Source: Amphibalanus amphitrite
Lineage: Eukaryota > Arthropoda > Thecostraca > Balanomorpha > Balanidae
Length of the DNA stretch: 64,000 nt
Assembly: GCF_019059575.1 (NCBI RefSeq)
Contig: NW_024882718.1
Coordinates: 1-64,000, forward strand
Direction of reading: 5' to 3'
The notes below the pieces were generated by a model that worked only from the letters and a program-made list of their open reading frames with translations, had not been told where the DNA came from and did no database searches. The position numbers and the translations under genes were made by a program. This document shows positions 1 through 64,000 of this stretch, piece by piece; the stretch's first letter is position 1, and each line of letters starts with the position of its first letter.

Positions 1-985
1 CGGAGGACCAAACGGATCGTTTGACGTATCTTGCGCGCTGAGAATTGATCGGTCTTCAAACAACTGAACAAAAACGAGGTGATTAGTAGCAAGTGCTGGT
101 GACTGTACCTGCCACTTAGGACAGATTGCAATGCTGAATGCTATACTGAAACGGTTTACCCTATTTGGACATTCGAGCTGTCAATGTGGTTTTTGGCGAT
201 CGATAGGCGTTATCACAAGTGTATTCGCGGCCATTGGGGCGACGTAAGAAAAGAAGAAAACAACTGGCCCCAAGAACTTTAAATTATCAGTTAGCATGCA
301 CATTTTCCTTGATATGTAGAATTTACCATTAATTGTTAGAGAAAATTGCATTAAAATCTTCCATTTATGCTTTTTTTTTCATCGTTTGCACAGTATGTTC
401 TTTTACTAAGCTAGAAACACTAATTATAAATAGTTCCCGCATCATCAAGAACAATGGGAAAGGCTTGAAGTGAATACAATAATCTAAACGGTTTTGTAAT
501 CCATGTGAAGACACTTCTAAAATTGCTTGTAGAAATATTAAAGGCAAAAGTTCAACTTTTTCACAAGACGGATGGCTATAAACGTAGGTATTCAACGTGT
601 GACAACTCAGCCGGTATTTCGTCGCCTACAGCCCAGCTTTTCCTAGTGACCGATAGAGGCGCTGCTATCGATGTCCGCCCGTGCCGCCTAACGTGTTGTT
701 CATTTTGAATTAGAATGTGTATATGCGTATTCTGTTTTTATCTTGTGCGAACGGTGAAAATACAAATACCTTTTTCATTTTCAGATGCGTTATATTCTGG
801 CGGAAAATATCAGTGTGAAAGCCTCATTCAGGCGGCAGGGAAATAATGACACGAATGTTACGGACACGGATAATTGTCCAGGGTAATGGACATTGGACAA
901 CCATGTAGCGCATCCGGGGTTGACGGCCCCTCCCCCTCTTGGTTCCTGAGCGAGGTCACGCGATGCAGGGTATAAACAGCTTTCG
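1..985. other. No recognisable gene
   Basis: I see no supported gene or repeat in this left flank. Short open frames here have no recognisable domains and no coding-like pattern. The region ends at the TTAA of the first transposable element. It may be intron or intergenic DNA. Confidence 0.5.
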
Positions 986-2168
986 TTAACCCGCGCCCCA
1001 CTGGGGGGGGGGCTAATTATAGCCCCCCTCCCGTTTTTCTGCAATAACTTCCAAACCACTTGACGTATCGACGCCAAACTTTCAGTACCTTCGGCTGCAT
1101 CAATTTAACACCTTGTGTCAAAATTTAAACTTCGTACCTACCATAGGTCGGCCGGAAATGACGTCAGAGTGACGTCATGTTCGGTCGATTTCGACGCAAA
1201 ACATTGAACCACGGCAATCGCTCCCAAGAGCTCAGTTTTTAAGCTAGATCCAATTTCTTTGCATGAGAGGACTCAGAATAGACTGCGCTATCAAACGGCT
1301 ATCTCGGATTTTCGAAATTATGAAAATTGCCAAAAAAAAATAATAAAATTCAAAATTTATATTTTTACATTTTTTCAATTTCTTTTTGAATTTTCGAAAA
1401 AAACCGGAATATATGTGATAGAACGCATTATTATGACTAGCCCTAGCAAATTTTAGCTAAATATCTTCATAAATGGCCAAGTTATACGCATTGTTGCAAA
1501 AAATTAACAATTGTGAATTTTTCAAATCACTTTTTCAGCACGAATTTGACATCGTACGCCAATATAAATAGCACCATGGTGTTCCTGAGCTCAAACTGCA
1601 TCCAATAGACACCTTTTGTGTTGAAAAATTCTAACTTCAAAATTTGACCTTTTTTGACCTGAAAGTGACCTGACCTAAGCTAAATTTGACTCAAAATGAA
1701 CTCGAATGACACAGACGACATCAAATTCAAAATGTTTGGCCTAAATGGACCATAAAACATGTGTCACGTGACCGACGGATGATATAATATTTTCGTGACC
1801 TGTGATGACCTGACCTTGACCTGAAAATCAAAGTACAAGTTTGGTACCCTCAGAGTATCTAGAGCATCTGTTCACGAGTGTGTGAACCAAAAATGAGCCT
1901 GATCTGACTTGTAAGACGGCGGCCAGAGCCCAAAACGTGAAGAAGCCAAAATGCTAATAATTTTTACTTTGACCTGACCTGTGACGTCATCGGTGACCTC
2001 GAGGTCAATGAAATTAGGTTTCGCTCGACAGTTTTTCCGGGGCTATCAGACGCCGTTTGAATTTTGACGATCGGCCCAGTAGTTTTGGAGTTAGGAGCGG
2101 GGGCTATGAATAGCCCCCCCCCCCCAGTAGGGCGTGTTATACGCAGACCCCAGTGGGGCGCGGGTTAA
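986..2168. mobile_element. TTAA-flanked TIR element, subfamily A
   Basis: The element starts TTAACCCGCGCCCCACTGGG and ends with the inverted counterpart GGGGCGCGGGTTAA. Both termini carry a G-run/C-run hairpin just inside (about 1003-1030 and 2101-2125). Between them lie TGACCT motifs and an AT-rich stretch, with no coding region. The TTAA at 2165-2168 also serves as the left TTAA of the next element, so the two abut. A second copy in opposite orientation forms the ends of the 16021-22205 element, which confirms the boundaries. TTAA plus CCC ends fit piggyBac-type transposition; family membership is inferred because no transposase is present. Confidence 0.8.
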
Positions 2169-3051
2169 CCCTCGCCAGTATAGGGGGGGGGGGGGGTCGA
2201 ATGGACCCCCCCATGGTTTTTTCGCGAATAACTCGCGTAAAAAGCGGCTGATCGCGACGAAACTTTCAGTACCCTCGCGTTTATCAATTTCACACCTACC
2301 CTGAAATTTTCATGACCCTGACCCAAATGACCTTTGACCTGTGACCTACTTTTCGAGACCATGTTTGGCTGGAATCGCGATTCGGCGTATGTCGGCTCGC
2401 ATTAGCCGCGCGTTTGCAGTCTTTTCGTGGTTTCAAGCGTTCAAACATGTGATATGATGTTACCCCCATGCATTAGGGTGGGTGTCAAGGTCACCTGAAG
2501 GTCAGGTCAGGTCATTGACCTTTGATGACCTCGGTTCACTTTTTCGAGTTTTACATGTTTATAGGCCAGTTTTTGGAGCTGAATTCGAATTTAGCAACCA
2601 TATGAACATTTACGAAGTAGTTTTGGCACCTTCGTAGCATGTTACGAAGCTGTCAGAGGCGGTTGCCACCTACTACGAATACCCTTACTGGTTGACCTGA
2701 CCTGACCTGACCCGACCTTGCCTAAATACATGAAGACATCATCTGGTATCAAAACTAACATGATATTCGTGATCAGCACCCCGAAAAAACCCCATAGCAG
2801 CCACACTTTACGACGTTCTAACAGGTCCCGATTTTCCCGCCTTTGGGGTCATTGACCTGACCTGCAAGGTCAACCAATGACCTAGGACCTTAAAATTGGG
2901 TATCATCGGCTTCCTCTCGTCACGGGCAACACGCTCGTTTTTTCCGCGAAACTCTAGCTCGATCAGGGGCGAAACGGCAAGGGGGGTCCAACGGACCCCC
3001 CCCCCCTTATACGTTCGCGGCTGGAAAAACACCAATACGGGTGAGGGTTAA
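2165..3051. mobile_element. TTAA-flanked TIR element, subfamily B
   Basis: It starts TTAACCCTCGCC and ends GTGAGGGTTAA, about 887 bp. Both ends have a G-run/C-run hairpin (2182-2213 and 2979-3006). The body has TGACCT repeats and phrases such as TCCCGATTTTCCCG that recur in the copies at 8086-8966 and 22894-23790. It directly abuts subfamily A at a shared TTAA. Open frames in it are repeat artefacts. It is a non-autonomous element. Confidence 0.8.
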
Positions 3052-3982
3052 GTCGCCAACAAGTCATAAAACAAAATATTGCAGTTATATTTCATCGGTC
3101 AGAATAAAGGTCAGACCGATCGGTGTAGTAAATGGACAGGTGATCATTCCAGATGATTTATGAATGGTGCTTTAAGATTACTTGTGGTCAAATGTCAAGA
3201 TATCCCGATGACATTTTCTGACTAACAGGCTCATAACTCGAAGACTGATAAAGCTAGAAACTTGCCAGTCTTCCGCTACTGTGTGTCCTTAGTTTTGAAT
3301 GGACGTCAACAGCCATTGTCTGGACTGCAAAGGGTCTGGATAACAAGACGTCAGAATTGACGTTTTGTGGAAGACGTTTCACACCATGGTTGCACAAAGC
3401 GATAGAAGGCATGCATCGGCATGTAATACTTGTATCGGTATCGTTTTTAGAGGCCTGGTGAGTTGAAATGACCTTGTAACCTGACCTAATGTGACCTGGG
3501 TCAAAAGCTTTTACACGCGATGCCAAATTAACATATGATAAGCTGTATCAAGTGCTGCCGCGCTGGGCACCGCGATTTTTTTACGCAAAAAAAAAAACTG
3601 GCGTGTGTGGCCGAAAACACCCCCGCCCCTTCGAGGCCCAAGGTTAACCTCCCATTTTTCGCCAATAACATATACCTAACCTAAGTCTTCACGGCAGCAT
3701 ACGTCGACGCTCGAGCCTTTTGTACCTTATCATACATCAATTTGGTGAGTCCCCTGAAATTTTAAACGAAATTCGTCCATTTTTTAAATGCTGTTTTAGT
3801 CACGTCATATCACTCAGCTTTTGCTTTAAAAACTGCTAATTTCAGATGCGTCCTAACATCTTTAGCTTTAATAGAATCAAGACGAACGAAAATGTTGCAA
3901 GATCCTGTAGTTTGTCTTTCAAATAGCGATTTTGGCTCTTGATAATTTTCCATTTGCATCCTTTTTTCTTTCAAAAAGTATT
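3052..3982. other. Degenerate element remnants
   Basis: No gene is supported. About 3470-3650 resembles a decayed end of a TTAA element: TGACCTGACCTAATGTGACC, a damaged GC palindrome near 3556-3580 and a TTAA at 3644-3647. The remainder is AT-rich and unrecognised. Confidence 0.4.
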
Positions 3983-5399
3983 TTAACCCTCGCCGGCCGA
4001 GGGGGGGGGGGGTTGCCGCCCCCCCTCATAGTTTTTTTTTCGCGATAGCTCCGAACACGCTGGGGATAGAGAGCTGAAACTTGGCATACCTGACCTTTGA
4101 TTCAAGGCGGATCTTTAGACACCAACCGCATTTTTAGGTCAGGTCAGGTCACTGACCTATGATGTCATAAGTGAACCTCTCCACGGTCTTCAGATGTCGC
4201 AACTTCGCAACGCCCTCACTGCCAGAGGAGATGTCACAGGGAAATGAAACTTGCAGGATCTAGTATCCATTATGAGTCTCACAACTTGTATATCTCGGAT
4301 TTTTCCTAAAGGTCATATGAGGTCAGGTCATTTTCGTGACCTCACCATTATAAGTCAATGGGGAAAAATGAAAACTGCTATTCTGGCGCCAGGAACGATC
4401 TCCAACTATCTCAAGCACACAGAATCGTGATTTGATGCACTCCTTGCAAGGTTAGATGCGTCACTTTTGCAATGTTGACCTTGCGTGACGTCATTAATGA
4501 CGTCATCATGGTCATATTAGTTTTTCGTCAATAACTCTTGATCAAATTGAGTTAGCGAATCGGGAAAGCCACCAATAGACTCAGGAAGACCTGCCAAATC
4601 GAATGATATGCGACATGACCTCTTTCGACCAACTTCGTGACCTGGGGGTGCTGACCTGACCTTGACCTGAGGTCAACACCCCAAGTTGACCTGACCTGGA
4701 CAAAAAGTATATCATTCGACGCGCCTGAGCGAGGCGAACACGATGCTGCCAAAATCGCGGCTCTGCGGCCGTTTTTTGCGAAGTTATTCACCAAAAACTG
4801 AGCCGTACCTTGGGGCAAGTGACCTGACCTCAGAGGTCACCGGTTGACCTAGGACCTTAAAATCGGGTACCAATCTCTGCGTCGGCCGAGGGAGGGGGGG
4901 GTGCCGCTCCCCACAAAGGTTTTTTTCGCGATAGCCACAAGCACGCTGGCGATAGAGAGCTGAAACTTGGCATATCTGACCTTTGATTCAAGCCGGATCT
5001 TTTGACACCAGTCACCAACCGCATTTTCGGGTCAGGTCAGGTGACTGACCTATGACGTCATAAGTGAACCTCTGCAGTACCACCAGAGAAGTAATTTCTC
5101 TAAGTATAAAATAGGCGGACTGGCGACGGGCTTCTGGTCTGCTGGCTGGGCGGTCGGGGGCGGTGGTCGTGCCCCCTACCTTGTAGAGAACTAGGAGAGG
5201 TGCCTGAAGATAAGCGCTTGTCGCTTCTGCACCAATCCGTGTGAATGCACGACTGTGATAATGTTTTTTATAAATAAAATATGAATCCTCACACTTCACA
5301 GCCAGAGGAGCTTTCACAGAGAAATGAAACTTGCAGGATCTTGTATCCATTACGAGTCTCACAACTTGTAGATCTCGGATTTTTCCTAAAGGTCATATG

Positions 5400-6900
5400 C
5401 AGGGATGCGGAGCCGGAGCCGGAGTCGGAGCCGGAGCCGCCGGAGCCGACATATTTTGCCCGGAGCCGGAGCCGGAGCCGGAGCCGTGAAACAATATAGC
5501 CCGGAGCCGGAGCCGGAGCCGGAGCCGCCAAAAAAGGGGGCGACTCCGGCTCCTTTTTATTTTTTGAAGAGGAAAAAAAATAATTGACCTAGTTCGGTTT
5601 GACAGTACAAGGCAGTAAAACATATGGTACTTTACTTACGTCATGGGCCATCAAGTGAATGAAAAAAAGCCGAATATCCCCAGTATCCCACAGTAGGTAC
5701 GCAATCAACTTCTTGTCTGCTCCTCCCCCCCCCCCCCCACGTCTACTGCATCCCCAGAACATGAGGACCGGTCATCAGGTGACGGCCATTGTTTTCAAGC
5801 CAGTGGCAGTGGACTGCGACTCCCAGCACCGTCTCTTCCCCTCCCCCCCCCCCACTCCCACCCCCCAATGCAGCCGAGACTGGTGTCAGCTTACGATGGT
5901 TCAGTGAACTCCAATTCGCGGCGACTGCGTTTCCAATGCCATCGCTTCCTAGTCCTTTGTTCTGCCAGTTCTCTCCAAGGCCCTATATACCAGGTAGGGT
6001 CGTCCGGCGATTCTACCTGATCGTGACGTCAGCTCGTGACGTCATCTGGGGGCAAGTCTTGAAGTCCCGTTTAAGTCCTATGCAAATGGGCGATTTTTGA
6101 AGCGCTGTAGAACAAACTCTGCTAAAGCTAGCACAAAACTAAGTGCATCATCGGAAAGCCGAGACATTTTTCTTCGAATTATCTAAGAAGCGTTTTTCAC
6201 TAAACCCATTAGTTTTTCCAAAAATGCGTAAAAAACCCCCATGCCTCCGCAGCCCCCCTTCCGCCGGCCGCCACGCCGCCGCGGTAGTGTAGTGGTTAGG
6301 ATGCTTGCGCCGTAATCCAAAGATCGTGCGTTCGAATCTAGGCGCGGGTCGTACTTAAATCGAAATTGCAAGCAGAATATGTGTTTTTTCTTGATAAATC
6401 ACTTATAATACAGCTAACCGTTCATAAAACTATCGATAACAATTGACTGAAACCCGAAATATAGAATACATTCTGTTAAAACAAATTCAAATATGGCGGC
6501 CGTTGCGCCAGGCTCCGCCCCCGACTCCGCCCCTTCGTGTGACGTCATCTGTGCACTTGGACACACAGGGAGATAGGGGACGACATGGGCCTGGTTCTCT
6601 CCGAGGTGCGTTTGCGCGGGGACGCGGTGAGCCGGTCATGGCAAAGAGTAACGCGTATAACCAATCCAATTTTTCTTCCACTCGTATTTAATTGATTGCA
6701 TAGGGGATGTACTGAGTCGGAGCCGGAGCCGCCGGAGCCGGAGCCGCCGGAGCCGGACCATTTTACTCGGAGCCGGAGCCGGAGCCGGAGCCACCACAAC
6801 ATTTCACCCGGAGCCGGAGCCGGAGCCGGAGTCGATTTTTTCCTCCGGAGCCGGAGCCGGAGCCGGAGCCGTCTGAAATTTCCACGGCTCCGCATCCCTG
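5400..6900. mobile_element. hAT-like non-autonomous element with GGAGCC minisatellite ends
   Basis: The termini are CAGGGATGCGGAGCCG and its inverse CGGCTCCGCATCCCTG. The flanks are an exact 8-bp duplication GTCATATG (5392-5399 and 6901-6908). CAGGG ends and 8-bp duplications are hAT hallmarks. Just inside each end lies a GGAGCC repeat array (about 5405-5530 and 6710-6870), in the same strand sense at both ends. The interior holds C-runs (5724-5740, 5840-5865), a tRNA-like sequence and GC boxes, but no transposase. Arginine/serine or proline/glutamate-rich open frames here are products of the GGAGCC array, not proteins I would call. Confidence 0.8.
6275..6352 (+). other. tRNA-like sequence (SINE head or pseudogene)
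   Basis: It has an A-box-like block (TAGTGTAGTGGTTAGGATGC) and a B-box (GTGCGTTCGAATC) at tRNA spacing, so an RNA polymerase III promoter is plausible. The anticodon stem pairs poorly and position 33 is not T, so a working tRNA is unlikely. It lies inside the hAT-like element. Confidence 0.5.
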
Positions 6901-7604
6901 GTCATATGAGGTAAGGTCATTTTCGTGACCTCACCATTATATGGGGTCAATGAGGAAAAATGAAAACTGTTATTCTGGCGCGGGGAACGATCTCCAACTA
7001 TCTAAAGCACACATAATCGTGATTTCATGCACTCCTTGCAAGGTAAGATGCGTTACTTTTGCAAAGCTGACCTTGCGTGACGTAATTTATGACGTCATCA
7101 AGGTAATATTAGTTTTTCGTCAATAACTCTCGATCAAATTGAGTTAGTGAGTCGGGAAAGCCATCAATGGACTCAGGAAGACCTGCCGTATCGAATGATA
7201 TGCGACATGACCTCCTTCGACCAACTTCGTGACATGGGGGCGCTGACCTGACCGTGACCTGAAGTCAACACCCAAAGTTGACATCACCCAAACATTAAGT
7301 ATATCATTCGACGCGTCTGAGCAAGCCGAATACGATGGTGCCAAAATCGCGGCTCTGCGGCCGTTTATTTCGAAGTTATTCACCAAAAACTGAACCGTAC
7401 CTTGGAGCACTTGACCTGACCTCAGAGGTGACTGGTTGACCTAGAACCTTAAAATCGAGTATCAATCTCTGCGTCTCGTAACGGTGCACACGCTCGTTTT
7501 TTTCGCGACGCGCTAGCTCCACCAGGGGCGAAACGACGAGGGGGGGGGCGTATCCGACCCCCTCGGTCAGCGCGTATGTAGAAAACCAATAGGTCCGGCG
7601 AGGG

Positions 7605-7880
7605 CTATCGAATGCGCTTCTCCGCGGCGCTGTAGCTCTATTGGTAGCTCTATTGTCGACATTCGACCTGAAAATCGGCGAAATTTTGCCCTCAATGACC
7701 ACTGGTGACTTGACTTTTGACCTGACCAAAACAGTGACCGAAGTGATTTCGTCATTATTTTTGGCGCTCTTTTCCGGGTATCGCTACGTGGCCCAGGAGA
7801 CGAGGTAGAAGGGGGGTGTTCAAACACCCCCACCCCAGCAGAGCGTGGAAATCCAGGACCCCCAGTGGGGCGCGGGTTAA
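7605..7880. mobile_element. TTAA element right-end fragment, subfamily D
   Basis: It starts in the middle of a body (ATCGAATGCGCTTCTCCGCG), which recurs at about 45456. It ends with a C-run hairpin and CAGTGGGGCGCGGGTTAA at 7880. The left part is missing; subfamily C joins it directly. Confidence 0.55.
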
Positions 7881-8085
7881 TAAATTAATAACATCGACGT
7901 CACGATGCATAAATATTTTTGACTTGCATACCTTTGACAAGCTATGAACAGTACCATTCGATTCGTCGTGAAAAACTACATCGAACGCGCGCTTTTTGAT
8001 CTTACAAACCAATTTCTAAGTTTGACCTCACTCAACTAGAACTTGACCTGGCCTCGGTGCGAAATTCATTCAAATATTGTTCATT
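7881..8085. other. Unassigned spacer
   Basis: About 200 bp between two elements, with scattered TGACCT motifs and no gene. Confidence 0.4.
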
Positions 8086-8966
8086 TTAAACCTCGCCCGT
8101 ATAGGAGGGGTCGAACTGACCCCCCTAAGGTTTTTCGCGAATAACTCGCGTGTAAAGCGGCCGATCACGATGAAACTTTCAGTACCCTCGCGTTATTCAA
8201 TTTTACACCTACCCTGAAATTTTCATGACCCTGACCTCAATGACCTTTGACCTGTGACCTACTTTTCGAGACCATGTCTGGCCGGAGTCGCGATTCGGCG
8301 TATGTCGGCTCGCATTAGCGGCGCGTTTGCAGTCTTTTCGTGGTTTTAAGCGTTCAAACATGGGATTTGATGTTGCTCCCATGCATTAGGGTGGGTGTCA
8401 AGGTCACCGGAAGGTCAGGTCAGTTCATTGACTTTTGATGACCTCGGTTCACTTTTTCGAATTTTACATGTTTCTAAATTCTAGGCCAGCTTTAGGAGCT
8501 GTGATTCGAATTTAGCAACCATATGAACATTTACGAAGTAGTTTTGGTGCCTTCCTAACATGTTACGAAGCTGTCAGAGGCGGTTGCCACCTACTACGAA
8601 TACCGTGACTGGTTGACCTGACCTGACCCGACCTGGCCTAAATGAATGAAGACATCATCTGTGATAAAAACTAACATGATATTCGTGATCAGCACCCCGA
8701 AAAACCTCATAGCAGCCACGCTTTACGACTTTCTGACAGGTCCCGATTTTCCCGACTTTTGGGTCATTGACCTGACCTGGAAGGTCACCCGATGACCTAG
8801 AACCTTAAAATTGGGTATCATCGGCTTTCTCTCGTCACGGGCAACACGCTCGTTTTTTCCGCGAAGCCTTAGCTTGATCAGGGGCGAAACGGCAAGGGGG
8901 GTCCAACGGCCCCCCCCCCCCTTATACGTTCGCGGCTGGAAAAACACCAGTACGGGCGAGGGCTAA
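8086..8966. mobile_element. TTAA-type element, subfamily B, second copy
   Basis: The left end is TTAAACCTCGCCCG and the right end TACGGGCGAGGGCTAA, so the TTAA has decayed at the right. The body follows the copy at 2165-3051 almost throughout in the same orientation, including the G/C hairpins and the TGACCTGACC cluster near 8614. No coding capacity. Confidence 0.75.
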
Positions 8967-9109
8967 TTATGTATGCCCATTGAGATCATTTTAGTACAAT
9001 GACCGAAAAAAATGTGTGCCGCACATGCACTGTTATGTAGTTCGTTTTTGGTAACCGGACCTGACCATGACCGTACACTTTGTATGGAATTGCATACAAT
9101 GCACCTTGT
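8967..9109. other. Unassigned spacer
   Basis: Short spacer between the subfamily B copy and the GGAGCGAGCG element; no gene. Confidence 0.4.
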
Positions 9110-9770
9110 TACGGAGCGAGCGAAGCGAGCGTAGTCTTTCCTTAGATTCGGAAATTTCTGAGTATGAGCGGCCGGCCGGCCGGCCGTGGTCACGCTTTTG
9201 CGAGGCTTATATCTCAGCAGCCACTTGACCGATTTACACGCGGTAATTTTTGTAGGGTAGCTTCATTCCTTCTACTAAGTATTTGACTATTCCTGATGCA
9301 TGTGGGTGACCCCTTATGCACGTGCCACGTGCAAAACGAAGAGGTGTCCGTTTTGTAATTGTTGCAATATCTCGGTAACTACTTGGCCGATTGCGCTGAA
9401 AGTTGGCATGTAGGTAGGCACCCACTAGGCACTGCATATCCATGTGCCAGAGTTGGGGCGCTGCTGCACGTGCGCACGTGCAGGGGTCGTTTCCAGATCT
9501 CGCGAACGGCTCGACCAATTACCCTCAAATTTGGTACACAGTTAGGGACCGGTTAGTAGGGTGCCGTGCACAAGTCAGTTGGGACCCATTTTGCACGTGC
9601 GCACGTGCAGGGTGCCGCTTCCAGATCTCGAGAACGGCTGGGCCGATTGTGCCCAAATTTGGCACCTAATTCGCTAGAGACCGGCTAGCAGGGTGCCATG
9701 CACAAGTCGGTTGGAGGTACCCCCTCGCAATTTTGCACGTGCAAGGCCCACCCTCTCGCTCGCTCCGTTA
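9110..9770. mobile_element. TIR element with tandem ~128-bp units
   Basis: The ends TACGGAGCGAGCGAAG (left) and CTCTCGCTCGCTCCGTTA (right) are inverted copies. The interior holds three or four diverged tandem units near 9210, 9366, 9493 and 9622. Each contains an ATCTCG...AACGGCT-type phrase, and several are followed by a GCACGTGCGCACGTGC palindrome. A GGCC run (9172-9187) lies near the left end. No target duplication is clear and no gene is present. Confidence 0.5.
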
Positions 9771-9911
9771 GTCGCCCCAAAAGGCGTTATACTGGTATTG
9801 TAGTCTAAAAACTTGTTCTGTGTCACCAATCTCAGTCAACTCTTCGTCAACTGAGCTTTAAAGCAAGTAATGTAGAAACGTGCATTTTTACCATTGACAT
9901 GAGAAGCCATC

Positions 9912-10172
9912 ATGAGGTCGCTGGAGGGAGCGCCGGCCGACGTCTCGGAGCAGGCACACCTATCGGAGCTCTGCGTGGAAGACGGCCAGTCTCCCCGCTC
10001 AGTGGACCTGGACGGCGACTTTACCTACCGGCTGGTGGGCGTCGTCAGCCACTACGGCAGCGCCACGCACTCTGGGCACTACGTGTCGGATGTGTACAGC
10101 GTCGGAAGGGACAGGTGGTTCCACTACGACGACCGGCGCGTCAGCTGTGTGGACGAGGCCAGGTCATGTCAG
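9912..10172 (+). CDS. Ubiquitin carboxyl-terminal hydrolase exon, USP37-like (partial)
   Basis: The reading frame encodes the C-terminal catalytic block of a ubiquitin-specific protease (peptidase C19), which removes ubiquitin from proteins. It contains YRLVGVVSHYGS, then SGHYVSDVY with the catalytic His, then WFHYDDRRVS with the usual acidic/Asn-box position. This arrangement resembles the USP26/29/37 group. The Cys box and the rest of the domain are absent from the window, so this would be one exon of a larger gene or a stranded fragment. The ATG at 9912 is simply in frame; the true exon start may be a splice acceptor near 9895-9915. A candidate donor CAG/GTCAGT lies at 10170-10176. From about 10159 the DNA matches a TTAA element, so the last codons and the donor come from transposon sequence. 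No coding shadow of this exon occurs elsewhere in the window. Confidence 0.65.
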
Positions 10173-11200
10173 GTCAGTACACAAGGTCAAGTTAACTGAC
10201 CAAGCCTAAAAAAAGTTTGCAATCATGTCCAGTCTGCAGTGTTTGTCAGAAAGGTTTCAAACTTGGTGGATTGCATGCTGTTATGGGCGCCTACAATTTG
10301 TATATCTCGGATTTTTTATATCCGTGACCTAAGGTCAGGTCAGTTGCATGACCTTTCCATTACAAGTCAATGGAGAAAAATGAAAATGCCTCTAGATCCG
10401 TGTGTACGCATAGAAACAGTCCAAATATTTCAGAATCACAATGACTTAGTCCACTCGTGATGACCAAGGTGTCATTTTTGCTGATAGCCTTTAGAAAGGT
10501 CATCCGAGGTCATTTGAGGCTACAAACAGTTTTTTGCCCATAACTCGCGATTGAAAAGAGATAGAACGCTGGGGTTGGTCTCATTGTGTTTGTCTTGTTG
10601 AGACGCATCGACTGACATGCAACATGACCTTTTCCGGTCAGGTCATGACCTTGACCTGAGGTCAAATTTTCAAGTTGACCTTTCAAGGTCAAATTATAGT
10701 TCATTCGACGCGTCTCGGCGAGAGGAACACGATTCTGGCGATATAAATGTCGTGGCTTTTTGTAGTCGAAAGTTATTGTCGAAAAACACTTTTCGTAAAA
10801 GCAGCTATTTTTGGAGTTTTTGCCCTCTGGAGGCTAAACCGTTGACCTGAGGGCAATATTGATAATAACCTTTTCAAAAGAAGAGTTCAAAAACTATCGA
10901 TTGTTGTTCCATGCGTTTTTCTAGCTACCATAGTTCCTGAGATAGTGGCATGTTTTCTGAAAAATATAATGACGATTGGCAAATTTTGACCTTTGATGAC
11001 CTCTGGTGACCCGAATATTGCTCTATGGTGAAAAATGACTGAAATACTTTCAAACGTACGCATTGAGAGCTATCGACTGATTTTTACCGCGTCTTTCTAG
11101 CCCTCTTAGTTTTTGAGTTAGAGGTGGGTGGTAACATATGCCCCCCCCCCCCCCCCCACTAGGGCGAAGTTGGCTGAAGCCGCCACTGGGGCGCGGGTAA
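10159..11200. mobile_element. TTAA element, subfamily F, left end missing
   Basis: The sequence from CCAGGTCATGTCAGG onward is the inverted counterpart of the complete copy at 30436-31627. It ends with a C-run hairpin and a decayed CACTGGGGCGCGGGTAA at 11200. About 150 bp of the left terminus is absent and is replaced directly by the ubiquitin protease exon. Confidence 0.7.
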
Positions 11201-11704
11201 AAAAAAACAGAAAAATTATGTTCTGGAACGAAGCTCTTAGCTGACTTAGGAACGAGACCGACCATCCCAAAATGTTGGCTTAAGTGCAAACTGGTAATGC
11301 ATTTTTGACCGTGGTCAATTTGCTTTGCTTACACCAGTTATTACCACACCCCTCCGGCTAATGTAGGTATTTGAATAGGACAGGCGTACAGGATAAGATG
11401 AAAAATATCGGCGCTCGTGCCATCTTTTCACTCGGGACGATCGGTCTCTCGTTAAACGATTACCACACTCGTGCTGATAATTTTTTATCATCCCGGCAGA
11501 CCCATGCATAATTATATGTATCTTCCACTCGGAGCCATGAAGAATCGTCTATATCTTCCACTCAGAGCCATGCAGAATCCTATATAGGTATCTTACGTGA
11601 GCTTGTTCAACAAAGGAATTGTTTTTTATGAGTCCAAATGAGCACGCGAGCCCTTGCTATTGAATATACAACGAGTACTTACTTCATAGTTTTGTGTCAA
11701 CGTC
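11201..11704. repeat. Spacer with a short tandem duplication
   Basis: A unit of about 50 bp beginning TATCTTCCACTC occurs twice (about 11518 and 11551), with a trailing GTATCTT. Otherwise the region has no recognisable gene or element. Confidence 0.4.
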
Positions 11705-12651
11705 TTAACCCTCGCCCGTAAACGGCGATCTGCCACCTTCGCCCATGCAGGGGGGGGGGGTTGGTGCGACCCCCCCTTGGCGTTTGAAAACGGAGCGTCG
11801 TAGAGCTTAGCGGAAAAAACCAACGGATTGCTCTCAACGAGATCTCGCGATTGGTGGTATATTTTTTGGTCGTAGGTCAACATTTGACCTACTTTTGACC
11901 GGTCAAAGGTCAAATTTTCGGAAAAATAGACTTTTTTTCAACTTTCCGCGGCGATTGCGGCAAAACGGTGGGCGATATCGACTTGAAACCTTCACTATCG
12001 TGTTCCTTGATCAATTCTCTATCGTTTGGTATGTATTTCGTTTCCCTAGCTCTAAAAATGGCGCGTTGGGAGCGCCGGAAGTCGGCAAGGTCACAGTCGG
12101 CGGCAGAAATTCGAAAAATCAGGATTTAAATTTTTGAAATCTGATTGTATTTTTGGATTTGGGAGGTCCATTTGCTCCCTATAGAAGCTAATATTGCTGC
12201 ATATTCCCATTGAGGTGACAAGAATTAGCAAAATAGTGGTTCGGGCGCTTTTCAAAAATAGTACCGGACGCTGTTCCTCTTGTGACGTCATAGCTCCGTG
12301 ACCTGACCTGACCCGGTCAAGTTTCTTATACCATATGATAGCCAATACTTGCCCCAACATGCATGGGAAGTTTCATCACGATCCATCAACCGATGTCCGT
12401 ACCACCGGCAGGAAACCTCGGGCGTTGGCACTCAGTTTGTGAAAATCCGGCCGGAGGCTGTTCCCTTTGTGACGTCATAACTCCGTGACCTGACATGACC
12501 CGGTCAATTTTTTTATCAAAAGATGCGCAAGGTTTGCCCTATAAGGTACCCAGAATTTGGCGGCGCTGCGCGCCGCCGTTTTTACACTATTTCCGAAAAA
12601 CCTCAGGGGGGGGGGTTGAACCAACCACCCCCCTACATGGGCGAGGGTTAA
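11705..12651. mobile_element. TTAA-flanked TIR element, subfamily G, copy 1
   Basis: It starts TTAACCCTCGCCCGTAAACG and ends ATGGGCGAGGGTTAA, 947 bp. It carries G-run/C-run hairpins at both ends (about 11751-11776 and 12606-12633) and the subterminal palindrome GCGGCGCTGCGCGCCGC near 12560. A near-identical copy is at 28820-29767. The direct repeat GGTCAAAGGTCA (11901-11912) and TGACGTCA-like sites lie inside. No coding region. Confidence 0.85.
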
Positions 12652-13205
12652 AACCCTCGCCCCGTTGGGGGGGGGGCCATTTTGGCCCCCCCTGTGGTTT
12701 TTCCTGAACAGCAAGAAAACGGCAGCGCGCAGCGCCGCCAAATTTTCAGTACCTTCCCGGGCCTCAATTTGACACCTTCACACCAAATTTCAAGTCTTAG
12801 GTCACCTTAGGTCAGGAGTTATTGAGGTCAAACTGAGGTCATGTTCGAGCAAAAATGAGCAAAAAACATGCAATCTTGAAACGCTCACCAAATCTACAGT
12901 TATCAAGCAATTTCAAAGTTCTTTATATGGTCTAGTAGACAAAAAGCGGCGCTACAAAACTGTTATTTTGGATTTTCAAAATTTTGGGTTTTTGACCCCA
13001 AAAAGTCAAAAAATTGATTTTTTTTAAACTAAAAAAAAAAATCCAAAATGTTTCCGAATTTCGAAAAAAAAAAACGGAATATATGTGATAGTCCCTGCGC
13101 TCTTCTATATACATACCAAATTTCAGATCGATATCTCGTTTTTTGGCCAAGTTATAGCGAAAAAACTGTTCAAAAATGATGACGTCAAATTTTTGAACTC
13201 AATTT

Positions 13206-14719
13206 TTAACCCGGCAGTTGCTGGGGTATTTCGCCACCCACCGTTTGCTGGGGGGGGGGGGGGCGTTAAACGCCCCCAGCCGATAACTCGAGAACCAATA
13301 GGCGCAGCGAAACGCACGAGGCGGCAAACGAAAGAACGCGACGAGACGCTTCAGATGAGTACTTTAAACTTGAATTTTGAGGTCACAGGTCAGGTCAAGG
13401 TCAGGTCAAACACCTGAAATCGGGCTTTCAGTAGCATGGACTTCAGGACTTCGCAATGGGCGCCTCTCGTTATAAACTCTGTCAAAACGGTGCACAATCC
13501 ATCATATAAGGCCTACAAGAGTGTCAGCTCCATGCAGGGGTCAGTCAAGCATAGGTCAGGCAGTGGCGCGGGAACTTCTTCCAGACTGGGGGGGGGGCTG
13601 AACCATCATAGAGATCAACCTAGGGTACCCCCAAATCTAGTTTTCTCATCGGTTTTAGGCCACTTATTTTTCAGACCTTCGCCTTTTCAACGAAAAAAAA
13701 GAAGAAAATATTTGCAAAAAAGTGAGGTATTCCGTCTCAGCTGAGTGAAGAAACCACCGTTTTGGCAACCTGGAATAAAGGTTTTAAACTGCCAAATGAG
13801 TTGCCGAGTCAGTAAAATAGGTAGATTTTTCACTCACATGCTTTCTTCCTTTGTGACTCACAACCCCTAATTTTGGGGGGACAAGCTGCCCCAACGGTTC
13901 CTGGCCTCATGAAAAGTTGTGAGGCACCGCCCCCACGGCCCCAGAGTTGTGAGGGCAAGCTTCCCCCACTGCCCTCTCCCCCGGTTCCCGCGCCTATGTA
14001 TGAATCTATGAAATTGTGTTGGTAGATTTCCGATTTCGATTCCTCCAGCTGGGGGGGCTCAAATACATTACGAGCCCCCCCAGCCGAAAAGTTGGAGGGG
14101 CTCAGCCCCCCCTAGCCCCCCCCGTTCCCGCGCCACTGGGTCAGGGTCAAGGTCAGGTCAACCGGGCAGGCACATATCCCCGAAAATAAAAAACTGATAT
14201 TCGCAGCCTGTGACACATGTTGTATGGGTAATTTGGGGCGTAGAGCACGATGGTGACATTCATTTTGTCATATGTGTACGTGTTTGGCTAAAAAACTTCA
14301 ATTTAAGAAATGCATGTATCATGGTCGTGAAGTAGTCACGAGAAATTGCCAAGATTCAGTTCAAGATTTTGGAAAATGCGGAACGATAATCAATAATCGA
14401 AGATAGCCATCTGATTGCTCATGGTATTGGCAGTCTAATGGCGTTTACGGCATGTCTGTATGTCTATTCTGTGATTTTATATGATGTTTTGAACATATGC
14501 CGTTTTTGGTCGAAAACTCAGAAATCATGACGTCACTAAAACCTCGATATCTCAAAAATTTTCCGACCGATATTTTTGAAACTTTGTCACAATAAACTTC
14601 AATCAATTCCCTACAGGTACCCAAAATTTGGCGCGCCTGCGGCGCGCCATTTTATTGCTATGGCCCGGCGAAAAAAGTGGGGGCGTTTAACGCCCCCCCC
14701 CCAGCAACTCGCGGGTTAA
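13206..14719. mobile_element. TTAA-flanked TIR element, subfamily I, nested in H
   Basis: It is bounded by TTAACCCGGCAGTTGCTGGG and CAGCAACTCGCGGGTTAA. The host sequence joins across it exactly as in the uninterrupted relative near 27380-27400, where the site reads TTTCAG instead of TTTAAG. This shows TTAA target-site duplication. The element is itself interrupted by a 578-bp hAT-like element at 13561. The uninterrupted version is at 18595-19521. Confidence 0.85.
13561..14138. mobile_element. hAT-like MITE, CAGTGGCGCGGGAAC family, copy 1
   Basis: The ends are CAGTGGCGCGGGAAC and GTTCCCGCGCCACTG. The flanks are GGTCAGG at 13554-13560 and 14139-14145 (7 bp exact). The empty site is visible in the sister element at about 18944-18952. 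The interior has no gene. A second copy lies in opposite orientation at 16754-17336. Confidence 0.85.
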
Positions 14720-14895
14720 GCGATTCTAGACCACTTACGGCAAAACAAAGACCACCATTGAACTCCCCGTGACGAGCTGCATCGAATCGACACCCATTTT
14801 ATGCAAAATAATAACTTTGAAATTTGACCTAATTGACCTAATTTGACGCCAATGACAGTATTGTGACATTTGATCGCGTTTGACCGCGGCGGGTT

Positions 14896-14986
14896 GTCGC
14901 TGGTTTCGGCAGCTCAGTGGATACACGCTAGCGTCGTGGGGTGACCGGTTGGAGAAACCCGGTTCGAACCGTCCCAGGTGCGCGAC
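14896..14986 (+). other. tRNA-like sequence (SINE head)
   Basis: GTCGC at 14896 can pair with GCGAC at 14982. Between them are an A-box-like block (CAGCTCAGTGGATACACGC) and a strong B-box (GGTTCGAACC at 14960-14969). The variable region is long and the folding imperfect, so this looks more like a SINE head than a tRNA gene. The following few hundred bases have no recognisable tail. Confidence 0.45.
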
Positions 14987-15669
14987 TTATTTTTTCCTAG
15001 ATGGAACGGTTTGCTATTGGTGACTGCGACCACACATTAGAGGAACATAAGAGTTGGGACGCCGCGCTATCCAAAAACCCCAGTTCCCACGTCTCTGGAC
15101 GATTGATGTGCGAAATAATAGACACCAATGAGCTCAATCAAGGCCTTAATACATATCTGTTAAAAACAATGTAGCTCCGCAACTCGATGCACGTGTGATA
15201 TAAATTCTATCGGCTGTCCCAATGTCACGTTTAAGTGTGTCGTAATGTGCATGGCAAGTATGATGATAGGCGCAGTCTTGGGGACAGGACATTTTAACAA
15301 CTGCTTTAGCACAATTGTTAGGTAGAATAATTGGCGCCTTGAGACGCGAAAGTTAACTACACTCGCTCAGCCGCGCGATGGTCCGTGCTCCCACCCCACC
15401 TCACTCCCCAGCCCTCGCCAGACGCCGCGCCGCGCCGACCCGAGCCATGCCTCCGGGCACGGCCCTCACCGCTGCGCTGACGTCACAGGCGGCCCACATC
15501 GCCTTACAGCCAGCGACCCAGACCGGTGGCATACGGTGTGGGTAGGCTGTGCCGCTTGACAAGTAAGTGAAGCGGCACAGTCTACCGGTACCAGGCGGCT
15601 GCTGCCAATGCTGAGCCATAGGAACCCGGTGGATAAAGAGTTGTGGAACATCAATCTGCCCCCGAGTGT
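14987..15669. other. Unassigned region
   Basis: No gene is supported. A small inverted repeat, GTGCCGCTTGACAAG with AGTGAAGCGGCAC (about 15550-15578), lies where the rest of the broken lectin gene would be expected. Confidence 0.4.
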
Positions 15670-15819
15670 ACATTCATGCACGGCGTCCTTATATAGGCTC
15701 ACGGCGCTGGAGACCCAGTAGCATTTGTCCCCGTGTGCTTTGAAGCGGAAGGGGCAGCCGCCGGCGACGACGGAGACGGCGGCGGCCACCAGCGTCAGGC
15801 ACAGAGTCCACGTCATCAT
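15670..15819 (-). pseudogene. C-type lectin-like gene, truncated after the first third
   Basis: On the minus strand the frame starts MMTWTLCLTLVAAAVSVVAG, a good signal peptide. It continues CPFRF...DKCYWV...HEC, the first three conserved cysteines of a C-type lectin-like domain. After HEC the reading frame no longer resembles a lectin: the WIGL, WTW and final Cys regions are missing. The intact relative at 29835-30299 has 154 residues, so only about 50 remain here. TGACGTCA lies at 15828-15835, 8 bp upstream of the start, as in the intact gene. A TTAA element begins 201 bp upstream. Confidence 0.75.
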
Positions 15820-16020
15820 GATGGCAGTGACGTCACTTCTGACAGTGTTGTTAATAACGTGCTTCTCAGCTTAGCACCTGTGGGGTAAATAATGCAAAGT
15901 GAAGGTCAGCACCGGCGGATCCGATCAATTGGTTCACGTTTGTCATGAAATATGTTGTCGAAAAAAACAGCATATCTGTTTGCACCTTTTCAGACGTCAA
16001 ACGTCAGAAAACTTTCAAGT
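15820..16020 (-). promoter_or_regulatory. 5' flank of the lectin pseudogene with TGACGTCA
   Basis: The region shares GTGACGTCA, then GTGCTTCT.GCTTAGCA..TGTGGG with the 5' flank of the intact lectin gene at 30300-30365. Conservation of this block suggests a common promoter or 5' leader. The TGACGTCA palindrome is the cyclic-AMP-response-type site of bZIP proteins; binding here is inferred. Confidence 0.45.
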
Positions 16021-16196
16021 TAACCCGCGCCCCACTGGGGTCTGTGTATAACACGCCCTACTGGGGGGGGGGGGGCTATTCATAGCCCCCCCCCCCCTGC
16101 TAACTCCGAAACCACTGGGCCGATCGTCAAAATTCAAACGGCGTCTGATAGCCCCGGAAAAACTGTCGAGCGAAACCTAATTTCATTGACCTCGAG

Positions 16197-16423
16197 TGTT
16201 ATGTAATGGGCCGTGTGCACACCTGTGCAGACCCCTGCCTGGGCATTGGCGGTGGCCGATATGTGAGTTGCCTGCTACTGTGTGTGTGATACCTGGGTCG
16301 GTCCCTGCCCAGGTCAGGGACTGCCTGAGGGGACGATCCTCCTGTCGTCCCCACCACCGTGCTACAATACAGTCAGTCGGAACCGAGCGGTGGTGTGTCG
16401 ATGGTGGGCCGCGAGACATAACA
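16197..16423 (+). repeat. 5' LTR of the decayed gypsy element
   Basis: The 227-bp unit has inverted terminal TGTTATG/CATAACA, the TG...CA rule. It is followed by TTGGCGACGAGCGGAG, which resembles the TGGCGACGAGGC after the LTR of the second gypsy element. No 3' LTR is found. Confidence 0.7.
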
Positions 16424-16452
16424 TTGGCGACGAGCGGAGTGAGGACGGAGCC

Positions 16453-17883
16453 ATGCCGTTGAGGAAGATTGAAGAATTTCACCAAGGACAAGATAACTGG
16501 GAAGAGTATGCGGAAAGGTTGGACCAATTCTTCGTGGCTAATGACATCCAGGACGATGCTAAGAAGAGGGCCATTCTTCTCAGCAGCATGGGAGCTCGGA
16601 CATACGGTACGGTAAGATCGCTGTTGTCACCGAAGAAACCAAATGAGGTGACGTATGTCATGATTGTTGAAACATTGAGCAAGCAATTTTGTCCGCCCAC
16701 ATCGGTAACTGTCTCAAGATATCGGTTCTTTTCCTGTTGTCGAGTACAGTCAGCAGTGGCGCGGGAACCGGGGGGGCTAGGGGGGGCTGAGCCCCTCCAA
16801 CTTTTCGGCTGGGGGGGCTCGTAATGTATTTGAGCCCCCCCAGCTGGAGGAATCGAAATCGGAAATCTACCAACACAATTTCATAGATTCATACATAGGC
16901 GCGGGAACTGGGGGAGAGGGCAGTGGGGGAAGCTTGCCCTCACAACTCTGGGGCCGCGGGGGCGGTGCCTCACAACTTTTCATGAGGCCAGGAACCGTTG
17001 GGGCAGCTTGTCCTCCCCAAATTAGGGGTTGTGAGTCACAAAGGAAGAAAGCATGTGAGTGAAAAATCTACCTATTTTACTGACTCGGCAACTCATTTGG
17101 CAGCTTAAAACCTTTATTCCAGGTTGCCAAAACGGTAGTCTCTTCACTCAGCTGAGACGGAATACCTCACTTTTTTGCAAATATTTTCTTCTTCCTTTTT
17201 TCGTTGAAAAGGCCAAGGTCTGAAAAATAAGTGGCCTAAAACCGATGAGAAAACTAGATTTGGGGGTACCCTAGGTTGATCTCTATGATGGTTCAGCCCC
17301 CCCCCCCCCAGTCTGGAAGAAGTTCCCGCGCCACTGACAGTCAGAGTCTGTTCAGGAGTTTGTGGCGCGCCTGCGACAGCTGTCACGGGATTGCAAATTC
17401 GAATCGTTTCTTGATCAAATGATCAGAGACCGGCTCGTGTGTGGAGTTAACTCTGACCCCATTCAGCGCAGGTTGCTGGCAGAAGCTGAGCTGACTTTGC
17501 CGCAGGCAATCAAGATTGCTGTGGCAACGGAAACAGCAGGTCAAAACCTACAGGAGCTGCAGCGGGAGCTGGCCAGCCGGTGGTGTCCGCTACGGGGGAG
17601 ACGGCAGTGAACCGTGTCCGGACGGGCCCGTCAGCCTCACAGCGGACCAGCCAGGAGCGACACAACGCCAGTACATAAGCAAGCGCGGCATGAAGGTGAG
17701 AGATGCTGGCGCTGTTTGAACAGAACGCACTCTGAATCCGAATGCTACTTTAAACGTAAGCGCTGCTTCCAGTGTTCCAAGTACGGGCATACTTCGGCCG
17801 CTCACCGGGCAGGGACGGTGAAACATGTTGGGTCGGAGGTGGTCCGTCAGGAGGTGCAGGATCTGGGGAAGAGCAGAGTGTGA
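16453..17883 (+). pseudogene. gag of the decayed gypsy element, interrupted
   Basis: Gag forms the retrotransposon's particle. The frame from 16453 (MPLRKIEEFHQGQDNWEEY) corresponds to the second gypsy element's Gag N-terminal region. It is interrupted at 16754 by a hAT-like element whose 8-bp duplication preserves the flanking codons, and resumes at 17337 (VQEFVARLRQLSRDC). It breaks at 17610 by stop and frameshift. A CCHC zinc knuckle pair (CWRCLNRTHSESEC, CFQCSKYGHTSAAH) lies in another frame at about 17704-17810. Confidence 0.75.
16754..17336. mobile_element. hAT-like MITE, CAGTGGCGCGGGAAC family, copy 2
   Basis: This is a 583-bp element with ends CAGTGGCGCGGGAAC and GTTCCCGCGCCACTG. The exact 8-bp duplication is ACAGTCAG (16746-16753 and 17337-17344). 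It is opposite in orientation to the 13561-14138 copy and shares G-runs and the AGTCTGGAAGAAGTTCCCGC end. Removal of element and one duplication leaves the gag frame open across the site. Confidence 0.9.
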
Positions 17884-18594
17884 TGGAGGCAGACACTGAA
17901 GAATGTGACTTTATCGGGGAGGTTTTTCAGTGTCGGGAGCGGATTCATGTGGTGAAAAGCCGGCCTCCGATCATGCTGGACATGTCGCTGGATGGGCGTG
18001 ATGTCAGGATGGAGCTTGACACGGGTGCATCTGTATCCGTCTGTTCGTTCAGCAGGTTTCAAGAGCTCTGGCCGGAGAAGAAACGCCGTCTGCAGCCAGC
18101 AGCCGTGCGGCCTCATCCTACACACCTTCTCAGGCGAGCCTTTGAAGGTCCGAGGTGAGGTACAGATGGACGTGGTGTACCGGGGAGAGTCGTTTAGCCT
18201 GCCCCTGGTAGAAGTTGATGGGACAGGGCCGCTGCTCTTCGGCAGGAACTGGTTGGAGAGCATCAGACTGGACTGGAGAACCATCTGCATGGTGACGACG
18301 CAGACGCTGGGAAGCGGAGTTGAGTCTGTGCTGCATAAGTACTCTGATGTGTTTGCGGATGAGTTGGGATGTGCGAAGGGGATTGTGGTAGATATCCCGA
18401 TTGACCCAGACACACGCCCCATCTTCTACAAGCCCAGACCGGTACCGCTGGCGTACCGTGCTGCTGTCGACGCCGAGCTGGACCGTCAGATCCGGGCCGG
18501 GCTGCTGGAACCGGTGAAACACTGCACGTGGGCTGCACCGATCGTCACTGCACTGAAGGCGTCAGGTGAGGTCCGTCTCTGTGGTGATTATCGG
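17884..18594 (+). pseudogene. Protease and start of reverse transcriptase of the decayed gypsy element
   Basis: The aspartic protease active-site motif DTGASV occurs near 18019-18036. A frameshift near 18110-18155 moves the frame. The sequence then continues with the protease C-terminal part (LLFGRNWL), the linker HKYSDVFADELGC and the start of reverse transcriptase (YRAAVDAELDRQIRAGLLEP, then VRLCGDYRL). It stops at the TTAA element inserted at 18595. Comparable segments are in the second gypsy element's polyprotein. Confidence 0.75.
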
Positions 18595-19521
18595 TTAACC
18601 CGGCAGTTGCTGGGGTATTTCGCCACCCACCGTTTGCTGGGGGGGGGGGGGCGTTAAACGCCCCCAGCCGATAACTCGAGAACCAATAGGCGCAGCGAAA
18701 CGCACGAGGCGGCAAACGAAAGAACGCGACGAGACGCTTTAGATGAGTACTTTGAAGTTGAATTTTGAGGTCACAGGTCGGGTCAAGGTCAGGTCAAACA
18801 CCTGAAATCGGGCTTTCAGTAGCATGGACTTCAGGACTTCGCAATGGGCGCCTCTCGTCTTAAACTCTGTCAAAACGGTGCACAATCCATCATATAAGGC
18901 CTACAAGAGTGTCAGCTCCATGTAGGGGTCAGTCAAGCATAGGTCAGGGTCAAGGTCAGGTCAACCGGGCAGGCACATATTCCCGAAAATCAAAACTGAT
19001 ATTCGCAGCCTGTGACACATGTTATATGGGTAATTTGGGGCGTAGAACACGATGGTGACATTCATTTTACCATATATGTACGTGTTTGGCTAAAAAAGTT
19101 CAATTTAAGAAATGCATGTATCATGGTCGTGAAGTAGTCACGAGAAATTGCCAAGATTCACTTCAAGATTTTGGAAAATGCAGAACGATAATCAACAATC
19201 GAAGATAGCCATTTGATTGTTCATGGTATTGGCAGTCTAATGGCGTTTACGGCATGTCTGTATGTCTATTCTGTGATTTTATATGATTTTTTGAACATAT
19301 GCCGTTTTTGGTCGAAAACTCAGAAATCATGACGTCACTAAAACCTCGATATCTCAAAAATTTTCCGACCGATTTTTTTTGAAACTTTGTCACAATAAGC
19401 TTCAATCAATTCCCTACAGGTACCCAAAATTTGGCGCGCCTGCGGCGCGCCGTTTTTATGCTATGGCCCGGCGAAAAAAGTGGGGGCGTTTAACGCCCCC
19501 CCCCAGCAACTCGCGGGTTAA
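18595..19521. mobile_element. TTAA-flanked TIR element, subfamily I, inside reverse transcriptase
   Basis: It is bounded by TTAACCCGGCAGTTGCTGGG (18595) and CAACTCGCGGGTTAA (ends 19521), 927 bp. The surrounding gypsy frame stays open if one TTAA is removed, so the duplication is exactly 4 bp. The body matches 13206-14719 without the hAT-like insertion. Confidence 0.9.
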
Positions 19522-21196
19522 CGGTCAACAAAGTAACGCCGCTAGAGAGGTACCCGATGCCCAAGACTGAGGAGCTATTCACGCTGTTTCAGGGTGCCAG
19601 AATTTTCACGAAACTAGATCTGAAAAGCGCATATAATCAGATTCAGTTAGATAAAAACAGCAGGAAGTACATGGCTATCAATACGCACAAGGGAATATTG
19701 GTACCGACTAGGCTGGGTTTTGGATATGCCTCAGCCCCGGCGATTTTCCAGAGATACATGGAATCGCTGCTCGCTGGAATCCCAGGAGTTGGTGTGCTGA
19801 TCGATGACGTCATTGTCTCAGCAGGATCCGAACAGGAACATCTGCAGCGGCTGGAGGAGGTTCTGAGACGTCTGTTGGAGGCAGGACTGCGACTGCAGCG
19901 GAAGAAGTGTCAGTTCGCGGCATCAGAAGTGGTGTATCTGGGACACCACATCACGGCAGATGGTATCAAACCAACAGCAGACAAGGTCAGTGCCATTGAA
20001 AAAGCCCCAGAGCCCAAAAACTTGAAAGAGCTTCAGGCATGGCTCGGCCTGGTCAACTATTACGCGAAGTTCCTGAAAAACCTCGCCACAGAACTGGCAC
20101 CGCTGTATCAGCTGCTGAAAAAGGAGCAGAAGTGGGAATGGGGCCCAGCTCAGAGGAAGGCGTTTCAGAGTACGAAAGGAATGCTGAAATCAACCCTGAC
20201 TTTAGCGAACTTTGACGAGACAGCTCCAGTCATTTTGGCTTGTGATGCCAGCCCGGTGGGGGTAGGATGTGTCCTAAGTATCATGGACAGGAACCATGTT
20301 GAGAGGCCAGTTGCGTTCTACTCGCGGTCTCTGTCGGAGACTGAGAGACGGTATTCCCAGACCGATCGCGAGGGTCTGGCAGTGATTGCTGGTCTGGCCA
20401 GGTTCAATTTTTACTTGGCAGGTCGTGAATTCTTGATCCGGACAGATCATAAGCCGCTGCTGGGTATGCTTGGAGGAAATAAGCCGGTATCACTGATGGC
20501 CTCTCCCCGGGTGACACGACGGGCTATGCTGCTCTCGGGGTACAAGTATAAGATGGAATATGTACCGGGTATCAAGCAGGGACACTGTGATGGATTGAGC
20601 CGACTTCCTGTGTCTGCAGGATCGCCCCAGCTGCCCGTTCCAGCTGAGACGGTGCACCTGATGCAGTTCTTCGACTCGTCACCGGTCACCGCTGAGTCCA
20701 TCCGTCTGTTCACCGCCAGGGATCCTGTGCTGAGTGCCGTTCTGCGCTTCACCAGAGAGGGCTGGCCGTCGGGCGACCTCGTGATGCCAGAGCTGGTACA
20801 GTACCGAAGCAAGGAAGGTGAGCTGAGCATTCAGGATGGATGTTTGCTGTGGGGGTCACGGGTGGTGGTACCCCCCAAGATTCGGCCTAGAATTCTGTCT
20901 ATGCTGCATGAGGGACATCTGGGAGAGAGTCACACGAAAAGTTTCGCTCGTATGTATGTCTGGTGGCCTGGGATAGACAGAGAAGTCTCTGAACTGGTGC
21001 GTCACTGCCCGACATGTCAGCAGTATCGCCGACAGGCACCCGTGACGCCACTCAGTCCGTGAGCTTGGCCGAAAAATCCCTGGGACCGAGTGCATATTGA
21101 TCACTGCCAGTTCGATGGCCACCTGCTGTTGATTGTTGTCGATGCGTACTCAAAATGGATTGACGTGCACTTGGCCCGTTCCACGACAGCCGAGAA
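19522..21196 (+). pseudogene. Reverse transcriptase, RNase H and partial integrase of the decayed gypsy element
   Basis: The frame from 19522 carries reverse transcriptase (FTKLDLKSAYNQI, then GVLIDDVIVSAG where the usual YxDD-type catalytic pair appears as IDD). RNase H (ILACDASPVGVG) follows. The integrase zinc-binding region (HEGHLGESHTKSFARMYVWW, then HCPTCQQY) leads to a stop at 21061-21063. Integrase core sequence (DRVHIDHCQF, DAYSKWIDV) continues in frame beyond the stop to about 21196, where the element ends. The stop and the missing end show that it is not functional. Confidence 0.85.
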
Positions 21197-22205
21197 GTCA
21201 CCGATGACGTCACAGGTCAGGTCAAAGTAAAAATTATTAGCACTTTGGCTTGTTCACATTTTGGGCTCTGGCCGCCGTCTTACAAGTCAGATCAGGCTCA
21301 TTTTTGGTTTCCACACTCGTGAACAGATGCTTTAGATACCTTGAGGGTACCAAACTTGTGCTTTGATTTTCAGGTCAGGGTCAGGTCATCACAGGTCACG
21401 AAAATATCATATCATGCGTCGGTCACGTGACACATGTTGTATGGTCCATTTAGGCCATAGATTTCGAATTTGATGTCATCTGTGTCATTCGAGGTCATTT
21501 TGAGTCGAATTTAGCTTAGGTCAGGTCACTTTCAGGTCAAAAAGGTCAAATTTTGAAGTTTAAATTTTTCAACAAAAAAAGTGTCTATTGGATGCAGTTT
21601 GAGCTCAGGAACACGATGGTGCCATTTATATTGGTGTACGATGTCAAATACGTACTGAAAAATTGATTTGAAAAATTAATAATTGTGAATTTTTTGCAAT
21701 AATGCGTATAACTTGGCCATTTTTGAAGATATTTAGCTAAAACTTGCTAGAGTTAGTCATAATCATGCGTTCTGTCACATATATTCCGGTTTTTTCGAAA
21801 AGTCAAAAACTTTTTGAAAAAAATATAAAAATATAAATTTTGAATATTATTATATAAAATTTTCGAAATTTTCTAAATTTTGAAAATCCGAGATAGCAGT
21901 TTGATAGCGCGGTCAATTCTGAGTCCTTTCATGCATAGAAATTGGATCTAGCTTAAAAACTGAGCGCTTGGGAGCGATTGCCGTGGTTCAATGTTTTGCG
22001 TCGAAATCGGCCGAACATGACGTCACTCTGACGTCATTTCCGGCCGACCTATGGTAGCTACGAAGTTCAAATTTTGACACAAGGTGTCAAATTAATGCAG
22101 CCGAAGGTACTGAAAGCTTTGTGTCAATCCGTCAAGCGTTTTGGAAGTTATTGCAGAAAAACGGGAGGGGGGCTATAAATAGCCCCCCAGTGGGGAGCGG
22201 GTTAA

Positions 22206-22656
22206 GTTACACGTCAACTAGCGCCCCCCCCCCCTGTGTCGGGAAGGGTATGAATGAGACAAATGTCGTTCTGTCAAAGATCTTTCAGTTTCCCATTCCG
22301 TTGCACTCTAAATCGTGAGAAGCCTTGCCATGCTGTGTTTCAATTCATGATTCTGTTTATGACTTTTTTACGGACAGTTCAGGCCTTCAATTTGATACCG
22401 GCCATAGTGGCCACTATGCGCCACTATGGCCGCCATAGTGGCGCATAGGGGCGCATAGTGGCGTTTGTCGAAATGAATAAAATAAGGGAGCTGAATGAAA
22501 TGGGCTAAAATAAATTAAATACGCTCGAGGCTTTACATCGAGAGATTCATCCAGCAAAAGTAGATTTACCAGATCCGTTGGCGTTGGGCAAAAGACGCTT
22601 CATTTTTTTTTTTTACTTTTACGTCTCTACAATATAAGCGATGTGCAGCATTAGCT
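22206..22656. other. Unassigned spacer with CCATAGTGG repeats
   Basis: No gene. A GC-rich cluster of CCACTATGG/GCGCCACTATG inverted and direct repeats lies at 22399-22460. Parts of 22300-22595 resemble 31780-31965 (for example TTCAATTCATGATTCTG vs TTCAATTCATAATGC), suggesting a diverged shared repeat. Confidence 0.4.
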
Positions 22657-22830
22657 GTGACATATAAGTGCATGTATGGCCTAAACTTTTGAATTCATTT
22701 TAAAAGAGATAAAACGCAAAAATTACCCCTGGGGGGTAATTTTAAAATTACCCCTGGGGGGTAATTTTTGCGTTTTATCTCTTTTAAAATGAATTCAAAA
22801 GTTTAGGCCATACATGCACTTATATGTCAC
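22657..22830. repeat. Perfect 174-bp palindrome
   Basis: Starting GTGACATATAAGTGCATG and ending in its exact complement CATGCACTTATATGTCAC, the two arms meet at TTT/AAA at 22743/22744 with no spacer. Each half contains a smaller TTACCCCTGGGGGGTAA palindrome. Direct repeats ATGYGCAGCATTAGC (about 22640 and 22851) lie on either side and hint at a duplication flanking it. Confidence 0.85.
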
Positions 22831-22893
22831 ATCTGTCATTTGATAATCCTCAACATGCAGCATTAGCATTTCACTGCCGGTTCGGATTTTATC

Positions 22894-23790
22894 ATAACCC
22901 TCGCATGTGTAGGGGGGGGGGTCGGATGCCCCCCATGGTTTTTTCGCGAATAACTCGCGCAAAAAGCGGCCGATCACGACGGAACTTTCAGTACCCTCGA
23001 GTTGATCAATTTTACACCTACTCTGAAACTTTCATGACCCTGACCCAAATGACCTTTGACCTGTGACCTGATTCTCGAGACCATGTTCGGCCGGAATCGC
23101 GATTTGGCGTATATCAGCTCACGTTATCCGCGCGTTTCCAGTATTTTTGTGATTGTAAAGGTCCAAACATGTGAAATGAGGTTCGTCCCATGCATCACGG
23201 TGGGTGTCAAGGTCACGTGAAGGTGAGGTCAGGTCATTGACCTTTGATGACCTCGGTTCATTTTTTCGAGTTTTACATGTTGCTAGGGTAGTTTTTCGGG
23301 ATGATTTTGAATTTAGCATCCATTTGAACATTTACGAAGTAGTTTTAGTGCCTAAGTAACATGTTATGACGCCGTCGGTAGAAGTTGACACCTACATGGA
23401 AAGCCGGTAGGACATCTACTGGTTGACCTGACCCGACCTGATCCGACCTAGCCTAAATGCATGAAGACATCATCTGTGATCAAAACTAACATGATATTCG
23501 TGATCAGCACCCCGAAAAACCCCATAACAGCTTCACTTTAGAAAGTTCTAGCAGGTCCCGATTTTCCCGACTTTTAGGTCTTTGACCTGACCTGGAAGGT
23601 CAACCAATGACCTAGGACCTTAAAATTGGGTATCATCGGCTCTCTCTCGTCACGGGCAACTCGTTTTTTCCGCGAAGCGCTAGCTCAATCAGGGGTCGAA
23701 CGGCAGGTGGGGGGTCCAACCGACCCCCCCCCCCCCCCCCCCCCTCCTACACAGACGCTGTAAAACGCCGCACACATGCGAGGGCTATAA
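22894..23790. mobile_element. TTAA-type element, subfamily B, third copy
   Basis: The left end ATAACCCTCGCATG and right end CATGCGAGGGCTATAA are inverted. The terminal TTAA have decayed. The body follows 2165-3051 in the same orientation, with long C-runs near 23725-23745. Confidence 0.7.
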
Positions 23791-24063
23791 TAGCCGTTTT
23801 CACGACGGCCATCTGGTACACATCTGGTACAGATTAGGTGCAGATTTGGCCAAATCAGGTTCAGTGTGTCTCTTAGCAGCTATCAGCTAGGGCTGCACTA
23901 ATTACTTGCTTTGCCTGCCTGCTTTGTCATATTATCAGAGAGCATCATCGATTAAAACACTGAAATAAGTTCATAAAATGAAGATATTTGCTGTAAAAGA
24001 AATTAGGTGCAGATTTGGTCAAATCAGGTGCATTCGCCGGATAGCCCGTCGTGAAAACGGCTA
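23791..24063. mobile_element. Short TIR element (MITE), 273 bp
   Basis: The ends TAGCCGTTTTCACGACGG and CCGTCGTGAAAACGGCTA are exact inverted copies. The interior has repeated AGGTGCAGATTTGG phrases. A TA duplication is possible but not firm. Confidence 0.65.
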
Positions 24064-25604
24064 ACAATGGCTTCTGCCTTTTTTTGCGTCTCTGACGTAG
24101 ATCTACTGGCAAACTTCTATGATTGTCGCTTGTTCTAGGGACTTTGCAGTGGTTAAACTTTTCATTAATTTTCATTTTACCTATTCAAACGGACTTTTAA
24201 TGTGTTATAGGTTGGGACATTCCAAATCAAGTTTGTCCTTGAAATATTGTAAGTACTAAACACAATGGAACTTTAACGCTATTCTGGCTTTTGCGACATA
24301 TGTATGTAAGCCGTAAGCTACGGAATCACACAGTAACAATAAGGAGCCAGTTCAAACTTCAAACCTATGCTGACGAGTGACGATACATGCTTAGTAAAAA
24401 GAGGGTACATTCCATTTCAAAGAAGTCCTAAATGTGTGATTCTCACCTGCTTTTACCAAGCAATCCACGTAGCTGCGTCGTCACGTCGTTTCCGGAGGGA
24501 AAAGACTTCACGTACTGAAACTGACGTCCACTGCATGTTTAAAGGTACTCTGCTATCAGGTCGTGGCGTCGAACGCTTTTGATATCGCCACCGGGGGGCT
24601 GAGGCTGATGAAGATGGAAAAACACAGCCGCTGCATAAACTCTAAGAGCCTATGTGAACCAACAGGTGGTACCCTGGTCTCCATCAAACTGGCATGTCAT
24701 GCTCTACCTACAAAGTCGCCCATTTGGCTGGAATGTTATGCCAGCAAGCTTCCATTTCCATTTTCGGCGACGAAAGGGCGGGCGCGGTAGTTCATTCTGC
24801 ACGCGCACACGTGCAAAGTGAGATCCTAGCTGCGTTTGATTTTCGAGCATACGCTGACTTTATGGCAGCCTATGCCCGATTTTCATTTTTTTTAAATTTA
24901 CCCTGACTTTTTAGGCAGGGTAAACTGAAACTAACGTATTTTGATAGGAAACGTCCAGATCCAAGCTTATACTGATTTTGGAGCACGTCAGCTTAAATCC
25001 TGCATACCCTACCCTGCCTTGGCAAATTGTAACCTTTTGCTAGTTCTTATTCTATCCACCAGGTGACAACACAGAAAGAAACATTTTCCCTGTTCATTGA
25101 AAGCATGGCAGCAGCATTACTTCATTTGGCTACAATTCGAGTGCGAAAAAGGACGCTACGTCTGTGGCGCAGCGTGTGAAGGGGTTGTTTCAAGGCCAAG
25201 GCCGTATATACGTATGGCTACAATTCGAGCGCGACAATCAGTACCTTTTTCCAATTAATTTGACATCTTTTGAGTAAAAAGGTTTTGACCTAGCCCCCTT
25301 GATGACGTCACAGGGCCGACTTTGCTAGGCCCCTGCACAGCAAACTTCAGCGCCAGAGACGTGAACTTCTAAATGCTGCCAAAAAATAGAGTTTTAGAGA
25401 TAAAGACAAACTACGAGCACGGCTGTGTAACGTTTGACCTATAAAAATTGCAAAAATAGTTTTGGTGACTTGAGGTCAGAGGTCAGGTCAACCACCCCGA
25501 GCTGGGGTTTTAGTTTTTCGCGAATAACTTCTACAAAATGATCCTAGAGCTACGACAGTGGTACTTACCATTGCATTTGTCTTGTCCAGCCGCGTCGAAT
25601 GATA
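24064..25604. other. No recognisable gene; element remnants at the right
   Basis: About 24440-24680 resembles 40170-40400 (GTCGTGGCGTCGAACGCTTTT vs GCTCGTGGCGTCGAGCGTTTTA), a diverged repeat. About 25440-25604 resembles the internal part of a TTAA element (GAGGTCAGAGGTCAGGTCAA, then GCGTCGAATGATA). No gene. Confidence 0.4.
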
Positions 25605-26625
25605 GGGGAGAGCGGGGCCAGTTGAACCACTTTTTATATATTGACATGCACAGCGAGATCTAGTTGGCATATCGAAAAATGCACAATGCCATGAAAAATA
25701 TGCTCTTTTGGCTTTATTTTAAGATATGTAAAATTATGTTTCAAACATATTTTGCTGCCAAACGCATGCTTATAAAACAGCTCTACGCCCGTTTCAAATG
25801 ACCCCGATGCGAGGGTCAATTGAACCAGCCTATGGGGTCAATTGCACCTATTCTTAACAATGGAATGTTTTCCTCTTTAAGGCCACTTTCTTAAGGAGAT
25901 ATTTTGTCCGGTTTACTTTTCCAAATGCTACATTCAATAGGTCGTTGGAAAGCTAAAAGTGCAAAGTTCCTCATAATAGGTGACATAAAGTACATAGACT
26001 ATGGTAAAATGGGCGGATGAGGAAAATGAGAAATATCTCAGGCTATAGTGTGCTTTCAAGCAAAAGGCTGGAGAAAAAGGGGTCAAAAATTGAGCTCTAT
26101 TAAACTACTATTTCAGTTTAAAAGCTCATTTCAAAGGTGGACTATTTCCTTTAATGTTTACAGCCCCTGAACAATAACCATTGCAAAGGTCACCGGGGTC
26201 CATTGAAACGGCCTGTGGCCCTGTTTCAACTGACCCTCAGAAAAGCGTTTCAATTGACCCCATCCGCTTCCGCCATCTCGCACGCGCCGTAAAGCACATG
26301 TCAAACGAGTTGGAGGGACGGCATCATGCTGAATGAAGGGCCAAATAAGGTGTTATTCCGGAGCTAGGAGTTCTTCTTTCAGCAAACAAAGGTATATGAG
26401 ATATCACAAAATATTCATTAAAACGATTTCTCCCAAACGCCCCTCAAAAACACAAAAACAAGTGTCAAATCAAAATTACCGTCCGTTTGCCGCCCAAACG
26501 CCGTTGACAAAGGAAGTGGTCGAGCGCGGATGCGCAGTGGTGTCGGCAACGCCATATGTTGCATACTGTTGAAAATAAAGCCATGTTTCATCTGACCCCG
26601 TGTTTCAACTGGCCCCGCTCTCCCC
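25605..26625. mobile_element. TIR element with GGGGAGAGC ends, TA-flanked
   Basis: The ends GGGGAGAGCGGGGCCAGTTG and CAACTGGCCCCGCTCTCCCC are inverted copies. Each is flanked by TA (25603-25604 and 26626-26627), consistent with a TA duplication. The interior has repeated phrases such as CAATTGACCC and TTCAACTGACC but no transposase. It sits within an older TTAA-type body (the flanks contain GCGTCGAATGATA and CATATTTTGTC). Confidence 0.6.
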
Positions 26626-26810
26626 TACATATTTTGTCGGAGAAGGTCAAAATTTATATTGACCTCATGCAACCTAGAATGACATTTGCTTGACCTTGAT
26701 ACATGAAAGGTCGTATATGATTGATTCGTAGCCGCTGATAAGAATCTGGCTGATCCGTTTTGCTCTAAGCGTTCATTTGGAGCCTATGGAAGACAGAATT
26801 GTGTTAAGGG

Positions 26811-26841
26811 TTAATCCTCGCCCCAACGGGGCGAGGGTTAA
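26811..26841. mobile_element. 31-bp TIR-only remnant of a TTAA element
   Basis: Reading TTAATCCTCGCCCC then CGGGGCGAGGGTTAA, it is two termini joined with almost nothing between. Its right TTAA is also the left TTAA of the next element. Confidence 0.6.
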
Positions 26842-28031
26842 CGCCTGTCGCGCCGTTAGGGGGGGCATTTTGCCCCCCCCCCCTGTGGTTTTTCCTGAAT
26901 AGCAAGAAAACAGCGGCGCGCAGCGCCGCCAAATTTTCAGTACCTTCCCGGGCATCAATTTGACATCTTCACACCAAATTTCAAGTCTTAGGTCACCTTA
27001 GGTCAGGAGTTATTGAGGTCAAACTGAGGTCATGTTCGAGCAAAAATGAGCAAAAAACATGCAATCTTGAAACGCTCACCAAATCTACAGTTATCAAGCA
27101 ATTTCAAAGTTCTTTATATGGTCTAGTAGACAAAAAGCGGCGCTAAACTGCTATCTCGAATTTTCAAAATTTTGGGTTTTTGACCCCCCAAAATTCAAAA
27201 AATTGATTTTTTAAACTAAAAAAATCCTAAATTTTTCCAAATTTCGAAACAACCGGAATATATGTGATAGTCCCAGTGCTTTTCTATATACATACCAAAT
27301 TTCAGATCGATATCTCATTTTTTGGTCAAGTTATAGCGAAAAAAACTGTTCAAAAATGATGACGTCAAATTTTTGAACTCAACTTTCAGCGATTCTAGAC
27401 CACGTACGGCAAAACAAAGACCACCATTGAACTCCCCGTGACGAGCTGCATCGATTCGATACCCATTTTATGCAAAAATATTAACTTTGAAATTTGACCT
27501 AACTTGACCTGACCTTGACCTGACCTTGACCTGACCTTGACCTGACCTTGACCAAAACGTGACCTAAGCTGGCCCCAAAGGCTGCCTGACCCACATAATC
27601 GCATTTGTCATGTAAAATGGACCATAAAACATGTATCACACGTGACACGACACTCTCATATTGTGACCCCCCAGTGACCTGACCTCTATGACCTGACCTG
27701 GTATCAGTGACCTCAAATAGCAAAATATGTGTTTGAAGAACATTTTCCCATCGATGATTTTCAATGAAATGCATTTTACTCGATTTAACAACGCATTTCT
27801 TGAAATGCCTGTAAACGGTGAAAATTGGACCTTTGACCTGACCTGTGACGTCATCGGTTTGACCTAGGTCAATAAAATTGGGTCACAAGGTAGTTCCCTG
27901 ATAGGGCTATCCAACACCGTTTGCCGCTTGTCGCTAGGTTGCGTGGTTCTCGAGATCTTAGAGGGGGCCAAAATGCCCCCCCCCCCCAACGGGGCGCGTT
28001 GCTCGGCAGAGCCCAACGGGGCGCGGGTTAA
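26838..28031. mobile_element. TTAA-flanked element, subfamily H, uninterrupted copy
   Basis: The left TTAA is at 26838, then a damaged CGCCTGTCGCGCCG and a G/C hairpin. The right end is CCAACGGGGCGCGGGTTAA (28031). It preserves the empty site of the element nested in the other copy (about 27384-27400). It carries five consecutive TGACCTGACCT units (27497-27555). Length 1194 bp. No coding region. Confidence 0.75.
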
Positions 28032-28819
28032 TTGCTATGGCTATCTTGATCAGTGAAATAACCTCTAACAAGGATACTTTTCCGTGACCTTGACCTTGGA
28101 AAGCCCTGTATCGTAAGATGAACCACATATAGGGGCCTGAGAAGCTTCAAAACATTTCGAAACGTCTTGGAATTTGGTATATAAGATATGCGAAAAGTGA
28201 AGAGATTGAGGTCAATTTTGAGCGCGACCTTGACCTTGACTCTGAATATTTGATACACCATCGGAATCCTCAGGTACTCGTCTTTTGTTTTACACCTACT
28301 TTTTGTTGTTTTATGCGTCCTGCCGTCCTCTGAAAGACTTAATCACTACACATATGACGGTTTTTGTTTTTTGACCTTGACCTCTGACCTTGAAAATCGA
28401 CCTGAGGCCAACAATTTTGGGTGCTTTAGAATCGTCTTGTTCAGATCTTTCGTTTTGTACCGCGTTTGTTTCCGTAGCTCTCTTATTTACGGAGTTATAC
28501 AGGGGAGGGGTTGAAAAACGCCCCCCCCCCCCCCACCCGGCTACGGTGGCTGGGATTTCCCCCGGGCCCGGCCGGGCTAAAGCAGGAAGATGCATTTTTT
28601 GACGAGCGTAATAAATGAACATGCTAGCACTTGGCATTCAATATAAACAGAGTATAATAGTTTAGCGACAATGTCACTTGCAAGGAGAATGTGTCTGCCC
28701 CATTCACCAATTATTTATGGGCATCTCGTCAGTCATAAACGCATGCCGTGGATAAACAATGCATTTTCATCGACATAACACAATCGCATCCATTCCCCTC
28801 TCCCGATCACTTCGACACA
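28032..28819. other. Degenerate element fragment and spacer
   Basis: About 28080-28580 has TGACCTTGACC motifs, a G-run/C-run hairpin (28502-28536) and GGCCCGGCCGGGCTAAA, which resembles a decayed right terminus. The rest to 28819 is unassigned. Confidence 0.4.
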
Positions 28820-29767
28820 TTAACCCTCGCCCGTAAACGGCGATCTGCCACCTTCGCCCATGCAGGGGGGGGGTTGGTGCGACCCCCCCCTTGGCGTTTG
28901 AAAACGGAGCGTCGTAGAGCTTAGGGGAAAAGACCAACGGATTGCTCTCGCCGAGATCTCGCGATTGGTGGTATATTTTTTGGTCCTAGGTCAACATTTA
29001 ACCTACTTTTGACCGGTCAAAGGTCAAATTTTCGGAAAAATAGACTTTTTTCAACTTTCCGCGGCGATTGCGGCAAAACGACGGGAGATATCGACTTGAA
29101 ACCTTCACTATCGTGTTCCTTGATCAATTTGCTATCGTTTGGTATGTATTTCGTTTCCCTAGCTCTAAAAATGGCGCGTTGGGAGCGCCGGAAGTCGGCA
29201 AGGTCACAGTCGGCGGCAGAAATTCGAAAAATCAAAATTTAAATTTTTGAAATCTGATTGTATTTTTGGATTTGGGAGGTCCATTTGCTCCCTATAGAAG
29301 CTAATATTGCTGCATATTCCCATTGAGGTGACAAGAATTAGCAAAATAGTGGTTCGGGCGCTTTTCAAAAATAGTACCGGACGCTGTTCCTCTTGTGACG
29401 TCATAGCTCCGTGACCTGACCTGACCCGGTCAAGTTTCTTATACCATATGATAGCCAATACTTGCCCCAACATGCATGGGAAGTTTCATCGCGATCCATC
29501 AACCGATGTCCGTACCACCGGCAGGAAACCTCGGGCGTTGGCACTCAGTTTGTGAAAATCCGGCCGGAGGCTGTTCCCTTTGTGACGTCATAACTCCGTG
29601 ACCTGACATGACCCGGTCAAATCTTTTTTATCAAAAGATGCGCAAGGTTTGCCCCATAAGGTACCCAAAATTTGGCGGCGCTGCGCGCCGCCGTTTTTGC
29701 ACTAGTTCCGAAAAACCTCAGGGGGGGGGGGGTTGCACCAACCCCCCCCTACATGGGCGAGGGTTAA
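28820..29767. mobile_element. TTAA-flanked TIR element, subfamily G, copy 2
   Basis: 948 bp, bounded by TTAACCCTCGCCCGTAAACG and GGGCGAGGGTTAA. The sequence follows 11705-12651 throughout with few differences, in the same orientation. The GGTCAAAGGTCA repeat is conserved at 29015-29026. Its right end is 67 bp from the stop codon of the lectin gene. Confidence 0.9.
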
Positions 29768-29834
29768 CAGCTAAGGTGGTTTATACCTACGTGTCGACTT
29801 TCAATGAAAATACTAACTGTACCAGCGATATTTA

Positions 29835-30299
29835 TTACGTGGCAGCCACCTGGCATGCGAAATACTCGTACTTTTCGGCACAATCAAGGCCGGCCCACAG
29901 GCCCCAGTCATCATAGTTGATAAGCGCACAGTCGCCGCCGACAGAGTCCGCGTCGTCCATGTACCAGAGACTGAAATCGTATGGACTTCCGTCGGCCCAG
30001 GTCCACGGGGCAGAGCTGTTGGCTCTGGACAGGCCAATCCAACCGGTCCTCCGAATTCCAGTAGTTGTAGCCAGAACCTCTTTGGCTATCAGCGTATTTT
30101 CTTCGGCGTCATGAATGGAAACCATTGTTGCGCCATTGTGTAATCTAGGACACTCATGCACGGCGTCCTTATATAGGCTCAGATAGTTGGACACCCAGTA
30201 GCATTTGTCTCCGTATGGTTTGAAACGGAAGGGACAACCGCCGGCGGCGACGGAGACAGCGGCGGCCACCAGCGTCAGACGCAGAATCAACGTCATCAT
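29835..30299 (-). CDS. Secreted C-type lectin-like protein, intact
   Basis: A single 154-residue exon on the minus strand. The signal peptide is residues 1-20 (MMTLILRLTLVAAAVSVAAG). A C-type lectin-like domain fills residues 21-154, with Cys in CPFRF, DKCYW, HEC, DCALI, LDC and FACQ. It has WIGL (about 91-94) and WTWADGSPYDF. The usual calcium/sugar EPN or QPD motif is not apparent; SPYDF occupies that area, so sugar binding is uncertain. Family role: recognition of carbohydrates or other ligands outside the cell, often in immunity; the ligand here is unknown. The stop TAA forms part of TAATAAA, so a poly(A) signal overlaps the end of the gene. TGACGTCA is 8 bp upstream of the start. TTAA elements lie 67 bp downstream and 137 bp upstream. 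Confidence 0.85.
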   Translation of the reverse strand: MMTLILRLTLVAAAVSVAAGGCPFRFKPYGDKCYWVSNYLSLYKDAVHECPRLHNGATMVSIHDAEENTLIAKEVLATTTGIRRTGWIGLSRANSSAPWTWADGSPYDFSLWYMDDADSVGGDCALINYDDWGLWAGLDCAEKYEYFACQVAAT

Positions 30300-30435
30300 G
30301 ATGACGGTGACGTCATTACTGACGGTTGTGACGTGCTTCTGGGCTTAGCAGCTGTGGGTGAAATAAAAGAAGGTCAGTCAGCACCGTTCTTGGCAGTGTA
30401 TTGTTGAAGTTTGAGATAAGACAAGATATCCATGT
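30300..30435 (-). promoter_or_regulatory. 5' flank of the intact lectin gene with TGACGTCA
   Basis: TGACGTCA at 30308-30315 precedes the start by 8 bp. The remainder (CGTGCTTCTGGGCTTAGCA, then TGTGGG) is shared with the pseudogene at 15820-15890. A TTAA element begins at 30436, so any promoter must be short or lie within the element. Confidence 0.45.
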
Positions 30436-31627
30436 TTAACCCGCGCCCCAGTGGCGGTCTCCGCCAACTTCGCCCTAGTGGGGGGGGGGGGGGGGGCATA
30501 TGTTACCACCCACCTCTAACTCAAAAACTAAGAGGGCTAGAAAGACGCGGTAAAAAGCAGTCGATAGCTCTTGATGCGTACGTTTGAAAGTATTTCGGTC
30601 ATTTTTCATCTTAGAGCAATATTGGGGTCACCAGAGGTCATCAAAGGTGAAAATTTGCGAATTGTCATTATATTTTTCAGAAAACATGCCATTATCTCAG
30701 GAACTATGATAGCTAGAAAAACGCTGGGAAAAGCAATCGATAGCTTTTAAACTCTTCTTTTGATAAGGTTAATATCAAAATTGACCTCAGGTCAACGGTT
30801 TAGCCTCCAGAGGGCAAAAACTCCAAAAATAGCTGTTTTTAAGAAAAGTGTTTTTCGACAATAACTTTTGACTAAAAAAAGCTAGGTCATTTCTAATGCC
30901 AGAATCGTGTTCCTCTCGCCGAGATGCGTCGAAAGAACTATAAGTTGACCTTGAAAGGTCAACTTCAAAATTTGACCTCAGGTCAAGGTCATGACCTGAC
31001 CGGAAAAGGTCATGTTGCATATCAGTCGATGCGTCTCGGCAAGACAAACACAAGGAGGCCAATCCCAGCGTTCTATCTCTTTTCAATCGAGAGTTATTGG
31101 CAAAAAACTGTTTGTAGCCTCAAATGGCCTCGGATGACCTTTCAAGAGGCTATCAGCAAAAAAGACACCTTGGTCGTCACGGGTGGTCCAAATCATTGTT
31201 ATCCTGAAATATTTGGACTGTTCCTATGCGTACACACGGATCTAGAGGCATTTTCGTTTTTCTCCATTGACTTATAATTGAAAGGTCACGCCACTGACCT
31301 GACCTTAGGTCACGCATATAAAAAATCCGAGATATACAAATTGTAGGCACCCATAACATCATGTAATCCACCAAGTTTGAAACCTCTCTGACAAACACTG
31401 CAGGCTGGACATGATTGCAAACTTTTTTAGGCTTGGTCAGTTAACTTGACCTGGTGACCTGACCTGACATGACCTGGGGTCAAAAATTTCACACATTGTC
31501 CAAAATTGATGTACCAAAAGCTACCCCAAGCGGCGCGGCGCGTAGCGCCGCGGTTTTTTATTTATACGAAAAAAAAGCAACAGGGTGGTAACATATGCCC
31601 CCCCCCCCCCACTGGGGCGAAGGTTAA
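30436..31627. mobile_element. TTAA-flanked TIR element, subfamily F, complete copy
   Basis: It starts TTAACCCGCGCCCCAGTGG and ends CACTGGGGCGAAGGTTAA, 1192 bp. Both ends have G-run/C-run hairpins flanked by CATATGTTACCACC or its inverse. A GC palindrome (about 31529-31552) is subterminal on the right. The truncated opposite-orientation copy is 10159-11200. No coding region. Confidence 0.85.
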
Positions 31628-32220
31628 AATGATGGCGTTGTTGCATATAATATTTATAATTTATTCCTCGTTGTTGTCGAATGAATGAAGTAAGATGTCA
31701 AAAATGGATGTCATTCAGTCCCAGTTCATCACTATGTAGTGTCGTTGTCAGTTATCAAATGCCGTAAAATTCAATACTGCGAGTGGTCATGCTTTGCTTC
31801 AATTCATAATGCTACCATTTCATGACTTCTTACAGATGTATCACAAGCCTTGCGTTTGGTACACTCGGGCCGCTACACTGAAACGTTAATTCGCCTGTAT
31901 ACTTACCAAGAAAACAAAAGCGGATATGTTATATTAGATGCGCTGGCGTTAGACACTAGAAGTTCTGAGCCTTGCGTGATATAGTCGGCACGTGTAGACA
32001 GTGCAAATAACTTTTCATAGAGTGCGGAGGGAAAAATACATATCCAACATCGATGGTCGCAAATGTTAAGCCCCCAGATTGTATGTGTGATGGATTATTG
32101 AAAACACATGAGTTATACCAAACAAGCCCGGCATGTGAGATCAGCAGGTATAAGAAAACAACTGACTACATCTGTAAGTACTGATCTAACTACTACATGA
32201 TGTTTCACCTGTCACAACAC
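31628..32220. other. Unassigned region
   Basis: No gene is supported. The 31780-31965 stretch resembles 22300-22595 in a few short blocks. Confidence 0.4.
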
Positions 32221-32627
32221 ATTGCCCCAATAGACGGTAAATAACTTTTGAAAATACCAATTTCCAATTTTAGTGTTTTCTGGACCAAAATTTTGCGAGG
32301 AATCCGATGGTGTGGTCCCCGAAATCTGAAAAATTTCCATTTTGGAGATAGCACCTATTTTTTGAAAAATAAATATTCGTCAGGCTTAATAGTCAAATAA
32401 ATTGGAAATATAATGAGTTAATTTTTGTAACAACACTAGAATGTGTCGAACATGAATTAGAGATATATTTTAGCTGAGATGATACTATATCTGCGCATAC
32501 ATGTACATGAACTAGTACATTAACCCTCGTCGGCCGAGAAGGGGTGGGGCGGGTGCCGCCTAATAGGGCTTTTCGCGATAGCTTAAAACTCGCTTAGGGT
32601 AGACAGCTGAAACTTGGCATACCTAAT

Positions 32628-32922
32628 TGTTGTGTGCTGGGAACATTCCGGAGCGGTTACCCATCCCCAGTGCGCGGGTACCCGCCCAGTTTGGTCTGGC
32701 GTCTCGCTGTCTGTGTCTGGCTGTCTGGTGTCTCGTTTTGTGATTGGCTGACCGTTGATCGGTCAGTCACGTGATCGTATCGGACGGTCAGGGCCGCATC
32801 GTGCTGGCCGGTCGGTCGGGGGGGGAGTCGGTCGGTCACCGCTGAGCCAGCCGTCGGTATGGTGCTGTTGCTAAAGTAAAATATACCGCACCCGGTTTAA
32901 CAGAGTGTCTCAAGATACAACA
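32628..32922 (+). repeat. 5' LTR of the younger gypsy element
   Basis: The unit starts TGTTGTGTGCTGGGAAC and ends ATACAACA. It carries the expected TG...CA ends and a G-run near 32818-32826. Confidence 0.9.
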
Positions 32923-32951
32923 GTGGCGACGAGGCAAGAACCCACGGCAAG

Positions 32952-35900
32952 ATGAGTGATTCAGATGAGAGGAAGCCGGCAACAGGTATCGCAACAATGC
33001 ACCAGCCCACGGTATGTCTCACGTCCGCCATTGGCGAATTTGATGAACGTCAAGGCACCTGGAGGGATTACATTGAACGATTTGAGTTCTTTTGCGAGGC
33101 TCAGGGCATTTCAGAGGATGATAGAAGGAGAGCACTTCTCTTGGCTGGTATTGGGCAAACTGCGTATCAAAGAGTCAAAACCATTCTGGCACCCACCCGA
33201 CCCTCTGAGATGTCATATAGAGATATTGTCATGGCCGTGCAAGATCATGTGGATCCGAAGCAGTCTGTTATCGTTAGCCGTTTCCGGTTCCATCAAAAAT
33301 GTCAAGGATCAGAACAGGGGATAAAGGAGTTTGTGGCTGACTTGAAAGTCATGGCCGATCCATGCGACTTTGGATCAAGTAGAGATGATATGTTACGCGA
33401 CAGATTTGTGTGTGGACTCGCTGATCAGGCGTTGCAGAAGCGGTTGTTGACCGAGGAAGATACTCTGACGTTCCAACAGGCGCAGCGGATCGCACTGGCA
33501 GCAGAGACGGCGACGAAGAGCGCAAGACAGCTGGCTGCCCAGTCATCCGATCCAGCGGCGCAGGACGTTCACCGAGTTGGATCTGCACGACAGGTGAAAG
33601 GGTCACCATCCAATCGGTACGTCAGATCGGAATGTTTCCGCTGCGGAGGCACTAATCATTCACCTCAAACATGCCGCTTTAAGACGTACAAGTGTCATTC
33701 ATGTGGCGAGCAGGGTCACTTAAGTCGCAAATGTCGCAAAAATGATCAAGATCATGTGCGCGCCTCGCAAGCTAAATCTACACACTGTGTACTGACTGAT
33801 GAGTCTGTCAGAGTATCAGAGCCTAGTCAGGCTGCTGAAGAGGATAATGTTTGCAGCGTGTACACTGTGGGTGAAGCAAGGTCCCCTCCAATCACAGTTG
33901 ACATCATAGTGTTTGGTGTGCCCGTTACCTTTGAGGTTGACACAGGATCGGCATCCACGCTGATGAATGCCCGCACCTTTGAGGTGGTGAAGACTACAGG
34001 CGGCGACGACAGCCTTGAACTTCGGCGATGCAGCGCCAGGCTTCGGACGTACACGGGTGAGCCCATCCCGGTCGAAGGGGAGTTCAGTGCCGTCATCCAT
34101 TACGGTGAGCAGCACCTGGAGCTTCCCGTCGTCGTGGTCGACACTGCAGGACCCAATCTTCTGGGAAGGGACTGGATGAAGTTCCTTCAGCTCGACTGGC
34201 AAACCATCAAACAGGTCAGAGGTGATCCTGGGCGGGGACAGTCAATGGGTGCAGAGCTGCAGAAAAAGTACCGTGATGTGTTTTCTGCTGATCTAGGGTG
34301 CCTGAAAGACGTGGAGGTGAAGTTTGACGTCAATGAGGATGCAAAACCATGTTTCTATCGTCCACGGAACATTCCCTATGCCTTCAGGAAACGCGTGGAG
34401 GAGCAGCTGGACGCGGAGGTCGAGGCTGGGGTCCTCGAGCCAGTGCGCACTGCGGACTGGGCGTGCCAAATCGTCCCGATAGTGAAGCCCGACGGTAAAA
34501 TCCGCATATGCGGAAACTTCAAACAGACAGCTAACAAAGCCATTCGAGTAGACAGACACCCCCTGCCCAAGGTCCAGGACATGTTTGCCCAACTGGCTGG
34601 GGGAAAGGTGTTTGCCAAGCTAGACTTAAGCCGTGCATATCAACAGTTGAAAGTAGCAGAGGAGCACAGACACTTGCTGACAATCAACACTCACCGTGGA
34701 CTGTATCGTTACCTGCGGCTACCGTACGGGATAAACTCAGCTGTGGGAATCTTTCAGCGTGAAATGGAAAAGCTGCTGGCTGGCGTGCCAGGAGTCTTCA
34801 TCTTCCTCGACGACATCCTGGTCTCTGGACGGGCTGAAGACGAGCTCGTGTCCCGTCTGGAGCAAGTGCTGCAACGACTCCAGGACTCCGGACTTCGGGT
34901 GAGACCGGACAAGTGTCACTTCTTGGTCCCCCGCGTTGAGTATCTTGGTCATGTCGTCGACAAAGATGGCCTTAGTACCACGGAGGCCAAGGTTCGAGCC
35001 ATAACCCAGTCACCTCCTCCCACAAATGTCTCTGAGCTGAAGTCGTTTCTCGGCATCGTCAATTATTATTCCCGGTTCATCCCCAGCAGAGCCCAAACGC
35101 TACACCCGCTCTTTGAGCTCCTCAAAAAGAGTACACCGTGGTCCTGGGAACAAGAGCATCAAAGGGCTTTCGAGGAATGCAAACGATTGCTCACGTCTAA
35201 CCAACTCCTGGTTCATTTTGATCCTGACCTCCCACTAGTCCTCACCTGTGACGCCTCCGCTCGTGGGATCGGAGCTGTGCTCTCACATGCGTTTCCAGAT
35301 GGGTCTGAGAGGCCGATAGGATATGCGTCTAGGACGCTACAGACAGCAGAAAAGCAGTACAGTCAAATCGAAAGAGAGTCCCTAGCTATCATATTTGGTG
35401 TCACCGCCTTCCGTGACTACTTATATGGGGCAAAATTTGAACTGGTCACAGATCACAAGCCTCTTATCAAGCTCTTTGGAGAGAACAGCGGCATGCCAGA
35501 GATGACAAGCGCCAGAATCAAACGCTGGGCGCTGAAGCTTTCCCAGTATACCTATACGATCAGATACAAGTCAACAAATGACATTGCTCACGCTGATGGT
35601 CTGAGCCGACTGACACAGTCAGTAGGGCAGAGTCACATCCCTCCTGAGGAAGAGGATGTCTTACTCATCAATTACCTTGAAGAGGCCAACATTTTGAGTG
35701 CCCCTAAAGTGGAAAGACTGACGAACAGGGATCCTGTTCTCAGCAAGGTCATCCATTGTATTCGAATGGGATGGTCACAGAACGTGAGCTCTGATCTGAA
35801 ACCCTATGCAGATAGACAGACTGAGCTCTACATGATCGGAGGCTGTGTAATGTGGGGAACAAGAGTGGTCATACCTGAGGCGGCTCGAAAGTCTGTCCTG

Positions 35901-36305
35901 GAAGAACTCCACAGTTGTCACTTCGGGGTAGTCAAAATGAAAGCTTTGGCTAGAACAACAGTTTGGTGGCCTGGGATTGACCGAAATATCGAGGAGCTAG
36001 CCGCATCATGTTTTGTATGCAGATCCCAGAGTCCAGATCCTCCTAAAGAAGAGCTCCATCCGTGGCAATATCCAGTGAAGGCCTGGTCCAGACTGCACAT
36101 TGACTTTGCCGGCCCGAGGAAGGGCAGGTATTACATGGTTGTCTGTGATGCCTTTTCAAAATGGATCGAGGTAGAGATCATGAGTTCCATTGATGCACGT
36201 ACCACGATCAAGAAACTGACTTCAATATTCGCGCGTTTCGGTCTGCCCGACGTCATTGTCACAATGCCCCAACATTCATTAGCTCAGAATTCCAAGAGTT
36301 TTTGA
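32952..36305 (+). CDS. Gag-Pol polyprotein of the younger gypsy element, broken in integrase
   Basis: A 1117-residue frame. Gag occupies about residues 1-220, with CCHC zinc knuckles at about 227-260 (CFRCGGTNHSPQTC, CHSCGEQGHLSRKC). Protease follows (VDTGSAS near 328), then reverse transcriptase (LDDILVSG near 617). RNase H (LTCDASARGIG near 758) and the integrase zinc region (HFGVVKMKALARTTVWW, near 985) come next. The integrase core starts at HIDFAGP. The frame ends with a shifted tail after DVIVT, at the point where the second catalytic acidic residue of integrase is expected. The rest of the integrase core continues in another frame from about 36302. Gag and Pol share one frame. The start ATG follows AGCAAGAACCC by the LTR. 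Confidence 0.9.
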   Translation: MSDSDERKPATGIATMHQPTVCLTSAIGEFDERQGTWRDYIERFEFFCEAQGISEDDRRRALLLAGIGQTAYQRVKTILAPTRPSEMSYRDIVMAVQDHVDPKQSVIVSRFRFHQKCQGSEQGIKEFVADLKVMADPCDFGSSRDDMLRDRFVCGLADQALQKRLLTEEDTLTFQQAQRIALAAETATKSARQLAAQSSDPAAQDVHRVGSARQVKGSPSNRYVRSECFRCGGTNHSPQTCRFKTYKCHSCGEQGHLSRKCRKNDQDHVRASQAKSTHCVLTDESVRVSEPSQAAEEDNVCSVYTVGEARSPPITVDIIVFGVPVTFEVDTGSASTLMNARTFEVVKTTGGDDSLELRRCSARLRTYTGEPIPVEGEFSAVIHYGEQHLELPVVVVDTAGPNLLGRDWMKFLQLDWQTIKQVRGDPGRGQSMGAELQKKYRDVFSADLGCLKDVEVKFDVNEDAKPCFYRPRNIPYAFRKRVEEQLDAEVEAGVLEPVRTADWACQIVPIVKPDGKIRICGNFKQTANKAIRVDRHPLPKVQDMFAQLAGGKVFAKLDLSRAYQQLKVAEEHRHLLTINTHRGLYRYLRLPYGINSAVGIFQREMEKLLAGVPGVFIFLDDILVSGRAEDELVSRLEQVLQRLQDSGLRVRPDKCHFLVPRVEYLGHVVDKDGLSTTEAKVRAITQSPPPTNVSELKSFLGIVNYYSRFIPSRAQTLHPLFELLKKSTPWSWEQEHQRAFEECKRLLTSNQLLVHFDPDLPLVLTCDASARGIGAVLSHAFPDGSERPIGYASRTLQTAEKQYSQIERESLAIIFGVTAFRDYLYGAKFELVTDHKPLIKLFGENSGMPEMTSARIKRWALKLSQYTYTIRYKSTNDIAHADGLSRLTQSVGQSHIPPEEEDVLLINYLEEANILSAPKVERLTNRDPVLSKVIHCIRMGWSQNVSSDLKPYADRQTELYMIGGCVMWGTRVVIPEAARKSVLEELHSCHFGVVKMKALARTTVWWPGIDRNIEELAASCFVCRSQSPDPPKEELHPWQYPVKAWSRLHIDFAGPRKGRYYMVVCDAFSKWIEVEIMSSIDARTTIKKLTSIFARFGLPDVIVTMPQHSLAQNSKSF

Positions 36306-36664
36306 ACAGGAACAGCATTCAGCATCGCACGATAGCCCCTTACTCGCCTGCTTCGAATGGCTTGGCTGAACGTGCTGTCCGAGAGCTCAAGGTACGGCTT
36401 GACAGATTGACTGACGTATGTGCTGAGGAGGCTGTGTCTAAATGGCTTTTCTTGTACAGGGCGACGCCGCACGCAACGACCGGGGAGTCTCCTGGCAAGC
36501 TGCTCATCGGATACAAGCCGGTCACCAGGTTCGATAAACTGAAGCCGGACCTTCAAGGTAACGTGATCAGGAAACAGGAGAACTTGGTAGAAAGTCACAA
36601 AAGAAGGCATACTCGAGTGAGGCCTGCGTTTGTTGTTGGTCAAACTGTGTGGGCTCGAAGTTGA
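36302..36664 (+). pseudogene. Integrase C-terminal part of the younger gypsy element, out of frame
   Basis: The frame encodes NRNSIQHRTIAPYSPASNG, which is the integrase region with the third catalytic Glu (AERAVRELK). The frame then continues to WARS and a stop at 36662-36664. It is separated from the main frame by a small deletion at about 36260-36300, so this copy is probably unable to integrate by itself. Confidence 0.75.
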
Positions 36665-36707
36665 TTTTGTTTAATTGCAAGGCTAACTCTTGATTTAAAT
36701 GGGAGGG

Positions 36708-37006
36708 TGTTGTGTGCTGGGAACATTCCGGAGCGGTTACCCATCCCCAGTGCGCGGGTACATACCCGCCCAGTTTGGTCTGGCGTCTCGCTGTCTGTGT
36801 CTGGCTGTCTGGTGTCTCGTTTTGTGATTGGCTGACCGTTGATCGGTCAGTCACGTGATCGTATCGGACGGTCAGGGCCGCATCGTGCTGGCCGGTCGGT
36901 CGGGGGGGGAGTCGGTCGGTCACCGCTGAGCCAGCCGTCGGTATGGTGCTGTTGCTAAAGTAAAATATACCGCACCCGGTTTAACAGAGTGTCTCAAGAT
37001 ACAACA
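36708..37006 (+). repeat. 3' LTR of the younger gypsy element
   Basis: Same as the 5' LTR except for four extra bases after GCGCGGGTACA. Preceded by a polypurine tract. Confidence 0.9.
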
Positions 37007-38167
37007 CTAATCTTTTATTCAAGCTGGATCTTTTGACCTCAACTGCGTTTTCAGGTCAAGTCAGGTCACTGACCTATGACGTCATAAATGAGCCTCTGCG
37101 AGGTCCTCAGATGTTGCAACTTTGCAACGCCCTCAGTGCCAGAGGAACTTTCACAGGAAGATGAAACTTACAGGACGTAGTATCTTTCAGAGGTCTTACA
37201 ACTTGTATATCTCGGATTTAATCTAAATGTCACATGAGGTCAGGTCGGTCACGTGACCTCACCATTATAAGTCAATGGGGGAAATATGAAAACTGTTATC
37301 TTGGCGCCGGAAATGATCTAAAACTGTCCCAAGCACATGAAATCGTGGTTTCATGTACTCTTTGTAAGGTCCGATCATGAAACCACGATTTCATGTGCTT
37401 GGGATAGTTTTAAATCATTACCGGCGCCAAAATAACAGTTTTCGTATTTCCCCCATTGACTTATAATGGTGAGGTCACGTGACCGACCTGACCTCATGTG
37501 ACATTTAGATTAAATCCGAGATATACAAGTTGTAAGACCTCTGAAGGATACTACGTCCTGTAAGTTTCATCTTCCTCCTCTGAAGGATACTACGTCCTGT
37601 AAGTTTCATCTTCCTGTGAAAGTTCCTCTGGCACTGAGGGCGTTGCAAAGTTGCAACATCTGAGGACCTCGCAGAGGCTCATTTATGACGTAATAGGTCA
37701 GTGACCTGACCTGACCTGAAAACGCAGTTGAGGTCAAAAGATCCAGCTTGAATAAAAGATTAGGTATGCCAAGTTTCAGCTGTCTACCCTAAGCGAGTTT
37801 TAAGCTATCGCGAAAAGCCCTATTAGGCGGCACCCGCCCCACCCCTCCTCGGCCGACGAGGGTTAATGTACTAGTTCATGTACATGTATGCGCAGATATA
37901 GTATCATCTCAGCTAAAATATATCTCTAATTCATGTTCGACACATTCTAGTGTTGTTACAAAAATTAACTCATTATATTTCCAATTTATTTGACTATTAA
38001 GCCTGACGAATATTTATTTTTCAAAAAATTGGTGCTATCTCCAAAATGGAAATTTTTCAGGTTTCGGGGACCACACCATCGGATTCCTCGCAAAATTTTG
38101 GTCCAGAAAACACTAAAATTGGAAATTGGTATTTTCAAAAGTTATTTACCGTCTGTTGGGGCAATGT

Positions 38168-39992
38168 GACAAGCTATTACTATGCATTTCAGACCCTGTG
38201 GAACAGTCCTTTTCGGCTATTTCTCGTTGTATATGCGTTTGATTTTAACCAAACTTTGGCATTGGTAGTTTGAGATCCCTACCTAATTTTTATCAATATG
38301 GTCTATTAACAAAAAAATGAAAAATAAAGGCACTTGTCATTGACTGATAATGTTAAGGTCGTCAGAGCCCTGCTTAGAGGCTGGCACAGGCCGGGCGCTG
38401 TCTCCCCTCTGATTGGTCGTGACGCACATAGCACACTGCGGCTTGGCTCCGCCCACTTGCGGTCCAGCCTCGGGTCATGTCGGCGGCAGTCGCAGTCTGG
38501 CCGGCCGGCGTGCGGGCCGCGCGCGCAGCGCAGCGGAGTGGAGCACCTGTTTGCATGTCATGAACTTTAAATAAGTTGTATACTACGACAAATAAGGACG
38601 GAGGAAGAAAGACAAAGGAAGAGGAGACAAAGTGACAATGAGACGAACGGCAAACGTTGGCTAGTTGTTAACATACAATATGCATAAACGCTAGAGCAGA
38701 GACTGAGACATGAGACAAAGACGGTAGATGAAAGACAGACACAAAAGATGGCAGACCAGACCAGAGACAAGTGACGAAGATAGAGATTACGCTATAGACG
38801 AGAGACTAAAGACTATAAACCTATAGACGAGAGACTGACAAGGGGGAATGAAGGATGGGAGATCTCTCGATATTGCATATCTACATTTTCAGATTGAGTC
38901 ATCCTATATCCTTCCCTGTTTTATTGTTTTTCGGGCCTAAGATCTATCAACAATATTCCTAAAGTAAAGCATTGTGGAAATATCCAGCAAAGATTTAATA
39001 TTTTCACCCAAAAATAATAAAATTTTATTCTTTAAAACTAAGAAAAATGAATGTGTGGATATCCTTAATTATATAATGCAAAGACAGTCCGGTAGGTTCT
39101 GTCCCGTTACTCCTTAAATGCACAATAGCCGGTAGGAAAACGGCTGCGGAGAGGCTCGCTATAAATTATTGAAAATTAGATTATTTTAAGTCTGTATGGA
39201 ATAATATTCTGTAGCTAGAAAGAGTGCTTATCGTTTTATACATACACATTACACCGATCTGCATTGCATTCTTCATCCTTATTCACTCCGCGCGAGATAG
39301 GACCTATACATATTCATGTTGAATGATGGTGAGGGTTTCTTTGAAAATGAGCCCCATTATTATTAAAAGATAAGCAAGTAATAGCCTTTGGCTCATTGTA
39401 TAATAGACAAAAGAAATGGAAAAGAATATATGTGCGATATTTCGTGTTCGACACTTTTTCATGCACTCAAAAAAAAGTGTCGAACACGAAATATCGCACA
39501 TATTTTCCATTTCCATTTCAAAGATTTCAAAAGAAATCTTTTCCATTTCTTTTGTCTATTATACAATGAGCCAAAGGCTATTACTTGCTTATCTTATACA
39601 TATTCACGCAAGGATACCTGCGTTAGCGTGTGTCCCGCTCCAGTCTCTCAGAGCTCCGCACTGCTCTGACCCCGAGCGACGAATGACCGGTCTCAGTGTC
39701 GCGGCGCAGTGGGCGGAGCTTAGCTGCGGCGCAACAGCTGACACTGCTACGCCATGCTAGCCTCTACCACGGTGCAGAGTTTTCCGGTCAGTTTTTACCA
39801 TTACAAGTCAATGGCAAGTGCCTTTCATTTTGACATTTTGTTAAAAGACCATATTAGTAAAAATTAGGTAGGGCCTTGAAATTCATTGCGTCAAAGTTTG
39901 GTTGAAATCAAGCGTTTTGGTAACGAGAAAGAGCCAAAAAGGACTGTTCCAGAGGGTCTGAAACGTATAGTAGTTGACTGTAACACGCTAGG
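38168..39992. mobile_element. Long-TIR element W
   Basis: The arms 38168-38352 and 39797-39992 are inverted copies of about 190 bp (for example GGACTGTTCCACAGGGTCTG versus GGACTGTTCCAGAGGGTCTG, and AAAAATTAGGTAGGG). Between them lie 1.4 kb including promoter-like GC boxes at 38448-38462 and 39710-39720 and a second inverted repeat (39369-39593). No gene and no proven target duplication. It directly abuts the large inverted repeat. Confidence 0.55.
39369..39593. repeat. Inverted repeat, hairpin-forming
   Basis: The left arm 39369-39459 and right arm 39472-39593 are complementary over about 90 bp (GATAAGCAAGTAATAGCC and its inverse). The right arm has about 27 extra bases. The loop is about 12 bp. 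AAAGTGTCGAACACG is near the tip. It lies inside element W. Confidence 0.75.
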
Positions 39993-40169
39993 TTTTTTCG
40001 CAAATCACACAATTGTTTTTAGGGAGCTAAGGGTCACAGGGATAGGCTGTCACTCAACATGCGTGATGCGGCGCAGCCGCAGTTCCTTTATGGAAGATGG
40101 AACGTCACTTTTTACCCAATCTCATCATGGTGAAAAATATTTCATGTCATCCCATACAAGTTCGAGATT

Positions 40170-40815
40170 CTCACCTGCTATTATCCGTAAATCGGTGTAG
40201 TTGCGTGTTGCTGCGTGTCGAACGGAACTGCTTTCCACGACTGAGGCGCACGGCGTTTATAACGGCGTTTTAATGGTCTCTGCTATCTGCTCGTGGCGTC
40301 GAGCGTTTTATTATCGCCATCGGAGTCGATGGAGATGGGAACAAGACAGCCGTTACAAAAGTCTACAAGAGGTGAGATGTGAACTGACAGGCGATGTTCT
40401 AGTTATTATCACTGAGCTGTTATCTTATTTTCGACGTGTACACTAGCAAGCAGGCTTCCATTCTTAACGCCATGACATCATGGTCTGTAGATGAACTTAG
40501 GGTAAAGAAAAAACGAGAGTAGGCTATGAAACCTGTAGACCCTAATACTCCATGCATCCATAAATGAAACCGACGCAAAAACCTACTTTCTATAGAAAAA
40601 TAATTGTTTTTTTTTAGAGTTACACTGATGATGTACTAATTTTCGTGACATAATGACTCGAGCTGAGGTTATTGGAGCTTGAAATTCTCAGAATGTGTCA
40701 AAAAAACGTCCAACTAAGCTTGTCAAATTTGGCGGTGCTGCGTATCACGGTTCACTAAGTTTGCCAAATCCTGGTTCCCTAATTTTGGCGATGCCATGAA
40801 GCGCCGTTTTTACGC
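40170..40815. other. Repeat-like spacer
   Basis: 40170-40400 resembles 24440-24680. No gene. The region ends with a TTTTACGC target duplication (40808-40815). Confidence 0.4.
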
Positions 40816-41323
40816 CAGACTGGTTTTTGGTTCACCTTTTTTGGATTGATTCAATCATTGATTCATTTGATTTTTGTTTGATTCAATCACCGTTTGATTC
40901 CTTCAAAACATTTGGTGAATCGATTCCTTTTGATTCAGAGAATCAAAAAACAATAAAAGGAATGATTCACGTTTGATTCAGCCAATTTTTTTGAATGACT
41001 TATTTTTTTATTCAATTAAAAAATAAAATATACAAAATATCAGGGATAGTATTGTATTTGTTGTGTTCTTTTTGTTGTCATGTAATGGCAGTGGTGTTAA
41101 TATTTGTTGATAATGAACTATGTTCGTTCACTTCAATTTTTTGAAAGTTAATGAATCATTATTTTTTTTTTTGATTCAATCAACCCTGATTCCCAATGCG
41201 TTTGATTCAATCATGGCTTGTGAATCAAACAATCCTGACGGTGAATCAAACCTTTTTGATTCAAGAAATTTTGTTTGATTCAATACAATCGATTCAATCA
41301 CAGATGAATCAAACACCAGTCTG
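40816..41323. mobile_element. hAT-like MITE with TTTGATTCA repeats
   Basis: The ends CAGACTGG and CCAGTCTG are flanked by an exact 8-bp duplication TTTTACGC (40808-40815, 41324-41331). The interior (508 bp total) has many TGATTCAATCA/GATTCA repeats and no gene. Confidence 0.8.
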
Positions 41324-41639
41324 TTTTACGCCACCTACAAAAGATCCAGAACTAATTCCTCTCATTGTAAATTCACCCTGACCAGCTTTTGTGACCTGGT
41401 GACGTAACCACTGGAACTTCAAAATTTTAAGAAAATGTGGTTTAAGCATGGTCTATAGGGTATGATTGCTATTTGCTTTTGTAATAAAATTATGAGTCAA
41501 AGCGTTTTACCCAATCTGTGAAAAGGTTCAATAGCCCTCGCGATTCGCTTGATCTATCGGTTTTCTAGTTTCTACATATATTCGTTCCGGCCGATAGGGG
41601 TAAGAGCTCTGTTTGTCTTGCGTCATTTCGTCTCTAAAT

Positions 41640-42461
41640 CAGGGTTGCCAGACTTGGCGATACGTCGCCAATTTGGCGAATTTTGAAAGTCATTGGTGAT
41701 AGAAGCACGGCGTTTAGCGATAGGCGATAAAACGTCAAATATTGGCGGATTTTCAGAGTTCACCTCCAAATCACCGAATATAATTTTAAAAAATAAACAA
41801 AACAAAGCAAAAAACATCGTTACGAAATATTTCGTAATCTGATTGATTTAACCTTCCAACGTTCCATATAAGGCACTCAAATATAAAATGTTCCTGATGA
41901 AAATATCTTCTGCTTACTTGTAAACAACTTTGTGGCGTGTTGCGGGAATGGCGGTAACGGTCGACCCCCACCAGACACGATTTGGTAACACAGTAATGAC
42001 TTCAGCTGGGCGTGAAGTTCACCATAGGGTTTACACATAAACTGGTGTAAGTTTGAGCCAGGATATACTAGTCTAAAAATGCAAATCACGATCAAATTTT
42101 GGCATAAGTAGATTCAGCGTTTCATTGTGTGTCTCAAACCGTTCATCATTTGGCCTCAAAGAAGGTAAAAAGTGTTCAAAATCGAAGTTGAAAAGATGCT
42201 ATCTGAGGATAGAATCTGTTAGCAATCACGTGATCGGCTATAAGCAATTTATCGATAATTTACTAATATAATTATCAATATGCTGCTTTAAACAACATTA
42301 TTCAAACCTTTTGATCTTTCAATACTTTCACTGAACACGGTTACACGAACGCCAACTTGCCCTGCTACGTATGCTTATACAGTGCATCCTATTTGGCGAA
42401 TTTTGGCGAAATTCGAGGGGCGAATTTGGCGATAAGGACCATTCTGGATCTGGCAACCCTG
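41640..42461. mobile_element. hAT-like element with CAGGGTTGCCAGA ends
   Basis: The ends CAGGGTTGCCAGA and TCTGGCAACCCTG are inverted copies. They are flanked by the exact 8-bp duplication CTCTAAAT (41632-41639, 42462-42469). Inside both ends, TTTGGCGAATTTTG phrases recur. 822 bp, with no transposase. Confidence 0.9.
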
Positions 42462-42469
42462 CTCTAAAT

Positions 42470-43239
42470 AAGTTTGATGGAAGTTCCACGTTGCAGAGCC
42501 AGCTTCTCCATCCCAAGAACGGTTAAACGGATCGCGCTCAAGCTTGGTAAATGGTAACTACGTCAGCATATGTAGACCCGCTAGGTGGATGGTCCTCAAA
42601 TGGCAGCATTCAGCAAGGATCTCATACTTTGCCCTTTCACGTCAACATGTTCGTCGCCCAATATGACCTTCTACTGTTATTCAGTGTCCCAGAATGCCTT
42701 CGTTTATTCAATCTGCAGGTATTAAAATTCATGCAATCAAAATGAACTCAACATGTAATACAACATGGATTCAAGTTCACCTGCAGCAGAATTTGCACTC
42801 CAGGATGAGGTGCGGTCCGTTGATAAGCGGCCATCACCTGTTGGTTCACATCCTCTCTAGTAGAAGACTACTCAGTGGCTGTTTTGTTCCCAACCCCACC
42901 CCCGTCCCCCCATCCACCCAGCCCTCTGACGGAGATAAGCCAGGTCTCGGACGAGCGACTGGCATCACTGCCGCGCACATCAGTCAACTGACTGGCAGTG
43001 TTTTATTATTCAGCGAGAAACGAACCAAAGATACGCAAAAATAACTCACTGCTAGAATTTCGTGAGTATTAGACTTGAATATAAATAAGTTGATTTTTCG
43101 CCATCCTAATTACGTAAGATCGTATTTTTCGTTTATCAGAAATCGACTTTTTATCATACTCAGATGCGAAAGATTAAGTTTTATTTTTGTATGTGTACTT
43201 ACAAGTTGAATGAGATGCCAGAAGCCCCGAAAAATCAAA
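42470..43239. other. Unassigned region
   Basis: No supported gene. There is a C-rich stretch at 42895-42915. Confidence 0.35.
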
Positions 43240-43518
43240 TCACCGATTTTCTAATTGATATTTCAAAGAAATCCTTTCCATATTTGGTTGGTTTGATAAA
43301 TCATCAGGAATAATTGTATCTTTGAATGTAAGGTCCATCGCGTAGAAGGCAAAAGTAATGCCACCATGTAGGAGAGAGTAAGACACTTTCTGCCACTTTT
43401 CCAAAATTGGCTTTTGTGCGCACTTTTTCAACAGCTGGCGTTTGATACTTTCAGTGGTAAAAATATTTCCTACAGCAAGAACTTCAAATGCCCCATTGGT
43501 GTTCCTGTCGCATTTCAA
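43240..43518 (-). CDS. Unrecognised 92-residue frame, possible exon
   Basis: The minus-strand frame encodes GNIFTTESIKRQLLKKCAQK and later ISLKYQLENR. It is lysine- and leucine-rich, free of low-complexity bias, and ordinary protein in composition, unlike the repeat-derived frames nearby. I do not recognise the family. The start is uncertain, and an acceptor near the start would be needed if it is an exon. It may be an exon of a host gene or of a transposon. Confidence 0.3.
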   Translation of the reverse strand: MKCDRNTNGAFEVLAVGNIFTTESIKRQLLKKCAQKPILEKWQKVSYSLLHGGITFAFYAMDLTFKDTIIPDDLSNQPNMERISLKYQLENR

Positions 43519-43821
43519 TTGGTTTCGACGCTAGAGTCGATAATGCGTCGAAGCGTCATCTGACAGAACATACCCTATATACGAGGCAGTTTCTGTCACC
43601 TGCAGGGGCACATTCTGTCGCTAATGGGACACATCCTTTCATCACCGCACGCCATCTAGTGTCGCGCAGCCATCCAGTGTATTTCATTCAACGTCGTCAA
43701 GTACAATCGATAGAGAAAGACATCCAGATTTGATCATGGCACCGAAGTTCCTTACGTCTTCGGTCACGCGCCAGGAATATTTTTGGAGACATCTCGAGGG
43801 GGACGGGGATTAGTTGTGAAG
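43519..43821. other. Unassigned spacer
   Basis: No gene. It ends at the target duplication TTGTGAAG (43814-43821). Confidence 0.35.
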
Positions 43822-44627
43822 CAGGGCGTATTTTAAGGGATTTTCACTGGGTCGGCAATCACAATTAGGGGCGGCATTTTGCACTCATAGGGGCGGCACT
43901 TGGCATCTGACGGGGCGGCATACCTACTGATATTTAATGACCAAAAAAGACACGTTCGACGGTTCTTTTATAACTCTTTCTAAGTAATTATTTCAGATTC
44001 AACCTAAGCTCAGCGGTATTTCCGGGATATAGTTTTTCTCTCATCATAATGCGATAAATGAAATATAATTTGATTTTACAAAAAAATAATTTTAAAATTT
44101 TACCTGAGGTCAAGTTCATGACCTGACCAGAAATAGAACATGTTGCATACCAGTCGATCCGTATCGTCAAGCATAGAACATTCACGCGTTTTATGGCTCT
44201 ATCTAGAACAGTGGTCGGCAGGTCGCACGAGTGGTGCCCACTTTATGGGCGCAAGACGGGGCCATTACCCCCACTTGTCATACCTCATTGCTTACACAGC
44301 AAGGGTCGCTGATATTCGGCCATATCCTTAGACGTCTCTATTTTTCTGCATAGGTATAAATAAAATTCAACACATTTAAACTCTCTTTTTATGGAGAGGG
44401 AGAGCGGGTGGAGTAAGGATGAACTCATACATTTTTTTTATTTATTAGTTACTCGCGTAATGAACAGCGTATTGCACAGATAAGTTCATCCCTCCCCCCC
44501 CCCAGTTAATGAATGTTATACCCACCTACTCAAACATTTTGGTGACCCCAATGACATTGTCATTGAGTTTTTGAAATTTGAATGACCTTCACTCGGTAAC
44601 TTTCTCTCCGGCTCGGCCAGCGGACAA

Positions 44628-44696
44628 AACGCAAGCGGAGACAATGCGGGGAGTCCGGTGCTCTACCAACTGAGCTACGGAACAGGCAAATGCTCA
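44628..44696 (-). other. tRNA-like 5' half
   Basis: The minus strand reads GTAGCTCAGTTGGTAGAGC, an A-box D-arm, followed by ACCGGACTCCCCGC. The B-box is missing, so it is a fragment or pseudogene. Confidence 0.4.
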
Positions 44697-44989
44697 CCAT
44701 AGATATACCGACTGAACGATCCCTTTATAACTTCAGCGATTGATAAGACAAACAGTGTGTCACTGTAAGTACATAAAATGTAAGTCTCGAAATTGCGATG
44801 TCTTTGACCAAAGGTAAGGACAATTTTGCGACCCTTCCATTAGGTATAAGGAAATGGGAGAAAGTCGGGGCATGTGCCTCTTTTTATAGGTAGACAAATG
44901 TCAAAGTTAACGAATTTAAACATCAGAAAACAATTAAAAATGACACACTTAATCGGAAAAATGCCACCCACGACCCTTCGTTATGTCCT

Positions 44990-45746
44990 TGAGGTCATGT
45001 CAGGTCATGGATTGGTAGGCCTCCAGCAGGTTTTTTTTCAATAACTTCTGATAGGGACATGCGATATGCCTGAGCGATGAAAATACCTTAGATGATTTCA
45101 GTTTCACGATACAAATCGACTGATATGCAACATGACCTTTACCAGTCAGGTCATGACCTGGACCTGAGCTCAAATTTCCCAAATGACATTTGAATGTCAA
45201 ATTATAGTTCATTCGACGCATCTCGACGAGAGGAGCGCAGTACTGAAAAAAACGATGTCATAACTTTCGTGAGTCAATAATTATTAAAGTAAAAAGGTTC
45301 TTCATTAAAACAGCTCAGTAGAGGGGCGGAGGGGGTCCACTGTCCCCTTTAACCCTCTCCGGCCCGACACGGGTTAAACAAGTTGTGCTCTGGAGGTTAA
45401 GTCGTTGATGTTAGGTCAAGTCTGAGGACTTTATAGGAACGTTGCAGAGCTATCGAATGCGCTTTTTCGCGGTGCTGTAGTTCTATTGGCTTCCCCGAGT
45501 TATGCGCCAGTTTGTCAATAAATGTTGAAACAGACAACATTTCACCCACATTTCACCTTTGATGACCTCTGGTCACCTGATATTTGACATTTGACTTGAC
45601 CTAACCAAAGTACGGTTAACCAACTAACCCAAGTAGTTTTGACACTCCTTCGAATGCCGCTTACCGCGTGTCGCTACGTGGCCCAAGTAGCCAAGTTATA
45701 GGGGTCGGGAGGGGGGTTCAAACAACCTCAGCCCGGCGCCGGTTAA
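44990..45746. mobile_element. TTAA-type element fragments, subfamilies F/D
   Basis: The sequence resembles internal parts of 10620-10860 and 7610-7870 (for example CATGACCTTTACCAGTCAGG and TATCGAATGCGCTTTTTCGC). It ends with a G-run hairpin and GGCGCCGGTTAA at 45746. A 29-bp double-terminus remnant is inside at 45349-45377. Confidence 0.55.
45349..45377. mobile_element. 29-bp TIR-only remnant
   Basis: TTAACCCTCTCCGG then CGACACGGGTTAA: two terminal motifs, each with TTAA, nearly back to back. It interrupts a subfamily F/D body. Confidence 0.45.
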
Positions 45747-48560
45747 GGGAAGGCACTATCATTTTGGGGGCGCTGCAGATATGGTAAGGGACGGCAGCAT
45801 CATTTTGAGGCGCGCCACCAATTTTTTTTTAGGGCACTTAAACCACTTTGAGGGACACCACCGACACTGTGAGGAGCGCAATTATCTCTTTGAGCGTTGA
45901 GGGGTGGCACCATTACATTGAAGGGCGCCATGTGAGCAGGCCACTTGACAATGAGGAGCGCCTCCGATACTTAACCCTCGCCGGACCTATTGGTTTTCTA
46001 CATACGCGCCGGCCGAGGGGGGGGGGCGGGTACGACCCCCCCTCGCCGTTTCGCCCCTGGTGGAGCTAGCGCGTCGCGGAAAAAACGAGCGTGTGCGCCG
46101 TTACGAGACGCAGAGATTGGTACCCGATATTAAGGTCCTAGGTCAACCGGTGACCTCTGAGGTCAGGTCAAGTGCCCCAAGGTACGGTTCAGTTTTTGGT
46201 GAATAACTTCGCAAAAAATGGCCGCAGAGCGCCGATTTTGGCAGCATCGTGTTCGCCTCGCTCAGGCGCGTCGAATGATATACTTTTCGTCCGGGTCAGG
46301 TCAACTTGGGGTGTTGACCTCAGGTCAAGGACAGGTCAGCACCCCCAGGTCACGAAGTTGGTCGAAAGAGGTCATGTTGCATATCATTCGATTCGGCAGG
46401 CCTTCCTGAGTCCATTGGTGGCTTTCCCGACTCGCTAGCTCAATTTGATCAAGAGTTATTGACGAAAAACTAATATGACCTTGATGACGTCATAAATGAC
46501 GTCACGAAAGGTCAACATTGCAAAAGTGACGCATCTAACCTTGCAAGGAAGGCATCAAATCACGATTCTGTGTGCTTGAGATAGTTGGAGATCATTCCCG
46601 GCGCCAGAATAGCAGTTTTCATTTTTCCCCATTGACTTATAATGGTGAGGTCACGAAAATGACCTGACCTCATATGACCTTTAGGAAAAATCCGAGATAT
46701 ACAAGTTGTGGGACTCATAATGGATATTAGATCCTGCAAGTTTCATTTCCCTGTGACATCTCCTCTGACAGTGAGGGCGTTGCGAATTTGCGACATCTGA
46801 AGACCGTGCAGAGGTTCACTTGTGACGTCATAGGTCAGTGACCTGACCTGACCAAAAAATGCGGTTGGTGTCAAAAGATCCGGCTTGGATCAAAGGTCAG
46901 GTATGCCAAGTTTCAGCTCTCTATCGTCAGCGTGTTCGGAGCTATCGCGAAAAAAACCCTATGGGGGGGGGGCGGCACCCGCCCCCCCCCCTCGGCCGGC
47001 GAGGGTTAAAGAAGAGACGCCAACATTACTCGGGGGGGGGGGGGCAACATCACTTTTATTTTGAGGACGCCACCCACATTGTAAGGGGCGGTACTGTAAC
47101 TTTAAGGAACGCCGCGGATACTTTAAGGGGCGGCTTCATCATATGGAGGGGCGCTACAGATGGTTAATGGGTGGCAATAGGTATGATATTTAGGGACTCC
47201 GATACTTCGAAGGGCGCCACCGTTTGTTTGAGGGTGACATCATCACTTTGAGGGGCACCACCGATACTGTTCGGGGCGCCACCGACACTATAAGGGGCGC
47301 CACCGACACTGCCAGGAGCACTTTGACCGGCGTTACTATCACATTTAAGGGCGCCATGAGCACATTGGGGGCGGCACCATGACGTGGAGGGGCGTTACGG
47401 AAGGTTTAAGGGGCGGCAACATCATTGAGGAGCGCCTCCGACACTTCGAGGGACACCAGCATTTCTTTGAGAGGCGGCACCTTGACTTTTGAGGAGAAAC
47501 CACCGACACTGTAAGGGGCGGCACCATCACTTTAAGGGGCGCCACGGATGGTTTGAGAAGCGGCACCATTATGTATATGGAGGGGCGCTACAGAAAGTTA
47601 GAGGGCGGCAACATTGTATTGATGACTGATGAGTTCCTCCAAAACTTTGAAGGGCGCTACTGACACTTTAAGGGGCGGCACCAGCACTTTTAGGGGCGGC
47701 AGCATCATTTTGAGGGGCACCACCGACTCGTTGACAGGAGACACCATCACATTTAGGGGCGCCACTGGCACTTTGAGGGAGGCACCATCACATTGAGGGG
47801 CGCCACCGATACTGAAAGGGGCGGCATCATCTTCTTGAGGGGCGGCATCATCTGCTTGAGGGGCAGCTCCATCACAATGAGGGGCTATGTGGATACCTAG
47901 AGGGGCGGCACCATTACATTGGTGGGTTCCTCTGACACTTCGAAGAGCGTCACTGACACTATAAGGGGCGGCACTAACACTTAAGGGGCGGCAGCATCAT
48001 TTTGAGAGGCGCCATCGACTCGTTAGCGGGCAGCACCATCACATTCAGGGGCGGCATCATCTGCTTAAGGGGCGGCTCCATCACAATGAGGGGCTATGTG
48101 GATATCTAGAGGGGCGGCACCATCATATTGGTGGGTTCCTCCGACACTTCGAAGGGCGTCACTGACACTATTAGGGGCGGCAGCATCATTTTGAGGGGCG
48201 CCACCGACTCGTTGGCGGACAGCACCATCACATTCAGGGGCGCCACCGGCACTTTGAGGGCGGCACCATCACATTGAGGGGCGCCACCGATACTGAAAGG
48301 GGCGGCATCATCTTCTTGAGGGGCGGTATCATCACATTGAGGGGCTCCACAGATGCTTAGAAGGGCGGCACCATTACATTGAGTGGGGCTACTAACAGAT
48401 TTAGGGGCGGCACTGTCACATTGAGTTGCGGGATGATCACTTTCTATAGACGTCTGGTTCATTTTAAGAGGCGGCATTATCATTTTGGAGGGCAGCAGCC
48501 TCACTATGAATGACGGCACCTAGCCTGCATGTGCGTGCTGCATCCTAGAGGGGGCGGCAA
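45747..48560. repeat. GGGGCGGCA minisatellite, split by a TTAA element
   Basis: Units of roughly 21-24 bp of the form AGGGGCGGCACCATCACTTTG repeat with many variants over 45747-45970 and 47010-48560. In places two variant types alternate (GGCGGCACCATCA and GGCGCCACCGATA). Where units stay at 21 bp, minus-strand frames give heptapeptide-like repeats (PLKVMVPPL), but these are an artefact of unit length, not evidence of a gene. Element 45971-47009 splits the array. Confidence 0.8.
45971..47009. mobile_element. TTAA-flanked TIR element, subfamily C, uninterrupted
   Basis: It starts TTAACCCTCGCCGGACC and ends GGCCGGCGAGGGTTAA, 1039 bp. It is the reference for the broken copies at 3983-7604, 32520-37866 and 54626-58454. 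Both ends have G-run/C-run hairpins. The core includes a CCATTGACTTATAATGG phrase and TGACGTCA sites. No coding region. Confidence 0.9.
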
Positions 48561-48650
48561 CTGGGTCGGCAAACGGCTGTCACTGGGTCGGCATTCTCCG
48601 TGACTGGGTCGGCAATTGCCGACCCAGTTAACATGTTAAAATACGCCCTG

Positions 48651-49036
48651 TTGTGAAGTGAGCACCCAATTGGAATTGGAAATTCTCGAACCCATTTTTT
48701 GAATGTGCTTGTGCTTTTCAATTCCATCCATTGCGCGTTTTTCAATGTTGATGTTTCAATTTCAATGTTTCAATGTGTGTTGTTGTATCGCGAGTGCACA
48801 AGTGCACTGAAGAAGTACCCAGTCGGAAATATTCAGAAGCAATGCTGTTTGAGTGTGTGAGACTGGGGTGGGGGTGAAGGGGGGGGGGGGGCTGCAGCCC
48901 ACGCAACTGAATGGGATTCTTCACTCCTGGTTCAGATGCAACCCACGTCCAAAATACTGGGTTTGGTGTTTCCAACAAGAGAGTCCCAAATGATCCTCGA
49001 GCTCTTTCTCGAGCTAACCATATTACTATAGTAATC
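48651..49036. other. Unassigned spacer
   Basis: No gene. Variants of CAATTTCAATGTTTCAATG (about 48745-48780) and a G-run (48879-48891) are present. Confidence 0.35.
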
Positions 49037-49200
49037 CTGGGCCGACGGGAGCCCGTACGACTTCAACCTCTGGTACTGGATGACCCGGACTATGTGGGCG
49101 AGGACTGTGCGCTGATCAACGATTACGATGTGACTTCGGGCCTATGGGCCGGCATTGATTGAGCCGAAAAGTATGATTTTTTTTTGCGTGCCAGGTGGCT
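49037..49200 (+). pseudogene. C-type lectin-like gene fragment
   Basis: The frame starts WADGSPYDFNLWYW, matching the intact lectins. A missing base then shifts the frame into DDPDYVGEDCALIN. GLWAGID is followed by a stop where the conserved Cys belongs, then AEKYDFF in frame and further shifts. The first half of the gene is absent. An AATAAA signal is near 49390. Confidence 0.75.
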
Positions 49201-49463
49201 GCCACACAAAGACATCGTTGAATGGCGTTGTCGGCTAGGATTCTGGGAAGCTATTTTTTATCGAGTTTTTAATGCTAACTACATCAACCTTGTTTGTTTT
49301 TGAAGGGGAGTATTGTGCGAACATGTATCTGTGCGGTCAATGCTGGAAACATGTCTCATAGTTTATTTTTGCGTGCGTTTCGTCCGGGAAAATAAATCAA
49401 TACCTAAAGGTACACACTGACAACTCTGGCCTATAGTTATAGAAAATACTTTCTGATACAGTC

Positions 49464-49536
49464 TGCCCCGTAGCTCAATTGATAGAGCTTTGAAATATCG
49501 GTAGTGATGACCCAGGCTCGAGTCGTTCTGCTCTCG
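49464..49536 (+). other. tRNA-like sequence
   Basis: An A-box (TAGCTCAATTGATAGAGC) and a B-box-like AGGCTCGAGTC lie at 49470-49488 and 49513-49523. Pairing of the acceptor stem is not convincing. It is probably a SINE head or tRNA pseudogene. Confidence 0.45.
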
Positions 49537-50244
49537 ATATTTGGGACTGCTGACAGACTGATCTGCGGTTTGTGAGAGCAGCAGCAGCCAGTTGGAGTCA
49601 GTTCAGTAGGGCGGTTCGTATAAAAGGGTTTATCCTTACATGATAAAAGGATTTGTCCTTACATTCTCAACTGAACAGAAATGAACAATCCGACACTGGT
49701 GCCATGCTGCTTTTTTCAACACTGCCCCTTCTCCTCCCTTTTCTCCGAGACATGGAAGCACTTTTGCAGTCGAAGTATAGAGTAGCCAAAAGTGGCATAG
49801 CCTCGCGGCCGGGGAGGGGTGTTTGAAAATTGCCCCTCTAGCTCGACTCCTGGTCCACGTATGACACGCTGTAAGCGGCATTCAAAGAGCTTAAAAATCA
49901 TTGAGGTATGTACTTTGGATCCTTTTCAACCTATCCCGAATGCCTAACAAATATTGGCAAACAGAATTGTGAATGCAACGAAATTAAGGTAGTTACGCAA
50001 ACGTTTCACAGCTTCAGCAAATCATGTCATCGCTGCAGCCTGCAGGTCGAAAAGCGATTGTCGATCCAAAGTTCAGTATCAACAATTGCTTTTTCGAATC
50101 AAATGCATCGCGTTGTTTAGCTACTGAATTCGTTTTTTTTTTTCGCCTTCGCTGCCCTAGAGCTACACCTATGTGATGAAATTAAGGTGATCGTTAAATC
50201 CATTTGAAAAGGCAAGAGACAAAAGTGCGCGGTGGAGTCTGTAC
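49537..50244. other. Unassigned region
   Basis: No gene is supported. Short open frames lack recognisable domains. Confidence 0.35.
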
Positions 50245-50749
50245 TTAAAGGGACTATCCCACCTTTAACATGGGGTTTGAGTTGAGATAGCCAAGTTTGC
50301 GGCGAGGTTCAGAAACCACTATCTATCTAGGTTGCAACCCCCGCGGCCTCTTGGTGTTGAAGAAATTCGTTCCCTTCATTTGAAAGTGGGCCTTGTACAA
50401 GGCCCTATCTTCAACATGGAGCGACCGTTAGTGTGACGTCACCTCGTTTAGTCATTCTGATTTAAATGGGTTTGTTCGTTGAAAAATCGCTTAAAACTTG
50501 GTCTGAACTTTGTTGTGGTGCCTACAGAGTAAAAAGAATCAGCTTTATGACAGTAATGTGGCCTGGGGAAGGAGGTAATTTTGGGCTATGATGTCACATA
50601 TTTGAAAGTTTGTGTTTGGAATATGGGAAGCCTAAGATGTTTAATGAAAAATAAATGCCAGAACCGTGTTCCTGGTCATCCAATCTATAAAGTCGGGCAC
50701 AATTTAACTAGTTTTAACAACATTTTAGAAGGTGGGATAGTCCCTTTAA
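50245..50749. mobile_element. TTAA-flanked MITE with AGGGACTATCCC ends
   Basis: The ends AGGGACTATCCCACCTT and AAGGTGGGATAGTCCCT are exact inverted copies between TTAA at 50245-50248 and 50746-50749. The 497-bp interior has no gene. It shares no terminal motif with the CCCTCGCC superfamily, so this is a second TTAA-targeting family. Confidence 0.85.
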
Positions 50750-51119
50750 AGGAAAAGGGCCACCTTCGTGAAATATGAAGATATCGTTGTTTTTCATTTT
50801 GACATTATTATTTTTCATTTTCTTTTTAAAACTGGTGCCAGAAGTGCACAATTCGCGAAAAAGTATTTAAAACTATTTAACATATTGGTACTATGTTGAT
50901 ACTCTCTACGGCACCTACTGTATGATGGCATAGCGATGACGTCACACTCAAGCCAATCAGCGTTCAGAAGACAGACTCGTCGGATTGTGTCAGATAAGCT
51001 GATTGGTTAAAGCTGAGCTGGTTGGAGCTGATTGGTAAAAAACCAAAGCCTCGCCGCGGGTGGCTGTATTGTCGGATAAGAACGCATTCCTGGGATAAGG
51101 ACGCATTCCTAAAACATCA

Positions 51120-52901
51120 GACTCTAAGGAAACGTGGAATATCATCAAGGAATTGTCCACAGGCTCCTCCGAAAACATCAAATTACCTGAGGCATTCAAA
51201 ACAAACAGAGGCCTAGTCCAAGACACCAAAGAAATAGTTACTATGTTTAACAAATTTTTCACGAACATCGGAAAGGAGCTGAAAAGCAAGATAAGAGAAA
51301 CTGAATGCAATCCATTGGATTATCTTCCTAACTACGTAGGAATACCACTTCATCGATTCTCTGCGACAGATGAAAATGAAGTAAAAAATATTGTGAACAA
51401 TATGCGCAATGTGGGAAGTGGTCATGACAAAATAAATACAAAGATATTTAAATCAACATATACATCAATAATAACTGAAATTGTTCACTTAATGAATCTC
51501 TGCCTTCACCAAGGTGTGTTTCCCACCTTATTAAAAAGAGCTGTTATTAAGCCCATTTATAAGTCTGGGGACAAACAGTTATTCAATAACTACCGACCAA
51601 TTTCTTTACTGCCGGTCATCTCGAAATTACTAGAAAAACTCATTTATGCTCGTTTAAGTGAACACTTGACTCAAAATAACATCATCTGTGATAATCAATT
51701 TGGCTTTAGGCAAGGTATGAGTACGTACATGCCTATCGTAATTCTTCAAGAAAAAATTGTAAGTGCTTTTGAAAGTAACTTGAACACTTGCGGAATTTAC
51801 CTCGACCTCCGCAAGGCCTTCGATACAGTTGATATCGAAATATTACTTTGTAAGCTACATAAATATGGCATATGTGATGAAGCACATATGATGCTAAGAT
51901 CATACTTGAACGAACGCACTCAATGTGTACAAATTGATGACATTGAATCATCTATTCTTCCGATAAACATCGGAGTACCTCAGGGATCTATTTTAGGTCC
52001 ACTTCTTTTTATATTGTACATAAATGATTTTATCTCCGTATGTGATGAACACATATCTGTACTTTTATATGCTGATGATACTGCCATTTTCATAGAAGGA
52101 GAAAACGAAAATGTACTTCAAGCTAGAGTAAATACATTAATGCCTAAAGTTGCTGAATGGTTTGCTTCCAACCAGTTGTCTTTAAACTCTGATAAAACGT
52201 ACTATCAGATATATACCAATAAACGGACAGATTTTGAACTAGCAATTCAAATTGATGGTGCTGAAATTGTCCGTGCAAACACTGTTAAATACCTTGGTGT
52301 ATTTATTGATGAAGACCTCAAATGGAAAACACACATAGCCAAACTGCAAACAACATTGTCGAGAAACATTGGAATGATGAATAGGTTAAAGTACCTCTTG
52401 GGCACAAAACACCTTTTGTTATTGTATCATTCTCTTTTCCAGAGTCATGTCAACTACTGCTGCTTTATTTACACTAACACTTATCCAAATAGCTTAAGTG
52501 AATTAGAAAAACTTCAGAAACGAGCTGTTAGAATAATCGATGGACAGCCAAGACTGGCTCATACTGCGCCAATATTCAGGAAATTTAAACTTCTTAAACT
52601 TAGGGATCTTGGGCATCAACAAATGTTATTACTATTACACAGAAAACTTAATGGGAACCTGCCATCTGCTATTGCTGAGCTTTTTGTAACCTCCGAACCT
52701 ACTAGAATTAATCGTTCCGTTAAACATTTCTATGAGTCATTTGCATATAGAGTTTACAAAACTCATACTTTATCATGGGCTGGGCCTAGAATTTGGAACA
52801 GAATTATGGTACCTTTATTTCCTAGACTTTCTACGGTGCCAACTTCGAAATCCGTTATCAAAAACATCTCCAAAAGTTTCTTCCTAAGCCAGTATGGTTG
52901 A
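51120..52901 (+). CDS. Non-LTR retrotransposon reverse transcriptase (5'-truncated, otherwise open)
   Basis: The frame runs without interruption from about 51096 to 52901. Conserved reverse transcriptase blocks are in order: KPIYKSGDKQLFNNYRPISL, QFGFRQGMST, GIYLDLRKAFDTVD with the first catalytic Asp, GVPQGSILGPLLFILYINDF, and LLYADDTAIF with the YADD core. The thumb and C-terminal parts follow (NTVKYLGVFIDEDLKW; LQKRAVRIIDG). The style is that of the CR1/Jockey group, with the clade not resolved. No start codon is certain because the 5' part is lost; an in-frame TTG is at 51153. It uses A/T-rich codons, unlike the GC-rich DNA around it. It copies the element's RNA into DNA at the target site. 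Confidence 0.85.
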   Translation, partial: DSKETWNIIKELSTGSSENIKLPEAFKTNRGLVQDTKEIVTMFNKFFTNIGKELKSKIRETECNPLDYLPNYVGIPLHRFSATDENEVKNIVNNMRNVGSGHDKINTKIFKSTYTSIITEIVHLMNLCLHQGVFPTLLKRAVIKPIYKSGDKQLFNNYRPISLLPVISKLLEKLIYARLSEHLTQNNIICDNQFGFRQGMSTYMPIVILQEKIVSAFESNLNTCGIYLDLRKAFDTVDIEILLCKLHKYGICDEAHMMLRSYLNERTQCVQIDDIESSILPINIGVPQGSILGPLLFILYINDFISVCDEHISVLLYADDTAIFIEGENENVLQARVNTLMPKVAEWFASNQLSLNSDKTYYQIYTNKRTDFELAIQIDGAEIVRANTVKYLGVFIDEDLKWKTHIAKLQTTLSRNIGMMNRLKYLLGTKHLLLLYHSLFQSHVNYCCFIYTNTYPNSLSELEKLQKRAVRIIDGQPRLAHTAPIFRKFKLLKLRDLGHQQMLLLLHRKLNGNLPSAIAELFVTSEPTRINRSVKHFYESFAYRVYKTHTLSWAGPRIWNRIMVPLFPRLSTVPTSKSVIKNISKSFFLSQYG

Positions 52902-53647
52902 TTCATTGAATACAGTGTTTCTCATCAATATATGTTCCATGTATATTAGTATGTACGTTTTATACACATAAAAAACATCTTTATTATCGAGTAGCTAGTT
53001 CTGTTACCCGTCCTTCCTTTTCGGTTACCCCTTTCCCATTGTGTGTATGTGATTTTTTGTGTTCTTTGTTTTTGTTTTTGTTTTTTTTTTGCTTGTTTTT
53101 TTTTTGCGTCTTTTGATATCGCCTGCCAGTCTCGTTATGTTGCCTTTATTGCTTTATTGCCTTACCTGTCCTAATTTCTACACCAGCCACTTCGGAACTG
53201 GCCTCTGTGGGCCGTCTGACAACAAGCCTTGCTTAGTTGGACGGCCCTACAGAGGCTCAGTAAATGACCCTGCCTGAATTTGACCAGAGATGTTACCTAC
53301 AACTATCCACTATGTATGTATGACTGTATCCCCCTCAGTTGTCTTCCTCCCACTAACATTCCCCTGTGTGAGTGAGCATCAGTGGGCGTTTCAGGGATGT
53401 AGGAGGGCAGTCACTAACTGTTTGCAGTTGTGACTACTTTGCTTCTTTTATACCATCTATTAACAGCATGCTTACTCCTCTGATATTCGCCTTCTTTTGT
53501 TTTTTTTCCTTACTCTTAGCAGGGAGTGCCGCGACTTGTCATATTAAGTTGTCTGGTGTTAACGTAAGGTTCTGTGTGTCGCTGGGATAGAGGGAGGGGG
53601 CACTCCTGGTCACCTGTTCATGGGTGGCGGTGTAGAAAAAAAAAAAA
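52902..53647 (+). other. 3' UTR of the LINE
   Basis: This follows the stop codon and ends in an A-run. No coding region. TTTTTG-rich stretches are at 53060-53110. Confidence 0.6.
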
Positions 53648-53655
53648 ATTCCTGG

Positions 53656-54001
53656 CGTATTTTCTTTAAAAATTGCCGATAACTACGAATGGAGGCCGAA
53701 ATCGGCCGTAAGGAGGTAGACAGACAGGTTTTCGGACACGGGCTACAAGATGGCTATCTCAGTTTCAATCCCCATGCTAAAGGTTGCCCTTTTCCTTTAA
53801 GTCATTCAACACATGACGCGCATTTACCATTTAATTTTTTTTCCTTACATGATATGTATCTTTGATGACCTAGCCTGATACTAAAAATTCAGTATCATCA
53901 GTTTGTAAATACATCAGTTTGAAATCGGCATTTTTGTTTGTCCACTTCTTGGTATCCCACAGGTCCAGGGGCACGTCAGGAGTGACGTCACCGCCATCAT
54001 A
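53656..54001 (+). promoter_or_regulatory. 5' flank of the second lectin gene
   Basis: TGACGTCA at 53983-53990 is 11 bp upstream of the ATG. The ATG aligns with the second Met of the other lectins, so the site is at the same distance from the aligned start in all three. No TATA box was identified. Confidence 0.4.
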
Positions 54002-54466
54002 ATGACGTGGACTCTGCGCCTGACGCTGGTGGCCGCTGCCGTCACCGTCATCACTGCAACCTGCCCCTCCTCCGAATGGAAGCAGTTCCGAGAGAAATGC
54101 TACTGGAGGTCCGATGATTATGGGCAATGGGTGGATGTATCCCATGCCTGCACCACGACGCATCCCAACGCAACAATGGTCTCCATCCATGACGCCGAAG
54201 AGAATGCCTTCGTCGCGAAGGAGGTCGCTAGTGGCGGCGAAGCATCTCGACATTACGCCTGGATTGGTCTCTCGAGACACAACAGCTCTTTCCCTTGGAC
54301 GTGGACCGATGGTAGCCCGTATAACTTTAGTTTCTGGTTTGGTAACGACCCAGACTACAGCAGTGGAAATTGTACCTACATTAATTACGTCGACTGGGCC
54401 ATGTGGGGCAGTGCTGGCTGCTCTAATGATTACCTGCATGTCATGTGTCAGATAGCTGCCTTCTGA
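54002..54466 (+). CDS. Secreted C-type lectin-like protein, intact
   Basis: A single 154-residue exon. The signal peptide is about residues 1-20 (MTWTLRLTLVAAAVTVITAT). The lectin-like domain follows: CPSSEWKQF, EKCYWRS, HACTTT, ATMVSIHDAEENAF, YAWIGLSRHNS, WTWTDGSPYNFSFW, NCTYIN, GCSNDYLHVMCQIA. The six-cysteine pattern is complete. The calcium-site EPN/QPD is not present as such (SPYNF). It shares the MTWTLRLTLVAA signal peptide and IHDAEEN motif with the other lectin copies. Extracellular ligand binding is inferred from the family. The start codon is the first ATG with a signal peptide; the preceding ATA matches where the other copies have an earlier Met. A TTAA element starts 159 bp downstream of the stop. 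Confidence 0.85.
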   Translation: MTWTLRLTLVAAAVTVITATCPSSEWKQFREKCYWRSDDYGQWVDVSHACTTTHPNATMVSIHDAEENAFVAKEVASGGEASRHYAWIGLSRHNSSFPWTWTDGSPYNFSFWFGNDPDYSSGNCTYINYVDWAMWGSAGCSNDYLHVMCQIAAF

Positions 54467-55246
54467 GTAATGTCTGCCTCCGGTAGTCGGTACCGCTGAT
54501 GGTGGCCTGCTGAAGACGACCTTATATTGGTATCGGATGTCTGGAGTAACTATCGGCGACGAAAATTGCCTTTCGTTATAATGAACATGGGGGGGGGGGT
54601 TCACAAAACTTTAAGTTCACTTGACTTAACCCTCGCCGTACCTATTGGTTTTCTACATACGCGCCGGCCGAGGGGGGTGGGCGGGTGCGACCCCCTCGCC
54701 GTTTCGCCCCTGGTGGAGCTAGCGCGTCGCGGAAAAAAAAACGAGCGTGTGCACCGCGAGACACACGAGGCGCAGAGATTGGTACCCGATATGAAGGTCC
54801 TAGGTCAACCGGTGACCTCTGAGGTCAGGTAAAGTGCCCCAAGGTACGGTTCAGTTTTTGGCGAACAACTTCGCAAAAAAGCCGCAGAGCCGCGATTTTG
54901 GCAGAATCGTGTTCGCCTCGCTCAGACGCGTCGAATGATATACTTTTTGTTTGGGTCAGGTCAACTTAGGGTGTTAACCTCAGGTCACGGTCAGGTCAGC
55001 GCCCCCAGGTCACGAAGCTGGTCGAAAGATGTCATGTCGCATATCATTCGATTTGGCAGGTCTTCCTGAGTCCATTGGTGACTTTCCCGACTAGCTAGCT
55101 CAATTTGATCGGGAGTTATTGACGAACAACTAATCTAACCTTGGTGACGTCATAAGTGACGTCACGCAAGGTCAACATTGCAAAAGTGACGCATCTTACC
55201 TTGCAAGGAGTGCATCAAACCACGATTCTGTGTGCTTGAGATAGTT

Positions 55247-57050
55247 GGGGCATTCCACGTCAAATCAAACACCGAAATCCGTCATCCCCTTCGATTTTTC
55301 TGAAAATTTGTAGGCAGACTGGGCATGGTTCAAAACTGAGTTACGTATAATATTTTCGAAATTTGATAACGTATCGCTGAGATATAGGTCATCGAATATA
55401 GCGAAAAATGCCACACATCAATTTTTTAAATGGCTATAACTCTGGTTCCTTTTCTGGTATCAAAATAATGTTAACAGGGTCTTATAGGCAATCGATAAGG
55501 CTTTGATTTTTAATTATAAAATTAAATTGAAGTGACCTTGAAATGCATTTGACCTTGAATTAAAACAGAAACATCTAAATAGCAAAAAACACGTCACCTT
55601 CGATTTGGGTAATTTTTACATATTATGTCCGTCACAATGTTCCTAACCATCTGTGAAAAAATTGGAGTGGGCCATTCATAACTTTCGCGGCAAACGCCGT
55701 TTTCATGCATCAACATCACGCAACCGCGCGTGACCTTGAAAGACAGAGTCAAGACATGCTTGCTTGTGTAGTGTGTACACTTTCTGAAATGAATGATTGC
55801 TGATTAGTGATATCCCAAACTCTGCGAGAATGGAAATGCATAGTCATCGTAGTCAAGCATTCCCGTTCTATAGTAAAAGTGTCTCAGGTAAACGGTATTT
55901 TGCGGTGAATTTTGAGCCGTGTGGAAATGCATCATGAAGTAAATTCAACGAAAACATTATCACGCAACGATATCTTCACGTCTTTTGATCTTCACTATAC
56001 GAAAGAACATACATTTTTTAGTATGTATGGGGAATTTCTAGTTAATCCAAATATAAATATGGCAGTTAGAGGCCTGCTAAGAGTAAGATGTCGCCGGCTG
56101 AGGCGGGCTCGGCCGATGCGGGAAACGCAGTAATCACAATTTTGTGTTTACACGTTCATATTTCAATTGTTTACCAACCGATTTTCAAAATTCTTTCACC
56201 ATAAGATTGCCTGTACATTTCTTAGTCTTCTCACAAAATTTGACGCGAATCGAACGTAATCAGCGGTAGGGAGCGCGATATAAAGACGGAACCGTTCCGT
56301 TCCGTCCCGGCACAGTCTACAATTCAGGCGGCGCGTAGCGGTCGGCGCCGGCTGCCGAGTCGCCGCGTCGCTGCGGCGACAGGATGTTCACTTTACACCG
56401 CTATTACTAGAACAGTTGTGAACCGATTTTCTTATTGCTTGCACGATGAGATGTCCAATTCAATTCTTGACAGGTAGTCATAATCAATTTCGCATTAATC
56501 TTATGAGATATTGGCGAAAAACAGGAGGGGTGGGCGAAATTCGCTATTCCCCCTCCACTGCGCGTGCTAACATACGTTTGCATATGTGCAATTTTCTTCC
56601 AAACTTATGAATGGCCCACTCTAATTTTTTTCACAGATTGTTAAGAATATGGTAGGCAATAAAATATATGAAAATGAGCCAAATCGAAGGTGACGTGTTT
56701 TTTGCTATTTCAATATTTGTGCTTAAGAGCAGAGTTAAGCAAATTTCAAGGTCATATATTTAAGTAGGTGCAATTCTAAACAAATGCTTAAGAAATTACC
56801 TAAACAGTAAGGTTTATTTCATTCAAATCAAACGAGTACAACCGAAGTTATGGTCGTTCAAAAATATAAAGATGCAACATTTTGTAAAAATTTGATGCCC
56901 TATATTTAGAAGGCCTGTGATCAGAATGTGCAAAAAACATCAATGTAATGTCCGGGGCCACATAGGAACTCGCTCACAAATTTATAATGAAATCGCTGAT
57001 GGTAAGGTGCAAAACAGCCGATTTTTGTTCGATTTGACGTGGAATGCCCC
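55247..57050. mobile_element. Foldback-type TIR element R
   Basis: The ends are GGGGCATTCCACGTCAAATC and its exact inverse. The flank AGTT (55243-55246, 57051-57054) is a possible 4-bp duplication, and the empty site is present in the subfamily C copy near 46585. Farther in, 55440-55690 and 56600-56870 are inverted copies (for example ACACGTCACCTTCGATTTGG and its complement). No gene is evident in the middle. The superfamily is not assigned. Confidence 0.75.
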
Positions 57051-57072
57051 AGTTGGAGATCGTTCCCGGCGA

Positions 57073-58047
57073 CAGCCCAGCCAGCCTTCTCAAGTGGGGC
57101 CCACATGGGCCCCAAGTGGGCTCCAAACTGGGACCCATCTGGGCTGCCCACCTTGGACCCAGATGGGAATGTCATGGGCGTCCAACTGGGTCCCATCTGG
57201 GCACCCCAGACGGGGCCCATGTGGGACCCATCTGGGGCCCGTATTGAGCCCGCATATGGGCTTTCCCAGTTGGGACCCACATGGGCAGCCCAAGTGGGGC
57301 CCATATGGGACCCAGCTGGGATATATGCATATATATGGGTCCCACACGGGCTTTCCCAGTTGGGACTCAGACGGACACATGCAAAAAGCGCACATGGAAT
57401 TTAATTGGGATTTGGTACCTAGCTTATGTCGTCCACTATTTCCGCGTGAATCCCAAAAAGCAATGTGTTCACACGTGGGAGAACCGCATACCCTTTGCCT
57501 CTCACTAGATCCCCAGAGATTCGAACTCAAGACCTATGGAACATGATGCGGGGACCCTAACCACTACACTACGCTAACACTGCAGGTAGGCGGCCGGCGG
57601 CCGGTAGAGAACGGAAGCGTGGATGCGTACCTATTGTGAAAAAAGGGAAGAGTTCGTAACGATAGTGATAGAGGCCCGAGCGGTCCGTCAGCGCCGTATT
57701 GCGTCTATTTATAGTCACCAACTGCCGGCGCGGCCGCCCCCGCGGCCGCGGCAGCCACACAACGAACACCGGCGACGCAGTAGGTATCAGCGACCTCGCA
57801 GGGACGCGGGCAGGGGTGCGCCCAGGCGGCTGTCAGATCTGGAGTCTGGCAGGGTAGCGGCACAGATCAGGCAGGGTAGCGGCACAGTGGAGGCGCTGGC
57901 CAAGTCCAGCACGTAAAGTTAGCACATCTAGCCCATCTGGGACCCAGTTGGACGCCCATGACATACCCAGATGTAGCCCAGCCCACATTCGCCCAGATGC
58001 CCCACTTCCAGCCCATGTGGGCCCCATTTGGGATGGCTGGCTGGGAG
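57073..58047. mobile_element. Element S with CCCANNTGGG repeats and a tRNA-like core
   Basis: The ends CAGCCCAGCCAGCC and GGCTGGCTGGGAG are inverted copies, imperfect at the outermost bases. Repeats of CCCANNTGGG/ACCC (about 57090-57370 and 57930-58030) occupy both flanks. The centre contains a minus-strand tRNA-like sequence. The long open frame across 56917-57546 is a product of these repeats. Confidence 0.6.
57508..57578 (-). other. tRNA-like sequence, minus strand
   Basis: On the minus strand: TAGTGTAGTGGTTAGGGTCC (A-box), then TGAGTTCGAATC (B-box), with CCCCAGAG/CTCTGGGG in the T-arm. It resembles the tRNA-like block at 6275-6352. The anticodon stem is weak. Confidence 0.5.
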
Positions 58048-58454
58048 AATAGCAGTTTTCATTTTCCCCATTAACTTATATAATTGGTGAGGTCACGAAA
58101 ATGACCTGATCTCATATAACCCCTAGAAAAAAAACGAGATATACAAGTTGTGAGACTCGTAATGGATACTAGATCATGCAAGTTTCAGTTCCCTGTGAAA
58201 GCTCCTCTGGCAGTGAAGGCGTTGCGAACTTGCGACACCTGAAGACCGTGCAGAGGTTCACTTATGACGTCATAGGTCAGGGACCTGACCTAACCCAAAA
58301 ATGCGGTTGGTGTCAAAAGATCCGGCTTGAATCAAAGGTCAGGTATGCCAAGTGTCAGCTCTCTATCGCCAGCGTGTTCGGAGCTTTCGCGAAAAAACCT
58401 GTGGGGGGGGGGCGGCACCCGCCCTTCTCCCCCCCCTCGGCCGGCGAGGGTTAA

Positions 58455-59345
58455 ACTGGCAACAAAGTATGTCATTCGATGCGCACAAACGTGCTAAGGT
58501 CACTGAGGCTTTTTTGCTCTATCATAGCTTAGATTATAAGTTATAAGCGAAAAACTTTTGACCTGTTTTAGCGGAATTTTTGCGTTTATACCCCCACAAA
58601 CCCCCCTAAATATTGAGCTAGAGCAACCAAAATGGCACAGGGGCGAGATATACGACTTATCTACCCTGTAAATTTGGTGTTTCTAAGTGCCATAGGAGCC
58701 AATCGCCAGGGGGGCCGTACCAACCCCCCGTACCGTACCCCCTGGCCGTCCACTTTATTTCTGCTCTGCACTCAACATTTTTAGAGCTAGAAGGCAGATT
58801 TTTCGAAAAGCTGCTCCTCTATCCTTTCTTGATTTCCACTGAAAAGTTCAACTTTCTGTGGTTTTTAGTTTCGGAGATATGAACTTGTTTTTCAGGTCAT
58901 GTCATGACCCAAATGACCAATTCTCAACATCTTGCGTTGGCTATGTGCCTTGTGAGCTTTTGACACCTTGATTTCGGCCTTTTTTTGCCAGTCTTACCTC
59001 CCACCTATCATGGCACATGTTGTTCGACGATGTACAGATGTCAAGGTCAGGGTCAAGGTAAACCTAGGTCATCTAAAATAATTGCGTTTTAAGCAAGGTG
59101 AATTTACTTTTCATGAAGTTTTTTTACTGCATTTTTTGTAAAAAGCTTCTCAAACCATGATTTCATGTAATATGGACACATAAACAATCGGTGTACACAT
59201 CAGTATACACATAGACACACACAAACATACAAACACATATCATTGACCTTGACCTAACTTGACCTGAAATGACCTCAGCAGCAAAAACCTGGTCGGGTAG
59301 TGTGACAAAGAGGTTCTAGCTGGCTTGGCACCAGAAAACGGCATC
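58455..59345. other. Unassigned region with TGACCT motifs
   Basis: No gene. Motifs such as TGACCTTGACCT suggest an old TTAA-element body. A GTACCCCC-type hairpin is at 58705-58745. Confidence 0.4.
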
Positions 59346-60417
59346 GTCATAGGCAGACTTGTAAACGACTCTGAGTTGATTCGTGAATCGACTCAGAATC
59401 AAACCGTTTTTCGATGAGTCATGAGTTGATTCGAATCACTTCATCGAGGAACTTGATGAGTCATGAGTTGATTCGAATCAATTAAATTTAACATCATGAG
59501 TCATTTGATGAATCGATTCAAATTTTCAGACTCAAACAAAAAATCGACTAAAAAAAATTTGAGTCGTTTACAAGTCACCATCAACACCCTAATAATCAAT
59601 GCTAGATCACCCCCTCAGCTTTAGCCATCACTTAACTCCATATTTCAGACTTACAAGAGCCTCAGAGGCTCAGGCACAGGCGCCTAATGAGCCAAAAGCA
59701 TTTGGCAGTTGGTACCTAGGTACTAGAGGTGGCAAAACTGGAAAATTTTGGGACCCGGACCCGGACCCAGTCTGACTGGCACATTTCCAGAACCGGTCAG
59801 ACCCGGTCTAGGTCAGCATTGGAACCAGATGGACCCGTTCCCGAAATTCATTTGGAAAATTGTGTACTGTGCAAGAAGAAAATGTTTTCTTTCCAATTGA
59901 GCAACCTTGTGTTGCAAAGTAAAACACTCATGCCATGGTCATTTCACTTCACTTCACAGTTTGTATTTTAGAACCAGATTCAGGTCATATTTAATAATAT
60001 AAGGCGTAAGAAGAACAATGAATTTCATGCTCACCTAAGCCCCTTTTACTACAGCTGCTAAAAATGATGTGAACTGGGGATCCATGGAGCAGTGACTTCA
60101 TCAGTCAGAACCTAACATCAAACATGGAACAAGATAAATATACTGATAACTTTGCTAATATTCTTGGTAAAAGATATTCGTTTTTAGAATGGAATACATA
60201 AGTCCTTCAAATATCAACTATATAACGTCCCAAACGAGAAAATCAAAATCAAAATAGAGAAACCAAAAACTGTAAGGTCCGCCAGAAATGTCGACACCAA
60301 TAGCAAGACAAAGCAGGCGTTAAAACACTGCAAAATTTTGTTGGCGTTAAAGTACTGCAAAATCGAAATGGTATTAAAGTACCGCAAGGTTGCGATCATG
60401 ACTTAGTGCCAATTCAT

Positions 60418-60835
60418 TAACCTTACCTTACCTTACCTTACCTTAAAGTGATCGGGATATTGTAAAGGCACTAAGGCCTGGAGGTCCCGCTCTCATCGAA
60501 CTCATGTGTTCCGTTTTGACTCGACTCAATCAGTGTCAGGCACCAGATACTGAAGCGGAGCCCAGTGGGCGTCCAGACGGCCTTTGAATACGTTCAGCGA
60601 AGGAGAGCCAACAACCTCGGCCGGCAGCCCATTCCAGTCGTTTACCACACGAATGGCAAAAGCTGACCTCCTGACTCTGCTTGAAGCTGGGACTTTCCGG
60701 ATCTTGAACTGGTGGCCTCTCGTAGAAGTGTCGGTAGCGAGCGCCTGAATAAACTGGTTGGATCCACATCTATGCCGCCATGGAAGATCTGGTAGGTCGC
60801 TATCATGTCGCCTCTTCTTCGCGACATTATAGCGA
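60418..60835 (-). pseudogene. LINE 3' end, C-terminal reverse transcriptase fragment
   Basis: Minus-strand frames read MSRRRGDMIATYQIFHGGID then, after one shift near 60745, TRGHQFKIRK, RRSAFAIRVVNDWNGLPAEV and SPSLNVFKGRLDAHW, with a stop at 60526-60528. This is the standard C-terminal tail of CR1/RTE-like LINE reverse transcriptases. Downstream is a tandem AAGGT tail (plus CCTTA, 60418-60446), as in LINEs that end in microsatellites. It is 5' truncated and frameshifted. Confidence 0.75.
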
Positions 60836-60841
60836 CCTACC
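60791..60841. repeat. 51-bp inverted repeat at the LINE fragment edge
   Basis: GGTAGGTCGCTAT at 60791-60803 and ATAGCGACCTACC at 60829-60841 pair fully, and GTCGC/GCGAC extends the stem. The right arm repeats LINE sequence in inverse orientation, as can arise in 5' inversion during LINE insertion. Confidence 0.7.
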
Positions 60842-60856
60842 GTAGAAAACGTAGTA

Positions 60857-62040
60857 TTAACCCGCGCGGGGCTGGGGTCTCCAGCCGAACGCGCGGGGCT
60901 GGGGGGGGGGGGGTAAATTTTACCCCCCCCTGTTATCTCCCGAACTAATGGTCCGATTTGGAAAATTCAAACGCCAATCGAAAGCTCTCATCACGAACTA
61001 CTAAAAACATGTACTTAATTTAAAGTTTGAGGTCAAGGTCAAGGTCAGGTCAAGGGTACAAATTGCAAGTTTCTACAGTATCGGCCTTGCACCGTAGTTG
61101 CCGAAGAATGGAGTCATGGACTGAGACTGATCGCCCAAAACGTGTTCTTAGGCTACCAAGACAATATTCGTTGCATACAATATCATTCAGAGGTCAAGGT
61201 CAAGGTCAGGTCAGGTCAGGTCAGGTCACAAAAAAACAAAATATAGAAAAGGGCATGTGCGACACATGTTGTATGGGTCATTTTACTCATAGAATTCAAT
61301 AGGCACACTCAATAAGTGATATGGACCACCTCTGGATGAATTTCAGGTCGAGGTCAGGTCAAGGTCAGGTCAAGTGAGGTCAAATTTTGAAGTTGGTTGT
61401 TAAGGCCTAAAAAGGTGTCTATCTGATGCAGTTTTTCACGGCGAATCGAATGGTGCTGTTTTTGTTTCCGTACGAGGTCTAGGACTTCCAAAAAAGTCAT
61501 GTTTCAAAAATTTTGTGTGTCGTGACGTCATAAAATTTTGAATAACTCCCACATTTTTGAACCGATTCTTCTAAAATTTGGTATGTATGTGCACATAGAC
61601 CACTTCTCTGACATATATTCCGGTTTTTTCGATAGACTCAAAATTTTGGATTTTATAATGATTTTCCCAAAAAAGTCAGTTTTTTGAAAAAATTTAGGCC
61701 AAAATCCAAAATTTTCAAAAAACCGAGATAGCCATTTGATAGACAAAGTAAAATTACGTATAACCTTTTTTGTTACGTCTTGATTCCTTTAAAAATGAAG
61801 ATGTTAGCGGCGTTTGAACTTTTGCCGTTTTTGAGGCGAAAATGGCGAACATGACGTCACTAAAACGTCAATTTCTCAAAAAATTCCGACGGATTTCGCT
61901 CAAATTTTCAGGGAATGTGTCAAATTGATGTAAGAAAAGGTACTGAAAGTTTGGCGGCGCTGCGCGCCGCCGTTTTTGAGATATCGCAAAAATTCGCGAG
62001 GGGGGGTAAAATTTACCCCCCCCAGCCCCGCGCGGGTTAA
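60857..62040. mobile_element. TTAA-flanked TIR element, subfamily M
   Basis: It starts TTAACCCGCGCGGGGCTGGG and ends CAGCCCCGCGCGGGTTAA, 1184 bp. G/C hairpins are at both ends and GGCGGCGCTGCGCGCCGCC is subterminal (about 61953-61971). A GGTCA repeat array is at 61193-61228. No gene. TGTAGAAAAC or GTAGAAAAC lies near both outer flanks. Confidence 0.85.
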
Positions 62041-63300
62041 TGTAGAAAACAAACTACAATTTGTTGTTAGTGCTTAGATATAGAATAAAAACCAAAGTTT
62101 CTGGGACTGACCTGATTTTGATCTTAGCGTCTTTGAGCTGGGATCCATGAGCAGGGTAATTGCGTATTACAAACGTATCACTATGATGAACAAGTAGGAA
62201 AATCCGTTCCTGATGCACATTTACTCGTCAATGCATTCGGGGTCTTTGTATCAATGTCATTAGGCGTTTAGTATGTGCTAGAGTGGAGACTTTGTCCTCT
62301 TCACGATCGTGTTCCAAAATTGTTACCTTTATGCAGTAGATTAGCGTGCGTAAGGCTTAGCATATATGACGCTCAAATGCGCCGTTTTCATATCAACACG
62401 GAATCATTGGCCTTGGAGAATGGCATTGGTATTGACTCAGTTATTTGCCAGCTGTTGCCGTATGATGGCGCTAGTAGAGCGCTAGTGTTATACGCTCTGC
62501 TAGCGCCACCATGCGGCGCCAGTTGGCTAAAAATCTGTTCAATATTACGGCTTCTGGAGACTGCCTTAGATTCATTTCATACAGATAGAAATAATTTCAA
62601 AGCTGATTGAGTTATGAAATGCATTTAAATATCAAACTGAAACCAAGGCCATGGGTATCAGACATTGAACTGCGATTTCCGGTGGGCACAGTGACTTTGG
62701 TAATTGGTATGTCAATGTCTTTGAAAAGGCAGGTAAGATTTGCAACTTGAACTGGTCAGCCTTACTTCAATTGGATTTGTGTCCATTATAAATGGATTTC
62801 AGTCATACTTACCTACATATGTTATTGTTATTGGTATTTGATTTCTACAGCCCAAAATATTGTTGGGTGTGTACAGCAAACTGAATGGAAGTGATGTGTA
62901 CAAACATTTGAAGTATTTTCTGGACTGCTTGCAGTTAGAACTTGTTTGCTTTGTTGTAGGTGACAAGATAAGAAATTGAAGCAAGACTGACCAGTGACCA
63001 GTATGCTACAGAATAGGTAGCCCAATCTGCAGGAATATTAGAATTCAAAAGTGGAATTGGGACTTAGGAACTGGAAACTGCATCAACCATGTTTGCCAAA
63101 GTAGGTACCTATGTACCTAGTCCTACTAGGTAGCTGCTTGAATCTTTGGTCAAGGCTACTATGCTGCTTAATACAATTGTGGTATGCGGCATATTCATTT
63201 TATCATAGCTTTGAGTCAAATAATCAACAAATGCCTATAGTGAGTCATGGGTTGAATGAAATAAGTTCAATAAAAATGTCGTGTGAGTCATGAGTTGATT
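62041..63300. other. Interior of composite element Z; no gene
   Basis: An inverted repeat TGGCGCTAGTAGAGCG / CGCTCTGCTAGCGCCA lies at 62466-62507. Frames such as 62275-62610 have no recognisable domain. Otherwise unassigned. Confidence 0.4.
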
Positions 63301-63539
63301 TGAATCGATTCATCAAAATGTGTGAGTCATGAGTTGATTCGAATCATTCCGTTGGCTAGTTGCTCGAGTCATGAGTTGATTCGAATCATTTTATCGAGGA
63401 ACTTGATAAGTCATGAGTTGATTCGAATCAATTAAATTTAACATCATGAGTCGTTTGATGAATCGATTCAAATTCCAGACTCAAACAAAGAAACGACTCA
63501 AAAAAATTTGAGTCGTTTACAAGTCTGGTCATAGGTGTA

Positions 63540-63805
63540 TGATGAGCAGCGCACTTGATATTCAACGGTGACCCAAAACAGCAACATTTTTTAGTTTGAC
63601 CCTGGCCTGGAAGGTCAATGACTGACCTGAGAAGGTAAAACTGGGTATCATTGGATTCGTCTCTTCCCAAAATTTTTTTTTGCTTTTTACCGCGAAGCTC
63701 TATCTTCAACTGGAACGAAATAGCGCGGAGGGTGGCAACTGGCAACCCCCCCCCCCGCCATGTGCGTTCTAGGATGGGAAAATGACATGTGCGGGCAAGG
63801 GTTAA
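63540..63805. mobile_element. TTAA-type element, subfamily B, right-end fragment
   Basis: The right third of a subfamily B element: GGCCTGGAAGGTCAATGAC, then TGGCAACCCCCCCC, ending GTGCGGGCAAGGGTTAA at 63805. The left part is missing. Confidence 0.65.
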
Positions 63806-63806
63806 T

Positions 63807-63926
63807 AACGACCCGGACTATTATGATGGAAACTGCGTATTTATTACCTATTATTCTTGGACCTTGTAGGCCAGTCACGATTGCGACCTTTCCGAATATT
63901 TCATATGCCAAGTAGCTGTCACCTGA
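63807..63926 (+). pseudogene. C-type lectin-like gene, 3' fragment
   Basis: In frame: NDPDYYDGNCVFITYYSWTL, an in-frame stop (63867-63869), ASHDCDLSEYFICQVAVT, and a final stop at 63926. It is the last third of a lectin gene of the type seen at 54002-54466 and follows a TTAA element end by one base. AATAAA occurs at 63993-63998. Because the start and middle are missing it is a remnant. Confidence 0.8.
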
Positions 63927-64000
63927 ACGCCATAGTCCGGTGACGGCGACGTGCTGAGGATGAGAGCGTTTTTGGTATTCATTTTTGCCCTGAATAAACG

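Follow-up and report, generated by a model that had tools for sequence, protein, structure and literature searches.

TTAA-bounded repeats with G-run hairpin ends in Amphibalanus amphitrite as probable non-autonomous members of a piggyBac lineage

A 64-kb window of the 807.6-Mb Amphibalanus amphitrite genome (contig NW_024882718.1, positions 1 to 64 000; "the window" hereafter) contains many short repeats bounded by TTAA and CCC, raising the question of what these elements are and what mobilises them. The window has 31 occurrences of TTAACCC, where dinucleotide shuffles give 10.0 (maximum of 100 shuffles, 18), and 23 of TTAACCC[GT]CG, where they give 0.14. Exact TTAACCC is found at both ends of 11 spans, with the tips inverted as in piggyBac (CCC/CCY), whose own tip is CCC; foreign DNA interrupts 3 of the 11 (those starting at 13206, 16020, and 54626). 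About ten further copies are decayed or single-ended. The first-pass annotation had counted at least 15 insertions with TTAA at both ends, which is somewhat high for exact ends and is exceeded by the total number of insertions. Its G-run/C-run hairpins inside the ends are real, as is its AATTTTCAGTACC-like block, which belongs to the H-end subterminal stretch in the families aligned. Subfamilies do occur as paired copies, the principal pairs being 85–98% identical. The copies are listed below; an H end consists of the tip and a palindrome, whereas a T end is usually 26–28 nt longer and holds a second tip copy.

986–2168, minus strand: family A copy, 1183 bp, exact ends; H 986, T 2168; TTAACCC and hairpin at both ends; 91.7% identical to 22205–21194
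2165–3051, minus strand: family B copy 1, 887 bp, exact ends; H 2165, T 3051; TTAA at 2165–2168 common with family A
3983–5076, minus strand: family D fragment; H end intact at 3983; second, inverted piece from 4880; 95.4% identical to 47010–46107
6900–7622, minus strand: family D fragment without an exact TTAACCC tip
7780–7880, minus strand: another subfamily, T end at 7880, loop TGTTTGAACA; inner limit (7780) nominal
8086–8966, minus strand: family B copy 2, tips decayed; 90.3% identical to B copy 1
10159–11202, minus strand: family G copy 2; T side 11202, H end not found; 92.8% identical to 31477–30435
11705–12651, plus strand: family E copy 1, exact ends; T 11705, H 12651; 97.0% identical to 28820–29767
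12648–14839, minus strand: family F copy 2, split by family C (13206–14719); sister 26829–27510 lacks the insert
13206–14719, plus strand: family C copy 1, exact ends; T 13206, H 14719; its own 578-bp insert at 13561–14138
16020–22205, plus strand: family A copy 2, exact ends; T 16020, H 22205; split by a Gypsy retrotransposon at ~16197–21193
18595–19521, plus strand: family C copy 2, exact ends; within the Gypsy pol frame, TTAA on either side
22895–23781, minus strand: family B copy 3; H tip differs (ATGTGTA), TTAA decayed
26829–28031, minus strand: family F copy 1; T 28031, H tip decayed; relative of C702:33509–39481 without its interior
28820–29767, plus strand: family E copy 2, exact ends; T 28820, H 29767; body 92.7% identical to the MITE C527:289270–290217, tips differ
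30436–31477, plus strand: family G copy 1; T 30436, H end not found
32520–37866, no strand assigned: D-type element, exact ends; an H-type end on each side, Gypsy inside
45971–47009, plus strand: family D copy 1, exact ends; T 45971, H 47009
54626–58454, plus strand: family D copy 2, exact ends; ~2.8 kb of other DNA within (about 55257–58045)
60857–62040, plus strand: family H, exact ends; T 60857, H 62040
63300–63805, minus strand: family I; T end 63805, left limit nominal

Genome-wide, TTAACCCKCGCC matched 69 752 times against 117 for the reversed pattern, and TTAACCC-N11-GGGGGG 40 483 times against 46. Judged by sequence, the window repeats are stripped-down members of a distinctive piggyBac group with tens of thousands of copies. 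The 40 family E copies scored genome-wide (233 candidates) are 98–100% identical. Viral contigs scanned for two tips gave no match. COX1 fits the invertebrate mitochondrial code 5 (ATA=Met, AAA=Lys, AGA=Ser), which speaks against an echinoderm, hemichordate, tunicate, or vertebrate host.

TTAA duplication is supported at two window insertions, as for piggyBac. At 18595–19521 the Gypsy pol frame is continuous when one TTAA is counted as target, and the insert at 13206–14719 is absent from the sister F copy, where the site reads TTTCA, one base shorter, with TTTTTAA expected. The element at 32520–37866 sits in an inverted duplication with mirrored flanks, whose 99% arms pass the TTAA (32218–32627 and 37759–38168); its Gypsy has identical 244-bp LTRs (32679–32922 and 36763–37006).

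The two ends differ in kind, as in piggyBac, and the hairpin corresponds to a palindromic internal repeat known from that family, both of which the first-pass annotation missed. The G-run starts at nt 17–18 in H ends and at nt 43–46 in most T ends (exceptions 40, 49, and 50); the T–H length difference was 23 nt in one locus, L002. In the parts of the structural study available to us, piggyBac LE35/RE63 has a short left and a long right end, with a 17-bp insertion and a duplication, and the DNA-binding domain (DDBD) contacts the tip stretch at bp 7–16 (PMC7351741). Asymmetric ends, a duplicated tip site, and a palindromic internal repeat are thus features of both, and the G-run hairpin appears by sequence to correspond to that palindromic repeat. 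Loop-side hairpin pairs are Watson–Crick in 74% of cells against 36% with the arms re-dealt, a value equalled in 0 of 2000 shuffles (29 of 36 different hairpins, loops of 7–11 nt). Many tip codes coexist in the genome, 38 among 100 listed; in families E, D, B, and X, the tip copies that belong to the same element resemble each other only approximately.

None of the listed window frames of at least 110 aa is a PF13843 frame; the protein profile scan covered six of one protein set, four of them from the window. A search of the host genome for an autonomous transposase with the same termini, as the first-pass annotation had proposed, did find PF13843 elements: hairpin termini of the same type flank a PF13843 frame in four families (X, Y, Z, and V), all of which keep the catalytic aspartate columns D268, D346, and D447. 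Their frames match piggyBac 6x67 at 1.2e-73 (X), 1.3e-56 (Y), 2.1e-66 (Z), and 1e-74 (V). Placed copies of two of them are:

C44:1060842–1064816, C527:290214–294184, and C1173:156154–160130: family X, transposase-bearing; PF13843 frame, H end 5', T end 3'
C33:447032–451754: family Y, transposase-bearing; PF13843 frame, H end 5', T end 3'

Family F and the transposase-bearing C702:33509–39481 align at both end regions (96% and 87%), so that F is a MITE in the usual sense (short, non-coding, with ends common to a transposase-bearing element); the MITE C527:289270–290217 stands in the same relation to family X. The shared end regions of F and C702 support the earlier suggestion of piggyBac-type elements mobilised in trans. 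The B-type T-side body also recurs in a transposase-bearing element at C778. No C-terminal cysteine-rich domain (CRD) is recognisable in the main frame of family X, where the alignment stops at residue 579, and in family Z it appears as no more than a weak second match.

In a 29-row tree (29 of 40 loci kept, repeats removed), X and Y grouped at 100/100 with loci L042 and L036, although the tree tool warns of long branches meeting at this clade. Flanks of L042 and L036, fetched after the tree, revealed hairpin ends in both, giving 5 of 5 rows in the clade. Outside it are 24 rows: plain ends were seen in 16, and in the other 8, which include 5 of 5 rows of the neighbouring group, no end was recognised. 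A further 3.6 kb per side of two members of that group (C1052 and C757, rows L044 and L046) yielded no frame-facing hairpin end. At the 30 best PF13843 loci, 26 had at least one frame-facing plain end, mostly of the ATTARYGCC, TTTACCGGGC, or AGATCTGCC types, and four had none. Taken alone, these 30 would suggest that hairpin ends are absent from transposase-bearing elements, a suggestion overturned by ten lower-scoring loci; the flanks of L036, one of the four endless best loci, also showed it to be a hairpin element.

A single MITE core occurs with either of two distinct end sets, each matched internally, termed E-tip and X-tip. Core columns 276–600 are 0.97–1.00 identical between seven E-tip and nine X-tip copies, the same as within groups, yet both ends and ~100 bp of the H subterminal differ throughout: the first two 25-column windows score 0.68 and 0.38, and columns 851–925 score 0.55–0.65. 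Both tips were exact in 13 of 20 sampled copies, and the sets matched in all 13. The other seven, in which at least one of the two tips was inexact, were set aside; their remaining tips looked E-like or X-like, and two had a variant E-type T spacer. MITE positions 316–544 have no match in X transposase-bearing copies, which points to two MITE types descended from one ancestor, and the near-identical core with two matched end sets argues that ends were exchanged. Like address labels, the end sequences seem to be exchangeable.

AGGTCA/TGACCT occurs 325 times in the window against 29 in dinucleotide shuffles, and 260 of the 325 lie in the 20.2 kb assigned to elements (12.8/kb versus 1.5/kb elsewhere), bearing out the earlier description of bodies built of TGACCT motifs. 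Calling these bodies nuclear-receptor-like holds at the level of the motif match. The first-pass annotation missed the phasing of the half-sites from one end: clusters keep register with the T end at intervals of ~170 bp, and the bodies that hold them align poorly in other respects. AGGTCA was present in 17 of 18 T ends (19 listed, one too short), the exception being L045, whose first 420 nt lack it; it was scarce in the eight plain-ended piggyBacs tested. The follow-on set comprised 15 T ends; Z, K7880, L045 (no hexamer), and L022 (short) were excluded from it. The commonest same-strand spacings were a 1-bp overlap (52 pairs), gap 4 (27), and gap 5 (24), counted over copies that are not independent. 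ATAACTC positions gave no support to a candidate scheme of 170-bp units starting with ATAACTC.

Because of the TTAA duplication, the end architecture common with PF13843-encoding elements, the lost interior of family F, and one core with two matched end sets, the elements are very probably non-autonomous members (MITEs) of one piggyBac cut-and-paste lineage. TTAA duplication is not exclusive to piggyBac, since Kolobok uses TTAA too, and a merely piggyBac-like set of elements from another superfamily would share it; the CCC termini, the LE/RE-like asymmetry, and frames of PF13843, the transposase type searched for, within same-type ends, which refute that reading for X, Y, Z, and V, make it highly improbable. 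The chance that assembly errors or slippage at G-runs created the hairpins is close to negligible: run length does vary widely between copies, but the loop-side arms compensate across subfamilies and the position of the runs is constant throughout tens of thousands of copies. For a piggyBac lineage, the known structure suggests that the variable tip (bp 8–13) would be read by the transposase DDBD, that the G-run/C-run palindrome would be the site of the CRD dimer, and that the extra T-end stretch with its second tip copy would load a second dimer, so that one H end pairs with one T end. Transposase sub-lineages would differ in the tips they read, and a MITE core could move onto another element's ends, most likely through interrupted gap repair switching template within shared subterminal sequence. 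Two tip sets might instead have arisen by fast point mutation, co-evolving with the transposase and involving no exchange, as would be expected of tips that lie in the DDBD-contacted stretch (bp 7–16 in the available text of PMC7351741). This is improbable given ends that differ throughout around a core equally alike between and within groups, no intermediates among the 16 aligned copies, and two MITE types sharing an ancestor while MITE 316–544 goes unmatched in X copies.

A more serious possibility, though still a doubtful one, is that AGGTCA phasing is a functionless relic of tandem duplication of 170-bp units. Family X has ~190-bp repeats near its H end (76% identical), and successive units 1 and 2 are slightly similar (31.3 versus 22.6 shuffled, sd 4.8), so the phasing may in part be a legacy of tandem structure; against this, units 2–3 and 1–3 show no clear excess over shuffles, and the AGGTCA module is the best conserved stretch of the T subterminal alignment of 11 families (30-column identity 0.54–0.61, versus 0.43–0.52 on the tip side and 0.31–0.46 further in). 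We favour reading the clusters as a putative conserved cis module of the lineage. As a best guess, it would serve a host DNA-binding protein, nucleosome positioning, or both, and so help expression or transposition, a putative host-factor or chromatin role. Joined together, these ideas describe a modular piggyBac lineage whose cores would pass between transposase sub-lineages by matched end-pair exchange at the hairpin boundary, and whose nucleosome-spaced (about 170 bp) AGGTCA module, in register with one end, would use a hormone-receptor-type host factor and chromatin phasing for mobilisation, leaving an estimated hundreds of thousands of phased half-sites scattered genome-wide. As a whole, this combined reading is speculative and rather unlikely to hold in full.

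Compared with piggyBac of Trichoplusia ni (6x67/6x68), the elements share the TTAA target, a DDD transposase, short left and long right ends, duplication of a segment, and a palindrome that would be the CRD site, and the sufficient piggyBac ends differ by 28 nt, here mostly 26–28 (as given in the accessible portion of PMC7351741). Unlike it, they build their palindrome arms from G/C runs whose length varies, carry AGGTCA arrays within their bodies, display many tip codes side by side in one genome, and come with a very heavy load of MITEs. CMITEs of Acropora corals, in the excerpted text of PMC2872659, are likewise piggyBac-type TTAA MITEs whose internal region is more conserved between families than their TIRs, as found here between the E and X tip groups; they are ~100 bp long (here about 0.9–1.2 kb) and the source of their core is given as unknown, whereas here transposase-bearing relatives were found and the exchange was mapped on a near-identical core. 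The oddity of a conserved core with changing ends, first reported in those coral MITEs, thereby gains both.

Titles and abstract openings in the open-licence literature described neither piggyBac ends with G-run hairpins nor MITEs with AGGTCA; Repbase/Dfam may already list some of the subfamilies. The new features are the many coexisting tip codes, the two matched end sets on one core, and the T-phased AGGTCA clusters. Dozens of piggyBac end codes beside many transposases in one genome make end reading testable by co-variation, and the phased arrays, should they prove functional, would amount to a large supply of receptor-type sites, carried by transposons and set at nucleosome spacing. We know of no G-run palindrome or MITE swarm of the present kind in piggyBat. 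That element, from Myotis lucifugus (9c0f; available portions of PMC11707139 and PMC13405395), belongs to the piggyBac superfamily, as do those described here, and matched the X, Y, Z, and V frames more weakly than piggyBac did.

At least 116 scored matches to the PF13843 profile were present in the genome. Among the best 30, 26 loci had at least one plain end (a recognised piggyBac-type end of the non-hairpin kind) facing the frame; ten lower-scoring loci were examined afterwards. Hairpin ends on both sides marked two families, X (three copies, 3.97 kb, 99% identical) and Y (4.72 kb). In both, the H end (tip, i.e. the letters after TTAA, then palindrome) lies upstream of the frame and the T end, usually longer and with a second tip copy, downstream. 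Their transposase frames, P0001 (X) and P0002 (Y), match piggyBac 6x67 (1.2e-73 and 1.3e-56, respectively) with the three catalytic aspartates aligned in each, and share 37% identity over 474 columns. As a side observation, hairpin and plain-ended kinds nest in each other, and at L028:7-3825 a plain-ended piggyBac with transposase (667-3347) is inserted in a hairpin MITE.

The X and Y sequences of a tree of 29 rows formed one group with loci L042 and L036 (100/100 support, long stem), although the root is a midpoint root and a tool warning noted that long branches meet at this group. From this grouping we predicted hairpin ends for both loci, and their flanks were then examined.

Hairpin elements at the two loci
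Family Z (L042), C702:33509-39481, 5,973 bp, matching T and H tips, nested MITE inside
Family V (L036), C778, T end 130624 to H end near 137,190, common GGCACA tip at both ends

The outer TTAA at the family V H end is now CTAA, and both frames keep the three aspartates. Family F, a MITE group of the window, aligns with both end regions of family Z (1-129 at 96%, 159-1184 at 87%) without its interior. Hairpin elements thus account for 5/5 rows of the X/Y/Z/V group; outside it (n = 24), a plain end faces the frame on at least one side in 16 rows and no end was recognised in eight, five of the eight making up the neighbouring group. Two loci of that group, L044 and L046, showed no hairpin end facing the frame in 3.6 kb more per side. 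Across the 29 rows, eight of them without a recognised end, the hairpin architecture was never seen outside the X/Y/Z/V clade, to which it may or may not be confined. The piggyBac assignment of the first-pass annotation is borne out, since the transposase-bearing relatives have the same hairpin ends, and the host transposase with such termini that it proposed seeking exists in the PF13843 frames of X, Y, Z, and V. What it called a “superfamily” ranks as one lineage inside piggyBac.

The 64-kb window is G000:C1221:1-64000, from a genome of 807.55 Mb in 2644 contigs. TTAACCC[GT]CG occurs 23 times in it (0.14 expected), and exact TTAACCC bounds 11 spans at both ends. Self-comparison resolved nine MITE families, A to I, of one to several copies apiece, with several nested insertions. 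Evidence on the target site comes from two insertions. One (18595-19521) sits inside the pol gene of a Gypsy, and the pol frame is continuous if one TTAA was the target. The other (13206-14719) splits a copy of family F; the sister copy (26829-28031) lacks the insert, but its site is TTTCA, one base less than the expected TTTTTAA. Separately, 32218-38168 is a large inverted duplication with 410-bp arms (99% identical) that enclose a D-type element and run ~300 bp past its TTAACCC ends, the element itself containing a Gypsy with identical LTRs; this arrangement is not a simple insertion. A ~580-bp repeat (two copies in inverted orientation, 97.6% identical) lies at 13561-14138, inside a family C element, and 16754-17336, inside the gag region of the Gypsy that holds the 18595-19521 insertion.

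Where both ends were seen, the H end has a ~13-nt tip followed by a G-run palindrome, and the T end has tip, spacer, second tip copy (often only approximate), and palindrome. Counted from TTAA, the G-run starts after 17–18 nt in H ends; most T ends have it after 43–46 nt, the other values being 40, 49, and 50; LE35 and RE63 are described as sufficient ends of piggyBac (PMC7351741). Palindrome letters vary while the palindrome stays: in the 29 of 36 different palindromes with 7–11-nt loops, the three loop-side pairs were Watson-Crick in 74% of cells vs 36% with arms re-dealt, a level attained in 0/2000 shuffles. Such conservation with changing letters is what a dimer site would show, making the palindrome a predicted dimer site.

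Three things are unusual about these elements: many coexisting tip codes, matched exchange of ends, and a phased AGGTCA module. TTAACCC-N11-GGGGGG has 40,483 genome matches, vs 46 for the reversed pattern, which at roughly 1 kb apiece would amount to ~5% of the genome. Among 100 listed tips there were 38 different 11-mers, with bp 4 after TTAA mostly G or T and variation mostly at tip positions 5–10, that is, bp 8–13 after TTAA, which falls within the stretch described as contacted by the DDBD (PMC7351741).

A 25-mer marking the X/E-type MITE body had 3,318 genome matches (control 0). Within the first 20 places, both tips were exact in 13 copies, five with one tip set (E), eight with the other (X), and none mixed. 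Adding the C527 MITE and two copies from the window gave an alignment of seven E and nine X copies, in which the groups are 0.97–1.00 identical over columns 276-600, equal to within-group likeness. Identity falls to 0.68 in the first 25-column window and 0.38 in the second, and is also lower at columns 851-925 (0.65, 0.56, and 0.55) and 951-975 (0.68). Coral CMITEs likewise have a core more conserved than the TIR (PMC2872659). MITE positions 316-544 match nothing in the transposase-bearing copies of X, so the E and X types have a common ancestor already with the core. One core with two end sets would be explained if both ends had been replaced on a retained core, or alternatively if template switching during interrupted gap repair had carried the core into another element. 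Bodies of B and D type share a 21-mer with 7,159 genome matches; within the first 20 places, the tips are GGCCGA on D-type bodies and ATGTGTA (six copies) or GGCACA (L084) on B-type bodies. Window copies B1 and B2 have CGTATA-like tips and B3 has ATGTGTA, giving, with the genome sample, three tip sets on B-type bodies.

The AGGTCA module is the best-conserved stretch, moderately so, of an 11-family alignment. At least one AGGTCA/TGACCT lies 155–205 nt from the T end in 17/18 elements, the exception being L045. In 15 elements, L045 left out, hexamers cluster at ~161–205, 321–380, 481–560, and 680–715 nt from the T end, are absent at 1–140 and 221–300, and show within-element distances peaking at 140–200 and 300–360. 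One 50-bp window was common to 15/15, whereas 1000 circular shifts gave 8.8 on average and 13 at most, a comparison among related elements that does not equal 15 independent tests. Per element, hexamers number 12–13 in X copies and 33 in Y, vs 0–4 in eight plain-ended piggyBacs (2.7–3.3 kb) of the same genome. Successive units show slight similarity between units 1 and 2 only, and the arrays may have arisen by old tandem duplication. Judging from the motif, we would guess that a nuclear receptor binds the module; 52 pairs of copies overlap at 5-bp steps, an arrangement not known as a classic receptor dimer site.

No hexamer occurs in 49000-53800, around a LINE-type reverse transcriptase frame (51099-52901, 600 aa, no stop). 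The window also holds degenerate tandem repeats at 47059-48504, with GGGGCGGCACCATCACATTGA-like units of 21/42/63 bp, and three related C-type-lectin-like frames or fragments (15466-15914, 29835-30344, and 53909-54466), the latter two Lectin_C by Pfam and the first two 82% identical over 245 bases. Elsewhere, a 15,683-bp contig (L094, G000:C2644) with COX1 at its start is probably the mitochondrial genome; its COX1 is consistent with mitochondrial code 5 (AGA = Ser, AGG codon absent).
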